Source: Tateyamaria pelophila (GTDB lineage Bacteria; Pseudomonadota; Alphaproteobacteria; Rhodobacterales; Rhodobacteraceae). Taken from it: DNA of 39,822 bases. The notes under the pieces are model-generated. The model saw nothing but the letters and a program-made list of their open reading frames with translations. It was not told the origin of the DNA and did not search any database. The stretch lies in NCBI RefSeq assembly GCF_019966495.1, contig NZ_JAIMIA010000041.1, positions 1 to 39,822 on the forward strand, written 5' to 3'. Positions within the stretch are counted from its first letter, which is position 1, and each line of letters opens with the position of its first letter. Positions 1-39,822 of this stretch are shown piece after piece. A program made the position numbers and the translations under genes.

Positions 1-1
1 A

Positions 2-1543
2 AGGCCTATATCAAATGGGAATGCCAGGATGCGTGATCATGCCAAATCCGAATTTCCAGACGTGGGGTTGCTCAATCGCGACGGCGTTTTGAAGTTTCTG
101 ATGCGGACGGGGCAGAATGCCATTGCGTTGCCGTCTGAAAAGCTTGCGATCAGTTCCGGCCTCGATGGACGTATGGAGCAATCCAGAGAAGCGGAGGCAG
201 AATTGGCAGGGCGGGTGCGTTTGCGCTTTGTCCAGACAGATGGCAATTTCGACGTCTTGTCGGAAGAAGCGATATTGGCGGATGATGCCACGCACGCTGT
301 GTCGGCGACTGATTTGCCGATGGCGCTGACCCGGCCCGAAGGGCGGCAGATTGCCGAAAGATGGCTGACGGAGTCGCGTGTCTCTCGCGACACCATCCGT
401 CTGGCTTTGCCCCCGTCCTTTATTAATGTTGGGGCAGGAGATGTGATTGAGGTCGCGGCGGATCAGGGCGAGGGCGTTGGACTGTACCGTGTTGACCGAA
501 TGGAACATGGCGAAATGCAATTGATTGAGGGTGTCCGGATTGAAGCAGAGGTCTACGAACCATCTGAGTTGTCGGACGAGTTGGCCGGTGTGCGTGAATT
601 CATACCGCCGGTCCCGCTGACTTCGGTCTTTATGGATTTGCCACTGATCACCGGGGACGAGCAAGAGCACGCGCCACATGTTGCCATTACCGGTTCTCCT
701 TGGCCGGGTAGTGTCGCTGTTTATCAATCTTTGAGCGAGGCGGATTTTGCGCTGAATTCCATTGTGGCAGCGCGGTCGTCTATTGGGTTCACGGAAACGC
801 CTTTGCCGCGCGGACATGCGGGATTGATCGATCGCGGTGCGCCGCTTGAAGTCAAAATGATTCACGGAACGCTTGCTTCGACAACGGATGCGGCTCTTTT
901 GAACGGATCTAACTTGGTAGCGATTGGAGATGGCAGTCCGGACAATTGGGAGTTGATCCAGTTCAGGGATGCGGAGCTGATTGCTCCGGAGCGCTATTTG
1001 CTGAGTCACAGGATTCGAGGACAATTGGGCAGTAACGGGGTCGGCCCTGACACTTGGCCGGCTGGATCTTGGTTTGTCGTGATGGACGGTGTGCCATCTC
1101 AAATCGAATTGGGACGCAATCTGCGTCGGATCAGCCAAACGTTCCGCATCGGTCCGGCGCGGCGGTCCTATGACGACCCGTCCTATGAGGAATTTGTGCA
1201 TGCGTTTGAAGGCAATGGGTTAAGACCTTATGCGCCTGTGCATGTGAACTACCTCAAAACCGGTTCCGATATACGTTTCGATTGGATTCGGCGCACCCGC
1301 ATTGATGGCGATGCTTGGGATTTGGCGGAAGTGCCGCTGGGAGAAGAAACCGAAGCATATACAGTCAGGGTACTTCAGTCAGATCAGGTGGTGAGGGAGG
1401 TTACCGTTACGAAACCTACTTGGGTTTATGAGAATTCAGATCTGCGGTCGGATGGTATTTCTGGTGCGTTTCAGGTATCGATTGCCCAGAATTCGGCGCG
1501 CTTTGGCCCCGGCATTTTCCGAACCATCGGCGTGGACGGTTGA
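2..1543 (+). CDS. GTA/phage-tail host-specificity protein, C-terminal part (5' end outside window)
   Basis: The frame is open from the left edge with no start, so this is the last ~513 residues of a longer protein. I read it as the C-terminal part of the very large tail-tip or baseplate protein that closes the gene-transfer-agent cluster of Rhodobacterales (orfg15 of Rhodobacter capsulatus, about 1300 residues). GTAs are domesticated prophages that package random host DNA. The sequence itself shows a soluble, beta-rich, acidic protein with phage tail-like segments (GDVIEVAADQGEGVGLYRVD near the middle), no signal peptide and no membrane span. The best support is context: a small gene overlaps its stop and cysE follows, the order I know from GTA loci. 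The stop TGA at 1541-1543 shares its last base with the next ATG. A tail gene of an ordinary prophage is the alternative. Confidence 0.75.
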   Translation, partial: RPISNGNARMRDHAKSEFPDVGLLNRDGVLKFLMRTGQNAIALPSEKLAISSGLDGRMEQSREAEAELAGRVRLRFVQTDGNFDVLSEEAILADDATHAVSATDLPMALTRPEGRQIAERWLTESRVSRDTIRLALPPSFINVGAGDVIEVAADQGEGVGLYRVDRMEHGEMQLIEGVRIEAEVYEPSELSDELAGVREFIPPVPLTSVFMDLPLITGDEQEHAPHVAITGSPWPGSVAVYQSLSEADFALNSIVAARSSIGFTETPLPRGHAGLIDRGAPLEVKMIHGTLASTTDAALLNGSNLVAIGDGSPDNWELIQFRDAELIAPERYLLSHRIRGQLGSNGVGPDTWPAGSWFVVMDGVPSQIELGRNLRRISQTFRIGPARRSYDDPSYEEFVHAFEGNGLRPYAPVHVNYLKTGSDIRFDWIRRTRIDGDAWDLAEVPLGEETEAYTVRVLQSDQVVREVTVTKPTWVYENSDLRSDGISGAFQVSIAQNSARFGPGIFRTIGVDG

Positions 1544-1845
1544 TGAGGCCTGTGCTTGCGATGGACCTGATTTGCGCGGGTCGCGCGGTTTTGCAAATGA
1601 GACCGCGCGACAGCAAGGACTGTGCAGATATGCTGGTTTCCAGCGCCATGATCGCCGATAGTTATCGTGTGCGCTCAGGCTCGGTGCATCCTCAATTTGG
1701 TGACGGAACGCTTGCAGAGGTCGCACGGCGTTTCGGTATGGCGCCAGAACCAACGGTCTGTGACCCGGAGTTTTCGGAGGCTTTGCGAGATGTTCTTTGT
1801 GCTCTGATTGCGATCAATTCCGTGACGCATCGCGTTTCGCAATAA
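1543..1845 (+). CDS. small conserved protein downstream of the GTA cluster
   Basis: A 100-residue soluble protein whose ATG (1543) overlaps the stop of the tail gene in a TGATG junction, which implies translational coupling. It begins MRPVLAMDLICAGRAVLQM and has a basic, helical first half and a second half containing HPQFGDGTLAEVARRFGM. A small gene of about this size sits between the last GTA gene and cysE in other Rhodobacterales, as far as I recall, so I take it to be conserved. The function is unknown. It could be a GTA accessory protein or a host gene driven by readthrough from the GTA operon. The codon before the ATG is TTG in the same frame, but the coupled ATG is the better start. 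Confidence 0.6.
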   Translation: MRPVLAMDLICAGRAVLQMRPRDSKDCADMLVSSAMIADSYRVRSGSVHPQFGDGTLAEVARRFGMAPEPTVCDPEFSEALRDVLCALIAINSVTHRVSQ

Positions 1846-1914
1846 TGCGCATCACGCGTTTGCGTTTGGTAGAAACGTCTGATTTAGGGTAATGACGACC
1901 TGAAAGGACATTCA

Positions 1915-2724
1915 ATGGCTGAATTCAGAACAAACATCGCCTCAATCGATCCGATTTGGGAACAGATTATCGAAGAAGCACGGCAAGCTGTTGCGGATGA
2001 GCCGCTGATCGGCGGATTTGTGCACGCCTGTATTCTGCATCACAAGTCCATCGAGAAGGCACTGTCTTACCGTATTGCGGCCAAACTTGCGTCAAATGAA
2101 ATGTCGATGGTCGTTGTGCGTGAAATCGTCGAGGAAGCCTACCAGAAATCGCCTGAGTTGGTGGAAGCGGCCCGCGCGGATCTGGCTGCGGTTTATGATC
2201 GTGACCCGGCATGCCACCGATTGGTGCAACCGATTTTGTACTTTAAAGGCTATCAGGCCGTCCAAGCGTACCGTGTCGCGCATTTCCTTTGGACCGATGG
2301 GCACAAGGATCTCGCGTATTTCTTTCAAATGCGTGTTTCAGAAATATTTGGAGTGGATATCCACCCTGCTGCTATCATTGGCAAAGGCATCATGATCGAC
2401 CACGCTCACTCCATTGTAATCGGCGAGACCGCGGTGGTTGGAAACAACGTGTCGATGCTGCACTCGGTGACACTGGGCGGAACCGGTAAGGAAGAAGAGG
2501 ATCGCCATCCGAAGATCGGCAACGGCGTACTGATCGGTGCTGGCGCAAAAGTTCTGGGCAATATCCGTATAGGGGATTGCAGCCGCATTGCGGCAGGATC
2601 GGTCGTACTGGATGAAGTACCTGCGTGTAAAACCGTTGCCGGGATACCGGCGCGTATTGTCGGTGAGGCTGGATGCGATCAACCGTCTGTTTCAATGAAC
2701 CATATGCTGGGCAAAGACCACTAA
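1915..2724 (+). CDS. cysE: serine O-acetyltransferase
   Basis: Transfers an acetyl group from acetyl-CoA to L-serine to give O-acetylserine, the first committed step of cysteine synthesis in the cytoplasm. The 269 residues match the usual length of CysE. The first ~135 residues are the helical N-terminal domain. The rest is a left-handed beta helix of hexapeptide repeats, with the conserved active-site stretch IDHAHSIVIGETAVVGNN and MLHSVTLGGTGK, which supplies the two catalytic histidines of the family. The C-terminal tail (CDQPSVSMNHMLGKDH) is the flexible end that in relatives mediates cysteine feedback and binding to cysteine synthase. AAGGA lies 7 bases before the ATG. It follows the GTA-linked small gene after 69 bases and ends at a clear terminator. 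Confidence 0.95.
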   Translation: MAEFRTNIASIDPIWEQIIEEARQAVADEPLIGGFVHACILHHKSIEKALSYRIAAKLASNEMSMVVVREIVEEAYQKSPELVEAARADLAAVYDRDPACHRLVQPILYFKGYQAVQAYRVAHFLWTDGHKDLAYFFQMRVSEIFGVDIHPAAIIGKGIMIDHAHSIVIGETAVVGNNVSMLHSVTLGGTGKEEEDRHPKIGNGVLIGAGAKVLGNIRIGDCSRIAAGSVVLDEVPACKTVAGIPARIVGEAGCDQPSVSMNHMLGKDH

Positions 2725-2744
2725 GGTTCAGTAATCTGACGAAC

Positions 2745-2774
2745 AACGCCGGGGCATTTGCTCCGGCGTTTTTT
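2745..2774 (+). terminator. intrinsic terminator of cysE
   Basis: Inverted repeat AACGCCGG (2745-2752) and CCGGCGTT (2763-2770) with a 10-base loop, running directly into a T tract on the + strand. It lies 20 bases after the cysE stop and separates cysE from the convergent pdhC. Confidence 0.9.
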
Positions 2775-2789
2775 GTTTTCATGGGTGCG

Positions 2790-4100
2790 TCAAGCAAGCA
2801 TTGCGATTGGGTTTTCCAGGTTTTCGACAATCGCGTTCAACAACTGTGCACCCAATGCGCCGTCGATCACACGGTGATCCACGGATAGTGTCACGGACAT
2901 GACAGTTGCCACGGCCAACGCGCCATCCTCGCCGACAATCGGTCTCTTTTTGCCGGCACCAACGGCCAAGATCGCACCGTGCGGCGGATTGATCACGGCG
3001 TCAAAATTGTCGACGCCGAACATGCCCAGATTTGAGATTGCAAAACTGCCGCCCTGGTACTCGTGCGGCGCAAGCTTGCGATCACGGGCCCGACTTGCGA
3101 GGTCTTTCATCTGGGCGGAAAGCGCCGACAACGATTTCTGGTCCGCATCCTGCAGGACGGGGGTAAAGAGGCCGCCTTCGATGGCGACGGCAACGGCCAC
3201 ATCAGATGGCGTCAGTTTCAGTACTTTGTCACCGGCCCAGACGGCATTGGCGTCCGGCACCTGTTGCAAGGCAATAGCGCATGCCTTGATGATGAAGTCA
3301 TTGACCGACAGCTTGACACCACGCTCGGCCAGTTGGCTGTTCAGAGTGCCCCGAAATTCCATCAGAGCATCGAGCTTGATGTCGCGCCGCAGATAGAAAT
3401 GCGGTACGGTTTGTTTGGCCTCGGTCAGGCGCGCCGCAATGGTCTTGCGCATACCATCGAGTTTGATCTCCTCGTAAGCGCGCCCTTCGTACATCTTGGC
3501 TACCGCATCTGCGGATGGCCCTGAGGGGACTGCGGAAGCTTGCGTTGCTGCCGGTGTTGCGGCGGCTTCTTCTTTGGGGCTTGGCGCGCTTTCTGCTGCT
3601 TCGACGTCTGCTTTGACGATACGTCCATGCGGGCCAGAGCCCTTGATCGCGCTTAGGTCCAGACCCTTTTGCGCAGCGATGCGGCGCGCCAGAGGAGAAG
3701 CAAAAATGCGCGTGCCGTCAGCGGTGGTCGGCGCTGATGGGGCAGGTGCAGCGGTTGTCTCTGATGCAGTTTCCGGAACCGTTTCCTTAGCGGCTGGTGC
3801 TGACCCGGGCTCTGGCTCTGACTGAGAAGACGCCGTTCCAATGTCATCCGCGCTTTCCCCATCTTCGAGCAAAACCGCGATGGCCGTGTTCACCTTCACA
3901 CCTTCGGTGCCTTCGGCGACCAGAATTTTGCCGATCACTCCTTCGTCGACAGCCTCAAATTCCATCGTTGCCTTGTCTGTTTCGATTTCGGCAAGAAGGT
4001 CCCCGGACGACACCGTATCCCCCTCCTTGACGAGCCATTTTGCAAGCGTGCCTTCCTCCATCGTCGGAGACAGCGCAGGCATGAGAATTTCTGTGGGCAT
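2790..4100 (-). CDS. pdhC: pyruvate dehydrogenase E2, dihydrolipoamide acetyltransferase
   Basis: E2 core of the pyruvate dehydrogenase complex, which moves the acetyl group from E1 to CoA. Domains in order over 436 residues: a lipoyl domain (1-77, with the lipoylated lysine in [12 protein letters not shown]), an Ala/Pro/Glu-rich linker, a peripheral-subunit binding domain (about 130-168, [20 protein letters not shown]), a second linker, and the acyltransferase domain (about 205-436) ending with the catalytic histidine motif [13 protein letters not shown] single lipoyl domain is usual in alphaproteobacteria. AAGGAG lies 6 bases before the ATG and overlaps the stop of pdhB, so the two genes are coupled. 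Third gene of pdhA-pdhB-pdhC. Confidence 0.96.
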
Positions 4101-4110
4101 GTCCGGCTCC

Positions 4111-5472
4111 TTAGCGGTAGGTGACTTGTTTCACGGCAGCAATGACCTCGTCGGTGGTGATCAGCGCGTGTTTTTCAAGATTGGCGGCGTAGGGCATCGG
4201 TACATCCTTTCCCGTGCAATTGATCACCGGCGCATCAAGATAGTCGAACGCTTCCTGCATGATGACCGAGCTGATGTAATTGCCCACGCATCCTTGCGGC
4301 CAACCTTCTTCTACGGTCACGCAGCGGTTGGTTTTCATAACCGATTTGACGATCGACGCGGTGTCCATCGGGCGCAGGGTGCGCAGGTCGAGAACTTCAG
4401 CGCTTATGCCGTCTTCGGCCAGCTTGTCCGCGGCCTCCAGAGCATATTGCATCCCGATGCCGAAAGATACGATCGTAACGTCACTGCCTTCGCGCCAGAT
4501 GCGCGCTTTGCCGAATGGCACCGTAAAGTCGTCCATGTCAGGCACATCGAACGTGCGACCATAGAGGATCTCGTTTTCCAGAAAGATCACGGGGTTGTCG
4601 TCGCGGATTGCAGTCTTCATCAATCCTTTTGCATCTGCGGCGGAGTAGGGCATGGCCACCTTGAGGCCGGGCACCTGCATGTACCATGCAGCGTAGTCTT
4701 GGCTGTGCTGCGCGCCCACGCGGGCCGCAGCGCCGTTGGGACCACGGAACACCATGGGCGCGCCCATCTGACCACCCGACATATAGAGCGTCTTGGCGGC
4801 AGAGTTTATGATTTGATCCATCGCCTGCATGGCGAAGTTGAAAGTCATGAACTCGACGATGGGACGCAGTCCACCAAAGGCAGCGCCCACACCGATCCCG
4901 GCAAAGCCATGCTCAGTAATCGGTGTGTCAATGACGCGCTTGCTGCCGAACTCGTCCAGCATGCCTTGTGAAATCTTGTAAGCGCCCTGATACTCGGCGA
5001 CTTCCTCACCCATCAGGAACACGGTATCGTCGCGGCGCATCTCTTCGGACATGCCGTCACGCAAGGCTTCACGAACGGTCTGCGATTTCATTGCAGTGCC
5101 TTCGGGGTAGTCGGGGCTCACGTCGACGGTGGGTTCTGGTGGTGCGGCGGTGGCGGCGGCTTTCGGCGCTTCGGCGGCGGGGGCCGCTTCGGTCTTTGGG
5201 GCAGGGGCCTGAACGTCGTCCGCGCTTTCGCCCTCTTCGACCAGAATGGCGATGGCGGTGTTCACTTTCACGCCTTCGGTGCCTTCTGCAATCAGGATCT
5301 TGCCGATGATCCCCTCATCGACTGCCTCGAATTCCATCGTGGCCTTGTCGGTTTCAATTTCGGCCATGATGTCGCCGGACGAGACGGTGTCGCCCTCCTT
5401 GACGAGCCATTTGGCCAATGTGCCTTCTTCCATCGTGGGCGACAGGGCGGGCATCAGAATTTCGGTTGCCAT
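4111..5472 (-). CDS. pdhB: pyruvate dehydrogenase E1 beta subunit with N-terminal lipoyl domain
   Basis: Beta subunit of the thiamine-diphosphate-dependent E1 enzyme that decarboxylates pyruvate. The first ~80 residues are a lipoyl domain (lysine in [12 protein letters not shown]), almost identical to that of PdhC. A Pro/Ala linker of ~45 residues follows, then the transketolase-like beta domain from about residue 130 ([34 protein letters not shown]), with the C-terminal domain after [10 protein letters not shown] lipoyl domain on E1 beta is a known alphaproteobacterial arrangement. I chose the ATG at 5472 ([11 protein letters not shown]) over an in-frame upstream ATG because GGGAGAG precedes it and the protein then aligns with PdhC. 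It starts 14 bases after the pdhA stop. Confidence 0.95.
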
Positions 5473-5486
5473 AATAATTCTCTCCC

Positions 5487-6476
5487 TTACGCGTAGATGT
5501 CTGTCCAAAGTTCGTCCAGAGCCGGTTCAGGGCTTTCCTTGGCGAACTCGGCGCTGGCATTCACGACATCCTTGATCTCTTTGTCGATGGCCTTGAGGTC
5601 TTCTTCGGTGGCATGCTTGCCCGTCAGAAGCATGGAGCGGACCGCCTCGATCGGGTCACGCTCGTCACGCATTTTCTGCACTTCCTCGCGGGTCCGGTAC
5701 TTGGCCGGGTCCGACATCGAGTGGCCACGATAGCGATAGGTTTTGATTTCCAGGATATAAGGGCCTTTACCCGCACGACAGTGATCGACGGCCTTTTGAC
5801 CTGCGGCTTTGACAGCCAGCACATCCATACCATCGACCTCTTCGCCGGGAATGCCATATGCGGCGCCGCGTTCCCAGTAGCTGGGGGATTTTGTCGACCG
5901 TTTGGTCGACGTCCCCATGGCGTACTGGTTGTTCTCGATGACAAAGACAATGGGCAGCATCCAAAGCTCGGCCATATTGTAGGTCTCGTAGACTTGTCCC
6001 TGATTGGCGGCCCCATCGCCAAAATAGGTAAAGGTCACGCGGCCGTTCTCCTTGTACTTGTCCGCAAAAGCCAGACCAGCACCCAAGGGCACTTGCGCCG
6101 CAACGATCCCGTGGCCGCCGTAAAAGTGTTTTTCCTTGGAAAACATATGCATAGAGCCGCCTTTCCCCTTGGAATAGCCGCCCTCGCGCCCGGTCAATTC
6201 GGCCATGACGCCGTTGGGGTCCATTCCGCAGGCCAGCATATGGCCGTGATCGCGGTAGGACGTGACGCGTTTGTCGCCTTCCTCGGCCGCAGCCTCAAGG
6301 CCTACGACCACGGCTTCCTGCCCGATATAAAGGTGGCAGAACCCCCCGATCAGACCCATTCCGTATAGTTGACCCGCTTTTTCCTCGAACCGACGGATCA
6401 GCAACATATCCTTGTAATAGGCTTTGAGCTCTTCGGCAGAGACGTTGGGTTTTGATGTGGCTTTGCGCGCGGCCAT
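5487..6476 (-). CDS. pdhA: pyruvate dehydrogenase E1 alpha subunit
   Basis: Alpha subunit of the E1 heterotetramer, binding thiamine diphosphate. The 329 residues show the thiamine motif starting [13 protein letters not shown] and ending with NN of [13 protein letters not shown]. The motif [20 protein letters not shown] near residue 30 and the loop [15 protein letters not shown], the phosphorylation-loop region of the family, are also present. GGAGGAGG lies about 8 bases before the ATG, a strong site. First gene of pdhABC. The E3 subunit gene (lpdA) is not here but about 16 kb away, and shares the operator found upstream of pdhA. Confidence 0.96.
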
Positions 6477-6501
6477 GATGGCAGACCTCCTCCGGGCAGG
6501 G

Positions 6502-6521
6502 ATAGTTTAGCGTTAAACTAT
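6502..6521 (-). promoter_or_regulatory. palindromic operator upstream of pdhABC
   Basis: A perfect inverted repeat with 8-base arms, ATAGTTTA (6502-6509) and TAAACTAT (6514-6521), around a 4-base centre containing CG. It ends 25 bases upstream of the pdhA ATG. On the gene strand a TTGTAA could act as -35 just upstream, so the site would overlap the core promoter and suit a repressor. The same core is found upstream of lpdA (22740-22767). The regulator is not identified; a CG-centred palindrome of this kind is typical of LacI/GalR proteins, although a MarR- or GntR-type protein is possible. Confidence 0.75.
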
Positions 6522-6605
6522 TTCTTACAAGATTCGGAGCGATGGTGCGAGTGCCTTTCTTCCGCAAGGGCAGCTTGTGCCTAACGATCAGAAAGATCAG
6601 GATTT

Positions 6606-6905
6606 TTACCGAATTACGATTTCATCGGCGCGCAACATGCCGAGAATCGAACGGGCCTGCTCGTCCAGAAGGTCAAGATCAAGGAAGTCATCCGACAGGC
6701 GTTTGGTCAGGTTTTCCATCTCTGTCACGTCTGCCTGAACGGCGGCAAGTTGAGCTGCCAGATCGCGGGCTTCTGCGTCGATCTCGGCGCGCATGAACAA
6801 TCCATAATCGCCCTGGACAGCGGCAAATGTAAAATAGATGCCCAAGGCAAAAGCCACGGCGAAAAATGTAATCAAACCCAATGCGGGGCGGGTGGTGCGG
6901 GTCAT
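6606..6905 (-). CDS. ftsB: septum formation initiator (FtsB/DivIC-like) protein
   Basis: A 99-residue bitopic membrane protein: a short cytoplasmic N-terminus, one membrane span (about residues 9-29, LGLITFFAVAFALGIYF), then a periplasmic coiled coil rich in Ala, Asp and Leu, ending in the short motif LLDEQARSILGMLRADEIV. This is the architecture of FtsB/DivIC proteins, which bridge the divisome to septal peptidoglycan synthesis. I take the ATG at 6905 because GAGG lies at a suitable distance; an in-frame ATG at 6926 has no ribosome site. A septum-initiator gene immediately before pdhA is a common alphaproteobacterial arrangement. The gene probably reads from the pgk/SDR side. Confidence 0.85.
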   Translation of the reverse strand: MTRTTRPALGLITFFAVAFALGIYFTFAAVQGDYGLFMRAEIDAEARDLAAQLAAVQADVTEMENLTKRLSDDFLDLDLLDEQARSILGMLRADEIVIR

Positions 6906-6990
6906 GTGCTCTGCCTCGTACCGCATCGTTTATCGTGCGGTTGCGCATACTATGCCACATGTGAGTCGCGCTGTGAATCCCCTTTGTTTC

Positions 6991-7773
6991 CTAGCGCGTA
7001 CCTTTCCCCATGATCTTTCCGGTGATGGCAGCGTTCAGCTTTATCGGGCTGAACCTTGTGCTGAATGCCATGATCTTGTTCATGAGACCGGGCACTACGG
7101 ACCGACGGCCCAGCCGCGCCTTGCGCCAGCCATCTTGCGCGACCTTCACGGCGGACATCGGCTTGGTCACATTCACCAGCCAAACACCTTTCATGTCGGC
7201 ATCTTCAAAGAAATTGGTTGCGGTCACGCCGGGGCAGAGGGCGGTGACGGTCACGTTTGATCCGCCAAGCTCGGTCGCCACAGCCTCGGACACCGACAGG
7301 ACATAGGCCTTGGTTGCATTATAGACCGCCATATTCGGACCGGGCGAGAAGGCGGCGAGGGAGGCGACGTTCAGGATCCGTCCCTTGGGTTGCGCCTTCA
7401 TATGCGGGATTGCCAGGTTCATCAGCCGCGTCAGGGCAAGTATGTTCACCTGGATCGAGCTTAACATGCGGTCCCAGCCCTGATCGCTGGCAAAGGCACC
7501 ATAATAAGCAAGACCCGCATTGTTGACCAGAACGTCGATGTTGCGCCCGTCGGTGGCGTTTGCCCACAGCCGTTCAGCTTCCGAAATGTCCGACAGATCG
7601 GCGGGGATGACCACCACCTGGACGCTGTCGCTGCGCAACTCGTCGGCCAACGCGTCAAGCTTGTCCTTGGACCGCGCCGTCAGGATCAGGTTATGACCGT
7701 CCCTGGCGGCGAGCCGCGCAAATTCCACACCCAGCCCTTCGGATGCGCCAGTGATCAATGTCCATGAAGTCAT
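6991..7773 (-). CDS. short-chain dehydrogenase/reductase
   Basis: A 260-residue classical SDR with a Rossmann fold. Visible motifs are the nucleotide-binding TGASEGLG near the N-terminus, VNNAG, the catalytic serine in NVASLAAFSP, and YNATK as the YxxxK pair. The Arg after the first strand (LTARSKDKLDAL) suggests NADP preference. The substrate cannot be told from sequence; relatives are annotated as SDRs related to DltE or 3-ketosphinganine reductases. The ATG at 7773 is preferred because AAAGGGGA lies 8 bases upstream; the open frame extends further up to 7821 without support. It follows pgk in the same direction after 78 bases. Confidence 0.85.
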   Translation of the reverse strand: MTSWTLITGASEGLGVEFARLAARDGHNLILTARSKDKLDALADELRSDSVQVVVIPADLSDISEAERLWANATDGRNIDVLVNNAGLAYYGAFASDQGWDRMLSSIQVNILALTRLMNLAIPHMKAQPKGRILNVASLAAFSPGPNMAVYNATKAYVLSVSEAVATELGGSNVTVTALCPGVTATNFFEDADMKGVWLVNVTKPMSAVKVAQDGWRKARLGRRSVVPGLMNKIMAFSTRFSPIKLNAAITGKIMGKGTR

Positions 7774-7851
7774 CTCGATGTCCCCTTTGGGTGCTGAACG
7801 CTTTCTTTCAGTATGAGGCAAAGCCGAGATTCAACCAATGGCAAAGACCGT

Positions 7852-9039
7852 TCAGCGCGTCAGAGCGGCTACACCGGGCAGTTCTTTCCCTTCCATCCAT
7901 TCCAGGAACGCACCACCCGCTGTCGAGATATAGCTGAAATCATCCGCGACACCGGCTTGGTTCAATGCCGCCACGGTGTCGCCGCCGCCCGCAACGGTGA
8001 TCAGGTCACCCGATACGGTGAGAGCCGCAGCGGCTTTGGCCGCGATCACGGTTGCGGTGTCGAAAGGTTCGATCTCGAACGCGCCGAGCGGGCCATTCCA
8101 GATCAGTGTCTTGAGACCGGCAAAGGCCGTTGCGATCTCGGCGGCGGCGGCGTCGCCCGCATCCAGTACCATCTGGTCCGCGTCCAGCCGGGTTTGCGCG
8201 TTCAGGGCAACAACCTCATGCGGCGCATTGGCGGCAAAGGCCCGTGCCACACGCCCGTCACTGGGCAGGATCACACGGCACCCGGCCGCGTCTGCTGCTG
8301 CCAGAATGCTTCGGGCGGTGTCGTGCAGGTCTGCTTCTTGCAGCGACGCGCCCAATTCTGCGCCTTGTGCGGCAAGAAATGTGTTCGCCATGCCGCCACC
8401 AATGACCAGCACGTCGATCTTCTTGACCAGGTTTTGCAGCAGGTCCAGCTTGCTCGATACCTTCGCTCCACCGACAACGGCACCTACCGGGCGTTTGGGG
8501 TTCGACAAGGCCGCCTCAAGCGCTTGCAATTCGGCCTGCATCAGACGGCCCGCACAGGAGGGTAAAAGATGCGCGACACCGGCTGTGGAGGCATGCGCCC
8601 GGTGCGCCGCCGAAAACGCATCATTGCAATACACATCGCCCAATGTGGCCAGAAACTCTGCCATCGCCGGGTCATTGGCCTCTTCCATTGGCGAAAACCG
8701 GGTGTTTTCGACCAGGATCACGGCATCGGCGGGCTGCGCATTGATCCAATCGCGTGAGGGACGTTCGACGAACGTCACCTTGCATCCGAACGCGGCTTCC
8801 AGCGTGGGGACGAGGGGTTGCAACGACATGTCCGGATTGGGCTTGCCTTTGGGGCGGCCGAAATGCGCCAGCAGCACCGGGCTGCCCCCCTTTGCCCGAA
8901 TATCCGCAATCGTGGGCACGATCCTTTCGATCCGCGTGGCATCCGTGACGCGGCCATCTTCCATCGGCACATTGATATCCACGCGCGTCAGCACACGTTT
9001 GCCGTTCAGATCCATATCATCCAGCGAATTCCAGCCCAT
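7852..9039 (-). CDS. pgk: phosphoglycerate kinase
   Basis: Transfers phosphate from 1,3-bisphosphoglycerate to ADP in glycolysis and the reverse in gluconeogenesis. The 395 residues are full length. Landmarks are [11 protein letters not shown] (substrate-binding N-domain), [12 protein letters not shown], the hinge and nucleotide region [22 protein letters not shown] and the C-terminal [16 protein letters not shown] lies 8 bases before the ATG. It is divergent from the cyclophilin pair across 127 bases. It is separate from both gap genes in this window, so triose-phosphate steps here are not one operon, and I see none of the CG-centred gap-type sites in its upstream region. Confidence 0.97.
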
Positions 9040-9166
9040 CGGTCATGCTCCTTGGTTTTTCGTTGGCCCCTGCATCGCGGCAATTGGCGCGTCGGTCAAT
9101 GCATCACTTGTCCCTCGGCCCTGCAAGGCATAGGTAAGTGCGCAATTGCAAAGCAGAGAGATAATC

Positions 9167-9673
9167 ATGGCCGAAATCAAAGACCCCGAAAACACGATCC
9201 TGATGGAACTCAAAGGTGGCACCGTCACAATCGAACTGTTGCCCGATGTGGCCCCGCAGCACAGCGCCCGCATGAAAGAACTCGTGCGCGCAGGCGAATA
9301 TGACAATGTGGCGTTTCACCGGGTCATCGACGGCTTCATGGCGCAAACAGGCGATGTTCAGCACGGCGATATGGAAGACGGGTTCAACATCCGCATGGCG
9401 GGCACAGGCGGCTCTGACAAGCCTGACGTGCCAGCCGAATTCTCCAAGCTGCCCCACGACCGCGGCACAATCGGCGCGGCCCGTTCGGCCAATCCCAACA
9501 GTGCCAACAGCCAGTTCTTTATCAACTTCTCCGACAACGCCTTCCTGAATGGTCAGTACACGGTTTACGGCCGCGTCATTTCGGGCATGGAGCATGTCGA
9601 CGCGATCACCCGTGGCGAGCCGCCAGCGGAACCGGATCGCATGATCAGCGTGAAGGTCGCAGCCGATGTTTAG
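9167..9673 (+). CDS. ppiB: cytoplasmic peptidyl-prolyl cis-trans isomerase (cyclophilin)
   Basis: A 168-residue cyclophilin without a signal peptide, which catalyses cis-trans isomerisation of Xaa-Pro bonds. The active-site stretch FHRVIDGFMAQTGD and the downstream NPNSANSQFFINF are intact. I use the ATG at 9167, preceded by GCAGAGAG; the frame also has a TTG seven codons upstream. The last 8 bases overlap the start of a second cyclophilin gene, so the two are translated together. Confidence 0.94.
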   Translation: MAEIKDPENTILMELKGGTVTIELLPDVAPQHSARMKELVRAGEYDNVAFHRVIDGFMAQTGDVQHGDMEDGFNIRMAGTGGSDKPDVPAEFSKLPHDRGTIGAARSANPNSANSQFFINFSDNAFLNGQYTVYGRVISGMEHVDAITRGEPPAEPDRMISVKVAADV

Positions 9674-10211
9674 GGTTGCACTCGCACTGGCCTGCCTTGC
9701 CGGGCCCGCGGCGGCCAGTGGCCTTGAAATCGATATCGCAGGCGAGGCCAATGGCACGGTGACGATCGACCTCTTCGAGGACATCGCACCCAAGCATGTG
9801 GAACAGATCACAGCCATCGCCGCGGCAGGCGACTATGACGGAGTTGTCTTTCACCGCGTCATTGACGGTTTCATGGCACAAACGGGCGACGTCGAAAATG
9901 GGGTCCTCGGTTCGGATATGCGAAGAGCAGGTACTGGTGGGTCACAATTTCCTGACATCCCTGCAGAGTTTTCCGATCGCTCCTTTGATCGCGGTATCGT
10001 CGGCATGGCACGCAGCCAGAACCCCAACTCGGCCAACAGCCAGTTTTTCATCATGTTTGAGCCGGGTCCGTTTCTGGACGGGAACTATACCGTTGTGGGT
10101 GAAGTGACCTCGGGCATGGAGGTGGTTGATTCCATTAAGAAAGGTACTGGTTCGAACGGCGCTGTCGTGGGGAAGCCAGACCACATGGTTTCGGTCAGGG
10201 TCACCCCGTAG
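9666..10211 (+). CDS. exported peptidyl-prolyl cis-trans isomerase (cyclophilin)
   Basis: A 181-residue cyclophilin with a short signal peptide (MFRVALALACLAGPAAASG), so it probably works in the periplasm. It keeps FHRVIDGFMAQTGD and NPNSANSQFFIMF, which are nearly identical to the neighbouring PpiB. Its ATG lies inside the end of ppiB with an 8-base overlap. The pair looks like a tandem duplication followed by acquisition of an export signal, giving one folding helper for each compartment. Confidence 0.92.
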   Translation: MFRVALALACLAGPAAASGLEIDIAGEANGTVTIDLFEDIAPKHVEQITAIAAAGDYDGVVFHRVIDGFMAQTGDVENGVLGSDMRRAGTGGSQFPDIPAEFSDRSFDRGIVGMARSQNPNSANSQFFIMFEPGPFLDGNYTVVGEVTSGMEVVDSIKKGTGSNGAVVGKPDHMVSVRVTP

Positions 10212-10236
10212 GTATGCAATAAGTATGAATGCCAGA

Positions 10237-10261
10237 CAGTTCTGACAACTTGTCAGAACTG
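10237..10261. repeat. 25-bp near-perfect palindrome
   Basis: Arms CAGTTCTGACAA and TTGTCAGAACTG (12 bases each) around a single central base, 25 bases after the exported cyclophilin stop. As RNA it could fold only with loss of the central pairs, and no T tract follows, so it is a poor terminator. It could be a dimeric protein-binding site or a recombination end. Confidence 0.7.
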
Positions 10262-10368
10262 GTCGATCGGATCATAAGGCCAGGCGTTCAGGGCCTCCGT
10301 CTGCTCCATGCGGCTCAACAGTTCACGCCGCGATGTTCATGCCTCTCAACCAAAGCGGCGTCTATCGG

Positions 10369-10914
10369 CTAATTGTTTCGTGATTTGACTGTGCCACGGG
10401 ATTTGAGGGGCGGCTGCCACTTGTGTTTTACCAGCGCATCGCACGGGACCCAGTGCTCGTGAAGTGACCACCATGCAATAACAAGGGCGCCAGGGGCAGG
10501 GGGCAGGTCTTCAATGTTTCCGGCCTGATCCAGTACGCTTCCGAACTTGAGATAACTGCGTAGAGGTCTTCGGCAGGCCCCTCGAAGACAGCATCTTCGG
10601 GCCTGTCGGTATCGGATTTCTCGACCGTTTGCTCCCACAACAGGAAGGCTGTTGGGTAATGACCGGAAAGTCCGACCTGTATTCTGCATCACCAGAACAT
10701 GCTCTATCAAACCGACCTGAGCTTCTAAGGAAAGTCTTTCAAATTAGCGTCTTCAGTCAAGACCATGACGGTGTATTCGCCCGCAACTATATCAACAGCC
10801 ATACTGTCGAACGGAGGGGCGCCAGGATATCGGGAGTATTCTCGTTATAGGCATAGATCTCGCTCGTGTAGCCGCGGCACAGCGGATGCCCGCTGCAGAT
10901 GTCATCGCGCCTCA
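10369..10914 (-). pseudogene. possible frame-broken coding remnant, unrecognised
   Basis: Reading the minus strand, protein-like segments follow one another but in different frames: MRRDDICSGHPLCRGYTSEI from 10914, then FDSMAVDIVAGEYTVMVLTE to a stop at 10725, then WEQTVEKSDTDRPEDAVFEG within 10640-10520, then LVIAWWSLHEHWVPCDALVK to a stop at 10369. Composition and continuity look like one ancestral gene with several indels. I do not recognise the family. The alternative is that these are chance open frames in non-coding DNA. Confidence 0.3.
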
Positions 10915-11322
10915 TGACCCGAAAATGGCACAACCGACCACAAATGGGACTCCTACGTCAGGTGGGGAACAGGAGGAGCCTTCAATTTTTGAAGGTAGTC
11001 GGCCGGATCAGAAGTTTCCTGATGTTGGAGCGTCGCGCATTGCCATTCACAAGTTACTCGACCGCCTTTGTTCACATTAAGGTGTTGAATAGCGGGAGGA
11101 CTAAAATATTAATGCTGCAGATCCTGGTCACGCGTCAGTGCTGGCCGGCGAAGCTTTCGTAGTCGGGATGTTAGCCCGTCTGTGCGTGCGTCACATGTCG
11201 CGTGACGTCTTTCTTGTCTTTGCATTCCAGGGGCTCGGTCGGGTTGCAACCTTGTGCAGAGGGACGCATTGGGCGAATTTGCCTAAGGGCCACTGAAAAC
11301 GCCGCGTCGATTTTGATGTTCG

Positions 11323-11352
11323 AAAAAAAAGACGCTCCGAAGGTTGGAGCGC
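11323..11352 (-). terminator. intrinsic terminator of the bactofilin operon
   Basis: On the minus strand the stem CGCTCC/GGAGCG (11333-11338 and 11346-11351) is followed by an eight-base T run (A tract at 11323-11330 on +). It lies about 25 bases past the bactofilin stop. Confidence 0.88.
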
Positions 11353-11376
11353 CTCATATGCATTGATGCACGTTGC

Positions 11377-11886
11377 TTAATCGGCCTTCGGCGTTGCGGG
11401 TGCGGTGGCCTGCGCAGTCGCCGTGGGTTTACCGCCTGAGTTCAGCGGATCGTCCTGCCGTTGGACCGACCCTTCGAAATGGGCACCGCTTTCGATCGCG
11501 ATCGTCTTGTGAATGATGTCGCCCTCTACCCGCGCCGTCGAGGTCAGTCGCACTTTCAGCCCGCGGACGCGGCCAACGATTCGGCCGTTGATGACCACAT
11601 CGTCGGCAATCACTTCGCCCTTGATGGTGGCACTTTCGCCGATTGTGAGCAAATGCGCACGAATGTCACCTTCGACGGTGCCCTCAACCTGGATGTCGCC
11701 TGTGGTCTTCATGTTGCCGGTCACGTGCAGATCCGCCGAAAGGACAGAGGCCGGTGGCTTGGCCTTGGGTGCGCTTGCCTTGAATTCAGAAGATTTTTGC
11801 CCGGATTGCGACGCCGCAGCGGGGTTTGCCGTTTTCGAGGCGTCCGCACCGGGACCAGGTTCGTTGATTTTGCTTTTAGAAAACAT
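11377..11886 (-). CDS. bactofilin-family cytoskeletal protein
   Basis: A 169-residue protein with a low-complexity N-terminus (~45 residues, Ala/Ser/Lys/Pro), a central right-handed beta-helix domain of bactofilin type (about 50-145: GDIQVEGTVEGDIRAHLLTI, ADDVVINGRIVGRVRGLKV), and an Ala/Thr/Pro-rich tail. Bactofilins polymerise without nucleotide and act as scaffolds for local cell-wall synthesis or stalk formation. Its start overlaps the end of the upstream M23 peptidase gene by 11 bases, and bactofilin-peptidase pairs are a known functional unit. It is the last gene before a terminator. Confidence 0.93.
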   Translation of the reverse strand: MFSKSKINEPGPGADASKTANPAAASQSGQKSSEFKASAPKAKPPASVLSADLHVTGNMKTTGDIQVEGTVEGDIRAHLLTIGESATIKGEVIADDVVINGRIVGRVRGLKVRLTSTARVEGDIIHKTIAIESGAHFEGSVQRQDDPLNSGGKPTATAQATAPATPKAD

Positions 11887-13207
11887 CGTTTGCTGCCTTG
11901 ATATAGATCATGGGGTTCACGGCCTTGCCGCCGACGCGGACTTCGTAATGCAGATGCACGCCGGTCACCCGTCCAGAGGCTCCCATATCACCAATGCGGT
12001 CCCCGCGCGAGACCCTTTGACCAACTTTTACCTTGAGCCGCGACAAGTGCGCGTAACGCGTCTCGATCCCGAACTCGTGCTGGATCTTCACGAGGCGACC
12101 GTAACCGGACTGCCATCCCGCGTGGGTTACGACGCCGTCCGCCGTTGCATAGAGTGGGGTACCGACCGATGCAGCGAAATCGACGCCATTGTGCATGCGA
12201 CGTCCACCTGTTTTCGGGTCACGGCGCGGTCCGAATTGCGAGGTAAACCGAAACGCAGATTTCACGGGTGTGGCAAACGGCGCTTTTTGTGCCGCAATCC
12301 GGTAGAGGTTGAGCTGATCCATTTGGTTCAGCAGCCGATTGGCCCGCATCGTATCGGGAGAGGGTTCCTCGCCACGGGTCGAGAACGTCAGGGGCGTCAA
12401 CGGCCCACCCTGTCCGGAATAGCCGCGACGAATCTGTTCGATAATGCGATCTGTCGGCATGCCTGCGGATCGGAACATTTTGTCGAGCGGCGCAACCGAA
12501 ACACTCATCGCTTCTTCGAGTTGGCGGAAAATCTGGTCGTTTTGCTCCCGCATCAAGGCAATTTCGGTCTCAAGCTCATCCGCCGCCAGCAATGCATCTT
12601 CGGCGTCCTGGATGACCTGGTCACGTTCAGCGGCCGTGCGGGCCAAAGCTTCGGCCACGAAATCAATCGATGCGCTCGACGCCGTATGCGTGGCTCCGGC
12701 CCCGCCGCCATCGATCTCGACCTGTTCTTTGAGCCCGGCGATTTGTGCCTTGGCCGCCTCACGATCCTTCATGGTGCGGCGCAGGGTGCTCTGTATCACA
12801 TCAATGCCGGTTTCCAGTTCCCGGCGACGGGTTTCAGAGGACAACAATTCCGATTGCATGATCGAGATTTGTGTAAGCGCGGCGGTGAACCGTTCCTGCG
12901 CGGCCAGCGCTTCCTGAGCACGGCTGTCGCGCTGAGCCGACAGATCATTCAAGCGGTCTTGATACGTGCTCTGATCCCGTTTTGCCTGTTCGCGGAAATT
13001 GCCCGAACCGATGCTGTCCATCAGCAATATCGCCGTGGCGATGATGGCCCAGGCAATCACGAAGGAGCCGCCTGCAAAGGCGGCAACCTGTGTGCCGGGA
13101 CGCAAGCGGATAAACCGCGTGTCTGTATCTGATTTCAGAAATACGCGGCGCTCCGGAAAATACTTCTCCAGTAGGCCGTGCCATTTAATGCCGAGGCGTG
13201 TTCGCAC
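11876..13207 (-). CDS. membrane-anchored M23 family metallopeptidase
   Basis: Probable peptidoglycan endopeptidase. With the GTG at 13207 it has 443 residues: a short basic cytoplasmic part, a membrane span (about 40-63, GGSFVIAWAIIATAILLM), a long periplasmic coiled coil (about 70-230), and a C-terminal M23 domain with the zinc-ligand motifs HNGVDFAASVGTPLYATADG and HLHYEV. I prefer GTG at 13207 because AAGGA lies 8 bases upstream; the frame extends to 13348 but only to a TTG without a ribosome site. The pairing with bactofilin recalls the bactofilin-LmdC type systems in which the polymer positions the hydrolase. Confidence 0.9.
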   Translation of the reverse strand: MRTRLGIKWHGLLEKYFPERRVFLKSDTDTRFIRLRPGTQVAAFAGGSFVIAWAIIATAILLMDSIGSGNFREQAKRDQSTYQDRLNDLSAQRDSRAQEALAAQERFTAALTQISIMQSELLSSETRRRELETGIDVIQSTLRRTMKDREAAKAQIAGLKEQVEIDGGGAGATHTASSASIDFVAEALARTAAERDQVIQDAEDALLAADELETEIALMREQNDQIFRQLEEAMSVSVAPLDKMFRSAGMPTDRIIEQIRRGYSGQGGPLTPLTFSTRGEEPSPDTMRANRLLNQMDQLNLYRIAAQKAPFATPVKSAFRFTSQFGPRRDPKTGGRRMHNGVDFAASVGTPLYATADGVVTHAGWQSGYGRLVKIQHEFGIETRYAHLSRLKVKVGQRVSRGDRIGDMGASGRVTGVHLHYEVRVGGKAVNPMIYIKAANDVF

Positions 13208-13320
13208 AGTCTCGTCCTTGTTCCGTCCCGATTTTCGGCGCGCGTCTCCCCGCAAACGACGCCTTGAAAATGTTCCATAAATGAGGGCTGCAAAGCGGGG
13301 CAAGCCTCGCGGTTTGATCA

Positions 13321-13364
13321 GCGGTTTTCCGGCAAGGAAACGGTACAAAGTGGCGGAAAACCGC
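13321..13364. repeat. inverted repeat upstream of the M23 gene
   Basis: GCGGTTTTCCG (13321-13331) and CGGAAAACCGC (13354-13364) are perfect 11-base arms 22 bases apart, between the DUF455 gene and the M23 gene. No T run follows on the minus strand. It may be a weak terminator, an mRNA stabilising hairpin, or an operator. Confidence 0.6.
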
Positions 13365-13382
13365 GCATTTTACCCGTCTAGG

Positions 13383-14192
13383 TTAGTTTGCGACCGCAAG
13401 TGGCCAATAAAAATCCGGGGGTAGGCCCGCTTCGGCCCTTTTTTCCTCATTGAACGGAGGTTTGAGCGGGCTGTGAAAATACGTCTGAACAAGCCGGTGA
13501 AACGCCACCTTGGGGTCAAGGTTTTCGCGCCCGCACAAGAAGTGGAACCATTTCGATCCGTAGGCCACATGCGCCACTTCTTCGGCATAGATGGTTTCGA
13601 GTGCGGTCACAGCATCGTCCACCTTCGCCTTGCGAAACACTTCGATCATGCCGGGTGTGACATCAAGCCCACGCGCTTCCAGCACCATCGGGACGACCGC
13701 CAGTCGTCCCATGAAATCGGTTGCTGTATCCTCGGCGGCACGCCACATGCCTGCATGGGCAGGCAGCGCGCCATAGTGGCTGCCCATCGCTTCAAGGCAG
13801 TCGCACATCAAATTGAAATGTTTGGATTCCTCATCGGCTGCCTTTACCCAGTCGTCAAAAAAACCCATCGGCATCGGCACATGGGAAAATCGCGCGATGA
13901 TGTCCCAGTGCAGATCAACGGCGTTCAGCTCGATATGGGCCACGGCATGCAACAACGCGATGCGCCCTTCAGGCGATCCGGGGCGACGACGCGGAACGTC
14001 GCGCGGGCTGAGCAATTCCGGCGTGACGGGCCGGGCCGGGTGCATTGGTGGATCAGCCCGCCCGATGTCCGGTTCCTCACCCGCAGTACGCGCCGCTTGC
14101 CACTGCGCAGCCAAGCGGCGCGACAGGGCGGTTTTTTCCCGCCCGTCTGCCGTGCGCAACACCGCCTCTGCCATTTCGGCCAGCGGTTGCAT
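13383..14192 (-). CDS. DUF455 ferritin-like protein
   Basis: A 269-residue all-helical protein of the DUF455 ferritin-like group. The carboxylate and histidine pairs expected of a diiron four-helix bundle are visible: HAVAHIELNAVDLHWDIIAR, ADEESKHFNLMCDCLEAMGS and YAEEVAHVAYGSKW. The function of the family is not established; a metal-dependent oxidase or hydroxylase is inferred. The ATG (14192) overlaps the stop of the upstream bcp gene in a TGATG junction; a GTG directly before it is an alternative start. Coupling with a peroxiredoxin hints at a role in oxidative stress, which is inference only. Confidence 0.85.
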   Translation of the reverse strand: MQPLAEMAEAVLRTADGREKTALSRRLAAQWQAARTAGEEPDIGRADPPMHPARPVTPELLSPRDVPRRRPGSPEGRIALLHAVAHIELNAVDLHWDIIARFSHVPMPMGFFDDWVKAADEESKHFNLMCDCLEAMGSHYGALPAHAGMWRAAEDTATDFMGRLAVVPMVLEARGLDVTPGMIEVFRKAKVDDAVTALETIYAEEVAHVAYGSKWFHFLCGRENLDPKVAFHRLVQTYFHSPLKPPFNEEKRAEAGLPPDFYWPLAVAN

Positions 14193-14656
14193 CACAGGGC
14201 CTGAACGGCCGCCAGAACCACATCCGCATGGCCGGGCACCTTGACCTTGGGCCAGACCATCGCGACGTCGCCATTGGCATCGATCAGGTAGGTGGTGCGC
14301 TCTATCCCCATGTATTTTTTGCCATACATGTTCTTTTCCTTCCAGACACCATAGTCCTCGCAGACGGTCCCATGCTCATCAGAGAGCAACGGCACGGTCA
14401 GGTCGCGCTTGGTCGCAAATTTGACATGGCTCGCAACGCTGTCTTTCGAGATGCCGAACACTTTCGCCCCGGCGGCCTCAAAGGCCTCCAGACCTTCGGA
14501 AAACGCGATGGATTCCTTGGTGCACCCGGGCGTGTCGTCGCGCGGATAAAAGAACAAAACAACCGCACTGCCCTTGAGCGCGGAAAGCGTGACGTCGGTT
14601 CCATCGCCCTGCGGCAAGGTGAAATCGGGGGCTTGGGTCGCAATTTCGAGCATCAT
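14192..14656 (-). CDS. bcp: thioredoxin-dependent peroxiredoxin (Bcp/PrxQ type)
   Basis: Reduces hydrogen peroxide and organic hydroperoxides. The protein has ~154 residues with the peroxidatic cysteine in FFYPRDDTPGCTKESIAF. The cysteine five residues after it, which resolves the disulfide in Escherichia coli Bcp, is absent; the only other cysteine visible (HGTVCEDYGVW) may serve instead. AAAGG lies shortly before the double ATG at 14656/14653, so I prefer these over the in-frame ATGs at 14671 and 14695, which lack a ribosome site. It is divergent from the AsmA-like gene and coupled to the DUF455 gene. Confidence 0.92.
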   Translation of the reverse strand: MMLEIATQAPDFTLPQGDGTDVTLSALKGSAVVLFFYPRDDTPGCTKESIAFSEGLEAFEAAGAKVFGISKDSVASHVKFATKRDLTVPLLSDEHGTVCEDYGVWKEKNMYGKKYMGIERTTYLIDANGDVAMVWPKVKVPGHADVVLAAVQAL

Positions 14657-14724
14657 GTGGCCTTTTGTCATGTTAGGGAAAGATGTGGTTGGCATGATAG
14701 GGCCGGGCGGACAAGAATAAAGTC

Positions 14725-17700
14725 ATGAGCAGCAAAGAACCAACAAGTCAGCCGGAGAGCCGACCCCGCAAAAGCGTCTGGCGTCGCCATGTGATTGCGA
14801 GTTCGGCATTACTCGTGCTCATAGCAGCCGTCGCAAGCATTACGTTTTACTTTGCGATCGGACGCACGATTGCGGCGCCCAACTGGGTGCGCGAACAGGT
14901 CATGGCGCGTGCCTCGGATGCCCTCGGGACGGCGAACCTGCAATTCGATGCGCTTGATTTTGTGGTCGACAAAGGCATGAAGCCCCGGATGCGCATGTCC
15001 AATGTGCAACTGACAACCCAATCGGGCGCAGAGATCGTGGCATTTGCCGAAGTGCGGGCGGGTCTTTCGCTTGAACGTTTTTTGCAAGGGCAGGCCTTGC
15101 TGGCCGATATCAGTGTCAGCGGCGTTTTTGCTCAGCTGCGGCGGCAGTTGGATGGATCGGTCCTGTTGTCGGGCGGGCTTGACCTGTCCGCGCCGACGCA
15201 GCAGGCCGCGACATTCGCACAACTGATCGAAAGCGTGGACGCCGTACTGGCCTTGCCCGCGCTTTCCGCGCTGACCCGTGCCGAAGTGCAGGCGCTGACC
15301 TTGCAGGTCGAAGACCTGAGATCGTCTCGCAGATGGACGATCGACGGAGGGCGCGTGCGCCTGAACCGCGACGGAGAAGTGTTGCAACTGAACGCGGATC
15401 TGGCACTGCTCAGTGGCGGTCAGGGTGTGGCGACGCTGGAGGCCAATTACGAAAGCCGCATTGGCGCATCGGAGGCGCATTTCGGCGTCACCATCGCGGA
15501 TGTGGATGCCGGTGACATCGCAGCGCTGGCCCCGCCTTTTGCCTGGCTGGATGTGCTGCGGGCCCCGATCTCGGGCTCGATGCGGGGCGGCATCACCGAT
15601 ACCGGCACGTTTGAGCCCCTCCACGCAACCTTGACCATCAGTGAAGGTGTCCTTCAGCCGACGGATGCGACACGGCCTGTGCCCTTTTCTTCGGCGCGCA
15701 GCTATTTCAGCTATGATCCCAACCTGCGTATTCTGACCTTCGATGAACTGTCGGTCAGAAGTGCGTGGATCACCGGCCAAATGGTAGGCCAGACCTTTCT
15801 CGGAGTGAGCGAGACAGGCGTGCTCGAAGATCTGGTTGGCCAGTTTCGCACCAGTACGCTGACGGCGAACCCGAATAATGTCTACGAAGAAGCGGTCTCC
15901 ATCGACTCCGCCGAGATGGATTTCCAGCTGACCCTGTCTCCGTTTCGCCTCAATGTGGGGCAGGCGTTCTTTCGGGATAAGGGGCAGACCCTGCATGCCT
16001 ATGGAACCCTCGCCGCCGAGCCCCAAGGCTGGAGCTACAGTGTCGATGCACAGATGGATGGGCTGATGCCTGACCGTTTGCTGACGCTCTGGCCGGATGG
16101 CGTTAAGCCGCGCACGCGGAAATGGATCTCGGAAAACATTTCTGCAGGGAGCTTGCGCAATCTGGACTTCGCGCTGCGCGGCACACCGCAAGGCCCGCCG
16201 AATGTCTTCATCGGCTTTGCCTATCAGGGTGCGGAGCTGCGGTATGCCCGGAATTTGCCGCTGATCACCGACGCCAGCGGAACAGCCAGCCTGTTTGACA
16301 ACCGATTTGTGGCGACCGTGGATAAGGGCCATGTCGAAGCCCCGCAAGGCGGAACGGTCGATATTGCCGGGACGTCCTTTATCATTCCGGACGTCACGGC
16401 CGGTCCGGGCGCGCCCGGTGTCGTCCGGCTTGAGACAAAGGGATCGGTGACGGCGATGTTGTCCCTGCTGGATCAACCGCCGCTGTCCCTGATGCAGAAA
16501 GCCGGGCGGGTCCCTACGGTGGCAGATGGGCGATTGCAAGTTGCGGGAACGCTGGCCATGCCGCTCCGACGCGGGCTGAAACTCCCGGATTTCACATTCA
16601 GCATGTCCGGTACGGCCAGCGACGTGGTGAGCACCACACTGATTGAAGGCCGACGGTTGGAGGCCGGCACCCTGCGGCTCGATGCTGATAATCTGGCGGT
16701 GAACATTTCGGGCCCAGGCACATTGGACGGTGTCGCCTTTGATGTGGTCTGGACCAAACCGCTTGGCCAACCCGCACAACCCAGCACGCTTGCCGGGACA
16801 CTTGAAGTGTCGGAACGTACGATCGAAGCTTTTCGCATCGGTCTGCCTGCGGGGATGGTCACGGGCGGGGGATCGGGCCGGATCGCGCTTGAATTGCCCG
16901 TGGGCGGGGGCGCGCCTGTCTTTCAGCTTGAAAGCGACATGACGGGCCTGCGCCTGTCCGCACCACCGATCAATTGGAGCAAAGCCCCGCAAACTGTGGG
17001 TGACTTGTTTATCGCGGGCGTTTTGGGACCAGAGCCGCGGATTGACTTGCTGCGCGTCGATGCGCCGGGCCTCAGCGCCAGCGGGAGCATCACACTGGCA
17101 GAGACAGGCGGTCTGGAGCGCGCCCGGTTTGACAGAGTGCAGGTGGGGGCTTGGCTGCAAGGGTCCGTTGATCTGGAGGGGCGTGGTGCGGGGGCGGCCC
17201 CGGCGGTCGTCGTCAGGGGCGGTACACTGGATTTGCGCGCGGCCGACTTCGGCGGCACGTCTGGCGGGGACGCGGCGTCCCGCACCGGCGCTGCGCAGGG
17301 CGAGCGACCCCTGGCTCTGGCCCTCGAGCGGCTTCAGATCACGGACGCCATCGCGCTGACGGATGTCGTCGGGACGTTCAACCTCGCAGGTGGGTTGGAC
17401 GGGGCGTTTGGCGGGCGTGTCAATGGTGGCGCACCGATACGCGGTTTCGTGCTGCCCCAAAACGGACGCAGCGCCATCCGCATTACCTCGGACGACGCGG
17501 GCGGCGTGGCAGGATCTGCTGGCATTCTCAAGCAAGCGCGGGGCGGGGCCCTGTCCCTGACCTTGCTTCCGGTCGGGGATGCATCCTTTGACGGAACGCT
17601 GAACGTTGCCGACACCAGCATTCAGGACGCGCCTGCCATTGCGGCACTGCTCAACACGCTGAGCGTCGTCGGCATCCTGGACCAGATGCAAGGCGGTGGC

Positions 17701-18153
17701 ATCCGGTTCAACGAGGTCGAGGCTGTCTTCCGCCTGACACCGTCGACCATGATATTAACGCGGGCCAGCGCGGTCGGCCCGTCGATGGGCCTGTCGATGG
17801 ACGGGACCTTTGACGTGGCCAATGCCAACCTGGATATGCGCGGCGTGATCTCTCCGATTTACGTGCTCAACAGGGTCGGCAGCATTTTCACGCGCAAGGG
17901 CGAAGGGTTGATCGGGTTCAACTACACCCTGAGCGGTCCGTCCAGTGCGCCGCAAGTGACGGTGAACCCGATGTCGGCACTGACGCCGGGGGTGTTTCGT
18001 GAACTGTTCCGCGCGGCTCCTCCGGAAATACCCGAATTGGAAGGTGCGCCGCCAGCACCCGCGCTGCCCGAGGCATTTGTGCCAGAGACACCAGACACAC
18101 CGTCATCGGAGCAATTGCGCGAAGAGCGGCAACAACGGCTTGATGATCGCTGA
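14725..18153 (+). CDS. AsmA/YhdP-like envelope protein (DUF3971 type)
   Basis: A 1142-residue protein with a cytoplasmic, basic N-terminus, a single membrane span (about 24-46, [20 protein letters not shown]) and a very long periplasmic region of repeated beta strands, as in the AsmA, TamB and YhdP group. These form a hydrophobic groove across the periplasm and are implicated in phospholipid transport to the outer membrane. The C-terminal part (about 930-1090, with [20 protein letters not shown] and [20 protein letters not shown]) is the conserved AsmA-like end, followed by a Pro/Glu-rich tail. It precedes queA by 22 bases in the same direction. Assignment to the group is firm; the exact subfamily is not. 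Confidence 0.85.
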
Positions 18154-18175
18154 CGGCGTAGCTAAAGGCAGCGTC

Positions 18176-19249
18176 ATGAAGCTGAGCGATTTTGATTTCG
18201 ATTTGCCCGACAGGCTGATTGCAACGCGACCTGCGGTGCCGCGGTCATCCGCGCGTTTTTTGGTGGCCGAAGGCGATGCGATCCACGATGGCACGGTCAC
18301 GGATCTGGTCACGTGGCTGAGGCCCGGTGACCTGCTGGTACTGAACGACACGCGTGTCATTCCGGCGCGGTTGAACGGTGAGCGCAGCCGCGAAAGCGCG
18401 CAAGGCACGACCCGCGCGAAGATTGAAGCGACCTTGCTTGAGCCGCGTGCAGATGGCACGTGGTCCGCGCTGATCAAGCCCTTGAAAAAGCTCAAACTCG
18501 GTGAAACCGTTGTGTTCTCCGATGCGCTGTCTGCGCAGCTTGAAAACATCTGTGACGGGCAGGGGCATTTGCGCTTCAATCTGGCAGGCGATGACTTTGA
18601 CGCCGCGCTGGCAGAGGCCGGTGCCATGCCGCTGCCGCCCTATATTGCCGCCAAACGGCCCGCAGATGCGCGGGACAAAGAAGACTATCAGACCATCTGG
18701 GCCCGCCACAGTGGCGCGGTCGCGGCTCCGACCGCGTCCTTGCATTTCGACGCGCCCTTGATGACGGCGCTGGCGGACCGGGGCGTTCACTTTACCCATG
18801 TCACCCTGCACGTGGGTGCGGGGACTTTTCTGCCAGTCAAGGTCGAGGACGTGACGACCCACAAGATGCATGCCGAATGGGGCCAGGTCAGCGCCGCCGC
18901 GGCCGCGGACATTGCCGCCGCCAAAGACCGGGGCGCCCGCGTCATACCCGTCGGCACAACCGCGTTGCGCCTGATCGAGACGATGGCACGTGACGTGGGG
19001 ATTGCTGCCTGGGAGGGCGATACCGACATCTTCATCTATCCGGGTTTCGATTTTGCCGTGACCGATGGGTTGATGACCAATTTTCATCTGCCCAAATCAA
19101 CGCTGATGATGTTGGTGTCGGCGCTCATGGGGCGCGGGTGCATTCGGCAGATCTATGAACATGCCGTGACCCAGCAGTACCGTTTTTTCTCCTATGGGGA
19201 TGCGTCATTGTTGCTGCCCCGACAGAAACCCTCAAAACCGACACGCTAA
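18176..19249 (+). CDS. queA: S-adenosylmethionine:tRNA ribosyltransferase-isomerase
   Basis: Makes epoxyqueuosine in tRNA by transferring the ribosyl part of SAM to the 7-deazaguanine base, the penultimate step of queuosine synthesis. The 357 residues begin [20 protein letters not shown] and include [33 protein letters not shown] and the C-terminal [19 protein letters not shown], all hallmarks of QueA. AAAGG precedes the ATG at 18176. The frame is open upstream to 17999, overlapping the previous gene, but the family start is at MKLSDF. The gene ends 75 bases before an MFS transporter gene. Confidence 0.97.
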
Positions 19250-19324
19250 CGTCGCAACGGTCTGCGACTGTATCAAAATACCTATGGCAAGGGCGGTGTT
19301 CACACGGCCTAGGAGGCACAAGAC

Positions 19325-20584
19325 ATGGTTCAGGTTCTGGCGAGCGCGTGGGCGTTGTTACTCGGGATGTGCCTGCTGATGGTGGGCAACGGGATGCAGG
19401 GTACATTGCTGGGCATCCGGGGCGAAATCGAAGGATTTTCGACTTACGAGATGTCGATTGTCATGTCGGCCTATTTTGCCGGGTTCCTGGGCGGCAGCCG
19501 GATGGCGCCGGGCATGATCCGTCGGGTTGGACACGTACGCGTGTTTGCGGCACTTGCCTCGCTGATTTCGGCCGTCATGATCCTCTATCCGACCTTTGCG
19601 GACCCTTGGGTGTGGGCCGTGGGGCGCGTTCTGATCGGGTTTTGTTTCTCTGCGGTCTATGTCACGGCGGAAAGCTGGCTGAACGAAGCGGCGGATAACT
19701 CGAACCGTGGCAAGGCGTTGTCGCTCTACATGATCGTGCAAACGCTGGGCATCGTGGCCAGTCAGGCGCTGCTGCTGACGGCGGATCCGTCCGGCTTTGT
19801 GCTGTTCGTCATTCCTTCGGTTCTGGTTTCGATCGCCATCACGCCGATCTTGCTCTCGATCAGCCCGACACCTGCCTTTGACACAACCAAACCGATGACG
19901 CTGAAACAACTGATCGATATTTCGCCGCTCGGGTGTTTTGGCATGTTCATCCTCGGAGGCGTGTTTTCCGCGCAATTCGGGATGGCGTCCGTTTACGGTG
20001 CACAGGCCGGGTTGAGCATCGCACAAATCTCCACTTTCGTCGCAACATTCTTTGTGGGTTCGGTATTGTTGCAATATCCGATTGGCTGGATTTCGGATCG
20101 TATGGATCGGCGGGTCCTGATTATTTTCGTGTCGGCGATCGGTGCGATCGGGTCCGTGATTGGCATGTTCTTCGGCACAGATTTCACAATCTTGCTGGTT
20201 TCGGCGTTTATCGTGGGGGGGATGTCAAATCCGCTCTATTCGCTGCTGATTGCGCATACCAACGACTTTCTCCAGCACGAAGATATGGCGGCAGCATCGG
20301 GCGGACTTTTGTTTATCAACGGGCTCGGGGCGGTCTCTGGCCCCTTGGTTGTTGGTGTCATGATGGAAAAAATTGGCCCCCCCGGGTTCTATTTGTTCAC
20401 GGCTGTCCTTTTCGTGGTTCTTGTTGCGTATGCAGGGTATCGCGCGACCCAGAGGCGTTCCGTTCCTGTTGACGAAACAGGGGCTTACATCGTCATGTCG
20501 CAAGCGTCGACAACGCCGCTTTCGATGGAGATTGCGCAGGAATATGCCATCGAGGCCGATCTTGAGGCAGAAGAAAACAACTGA
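19325..20584 (+). CDS. MFS transporter, YcaD-like
   Basis: A 419-residue inner-membrane protein with about 12 hydrophobic spans and a short acidic cytoplasmic tail ending in EADLEAEENN. The MFS signature between spans 2 and 3 is degenerate (GSRMAPGMIRRVGHVR), and the motif FSAVYVTAESWLNEAADNSN in the first half is typical of the YcaD/drug-efflux-like group. AGGAGG lies 8 bases before the ATG. The substrate is not deducible. A gene for this type of transporter next to queA and a DUF924 gene gives no functional hint. Confidence 0.88.
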   Translation: MVQVLASAWALLLGMCLLMVGNGMQGTLLGIRGEIEGFSTYEMSIVMSAYFAGFLGGSRMAPGMIRRVGHVRVFAALASLISAVMILYPTFADPWVWAVGRVLIGFCFSAVYVTAESWLNEAADNSNRGKALSLYMIVQTLGIVASQALLLTADPSGFVLFVIPSVLVSIAITPILLSISPTPAFDTTKPMTLKQLIDISPLGCFGMFILGGVFSAQFGMASVYGAQAGLSIAQISTFVATFFVGSVLLQYPIGWISDRMDRRVLIIFVSAIGAIGSVIGMFFGTDFTILLVSAFIVGGMSNPLYSLLIAHTNDFLQHEDMAAASGGLLFINGLGAVSGPLVVGVMMEKIGPPGFYLFTAVLFVVLVAYAGYRATQRRSVPVDETGAYIVMSQASTTPLSMEIAQEYAIEADLEAEENN

Positions 20585-20592
20585 TGCGCGCA

Positions 20593-20610
20593 ATATGTCG
20601 CATATGTCGC
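20593..20610. repeat. 9-bp tandem repeat, two copies
   Basis: ATATGTCGC occurs twice in direct succession between the MFS gene and the DUF924 gene. It is short and of unknown meaning. Confidence 0.5.
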
Positions 20611-20698
20611 ATTTCGTGATTGGGTCTGTTTGCAAATCATATGTAACCATGAATTACGGGGTGTGTAATTCAGGTACGTGGAAACTGGAGTGAGAGTT

Positions 20699-21280
20699 AT
20701 GGAAGGTCCGGACGATATTTTACGATTTTGGTTAGACGAGTGTACACCGGAACAATGGTTTGCATCTGACCCTGATCTTGACGAAACCATACGGTTGCGA
20801 TTTCAAGACACGTGGAAACAGGCAACCGAAGGCAAGTTTTCACTATGGCTGACCTATCCCAATGGTGTGCTGGCCTATATCATCCTGACGGACCAGTTCC
20901 CACGCAACATGTTTCGCGATGACCCGTGCGCTTTTGCGACGGACCGTGCAGCGCTGGCAGTCGCCAAATCCGCAATCGCCAAAGGTTGGGATTTGCGGGT
21001 GGAGGCGCGGGTCCGGCATTTCTTCTATATGCCGCTGGAGCATTCCGAAAACCTGTGTGATCAGGACCGCGCTGTGCGTCTGATCCATGAGCGTTTGGAA
21101 GACCGCACGTATTTGATACACGCCCGCGCGCACCGCGAAGTCATTCGCCAGTTCGGTCGCTTCCCGCATCGCAATACGGCGCTGGGACGCAAGACAACCG
21201 GAGCAGAGCAGGATCACCTTGATGCAGGCGGATACGGCAGCGTCCTGCGCGGCATGGAGCAAGCGACCGAAGCGGCCTGA
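20699..21280 (+). CDS. DUF924 family protein
   Basis: A 193-residue soluble, helical protein. The start MEGPDDILRFWLDECTPEQW, the central LTDQFPRNMFRDDP and the ending REVIRQFGRFPHRN are the conserved blocks of the DUF924 family (TPR-like fold, function unknown). I use the ATG at 20699, with GGAG upstream; the GTG at 20678 is an alternative. It stands alone, 114 bases after the MFS gene and upstream of a terminator. Confidence 0.88.
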   Translation: MEGPDDILRFWLDECTPEQWFASDPDLDETIRLRFQDTWKQATEGKFSLWLTYPNGVLAYIILTDQFPRNMFRDDPCAFATDRAALAVAKSAIAKGWDLRVEARVRHFFYMPLEHSENLCDQDRAVRLIHERLEDRTYLIHARAHREVIRQFGRFPHRNTALGRKTTGAEQDHLDAGGYGSVLRGMEQATEAA

Positions 21281-21581
21281 GTCTGTATCCAAGGTAGGTT
21301 TTGACTATTCCGGGTGACAATCTCTCAGGAGATCGAATACCCAATATATGTGTTATAGAAACGGCTCCGAATGGGGCCGTTTTTTGTGACTTCGGCGAGC
21401 GTTTTGAAATGCTGAACCCATCCTCCATTGGTCTCTGCAAGTTGCATTGGCGGCCCTAGGCAAAGCTCATCCGTCCTAGTTGTCGCGCAGTATATCCGGC
21501 CTCACCTTCACCAAGAAGTGCATTATTTTGCAAAAAGCGCTACAATTGGCGGCATTTGACGACGAACCGTGGAGATTTGCC
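21281..21581. other. 301-bp intergenic stretch
   Basis: Contains the terminator at 21360-21386 and, before the orphan gene, a good -10 candidate TACAAT (21541-21546). The -35 position holds only GTGCAT, so the promoter is uncertain. A TTTTGCAAAA palindrome lies at 21526-21535. No gene is seen. Confidence 0.5.
21360..21386 (+). terminator. intrinsic terminator after the DUF924 gene
   Basis: AACGGCTCC (21360-21368) pairs with GGGGCCGTT (21373-21381, one G-T pair) around a 4-base loop and runs into six Ts. It is 79 bases after the DUF924 stop. Confidence 0.9.
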
Positions 21582-22586
21582 ATGCCAATACCAAAGCGCA
21601 CCCACTTTATTGATACGCTCGACGAACTGAAAGAATATTTCGACAAACTGAAAGAGATTGACGCGCAGCGGGAGCAAGCCGAAGATATCCTGCGCAAGAT
21701 TGAAGAGGTTCGTGAAGCGCTGAAAGACGAGAACATTTCAGAACGCGAAGCTTTCGGCCTCATGCGTTTACTCATCGAATGCATCAAGGATGTGGCGCCC
21801 GAAATTCCGGTCTTTACGCAATTCCTGGAACTTTACATCGCGGCGCTGAAGACCACCGAGAGTTTTCTGGACAATGTTTTGGATAATTACGGCCCGCCGT
21901 CCGAAGCGCGCAAACGTTACTGCGAGATCCGAGAGGCCGTTGAGGATCAAATGGACGCCAGCGATGAGGACTTGGACGAAGAAACCTTTGACGACGAGGC
22001 ACATGCACGGACGCTTGAATACCTGGGTTATCCTTTCAACACGGAAGGCAAAAAGCTGCGCGACTTCTGGAACAAAAAGAAGGAAAAGGAGCATTTCGAG
22101 AACGAAGCTGCGGATGCTGAAGACATCAAAGACGAGGTGCAGGACGCAGCAGACAATCCCGGCCCACCCGAAGAGGAAGACGAACGCTGGGGGGTGATCC
22201 ATCCGCCATCGCCGCCGCCCATAATTGTCGATCCGCCGCAGCCGCCCTCGCCACAGGAGCTATGTTGTGCCAAGCACGGAACAACTCGCCCGACGCTGGA
22301 CGAACGGCAGTTGGTCGTGCGTCGTGAACGGATCAGCGGCAGTATTACCGTCGGTCATCCTTGCGGCATCGCAAGCGTCAAGCTGGAGATTTACGGTTTT
22401 CCCTTTGGCAGCAATGACAGTCGGTTGTCGGAAGAAGTGGAGTTGGCGCCGAAGGGAGCACCAAAGACCATGGGATATCGTTTGAAATTCAAACGCCCGC
22501 GTTGGTCACGGGGCATCTATTTTGTGGTTACTGTCCGGTCGGTGTGCGGGTCGGTATATCGCAAGGGGTTTGCCAACGGTCGCTGA
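21582..22586 (+). CDS. unrecognised acidic protein with proline-rich linker
   Basis: A 334-residue soluble protein I cannot assign. Residues 1 to about 160 are helical with a coiled-coil start (LKEYFDKLKEIDAQREQAED) and many Asp/Glu. About 160-215 is a highly charged, probably disordered stretch (KKKEKEHFENEAADAEDIKD). About 219-237 is a proline-rich linker containing PPSPPPIIVDPPQPPSP. The last ~95 residues look like a small beta domain that starts after ELCCAKHG and has two further cysteines. There is no signal peptide or membrane span. GGAG lies 7 bases before the ATG at 21582. It stands alone between a terminator and lpdA, with no partner gene. The modular layout (coil, acidic linker, Pro hinge, beta domain) resembles adaptor or effector proteins. 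Confidence 0.75.
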   Translation: MPIPKRTHFIDTLDELKEYFDKLKEIDAQREQAEDILRKIEEVREALKDENISEREAFGLMRLLIECIKDVAPEIPVFTQFLELYIAALKTTESFLDNVLDNYGPPSEARKRYCEIREAVEDQMDASDEDLDEETFDDEAHARTLEYLGYPFNTEGKKLRDFWNKKKEKEHFENEAADAEDIKDEVQDAADNPGPPEEEDERWGVIHPPSPPPIIVDPPQPPSPQELCCAKHGTTRPTLDERQLVVRRERISGSITVGHPCGIASVKLEIYGFPFGSNDSRLSEEVELAPKGAPKTMGYRLKFKRPRWSRGIYFVVTVRSVCGSVYRKGFANGR

Positions 22587-22739
22587 GGCTGATGCCGCCT
22601 GCCTTCGCAATGCAATCCGCAGCGGTTTTTGCAGTGTCGGAGAGTCCAGCGTAACGTGCCTGTACGGTGTCTCAGGATGGCGCCCTACAGTAGCACTTTG
22701 TCGCGCAAGCCAGAACAAGCCAGATGTTGAGGATCCCTC

Positions 22740-22767
22740 CAAATTAGTTTAACGGTAAACTAATTTG
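22740..22767 (+). promoter_or_regulatory. 28-bp perfect palindromic operator upstream of lpdA
   Basis: Arms CAAATTAGTTTA (22740-22751) and TAAACTAATTTG (22756-22767), 12 bases each and perfectly complementary, around ACGG. The inner TAGTTTA-N4-TAAACTA is identical to the core upstream of pdhA. It ends 26 bases before the lpdA ATG. TTGAGG at about 22727 could be a -35 whose -10 falls inside the palindrome, which fits repression. Confidence 0.8.
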
Positions 22768-22793
22768 ATGCAGTAATCCATGAGGGCTCTGAA

Positions 22794-24191
22794 ATGGCAG
22801 CGAAATCTTTTGATGTAGTGGTGATCGGCTCTGGCCCGGGCGGCTATGTTGCGGCCATCCGCGCAGCCCAGTTGGGGTTGAGCGTCGCCATCGTTGAACG
22901 TGAAAACCTGGGTGGCATTTGCCTGAACTGGGGCTGTATTCCGACCAAGGCGATGCTGCGTTCTTCAGAAGTCTTTCATCTGATGCACCGGGCCAAGGAA
23001 TTTGGCCTCAAGGCTGACAATGTCGATTATGATCTGGACGCGGTGGTCAAACGCTCGCGTCAGGTTGCCGGGCAGCTCTCGGGCGGCATCGGCCATCTGA
23101 TGAAAAAGAACAAGATTACCGTGTTCATGGGCGTCGGCACGATCCCCGCCAAGGGCAAGGTCAGCATCAAGACCGACAAGGGCACTGAAGACCTGACCGC
23201 CAAGGCGATCATCCTGGCCACCGGGGCGCGGGCCCGCGAATTGCCCGGCCTGGAGGCCGATGGCGAACTGGTCTGGACCTACCGGGCCGCGCTCACGCCG
23301 AAACGGATGCCCAAAAAGTTGCTGGTTATCGGATCTGGCGCCATCGGCATCGAATTTGCCAGCTTTTACAATACGCTGGGCGCTGATACGACTGTGGTCG
23401 AGGTGATGGACCGCGTGCTGCCCGTCGAAGACGAAGAGATCAGCGCCTTCGCCAAGAAAGCCTTTGAAAAGCAGGGTATGAAAATCATGCAAAAGGCGAT
23501 GGTCAAACAGTTGGACCGCGCAAAAGGCAAGGTAACGGCGCATATCGAAGTGGGCGGCAAGGTTGAAAAGCACGAATTCGACACCGTGATCTCTGCCGTG
23601 GGCATTGTCGGCAATACTGAAAACCTCGGGCTCGAAGCACTGGGTGTGAAAATCGACCGTACGCACGTCGTCACGGACGAGTTTTGCCGGACCGGCGTTG
23701 ATGGACTCTATGCCATTGGCGATATCGCGGGCGCGCCGTGGCTTGCGCACAAGGCCAGCCACGAGGGGGTCATGGTCGCCGAATTGATCGCGGGCAAGAA
23801 CGATGTGCACCCGATCAAACCCAATTCGATCGCCGGCTGCACCTATTGCCATCCGCAGGTGGCCAGCGTGGGCCTGACGGAGGCCAAGGCGAAGGACGCG
23901 GGCTATACCGTCAAGGTCGGCAAGTTCCCGTTCATCGGCAACGGCAAGGCCATTGCCCTTGGCGAACCGGAAGGGATGATCAAAACGGTTTTCGACGCAA
24001 AAACCGGTGAGTTGCTGGGCGCGCATATGATCGGTGCCGAAGTGACCGAGCTGATCCAAGGTTATGTCGTGGGGCAGGCGCTGGAAACCACCGAAGAAGA
24101 CCTGATGCACGCCATCTTCCCGCATCCGACCCTGTCGGAGATGATGCACGAGTCTGTGTTGGACGCCTACGACCGCGTCATTCACATGTAA
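22794..24191 (+). CDS. lpdA: dihydrolipoyl dehydrogenase (E3)
   Basis: FAD-dependent enzyme that reoxidises the lipoyl groups of E2 and passes electrons to NAD. The 465 residues show the FAD motif VIGSGPGGYVAAIRAAQLG, the redox disulfide in GGICLNWGCIPTKAML, the NAD motif VIGSGAIGIEFASFYNTLG, the second FAD motif VDGLYAIGDIAG, and the C-terminal active-site histidine in FPHPTLSEMMHE. GAGG lies 8 bases before the ATG. Alphaproteobacteria often have several lpd genes; the shared operator with pdhABC argues that this one serves pyruvate dehydrogenase. Confidence 0.97.
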   Translation: MAAKSFDVVVIGSGPGGYVAAIRAAQLGLSVAIVERENLGGICLNWGCIPTKAMLRSSEVFHLMHRAKEFGLKADNVDYDLDAVVKRSRQVAGQLSGGIGHLMKKNKITVFMGVGTIPAKGKVSIKTDKGTEDLTAKAIILATGARARELPGLEADGELVWTYRAALTPKRMPKKLLVIGSGAIGIEFASFYNTLGADTTVVEVMDRVLPVEDEEISAFAKKAFEKQGMKIMQKAMVKQLDRAKGKVTAHIEVGGKVEKHEFDTVISAVGIVGNTENLGLEALGVKIDRTHVVTDEFCRTGVDGLYAIGDIAGAPWLAHKASHEGVMVAELIAGKNDVHPIKPNSIAGCTYCHPQVASVGLTEAKAKDAGYTVKVGKFPFIGNGKAIALGEPEGMIKTVFDAKTGELLGAHMIGAEVTELIQGYVVGQALETTEEDLMHAIFPHPTLSEMMHESVLDAYDRVIHM

Positions 24192-24200
24192 GGCTTGCGA

Positions 24201-24226
24201 CCCCGGCCATTCAGGCATAGCCGGGG
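24201..24226 (+). repeat. stem-loop between lpdA and the MFS gene
   Basis: CCCCGGC (24201-24207) and GCCGGGG (24220-24226) with a 12-base loop. No T run follows, and the right arm ends 3 bases before the ATG of the next gene, so it covers the likely ribosome-binding region. It may limit translation of the transporter from lpdA readthrough. Confidence 0.5.
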
Positions 24227-24229
24227 CGC

Positions 24230-25384
24230 ATGCCAGAGCGTACTTCATTCCTGCTGATCCTTGCGCTTTGGGGCGCAGGCCTTGGTGCGGCTGGCCAATA
24301 TGGCAAAATCAGCGTGATCTTTGATCAGTTGGCCGGTGTGTATCCGGACGCGGGCAGCGCATTGGGGTTCCTTGTATCGTTGGTTGGGCTGATTGGCATC
24401 ATCTTTGGTGTCGTGGCCGGGCTGGTCGTGGCACGGATCCGATATCGCCGCGCGCTGCTTTGGGCGCTGTGGGTCGGGGCAGGGGTGTCTTTGCTGCAAT
24501 CGACCTTGCCACCGCTGCCATGGATGCTGTTGACCCGCGTGATCGAGGGGATGTCGCATCTGGCCATCGTGGTGGCCACACCGACCCTGATCGCGCAACT
24601 CAGCGCAGAGCGGCATCGCGGGTTGACCCTGACGCTGTGGGGCACGTTTTTCGGGGTCGCCTTTACCATCCTCGTGGCGTTCGGACTGCCGCTGGTGGAC
24701 GCCTACGGAATTCCAGCCCTTTTCATTGCCCATGCGATCTGGATGGCGGGTTTTGCCCTGATCCTGCAAGCGGCCCTGTCGCCGCTCTCTGTCCCGGTCG
24801 AGGGGCGGCTGACGGTGTCGGGTATTCTGCGCGATCACGTGAGCATCTACCGTTCCCCCTTCATCGCGGCACCGGGTGCGGGATGGCTGTTTTACACGTT
24901 CTGTTTTCTTGCCATCCTGACCGTACTGCCGCCGTACATCGCGGTGGAATGGCGTGCATGGGTGCTGGGGGCAATGCCGCTGATGTCCATCGTCGTGTCG
25001 ATGACGTTGGGGGTTGTGGCCCTGCGCTATATGTCGGCTGTCTGGGTGGTGCAGGTCGGATTTCTGCTGTGCATCGCGGCGCTGCTCTGGCTGTTGGCGG
25101 CCCCCGGTGATCCCGCTGCCTGCCTTGCACTGGCCGGCGCATTGGGGCTGGTGCAGGGGGCGAGCTTTGCCGCCGTTCCGCAGTTGAACGCCACCGCTGC
25201 GCACCAGTCGCAGGCCTATGGCGCGGTGGCCCAAACCGGCAATATGGGCAACACGCTGGGAACTCCGGTCTTGCTGGCCGTGTTGAGTGTAGCGGGTTAT
25301 CCGGGATTGATCTGGACGGCCATCGGTGTTCTGGCGATGGGGTTCGGAGCACATGCGTGGATGGCTGCACGGCGCGGCCACTGA
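24230..25384 (+). CDS. MFS transporter
   Basis: A 384-residue inner-membrane protein with about 12 hydrophobic spans. Residues GVVAGLVVARIRYRRALLWA form the span 2-3 loop and VIEGMSHLAIVVATPTLIAQ is the conserved span 4 region. The C-terminal half ends with an MFS-typical AYGAVAQTGNMGNTLGTPVL. Likely an exporter of the CynX/NarK-like type, substrate unknown. It starts 38 bases after the lpdA stop behind a hairpin, so it could be cotranscribed. No strong Shine-Dalgarno motif apart from GGGG in the hairpin arm. Confidence 0.82.
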   Translation: MPERTSFLLILALWGAGLGAAGQYGKISVIFDQLAGVYPDAGSALGFLVSLVGLIGIIFGVVAGLVVARIRYRRALLWALWVGAGVSLLQSTLPPLPWMLLTRVIEGMSHLAIVVATPTLIAQLSAERHRGLTLTLWGTFFGVAFTILVAFGLPLVDAYGIPALFIAHAIWMAGFALILQAALSPLSVPVEGRLTVSGILRDHVSIYRSPFIAAPGAGWLFYTFCFLAILTVLPPYIAVEWRAWVLGAMPLMSIVVSMTLGVVALRYMSAVWVVQVGFLLCIAALLWLLAAPGDPAACLALAGALGLVQGASFAAVPQLNATAAHQSQAYGAVAQTGNMGNTLGTPVLLAVLSVAGYPGLIWTAIGVLAMGFGAHAWMAARRGH

Positions 25385-25407
25385 CACCCCGTGGCATCAA
25401 GCCACAT

Positions 25408-25422
25408 GTTCACGAGGTGTTC
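25408..25422 (+). promoter_or_regulatory. LexA box of uvrA
   Basis: GTTCACGAGGTGTTC fits the alphaproteobacterial SOS box GTTC-N7-GTTC exactly. It lies 66 bases before the uvrA ATG and just upstream of a good -35/-10 pair. uvrA is a classical SOS gene, so function and motif agree. Confidence 0.85.
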
Positions 25423-25433
25423 TCATTTTTTCA

Positions 25434-25462
25434 TTGGCTGTTTGGTCGCTCTGACCTATGTA
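25434..25462 (+). promoter_or_regulatory. probable uvrA promoter
   Basis: TTGGCT (25434-25439) and TATGTA (25457-25462) with a 17-base spacer, 26 bases before the uvrA ATG and 11 bases downstream of the LexA box. Confidence 0.55.
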
Positions 25463-25488
25463 GAAAACGTTAACCTTTGGGGGCTGGC

Positions 25489-28347
<2,859 letters not shown>

Positions 28348-28428
28348 AACCTAGTGTTTCAGTACAGTATGTCGCATTCCAAAGGCGCCGTTGCATCCTA
28401 TTTCTGATAAAATCAATTGGAGTAGGTT

Positions 28429-28674
28429 ATGACAGACGTGACAAACCCCCCTTCGCTTTTCAAGCGCGTGGTGTTTTCGGTGCCGATTCTCGGACGTATG
28501 CTGCGAGAAGTGATGTATGGGGACAAGGACAACATATATTATTTCCTTGTCACGATTTTCACGCTCTGGCTCGTGGCAATCCTGACATGGGGCTACGCGG
28601 CCTTTATCGTGATGATGTTGATGGCCGTTCCGAGTATGTTTGTGGTGCTGCTTCTGATCACGGTCGGAAAGTAG
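28429..28674 (+). CDS. small membrane protein, function unknown
   Basis: An 81-residue protein with a polar, basic N-terminal ~35 residues (SLFKRVVFSVPILGRMLREV) and two adjacent membrane spans (about 38-57, YYFLVTIFTLWLVAILTWGY, and 58-78). GGAG lies 8 bases before the ATG. It follows uvrA by 81 bases on the same strand without a terminator between, so readthrough from the SOS promoter is possible. No family recognised. Confidence 0.75.
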   Translation: MTDVTNPPSLFKRVVFSVPILGRMLREVMYGDKDNIYYFLVTIFTLWLVAILTWGYAAFIVMMLMAVPSMFVVLLLITVGK

Positions 28675-28679
28675 CAGAA

Positions 28680-28710
28680 GGCAAGGCGGCCACAATCGGC
28701 CCGCCTTGCC
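28680..28710. terminator. stem-loop between convergent genes
   Basis: GGCAAGGCGG (28680-28689) and CCGCCTTGCC (28701-28710) form a 10-bp GC-rich stem in the 43 bases between the small membrane protein and the convergent valine operon. Neither side has a T run, so termination is inferred from position. Confidence 0.6.
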
Positions 28711-28717
28711 CAAACCC

Positions 28718-30631
28718 TCAACCCCTTCCGCGCTTGGAAAAGCGCGGCAGCATCGCGCTGAAATCCATGCCTTTGCCGTCTTCATCCTCAACGAACTGAC
28801 GGTACAGCTCAAAAGCACGCGCGCCCATCGGGGTATCGGCGTCAACTGCCTCTGCCGCTTGTTGGCTGAGGCCCAGATCCTTGAGCATCAACTCGGCGGC
28901 AAAACCGGGGACATACCCATTGTCCGCCGGGCTGGCAGGTCCGACGCCCGGGGCAGGGCAGTAGGCATTCATCGTCCAGCTATAGCCCGACGACGTGCTG
29001 ACCACGTCAAACATCTTTTGCCGGTCGAGGCCCAGCTTGTCGGCCAAGGCGAAAGCTTCGCAGGTGGCGATCATCGTAGCACCGAGGATCATGTTGTTGC
29101 AGATCTTGGCAGCCTGTCCCGCCCCGGCATCGCCGCAATGCACCGCTTTTTGTCCCATGATGTCGAACAGAGGCCTTGCTGCGGCAAAGCCTGCGTCGCT
29201 GCCGCCCGCCATGAAAGTCAGCGTTCCGGCAGAGGCCCCGCCAATCCCGCCCGACACCGGTGCATCGACGCTGAGCAACCCTGCGGCCTCGGCGTCACTT
29301 GCCACGGCGCGCGCGCTCTCCACATCCACGGTCGAACAATCGATCAGGGTGGCACCTGCGCGCATGGCCGGAATCACCTCGGCGGCTACAGTGCGCAGGA
29401 TCGCGCCGTTGGGGAGCATCGTGATGACGATATCCTGCGCGCTGGCGGCTTCGGCTGCGCTGGCGGCATTTGTGACACCTTCTGCCGTCGTGCCAGCCAC
29501 GTCAAAGCCGGTGACTGTGTGGCCCGCTTTGGCAAGGTTCGCCGCCATTGGCGCGCCCATGTTGCCCAGCCCGATAAATCCGATCTTCATACCTGTCTCT
29601 CCCAATTTTAGCGCCATTTTCCCCAGTGGCATCAACATCTTGCTGACTGCCGCGGCCGGAACTTTCGCGTCCGGAAACTGCCATTTCGGGCTGCGATCCT
29701 TGTCGATGATTGCGGCGCGGATGCCTTCGAGGAAATCGCCGTGCTCCATTGACCGGGACGTAAAGCGATATTCGAGGTCCAGCGCCTTTTCCATGGTCAG
29801 GGACGGCCCGCGCAGGCGGTGCAAAACCTCGATGGTGCAAGCCATGGACAGCGGACTGTTTTGGTTCATCCGTTTCAGCGTGTCGCAGGCGAAATCGCTG
29901 TCTTCGGCTTTCAGCGTTGTCAGGATATCCCCCAAGGCTTCGCCGTGAAAATGGCGGTCGATGTCTGGCATCGCGGCTTGCAGAGGGCCGGGGGCAGGGG
30001 CCGTGCCTGCCTGCACCAGCAGGTCAGTATCGCCTGTGGCTTCCAACTGTGCGACCAGGTGCGGCCACTGCGCTTCTGGGATGTAGAGATCGGCAAAGCC
30101 CGCGAAAATCGCGTCGCTTGCATTCATTCGCGCCGCCGTTGTGCCCAGATATTCGCCCAACCGCCCCGGCGCGAGGGCCAGCATCAGTGATCCGCCCACG
30201 TCCGGGATCAGCCCGATGCCGCATTCGGGCATGGCGATCTGGCTGCTGTCGCCGACAACGCGGTGCGAGCCGTGACAGCCAATGCCGACGCCACCGCCCA
30301 TGGTGAAGCCCTGCATGAAACTGACGACCGGTTTGGGATAGTTGAAGATCTTGTGGTTCAGGCGATATTCGTCGGCCCAGAATGTCTGGCCATAGGAATA
30401 ATCGCCTTTGGTCCCGGTGTCGTAGAGTTTCGCAATATCGCCACCGGAACAAAACGCGCGCTCCCCTTCGGCGTCGATCATGACCAGCGCAACCGCCGGA
30501 TCAGTGCGCCACGCGTCCATTGCGTCCTCGATGGCCAGACACATGTCGTCGGTCATGGCGTTCAGCGCCTGCGGGCGTTGCAGGGAGATCCGGCCCGCGC
30601 ACCCGGTGATACGAATTGAAATGTCGCTCAT
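28718..30631 (-). CDS. fused 3-hydroxyisobutyryl-CoA hydrolase / 3-hydroxyisobutyrate dehydrogenase
   Basis: One 637-residue frame joins two consecutive enzymes of valine breakdown. Residues 1-347 are a HIBYL-CoA hydrolase of the enoyl-CoA hydratase fold (ERAFCSGGDIAKLYD, FMQGFTMGGGVGIGCH, MPECGIGLIPDVGGS). Residues 348-637 are a 3-hydroxyisobutyrate dehydrogenase (MmsB) with the NAD motif GFIGLGNMGAPMAANLAKAG, DAPVSGGIGGASAGTL and the catalytic lysine in AGQAAKICNNMIL. Both halves have the length of the free enzymes and there is no linker. GGGAGAG lies 6 bases before the MmsB methionine (ATG at 29590), as if it were still a separate start. A TAA one frame over at 29610-29608 suggests a single-base slip removed the hydrolase stop. 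The start overlaps the acyl-CoA dehydrogenase stop by 4 bases. Confidence 0.88.
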   Translation of the reverse strand: MSDISIRITGCAGRISLQRPQALNAMTDDMCLAIEDAMDAWRTDPAVALVMIDAEGERAFCSGGDIAKLYDTGTKGDYSYGQTFWADEYRLNHKIFNYPKPVVSFMQGFTMGGGVGIGCHGSHRVVGDSSQIAMPECGIGLIPDVGGSLMLALAPGRLGEYLGTTAARMNASDAIFAGFADLYIPEAQWPHLVAQLEATGDTDLLVQAGTAPAPGPLQAAMPDIDRHFHGEALGDILTTLKAEDSDFACDTLKRMNQNSPLSMACTIEVLHRLRGPSLTMEKALDLEYRFTSRSMEHGDFLEGIRAAIIDKDRSPKWQFPDAKVPAAAVSKMLMPLGKMALKLGETGMKIGFIGLGNMGAPMAANLAKAGHTVTGFDVAGTTAEGVTNAASAAEAASAQDIVITMLPNGAILRTVAAEVIPAMRAGATLIDCSTVDVESARAVASDAEAAGLLSVDAPVSGGIGGASAGTLTFMAGGSDAGFAAARPLFDIMGQKAVHCGDAGAGQAAKICNNMILGATMIATCEAFALADKLGLDRQKMFDVVSTSSGYSWTMNAYCPAPGVGPASPADNGYVPGFAAELMLKDLGLSQQAAEAVDADTPMGARAFELYRQFVEDEDGKGMDFSAMLPRFSKRGRG

Positions 30632-31770
30632 CGGTTCTTCAGCATGTCGCGCGCCACGATGATCCGCATGATTTCATTGGTGCCTTCGAGGATCTGGTGC
30701 ACCCGCAAATCGCGGACCAGTTTTTCGATCCCGTAATCGGCCAGATAGCCATAGCCACCGTGCAGTTGCAGACACTGGTCCACGACCTTGCTGCCGGTCT
30801 CTGTTACGAATTTCTTGGCCATGGCGCAGAATTTGGTCGCATCGGGCGCGCCCTGATCCAGCTTCCATGCGGCTTGCCGCAGAAAGGTGCGTGCAGCCTG
30901 CAATTCAATCTCCATGTCCGCAAGTCGCCATTGCAACCCTTGGAATTGGTCGATGGATTGGCCAAAAGCCTTGCGCTCACTCATGTAGTCCAACGTTGAG
31001 GTGATTGCGGTTTGAGCAGCACCCAGTGAACAGGCGGCAATGTTCAAACGGCCACCATCGAGCCCCTTCATGGCGTAAGTGAACCCTTTGCCTTCTTCGC
31101 CTACCAGATTTCCCGCTGAAATCTTGCAATTGTCGAATTGCACCTGGGCGGTGGGTTGGCTGCGCCAGCCCATTTTTTCCTCCAGCGCGCCGAAACTCAG
31201 GCCATCGACGCCATCCTCCACAAAGACGGTCGAAACCCCCTTGGGCCCATCTTCGCCCGTTCGCACCATACAGACATAGGCATCGGAATAGCCGCCGCCG
31301 GAGATGAATGCCTTGGTCCCGTTCAGCGTATAACCTTCGTTCGTGCGCTCGGCCCGGGTGCGCAATGCGGCGGCGTCCGATCCGGACCCCGGCTCGGTCA
31401 GGCAGTAGCTCAGCACGGTGTCCATGCTCAGCACGTCGGGCATCACCCGCGCCTTCAACTCATCGCTGCCGAAGCTGTCGAGCATCTTGGCGCACATGTT
31501 GTGGATCGAGAGGAACGCTGCGACAGAGGGGCAGGCCATCGACAGCGCCTCGAACACCAAAGTGGCATCCAGTCGCGACAGACCGGCGCCGCCCGCGTCC
31601 TCGGACACATAGAGAGAGGCAAAGCCAAGCGCGCCGACCTCCGGCCAAAGCGCCTTCGGGATGGTGCCCGCGGCTTCCCAGTCGCGCGCATGCGGTGCGA
31701 TCTTTTCCTGACCAAAGGCATAGGCCATGTCAAAAATTGCTGTTTGTTCTTCTGTCAATGCGAAGTCCAT
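30628..31770 (-). CDS. acyl-CoA dehydrogenase, probably isobutyryl-CoA dehydrogenase
   Basis: FAD enzyme that oxidises the acyl-CoA at C2-C3 and passes electrons to ETF. The 380 residues show the conserved YCLTEPGSGSDAAALRT, FISGGGYSDAYVCM, and the C-terminal catalytic block HQILEGTNEIMRIIVARDML. Isobutyryl-CoA specificity is inferred from the operon, which contains the later valine steps. CAGGAGG lies about 5 bases before the ATG, 63 bases after the SpoIIAA-like gene. The stop overlaps the start of the fused hydrolase-dehydrogenase gene (ATGA). Confidence 0.9.
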   Translation of the reverse strand: MDFALTEEQTAIFDMAYAFGQEKIAPHARDWEAAGTIPKALWPEVGALGFASLYVSEDAGGAGLSRLDATLVFEALSMACPSVAAFLSIHNMCAKMLDSFGSDELKARVMPDVLSMDTVLSYCLTEPGSGSDAAALRTRAERTNEGYTLNGTKAFISGGGYSDAYVCMVRTGEDGPKGVSTVFVEDGVDGLSFGALEEKMGWRSQPTAQVQFDNCKISAGNLVGEEGKGFTYAMKGLDGGRLNIAACSLGAAQTAITSTLDYMSERKAFGQSIDQFQGLQWRLADMEIELQAARTFLRQAAWKLDQGAPDATKFCAMAKKFVTETGSKVVDQCLQLHGGYGYLADYGIEKLVRDLRVHQILEGTNEIMRIIVARDMLKNR

Positions 31771-31833
31771 GGAGCCTCCTGTGCGGCGCTTTGTATCTGT
31801 TGTGGCACGTGCTAGCGGCCGATCTTTACCAGA

Positions 31834-32268
31834 TTATTGCAAGGTTTTTTCATCGACGGTCGCCATCAATTCAGCGATGGTTGCCTCCGGTTGGCCGATC
31901 AGGGCAAGCCCGTCGGCCTCGTTCAGTTGCACCAGTGGAACAACCGCGTCCACGTCTTCCCACGAGCGCGCAAACATCTCACTGACCTCCTGGCTGATCG
32001 GAGTGGGGGCGATGTAGACGGCCAGCGATTCCACACCGGAACTGGTGAAACGTTCCGCCTTGGCGGCCTGCATGTTCATGAAACGCACGTAGTCTTTTTC
32101 AAAACTCTCGATCCGGGACAGATCGATCAGCTGTTTTTGTCCTGCCGCATAATCCGGGTGCGTGATGTAGGCTTTGGTCGCCGCCAAGGTTTCATCGATG
32201 GTCGCATGGCCTGCGTACCAGACCACGACAAGGCCGCGATCTGGTATTATGCGAAACGTAACGGCCAT
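31834..32268 (-). CDS. SpoIIAA/STAS-like small protein
   Basis: A 144-residue soluble protein. It begins MAVTFRIIPDRGLVVVWYAG, then has KQLIDLSRIESFEKDYVRFM and a helical C-terminus; the strand-helix pattern with a central LIDLS strand resembles the SpoIIAA-like (STAS-type) fold. The assignment is by pattern only. The gene begins one base after the mmsA stop codon ends, and is therefore coupled to it and part of the valine operon. Proteins of this kind often bind small ligands or regulate partners; a role in valine catabolism is not known. Confidence 0.6.
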   Translation of the reverse strand: MAVTFRIIPDRGLVVVWYAGHATIDETLAATKAYITHPDYAAGQKQLIDLSRIESFEKDYVRFMNMQAAKAERFTSSGVESLAVYIAPTPISQEVSEMFARSWEDVDAVVPLVQLNEADGLALIGQPEATIAELMATVDEKTLQ

Positions 32269-32269
32269 A

Positions 32270-33769
32270 TCATTCCATGATGGGTATCGAAAACTCTCCG
32301 CCTTCCTTGATGCCAGACGGCCACCGCGACGTCACGGTTTTTGTGCGCGTATAGAATTTGAACGCATCGGGCCCGTGTTGGTTGAGGTCGCCAAAGACCG
32401 ATTTCTTCCAACCGCCAAAGGTGTGATAGGCCAACGGCACCGGGATCGGCACGTTGATTCCGACCATGCCGATGTTGATTCGGTTGGCGAAATCGCGGGC
32501 CGCATCGCCGTCGCGCGTAAAGATTGCGGTGCCGTTGCCATATTCGTGGTCCATGGCGAGGCCAAGCGCCTCTTCATAGTCTTGCGCGCGCACGCAGGTC
32601 AGAACGGGGCCAAAGATTTCCTGTGTATAGATGTCCATATCCTTGGTTGCATGGTCAAACAGGTGCGGCCCGACAAAGAACCCGTCCTCATAGCCTTGCA
32701 ATTTGAAACCACGCCCATCGACAACCAGTTTGGCGCCCTGATCGATTCCGGTTTGCACCAGCCGTTCGATATTGGCCTTTGCGGCCGCGGTCACGACAGG
32801 GCCGTAATCAACATCATTGCCGGAGGTATATGGCCCGACCTTGAGCTTTTCGATCCGTGGCACCAGTTTTTCGATCAGCCGGTCCGCCGTTTCGTCGCCC
32901 ACAGGAACGGCCACCGAGATCGCCATGCAGCGTTCGCCCGCAGCCCCGTATCCCGCGCCGATCAGCGCATCGGCCGCCTGATCCATGTCCGCGTCGGGCA
33001 TGATGATCATGTGGTTCTTGGCCCCACCGAAACACTGCACGCGCTTGCCGTTGGCACAGCCCGTCGCATAGATGTATTCGGCGATTGGGGTCGAGCCGAC
33101 AAAGCCGATGGATTGAATGACATCGTGGTGAAGGATCGCATCGACCGCTTCCTTGTCACCGTTGACGACTTGCAGGATGCCCTTGGGCAGGCCTGCTTCT
33201 TCCATCAATTCCGCCAGCATCAGGGGCACGGATGGGTCCCGCTCGGAGGGTTTGAGGATAAAGGCGTTGCCGCAGGCGATGGCAGGTGCAAACATCCACA
33301 TCGGGATCATGGCCGGGAAGTTGAAGGGCGTGATGCCCGCCGTCACGCCAAGGGCCTGACGCATGGAATACATGTCGATGCCGGGGCCCGCGCTGTCGGT
33401 ATATTCACCTTTCAGCAGTTGCGGCGCGCCGATGCAGTATTCCACGACCTCGAGGCCGCGCTGCACATCGCCGGCTGCATCGGGCAGGGTCTTGCCATGC
33501 TCACGGCTCAGCGCTTCGGCCAGTTTGTCCATGTCGCGGTTCAGCAGATCGACGAATTTCATCATCACCCGCGCGCGGCGCTGCGGGTTCACTGCGGCCC
33601 AGGCGGGTTGCGCCTTGGCCGCGATTTCGACCGCGTGGTCCAGTTCGTCCGTGGATGCCAGCGGCACCTTGGCCTGAATCTCTCCGGTGGCCGGGTTCAT
33701 CACATTGGCAAAGCGGCCGGATGTGCCTTTGACATGGGCACCGTTGATGTAGTGAGTTAGCTCTTGCAT
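32270..33769 (-). CDS. mmsA: CoA-acylating methylmalonate-semialdehyde dehydrogenase
   Basis: Converts methylmalonate semialdehyde to propionyl-CoA, the last step of this branch of valine degradation. The 499 residues show the aldehyde-dehydrogenase fold with TPFNFPAMIPMWMFAPAIAC, the NAD site GFVGSTPIAEYIY, and the catalytic cysteine in GAAGERCMAISVAV, as in MmsA enzymes. The C-terminus (SVFGDLNQHGPDAFKFYTRT) is typical. AAGGAG lies 6 bases before the ATG. First gene of the operon and divergent from a LysR gene across 221 bases. Confidence 0.95.
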   Translation of the reverse strand: MQELTHYINGAHVKGTSGRFANVMNPATGEIQAKVPLASTDELDHAVEIAAKAQPAWAAVNPQRRARVMMKFVDLLNRDMDKLAEALSREHGKTLPDAAGDVQRGLEVVEYCIGAPQLLKGEYTDSAGPGIDMYSMRQALGVTAGITPFNFPAMIPMWMFAPAIACGNAFILKPSERDPSVPLMLAELMEEAGLPKGILQVVNGDKEAVDAILHHDVIQSIGFVGSTPIAEYIYATGCANGKRVQCFGGAKNHMIIMPDADMDQAADALIGAGYGAAGERCMAISVAVPVGDETADRLIEKLVPRIEKLKVGPYTSGNDVDYGPVVTAAAKANIERLVQTGIDQGAKLVVDGRGFKLQGYEDGFFVGPHLFDHATKDMDIYTQEIFGPVLTCVRAQDYEEALGLAMDHEYGNGTAIFTRDGDAARDFANRINIGMVGINVPIPVPLAYHTFGGWKKSVFGDLNQHGPDAFKFYTRTKTVTSRWPSGIKEGGEFSIPIME

Positions 33770-33860
33770 GGATGTCTCCTTGTCGCGCGCCGGATCGGCA
33801 CAAAATGGTCAGATGGCGTGGGGGCGATGCGCCCTTTGCCAGATTACGGCCAAGATAGTC

Positions 33861-33910
33861 TTGCAAAATCCGGTGTAAAAGAGGCAATTGGGCAAAACCA
33901 TTTTGCAAAA
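33861..33910. promoter_or_regulatory. candidate LysR binding sites between mmsA and the regulator
   Basis: TTGCAAAA occurs at 33861-33868 and 33903-33910, 42 bases apart, which is four helical turns. Between them GCAAAACCATTTTGC (33892-33906) is a perfect 6-base inverted repeat around CCA. The arrangement suits a LysR tetramer covering the divergent promoters. The site is inferred from symmetry and place only. Confidence 0.5.
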
Positions 33911-33990
33911 ATGCATGATCTCGGGTTTTCGGCCGGATTTGGCCAGTCGCAATCGTGCGACATCCGGGAAATGACATCAGGAAGTGAGAC

Positions 33991-34926
33991 ATGCAGGCAC
34001 ATTGGGACGATCTGCGCCTGTTTCTGGCCGTCGCGCGGGCGGAAACGCTGTCGGGCGCCAGTGCGCTGGTTCGCCTGGATGCCGCGACGCTGGGGCGGCG
34101 CATTGCGCGCCTGGAAAAGCAACTTGGCGTCGGACTGTTCGTCAAATCTCCGCAAGGCTACGCGCTGACGGATGCCGGGCAGCGGCTGATGATCAGGGCC
34201 GAGGCCGCCGAAGAAGCGATGCGTGCCGCAGCCGAGGGTGTATCGGTGCACCGGGTCTCGGCGGACGGCCCTCAATTCGCTGCGCTGAGCGGGCAGATCC
34301 GCCTGGGTGCGCCGGATGGTTGTGCCAACTACCTGTTGCCGCAGGTTTGCGCCGCACTGACAGACCAGCATCCAGATCTCGATATCCAGATCGTCGCCTT
34401 GCCGCGCGTCTTCAACCTGTCGCGGCGCGAGGCGGATATGGCAATCGGGGTCAGCGCGCCCACAGCAGGGCGCCTGACGGTGCAACGGGTCACCGATTAC
34501 AAACTGCATTTTGCCGCCAGTACGGAATATCTCTCCAAGGCGCCTCCTTTGGCGCACATGTCCGACCTGCCACAGCATCGAATCGTGGGCTATATCCCCG
34601 ACATGATCTTTGACCGTGAATTGGATTATCTGGCCGACGCTGGGGTGCAGCGGATCGCATTGGCCTCGAACTCGGTCTCGGTGCAGCTTAACCTCTTGCG
34701 GCAAGGCGGCGGGGTCGGGGTCGTGCACGATTTCGCACTGCCCACGGTGCCGGGCGTGCAGCGTGTTCTGGTGAACCAGTTCGCCCTCCAACGCAGCTTT
34801 TACCTGATCCGCCACGCGGCGGACCGGGATCATCGCACGCTGAACCGGTTTGCGGAACTGCTCGGCCAGGGGATCAAGGCCGAGGTGACGCGACTGGAGC
34901 GCATATCGGGCGAAAGCGGTGCCTGA
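33991..34926 (+). CDS. LysR-family transcriptional regulator
   Basis: A 311-residue LTTR. Residues 1-60 form the winged helix-turn-helix (MQAHWDDLRLFLAVARAETL, DAATLGRRIARLEKQLGVGL, ALTDAGQRL), and the rest is the periplasmic-binding-like effector domain from about residue 95. AGGAAG lies upstream of the ATG. Divergent placement next to mmsA makes it the likely regulator of the valine operon, perhaps responding to an intermediate such as a branched acyl compound; the effector is not known. Confidence 0.93.
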   Translation: MQAHWDDLRLFLAVARAETLSGASALVRLDAATLGRRIARLEKQLGVGLFVKSPQGYALTDAGQRLMIRAEAAEEAMRAAAEGVSVHRVSADGPQFAALSGQIRLGAPDGCANYLLPQVCAALTDQHPDLDIQIVALPRVFNLSRREADMAIGVSAPTAGRLTVQRVTDYKLHFAASTEYLSKAPPLAHMSDLPQHRIVGYIPDMIFDRELDYLADAGVQRIALASNSVSVQLNLLRQGGGVGVVHDFALPTVPGVQRVLVNQFALQRSFYLIRHAADRDHRTLNRFAELLGQGIKAEVTRLERISGESGA

Positions 34927-35055
34927 TGCCGGAACACGGCCAATCTTTCGCGAAAAGTCGAGTTATGCGGGGATCTTGGCAAAGGGCAGGCTTGACAGGA
35001 GGGGGGCAGGACGTTGACGCTAGGACAGCGTACATATCAGCCCAAGGAGCGTCCC

Positions 35056-35490
35056 ATGCTGGTCCACAACATTCTGAAATCGAAATCCGACGATGCCGTG
35101 GTCACCGTGCCGCCCGGATCCTTGGTGTCTGACGCGGTCAAAATTCTGGCGGAGCGCAAAATCGGAACGGTCGTCGTCTCAAAGGACGGGAAAACGGCCG
35201 ATGGCATCCTGTCTGAGCGTGATATCGTACGGATGCTGTCTAAACAGGGCGGTGCGATCCTGAACGAACCTGTCGATGCGTTCATGACGAAAAAACTGGT
35301 GACATGTGTGCGGAACGACAATGCGGATTCGATTCTGCAACAAATGACGGACGGGCGTTTTCGGCACATGCCGGTTGTGGAAGACGGGGTGTTGATCGGC
35401 CTCATCACCCTGGGCGATGTTGTCAAGGCGCGCCTGACCCAGCTTGCCATGGAGAAGGACGCCCTCGAAGGGATGATCATGGGCCACTAA
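35056..35490 (+). CDS. CBS-domain pair protein
   Basis: A 144-residue cytoplasmic protein made only of two CBS motifs (about 5-65, VVTVPPGSLVSDAVKILAER and ILSERDIVRMLSKQGG; about 70-135, MTKKLVTCVRNDNADSILQQ and HMPVVEDGVLIGLITLGDVV). Such stand-alone pairs usually bind adenosyl ligands (AMP, ATP, SAM) as sensors. AAGGAG lies 6 bases before the ATG at 35056. It precedes coaD by 63 bases, so a shared transcript is possible, but no direct link is known. Confidence 0.9.
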   Translation: MLVHNILKSKSDDAVVTVPPGSLVSDAVKILAERKIGTVVVSKDGKTADGILSERDIVRMLSKQGGAILNEPVDAFMTKKLVTCVRNDNADSILQQMTDGRFRHMPVVEDGVLIGLITLGDVVKARLTQLAMEKDALEGMIMGH

Positions 35491-35553
35491 GCCCGCTTGC
35501 AATCAGCCTGTTGAAATGCTGCATTGGCGACAAGTACAAAGACGGAGCCGCCC

Positions 35554-36054
35554 ATGCGCATCGGCCTATACCCCGGCACATTCGACCCGATCACCCTGGG
35601 TCATATTGATATCATTCGCCGGGCCAGTCCCATGGTCGATCGTCTGGTGATCGGCGTCGCGATCAACCGCGACAAGGGGCCGTTGTTCTCTCTAGAAGAA
35701 CGACTGAACATGATCGAGGCGGAATGCGCCAAGCTTTCTGAACAGACAGGCACCGAGATCGTTGCGCATCCGTTTGAGAATCTGCTGATCGATTGCGCCA
35801 GGGACGTTGGTGCACAGATCATCTTCCGGGGTTTACGCGCGGTGGCGGATTTTGAATATGAGTTTCAGATGGTGGGGATGAACCGTCAGTTGGACGACAG
35901 CATAGAAACCGTGTTCCTGATGGCCGAGGCCAAGCATCAGGCGATCGCGTCAAAGCTGGTCAAGGAGATCGCGCGCCTTGGAGGGGACGTGAGCAAATTC
36001 GTGACACCGCTGGTCAACAACGAGATCGTCGAGAGATTTAAGATAATCGCGTAA
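35554..36054 (+). CDS. coaD: phosphopantetheine adenylyltransferase
   Basis: Transfers AMP from ATP to 4'-phosphopantetheine, the penultimate step of coenzyme A synthesis. The 166 residues begin MRIGLYPGTFDPITLGHIDI with the T/HxGH nucleotidyltransferase motif, followed by GLRAVADFEYEFQMVGMNRQ and a conserved C-terminal KLVKEIARLGGDVSKFVTP. GGAG precedes the ATG. The gene ends at a strong bidirectional terminator shared with the convergent gap gene. Confidence 0.97.
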   Translation: MRIGLYPGTFDPITLGHIDIIRRASPMVDRLVIGVAINRDKGPLFSLEERLNMIEAECAKLSEQTGTEIVAHPFENLLIDCARDVGAQIIFRGLRAVADFEYEFQMVGMNRQLDDSIETVFLMAEAKHQAIASKLVKEIARLGGDVSKFVTPLVNNEIVERFKIIA

Positions 36055-36072
36055 GGTTCTGCTCTGGAACGA

Positions 36073-36104
36073 AAAAGAGCGCCTGTTTCGGCGCTCTTTT
36101 CTGT
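36073..36104. terminator. bidirectional terminator between coaD and gap
   Basis: AAAAGAGCGCC (36073-36083) and GGCGCTCTTTT (36090-36100) with a 6-base loop. The A/T-rich ends give T tracts on both strands, so it can stop transcription from coaD and from the convergent gap. Confidence 0.93.
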
Positions 36105-36124
36105 TTCTGCAGGGCAGGCCTAGT

Positions 36125-37129
36125 TTACAGGTATTTGCCCATTTCGACGGCCGTGTCGGCCATCCGGTTTGAAAAGCCCCATTCATTGTCATACCACGTC
36201 AGGATCCGCGCCAAATTGCCATCCATGACTTTGGTCTGATCTGTCGCGAAGATCGATGAGTGGGGATCATGGTTGAAATCCATGCTGACCAACTTGGCAT
36301 CCGTGACACCCAGCACACCCTTGAGCGGCCCGGATGCAGCGGCGGCCGTCATTGCGGCGTTGATCTTCTCGACCGTCACATCGGTGTCCAGTTCGACTGT
36401 CAGGTCGACGCAGGACACGTTGGGCGTTGGTACCCGGATCGCGACGCCGTCGAGCTTTCCGTTCAACTCGGGCATCACCAAGCCGACGGCCTTGGCGGCG
36501 CCTGTCGATGTCGGGATCATCGATAAGGCGGCGGCGCGGGCGCGATAAAGATCGCTGTGCATCGTGTCCAGCGTCGGCTGGTCACCGGTATAGCTGTGCA
36601 CGGTTGTCATGAATCCGCGTTTGATTCCAAAGGAATCATGCAGGATCTTGGCGACCGGCGTCAGGCAGTTGGTGGTGCATGACGCGTTTGATACGATGAT
36701 GTCGTCGGCGGACAATATGTCGTGGTTGACGCCGTAAACGATCGTTTTGTCGGCGTCCTTGCCCGGTGCCGAAATCAGGACCCGGCTGGCGCCGTTTTCG
36801 AGGTGCGCCTGACAGGCTTCCTTGGAGGTAAAGATGCCGGTACACTCCATCACGATATCCACGTGCGCCCACGGCAGGTCCGCCGGATTGCGCATGGCGC
36901 TGACCTTGATCGGGCCAGTGCCCACGTCAATGGTGTCGTCGGTGGTTTTGACCTGCACAGGAAAGCGACCATGCACGCTGTCATATTGCAGCAGATGTGC
37001 GTTTGTCTCGACCGGACCAAGATCGTTGATGGCAACAACCTCGATATCTGTGCGCCCGCTTTCGATAATTGCGCGAAGCACGTTGCGGCCGATCCGACCG
37101 AATCCATTAATTGCGACTTTGATGGCCAT
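36125..37129 (-). CDS. gap: glyceraldehyde-3-phosphate dehydrogenase (NAD type)
   Basis: Oxidises glyceraldehyde 3-phosphate to 1,3-bisphosphoglycerate with NAD. The 334 residues include the nucleotide fold AIKVAINGFGRIGRNVLRAI, NDLGPVETNAHLLQYDSVHG with the Asp of NAD-preferring enzymes, the catalytic NASCTTNCLTPV and the histidine in MTTVHSYTGDQPT. GGGGGA lies about 5 bases before the ATG at 37129; the frame extends to 37192 but that start is unsupported. It is the downstream member of a gap pair, with a microprotein gene and a second GAPDH gene upstream on the same strand. Confidence 0.96.
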   Translation of the reverse strand: MAIKVAINGFGRIGRNVLRAIIESGRTDIEVVAINDLGPVETNAHLLQYDSVHGRFPVQVKTTDDTIDVGTGPIKVSAMRNPADLPWAHVDIVMECTGIFTSKEACQAHLENGASRVLISAPGKDADKTIVYGVNHDILSADDIIVSNASCTTNCLTPVAKILHDSFGIKRGFMTTVHSYTGDQPTLDTMHSDLYRARAAALSMIPTSTGAAKAVGLVMPELNGKLDGVAIRVPTPNVSCVDLTVELDTDVTVEKINAAMTAAAASGPLKGVLGVTDAKLVSMDFNHDPHSSIFATDQTKVMDGNLARILTWYDNEWGFSNRMADTAVEMGKYL

Positions 37130-37203
37130 GGTATCCCCCATGTCTGGTGTCAGTAATGCGTCTGAAACGACAATATGGTCACGATGTATCATGCCTTGCC
37201 GCC

Positions 37204-37215
37204 GTTAACGCTAAC
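37204..37215 (-). promoter_or_regulatory. CG-centred operator upstream of gap
   Basis: GTTAACGCTAAC, half-sites GTTA and TAAC around N-CG-N, 74 bases upstream of the gap ATG and 44 bases past the microprotein stop. It resembles the motif I recall for CceR, a LacI-family regulator of central carbon metabolism in Rhodobacter (TGTTAGCGCTAACA). It suggests gap has its own promoter. Confidence 0.6.
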
Positions 37216-37259
37216 AACTAGATTTCAGCGGCGCTGTCAACCGGGCAGGCCATTTGTCT

Positions 37260-37403
37260 CTATCTCCAGAACGCCATCCATTCCAGTAGGTCGGCCAATT
37301 TCTTTGAGAGAAAGATAATGTGCTCAGAGCCATAGACCATCACATCCAATGTGATCGCGGCGATCAGAAAAACACCTAGAAAGAGTGCAATGCGGTTGGT
37401 CAT
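37260..37403 (-). CDS. 47-residue membrane protein between the gap genes
   Basis: A very short protein starting MTNRIALFLGVFLIAAITLD: one membrane span (about 5-23) and a C-terminal amphipathic helix ending LADLLEWMAFWR. The ATG at 37403 has only weak GGA upstream; the frame is open to 37469 but that part lies inside a hairpin. A short glycolysis-linked membrane protein at this place is, as I recall, kept in other Rhodobacterales, and the clean span plus ending argue that it is real. Function unknown. Confidence 0.65.
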   Translation of the reverse strand: MTNRIALFLGVFLIAAITLDVMVYGSEHIIFLSKKLADLLEWMAFWR

Positions 37404-37411
37404 GGGGTCCA

Positions 37412-37462
37412 GTATTGGCAAAACAGCAACGGGCAGGGCCGTTGTGACAGCCCTGCCAATAC
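37412..37462 (-). terminator. nested inverted repeats downstream of the second GAPDH gene
   Basis: Inner stem GGCAGGGC (37432-37439) and GCCCTGCC (37450-37457); outer pair GTATTGGC (37412-37419) and GCCAATAC (37455-37462), which overlaps the inner arm, so the two stems are mutually exclusive. On the minus strand a T-rich stretch follows the inner stem. Likely a terminator or attenuator 22 bases past the GAPDH stop. Confidence 0.65.
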
Positions 37463-37484
37463 CGTGCAAGCGTTAGGAAATTAC

Positions 37485-38486
37485 TTAGACGAGGCGGCCC
37501 ATGGCCGTCGCCACATCAGCCATCCGCACCGAAAAGCCCCATTCGTTATCATACCAGGCCAGAACCCGCACCAACCGGTTGCCGACCACCTTGGTCTGAT
37601 CCGGCGCGAAGATGGAGGAAAATTCGGTGTGGTTGAAATCAACGGACACTTTTTGTTCGGCGTCATAGGACAACACCCGGCCCATGGGCCCGCGTGAAGC
37701 CTCGGCCACGGCGGCGTTCACCTCTTCGACGGTCACATCGCGGCTGGCCTCGAACGTCAGATCGACAGCGGAGACATTGGGCGTGGGCACGCGCATCGCT
37801 GTGCCATCCAGCTTGCCCGCCAGATTGGGCAGAACTTCGCCGAGGGCCTTGGCTGCCCCGGTCGATGTCGGGATCATCGCCATCGCCGCCGCACGGGCCC
37901 GGTAGAGGTCATCGTGGCGACGGTCCAGCGTAGGCTGGTCGCCGGTATAGCTGTGGATGGTGGTCATCACGCCACGCTCGATCCCGACAGAGGCGTCCAG
38001 AACCTTGGCCAACGGGGCGAGGCAGTTGGTGGTGCAAGATCCATTGGAAATCATCCGGTCGTTGACGGCTAGCAGATCGTCGTTCACGCCGAACACGATC
38101 GTCTTGTCGACATTTTTGCCGGGCGCCGACAACAGCACCTTCTTTGCGCCGCGCTCGAAGTGGACCTTGGCTTTTTCGCCGTCGTTGAACTTTCCGGTGC
38201 ATTCCAGAACAACATCGACGCCGTTCCAATCCAGTTCGTTCATGTCGTAGGTGGACATCATGCGGATCGGGCCGCGGCCCAGATCCATGGTGTCGTTGCT
38301 GATTGTGATCGGGTGGGGGAAGCGGCCGTGGATGGAATCATATTTAATAAGATGTGCGGCGGTTTCCAACGGACCGGTGGCGTTGATCGCAACCACGTCG
38401 ATGTCGTTGCGCAGTGATGTCGCAATGTGGGACAGTGTGCAGCGGCCAATGCGGCCAAATCCGTTAATACCAACTTTGATTGTCAT
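37485..38486 (-). CDS. second glyceraldehyde-3-phosphate dehydrogenase, GapB-like
   Basis: A 333-residue GAPDH paralogue with intact catalytic residues (NGSCTTNCLAPLAKV, MTTIHSYTGDQPT) and MTIKVGINGFGRIGRCTLSH. After the second strand it reads INATGPLETAAHLIKYDSIH, without the Asp that selects NAD in its neighbour; Bacillus subtilis GapB, a gluconeogenic NADP-using enzyme, has INAS at this spot. I therefore expect NADP or dual cofactor use. ATG at 38486 is the family start, with GGGA about 9 bases upstream; an in-frame ATG four codons upstream is less likely. It is divergent from the DUF808 gene. Confidence 0.93.
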   Translation of the reverse strand: MTIKVGINGFGRIGRCTLSHIATSLRNDIDVVAINATGPLETAAHLIKYDSIHGRFPHPITISNDTMDLGRGPIRMMSTYDMNELDWNGVDVVLECTGKFNDGEKAKVHFERGAKKVLLSAPGKNVDKTIVFGVNDDLLAVNDRMISNGSCTTNCLAPLAKVLDASVGIERGVMTTIHSYTGDQPTLDRRHDDLYRARAAAMAMIPTSTGAAKALGEVLPNLAGKLDGTAMRVPTPNVSAVDLTFEASRDVTVEEVNAAVAEASRGPMGRVLSYDAEQKVSVDFNHTEFSSIFAPDQTKVVGNRLVRVLAWYDNEWGFSVRMADVATAMGRLV

Positions 38487-38582
38487 CTCTTTTCCCACGC
38501 GTCCAAAAACTCTGAAATATCACGTGGTTCATAGCGGGAGCCGGCAAATGTGGGAAGTCTGATTAGAATGATAAATCAGAGT

Positions 38583-38624
38583 GTTAGCGATAAATGTGGC
38601 AAAGCGCCTCCAGTTCGCGCTAAC
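38583..38624 (-). promoter_or_regulatory. two CG-centred operator-like sites upstream of the GapB-like gene
   Basis: GTTAGCGATAAA (38583-38594) and GTTCGCGCTAAC (38613-38624) each match GTTA-N-CG-N-TAAC with one change and are 30 bases apart, in the 202 bases between this gene and the DUF808 gene. A third, with an extra base (GTTATGCGCTAAC at 38648-38660), lies closer to the DUF808 start. Confidence 0.5.
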
Positions 38625-38688
38625 AGTTTGCACATGGCCAATCCAATGTTATGCGCTAACGTGTAAAGCATCAGCAGGAGCGGAAACA

Positions 38689-39657
38689 ATGAGTGGATTA
38701 TTGGCACTTTTGGATGACGTCGCGGGAATCGCCAAGGTGGCGGCCGCTTCTGTCGATGATGTCATCGCGCAGGCGGGCAAGGCCGGTGCGAAGGCGGCCG
38801 GTGCGGTCATTGACGACGCCGCTGTCTCCCCGAAATACGTGCAGGGGTTTTCGGCCGATCGGGAGCTTCCGATCATCTGGCGCATCGCCAAGGGGTCGTT
38901 CAAGAACAAGCTGCTGTATTTGCTGCCTGCGGGGCTGGCCTTGTCCGCCTTTGCGCCCTGGGCCATTCCACCGCTGTTGATGCTGGGCGGGGCTTACCTG
39001 TGCTTCGAAGGGGCCGAAAAAGTGTCCCATGTTCTGGGATGGGGGCACGCGCACGAAGATTACGCGGGCAAGGCCACAGTGCTGGAAGACCCCGCGCACT
39101 TGGAAGAGAAGAAGGCCCAGGGCGCGATCAAGACGGACTTCATCCTGTCCGCAGAGATCATGACCATCTCCCTCGCCGCCATTCCCGAAAGCAACTTCTG
39201 GATGGAAGCCGCCACGCTGGCGACCGTGGCGATCATGATCACGACTGTCGTTTACGGCGCGGTGGCGATCATCGTCAAAGCGGACGATGCGGGCCTCGCC
39301 ATGGCTGCGCATGGTCGGCTGGGCCTCACCCGCGCGCTGGGGCGGGGCATCGTCAAGGTGATGCCGGGTTTCATGCAGTTGCTGACAATCGTTGGTACGG
39401 CGGCGATGCTGTGGGTGGGCGGGTCCATCATCGTGCACGGTCTGGAACAGATCGGATTTGGCTGGCCTGCCCATGTGATCCACGACATCGCAGCCGTGAT
39501 TGGCCATGCCGTGCCATCAGCGACGGGTACCGTCGAATGGATCACAAAAGCGGCGATTGATGGTGTTCTGGGGTTGGCCCTGGGCTTTGTGCTGATCCCG
39601 CTGGGGGAAAAGATCATCACGCCGCTGTGGCGCGGCGTCACCGGTGCGAAAGAATAA
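38689..39657 (+). CDS. DUF808 inner-membrane protein (YedI-like)
   Basis: A 322-residue membrane protein of the DUF808 family. It begins MSGLLALLDDVAGIAKVAAA (the conserved N-terminal block), then has several spans (for example LYLLPAGLALSAFAPWAIPP, VAIMITTVVYGAVAIIVKAD, GLALGFVLIPLGEKIITPLW) and the motif LCFEGAEKVSHVLGWGH. Function unknown. AGGAG lies 9 bases before the ATG at 38689. It is divergent from the GapB-like gene and shares its upstream region with the operator-like sites, so it may be in the same regulon. Confidence 0.9.
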   Translation: MSGLLALLDDVAGIAKVAAASVDDVIAQAGKAGAKAAGAVIDDAAVSPKYVQGFSADRELPIIWRIAKGSFKNKLLYLLPAGLALSAFAPWAIPPLLMLGGAYLCFEGAEKVSHVLGWGHAHEDYAGKATVLEDPAHLEEKKAQGAIKTDFILSAEIMTISLAAIPESNFWMEAATLATVAIMITTVVYGAVAIIVKADDAGLAMAAHGRLGLTRALGRGIVKVMPGFMQLLTIVGTAAMLWVGGSIIVHGLEQIGFGWPAHVIHDIAAVIGHAVPSATGTVEWITKAAIDGVLGLALGFVLIPLGEKIITPLWRGVTGAKE

Positions 39658-39710
39658 GGACGGCTTTGGCCACTGCGTTACGTTGACTTTCCACCTAATG
39701 GATCGAAGCC

Positions 39711-39727
39711 ACCGGCTTCTAGCCGGT
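39711..39727 (+). repeat. short hairpin after the DUF808 gene
   Basis: ACCGGC (39711-39716) and GCCGGT (39722-39727) with a 5-base loop, 53 bases after the DUF808 stop. No T run follows. Confidence 0.45.
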
Positions 39728-39749
39728 CCGCTTCAGCGAATCTTTCTCT

Positions 39750-39815
39750 GATCTTCTCTCCTGAATTTTGAAACCCGCTGTGGCGGTATGGTTTCAAAAT
39801 TCAGGAGAGAAGATC
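39750..39815 (+). repeat. perfect 26-bp hairpin ending at an ATG
   Basis: Arms at 39750-39775 and 39790-39815 are perfectly complementary over 26 bases with a 14-base loop. The right arm contains AGGAGAG, 8 bases before an ATG at 39816 that opens a frame running off the window. In RNA the ribosome site would be paired. The structure resembles the 5' end of an insertion sequence, but only 7 bases of the frame are visible, so the gene is not called. Confidence 0.75.
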
Positions 39816-39822
39816 ATGCGTT

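Follow-up and report, generated by a model that had tools for sequence, protein, structure and literature searches.

Organization of the pyruvate dehydrogenase loci

The window analysed here, the whole stretch of 39,822 nucleotides, carries pyruvate dehydrogenase genes at two separate places. On the minus strand lie pdhA (5487-6476; E1 alpha, 329 amino acids; TIGR03182, 511 bits against a cut-off of 394), pdhB (4111-5508; E1 beta with an N-terminal lipoyl domain; NF008854, 828 bits, cut-off 454) and pdhC (2790-4100; E2 dihydrolipoamide acetyltransferase, 436 amino acids; TIGR01349, 528 bits, cut-off 445). The plus strand carries lpdA (22794-24191; E3 dihydrolipoyl dehydrogenase, 465 amino acids; TIGR01350, 564 bits, cut-off 409). 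The pdhB open reading frame encodes 465 amino acids and its true start may be internal. Each of the four proteins scored above the cut-off of an NCBIfam equivalog model, which bears out the assignment of both loci to one complex in the first-pass annotation.

An 18-mer, TAGTTTA-N4-TAAACTA, is present in exact form before both pdhA and lpdA. The putative pdhA operator occupies 6503-6520 on the minus strand (TAGTTTAACGCTAAACTA as read toward pdhA), its symmetry spanning 6502-6521 with arms of 8 bases (ATAGTTTA-GCGT-TAAACTAT), and 26 bases separate the 18-mer from the ATG at 6476. The putative lpdA operator occupies 22745-22762 on the plus strand (TAGTTTAACGGTAAACTA as read toward lpdA), within perfect 12-base arms across 22740-22767 (CAAATTAGTTTA-ACGG-TAAACTAATTTG), 31 bases from the ATG at 22794. 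The sequence thus agrees with the earlier description of the motif just ahead of both start codons and of 12-base perfect arms at lpdA. With up to three mismatches allowed, these two sites were the sole matches in the window; shuffled versions gave a mean of 0.08 matches, and two matches were obtained in 0 of 100 shuffles.

The lpdA promoter has a probable −35 element, TTGAGG (22727-22732, plus strand), 17 bases upstream of TAACGG (22750-22755), which falls within the lpdA site. TTG was found at this spot in 20 of 24 lpdA promoters, compared with about 0.05 per position across 60 upstream bases. Among pdhA promoters, TTG stood near the lpdA-type spot in only 1 of 34. The window contains 116 open reading frames of at least 100 amino acids, mostly overlapping. 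When 10 were scanned against NCBIfam and 30 against Pfam (some twice), a LysR gene (33991-34926) was the only regulator, and no link between it and the palindromes was seen.

Distribution of the palindrome

Exact copies of TAGTTTA-N4-TAAACTA in the genome of origin (5.65 Mb) number two, the pdhA and lpdA sites. At up to two mismatches there was one further site, 20 bases upstream of maeB, whose best model is NADP-dependent malic enzyme (1018 bits, below the model cut-off of 1178). At two mismatches the reversed control matched 7 places and the pattern 3, so that by count alone this third site is meaningless; what gives it weight is where it lies and that it is conserved across the genus.

The pair, 13-20 kb apart and located before pdhA and lpdA, recurs in all 20 genomes of the genus, own included, and is exact in 19; in the remaining one, a single site of the pair has 1 mismatch. 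The palindrome reads TAGTTTAAYRNTAAACTA in the genus and is broader, about TNGTTYAAYRNTRAACNA, in other genera, the agreement of the arms in the aligned sites following by construction from their selection at up to two mismatches. Across the family, exact copies occur in 52 of 120 genomes, compared with 1 of 120 for the reversed control. Seventy-five exact sites were listed from other genera, representing 42 of the 52 site-bearing genomes (the two own sites counted apart and 9 genomes left out), and 74 of them lie just upstream of pdhA (35), maeB (24) or lpdA (15), at median distances of 23-32 bases ahead of the inferred starts. In a class-level scan the palindrome was found in 6 of 6 family members versus 3 of 381 others. 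The two tests named in the first-pass annotation, that the motif not be common at unrelated genes and that the pdhA and lpdA copies be conserved in relatives, were passed. Given the pairs in the genus and the rarity of the motif elsewhere, its proposal that a single factor sets E1/E2 jointly with E3 has strong support.

The malic enzyme gene, absent from that earlier reading, appears as an equal third target. In 16 genomes picked for having sites, 51 places were found at up to two mismatches (3-4 per genome); 46 of the 51 are at pdhA, lpdA or maeB, and all three targets are marked in 15 of the 16. Two genomes that recur below, G095 and G130, carry the exact palindrome before both pdhA and maeB; of the four places at up to two mismatches in G095, one is at a target gene. 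In another genome, G156, an exact site precedes aceE, an E1 gene unrelated to pdhA, and a site with 2 mismatches precedes aceE in G037 (the latter within a survey of 30 loci, one each from 30 of 55 genomes with a match). We read the palindrome as an operator because of where it lies, how nearly exclusive it is to these genes, how well it is conserved, and its recurrence before aceE.

A candidate regulator of the MarR family

A literature search that reached few subscription journals turned up no account of this operator, nor of a MarR protein regulating pdh in this group. The factor that we propose, MarR-A, is a MarR-family protein encoded elsewhere, which the earlier note had not foreseen. 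Its gene in the genome of origin (contig C11, 16520-16969, minus strand) is part of a comF-grxC-nit-marR cluster and is not adjacent to pdhABC, lpdA or maeB. The protein matches PF12802 (42 bits, cut-off 27) and PF01047 (30 bits, cut-off 24.6), and an AlphaFold2 model (pLDDT 94) has the MarR fold, with the recognition helix at 66-78 and wing strands at 82-86 and 94-98. The best Foldseek matches of this model are MarR-family proteins, including MarR bound to operator DNA (5h3r). The recognition helix is mostly [VLI]T[RK]GAMTNTL, an agreement that is in part by construction, as the 96 aligned rows were chosen by helix pattern, with some genomes represented twice; three further proteins (L115, L166 and L173), assigned to MarR-A by position or identity, have slightly different helices. 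Cysteine is absent from the aligned part in 90 of the 96 rows, which makes an OhrR-like thiol switch unlikely. An 18-base palindrome would fit the binding of a short palindrome by a MarR dimer, the predicted form of the protein.

MarR-A is present in 105 of 120 family genomes, G095 and G130 among them. The exact site occurs in 52 of the 105 genomes with MarR-A and in 0 of the 15 without it (p = 9e-5). It is absent from the other 53, with degenerate sites in most of those inspected. Among pdhA promoters without the exact site, a degenerate palindrome was found in 12 of 13 with MarR-A and 0 of 7 without it (p = 1e-4), under a limit of 4 mismatches chosen after the values were seen. This comparison started from 30 chosen genomes, of which 20 had a close pdhA and were used, 9 yielded none, and G105 gave a remote match; no pdhA match was obtained in 7 genomes without MarR-A and 2 with it. 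The degenerate palindromes retain two-fold symmetry. One genome, G104, encodes a 46% identical relative of MarR-A, yet its pdhA is without a palindrome. In the pdhA tree, genomes without MarR-A are scattered and require 6 changes, at least 2 of them forced by well-supported branches; the co-occurrence statistics themselves treat shared losses that are not independent of phylogeny.

The first-pass annotation had suggested looking for a regulator gene that carries the same site. The gene of the likely regulator does not: in the 115 loci inspected (716 kb) MarR-A showed no conserved operator of its own, only 3 scattered matches at up to three mismatches. Autoregulation of MarR-A through this palindrome was not seen in the same 115 loci.

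The ScfR family, whose members RamB and PccR regulate acyl-CoA metabolism in these bacteria, was another candidate, suggested by the PccR site, which likewise has two arms around N4. ScfR was rejected, as no match to its domain, PF09856, was found in G095 and G130, both of which bear sites.

Related operons and a paralogue with another operator

Two genomes outside the family, G257 and G261, carry tandem palindromes upstream of an oxidoreductase gene that overlaps or abuts a following MarR gene; the oxidoreductase of G257 belongs to the Acg family by NCBIfam. Their MarR proteins have the same recognition helix and the same type of operator as MarR-A. A paralogue, MarR-B, has a different helix. 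Of 7 promoters of its oxidoreductase gene, 6 carry palindromes resembling TRGTNCGA-NN-TCGNACYA, and 5 carry at least two, a pattern set after the sequences had been seen; none was found in the remainder of those loci. MarR-B and the G257 and G261 proteins belong to the subfamily of MarR-A, sit beside an Acg-type FMN oxidoreductase and are associated with 18-base palindromes with TAGT...ACTA-like ends. Unlike MarR-A, they are located in the operon that they probably control, mostly with tandem operators; MarR-B differs from MarR-A in its helix and in the inner bases of its operator. MarR-B was itself rejected as the factor, by its different operator and by five genomes (G095, G130, G079, G106 and G053) that have sites and a single match, which is of type A. 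The helix and operator pairs of MarR-A, MarR-B and the outgroup proteins would offer a naturally occurring set in which to follow shifts of DNA specificity among MarR proteins.

The proposal that MarR-A is the factor stands on its shared presence and absence with the palindrome, the neighbouring MarR gene in the outgroup, and the joint difference of helix and operator in the paralogue. Another transcription factor could bind the site, with MarR-A distributed alike merely as part of the family core genome. MarR-A is nearly universal, so that the co-occurrence depends on the 15 genomes that lack it (in 7 of these no pdhA was matched either), and our search covered a minority of regulator families. 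A bystander would not, however, explain why the tandem outgroup palindromes adjoin a gene for a MarR protein whose recognition helix is that of MarR-A, nor the different operator of a paralogue with a different helix, and we consider this explanation unlikely.

The same observations bear on whether the palindrome acts as DNA at all. It lies just upstream of the ribosome-binding site, pairing between its arms would be possible in RNA, and its centre shows a slight asymmetry when read with the gene, as might be expected of a leader hairpin or a core-promoter element. Loss of the palindrome nevertheless accompanies loss of a DNA-binding protein, the outgroup copies are tandem palindromes adjoining a regulator gene, and two-fold symmetry is kept in degenerate forms, all of which makes such a reading extremely improbable.

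Mode of action and comparison with known systems

We think it likely that the palindrome is the operator of a small pdhABC/lpdA/maeB regulon and that MarR-A works on it as a repressor. MarR-A would contact the palindrome through its recognition helix and, when bound, would deny RNA polymerase access until released by an effector, which may be a metabolite of the pyruvate node. The regulon would join the enzymes that convert malate and pyruvate to acetyl-CoA. Repression is probably the mode of action, because the site covers the −10/start region, most clearly in lpdA. Some MarR proteins act as activators, and activation of the three operons by MarR-A is compatible with the sequence; however, overlap with the probable −10/start region, at the median distances given above, is a repressor position, and we regard activation as quite unlikely.

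The proposed role resembles that of Escherichia coli PdhR, a GntR-family protein and likewise a single dedicated factor for E1, E2 and E3. The PdhR operator is AATTGGT-N3-ACCAATT, of the GGT-N3-ACC type, whereas both window sites are TAGTTTA-N4-TAAACTA, in keeping with the first-pass remark that the motif is unlike the gammaproteobacterial PdhR site. Apart from protein family and operator, the systems differ in that malic enzyme is also a target here and the genes lie apart. PdhR is the sole control of aceEF-lpdA in several lineages, according to the accessible part of PMC5343134.

A different assignment follows from the centre of the palindrome. This is often CG, which is typical of LacI-type sites. 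For the LacI protein CceR (RSP_1663) of Rhodobacter sphaeroides and Paracoccus, the accessible part of Imam 2015 (PMC4344238) gives a predicted motif, [AGT]GTT-N6-8-AAC[ACT], whose targets include malic enzyme and PdhAB, and the present site matches its N8 form, GTT-N8-AAC. The palindrome would then be the long-spacer CceR motif, and CceR would set pdh together with glycolysis and gluconeogenesis. We hold this to be very unlikely. The CceR regulon is broad, and the palindrome marks the narrow set of targets seen in the 16 site-bearing genomes; in the same part of PMC4344238 the targets fall into two clusters by spacer length, which would suit two factors. LacI genes also do not track the site among the genomes compared: G053 encodes one LacI protein and G095 two, with an identity of about 27% between the genomes, yet both genomes have exact pdhA sites (a comparison confined to the LacI proteins of these two genomes; G130 has a single LacI). 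A LacI factor was rejected because none is common to G053 and G095.

A fuller account, on whose truth we are evenly divided, is that Rhodobacteraceae have a dedicated MarR repressor for the route from malate and pyruvate to acetyl-CoA, a functional equivalent of PdhR that belongs to an unrelated protein family. Its operator would go back to an older oxidoreductase-marR operon under autoregulation. After leaving that operon, the regulator would have kept its helix and operator and taken over pdh, lpd and malic enzyme (lipA or aceE in some genomes), its sister having changed helix and operator together. Regulator and operators would have been lost jointly more than once. The trees, drawn with a midpoint root and with unsettled bootstraps, do not reveal in which direction the MarR groups changed. 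In R. sphaeroides, the long-spacer GTT-N8-AAC cluster now attributed to CceR would be identical with this regulon, and the CceR-ascribed motif would then split into two regulons. MarR-A would thereby become the named candidate for the protein setting the main entry to acetyl-CoA in Rhodobacteraceae, and a MarR protein present in most genomes of a largely marine family would gain a proposed role and operator. In Paracoccus, maeB has a second input, as CceR affects malic enzyme there: MaeB drops in the proteome of a cceR mutant, according to the accessible part of PMC11323563.

A palindromic operator at pyruvate dehydrogenase and malic enzyme genes

The 18-base palindrome TAGTTTA-N4-TAAACTA lies before pdhA (6503-6520) and lpdA (22745-22762), where the first-pass annotation had placed it. 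These are the only exact copies in the 5.65-Mb genome of T. pelophila, and the window holds no further match at ≤3 mismatches (shuffle mean 0.08). The genes downstream score over the cut-off of NCBIfam models for pyruvate dehydrogenase E1 alpha, E1 beta, E2 and E3, bearing out the initial reading of the two loci as E1/E2 and E3 of this complex. A phosphoglycerate kinase gene (7852-9039) lies between pdhA and lpdA, and two adjacent glyceraldehyde-3-phosphate dehydrogenase genes are found on the minus strand (36125-37192 and 37485-38498).

The pdhA and lpdA copies are kept in close relatives. At ≤1 mismatch, all 20 genus members, the T. pelophila genome among them, carry the motif (three places in 15, two in 4 and four in 1). 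In every genome two of the sites lie 13-20 kb from each other; in 19 genomes both are exact, in G014 there is one mismatch, and the fetched member of each pair is pdhA or lpdA. The third place is maeB, encoding malic enzyme, in T. pelophila (2 mismatches) and in five other genomes fetched (G001, G002, G005, G013 and G014); its best match is the NADP-dependent malic enzyme, yet below the cut-off of that model. The regulon can also include lipA (lipoyl synthase), maker of a cofactor of pyruvate dehydrogenase, with one-mismatch operators 16 bases upstream in G013 (L029:8036-8053) and 13 bases upstream in G018 (L030:203-220).

Exact copies were found in 52 of 120 Rhodobacteraceae genomes, own included, while the reversed pattern, used as control, was found in 1 of 120. 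We followed the 75 exact sites listed for other genera (42 genomes): 35 precede pdhA, 24 maeB and 15 lpdA. With 74 of the 75 at these three genes, the motif is rare in unrelated regions, a point on which the first-pass proposal of a shared operator hinged. The one other site, a perfect 18-base palindrome on contig C8 of the small genome G095 (L042:1501-1518), lies 120 bases upstream of a threonine/serine dehydratase-like gene that falls below the models' cut-offs. In G116, a one-mismatch copy lies within the phosphopentomutase gene deoB (L086:4623-4640), 2.8 kb before the maeB site. At ≤2 mismatches, 16 genomes selected for having sites gave 51 places, 46 of them at pdhA, lpdA or maeB, with all three genes represented in 15 genomes. 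A tighter pattern, searched exactly in 387 alphaproteobacterial genomes, was present in 6/6 family members and 3/381 others. At the level of sequence comparison, this establishes the sites, their targets, their conservation and their near-exclusivity.

In G156 the site is upstream of aceE, which encodes the unrelated homodimeric E1, with E2 and E3 next in the same operon; G037 has a two-mismatch site upstream of aceE. Such sites before an unrelated E1 gene indicate that the operator tracks function, not a single gene family.

A candidate regulator of the MarR family

A LacI protein, CceR included, was rejected as the common factor: G053 encodes one and G095 two, the latter only ∼27% identical to that of G053, and both genomes have exact pdhA sites, so no single LacI serves both. 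ScfR was also rejected, having matches in 114/120 genomes and none in the site-bearing G095 and G130.

The clue to the regulator came from outside the family. In G257 and G261 the same kind of palindrome stands in tandem, an exact copy paired with one carrying 1 or 2 mismatches, upstream of a Tat-signal oxidoreductase gene, of the Acg family (NCBIfam) in G257, that overlaps or abuts a MarR gene. A short locus of G474, from the genus of G261, shows the same oxidoreductase start. Relatives of the outgroup MarR were found in 106/120 genomes of the family and form two groups. MarR-A is encoded within a comF-grxC-nit-marR cluster; ubiG lies opposite, and each of these neighbours recurs in 79/80 named loci; its closest named orthologues are from Tateyamaria (88-89%). 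MarR-B, the paralogue, adjoins an Acg-type gene wherever surroundings were read.

MarR-A is present in 105/120 genomes, scoring G091 (32%) as absent and G104 (46%) and G120 (41%) as present. Exact sites occur in 52/105 genomes with MarR-A and 0/15 without (Fisher p = 9e-5). In genomes without an exact site, each represented by one locus, this locus stands before pdhA, lpdA, maeB or aceE in 23/25 with MarR-A and 0/5 without. For 20 of these genomes the pdhA promoter was read: a palindrome with no more than 4 mismatches, a limit chosen after the values were seen, is found in 12/13 with MarR-A, G104 being the exception, and 0/7 without; by our own arithmetic, chance would give ∼0.06 per promoter. 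In G111, which lacks MarR-A, CAGTTAAATGCTAGACGG (L255), a five-mismatch remnant at the usual distance, 18 bases before pdhA, is possibly a decayed operator. The MarR-A-less genomes are dispersed over a tree of pdhA that requires 6 changes, of which 2 or more are forced, so MarR-A was probably lost more than once. A pdhA match at E 1e-60 is absent from seven of them (G035, G059, G066, G077, G081, G099 and G122), and also from G044 and G120, which carry MarR-A or a weak relative; the seven may use another pyruvate dehydrogenase.

MarR-A and the two outgroup proteins have in common [VLI]T[RK]GA[MI][TS]NT, from which three MarR-A genes deviate slightly, and TAGTTTAAYRNTAAACTA. At this recognition stretch, helix 66-78 of a high-confidence structure model that shows the MarR fold, ten MarR-B rows read VPK[TN][ST]M[TS]H[TS]L. 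Their oxidoreductase promoters carry a palindrome like TRGTNCGA-NN-TCGNACYA, a pattern drawn up after the promoters were seen, in 6/7 read (L154, L178, L180, L112, L120 and L121; 18 bases, mostly tandem, two or more copies in 5); L116 departs from this type. The ends of the MarR-B palindromes are similar to those of the pdh operator, and their inner bases are different. Helix and operator vary together. It is strongly suggested that MarR-A is the factor acting at the operator.

Relation to PdhR and CceR

The system can be likened to PdhR of E. coli, but protein family and operator are both different and it is not a member; the early impression that this is not the PdhR site was correct. The closest published statement comes from an R. 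sphaeroides network model, which ascribes to RSP_1663 (CceR) the motif GTT-N6-8-AAC, includes malic enzyme and PdhAB in its target set and divides the targets into two clusters by spacer length (PMC4344238). The pdh operator is the N8 form of that motif, and we suggest assigning the N8 cluster to MarR-A. Lower MaeB in a Paracoccus cceR mutant, as described in another study (PMC11323563), suggests that malic enzyme may be under two inputs.

Position of the operator in promoters

In 80 promoters chosen at ≤2 mismatches, so that arm agreement is by construction, the operator centre reads mostly A-Y-R-N in gene direction, with flanks rich in A/T. For lpdA, TTG stands 17 bases upstream of the intra-palindrome hexamer TAAYRN in 20/24 promoters (∼0.05 per position elsewhere), and for maeB in 7/21; pdhA promoters lack this feature (1/34 near that spot). 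The operator would thus cover the -10 and start in lpdA and perhaps also in maeB; in pdhA it would lie over the start region. This is a repressor's place, and we infer repression as the mode of action. Upstream, in related genomes, GCGNC-N3-11-NTCGC, which resembles the PrrA/RegA site, is found in 14/34 pdhA, 9/24 lpdA and 0/21 maeB promoters, and the stricter GCGNC-N3-11-GNCGC in 2 pdhA, 10 lpdA and 0 maeB promoters.
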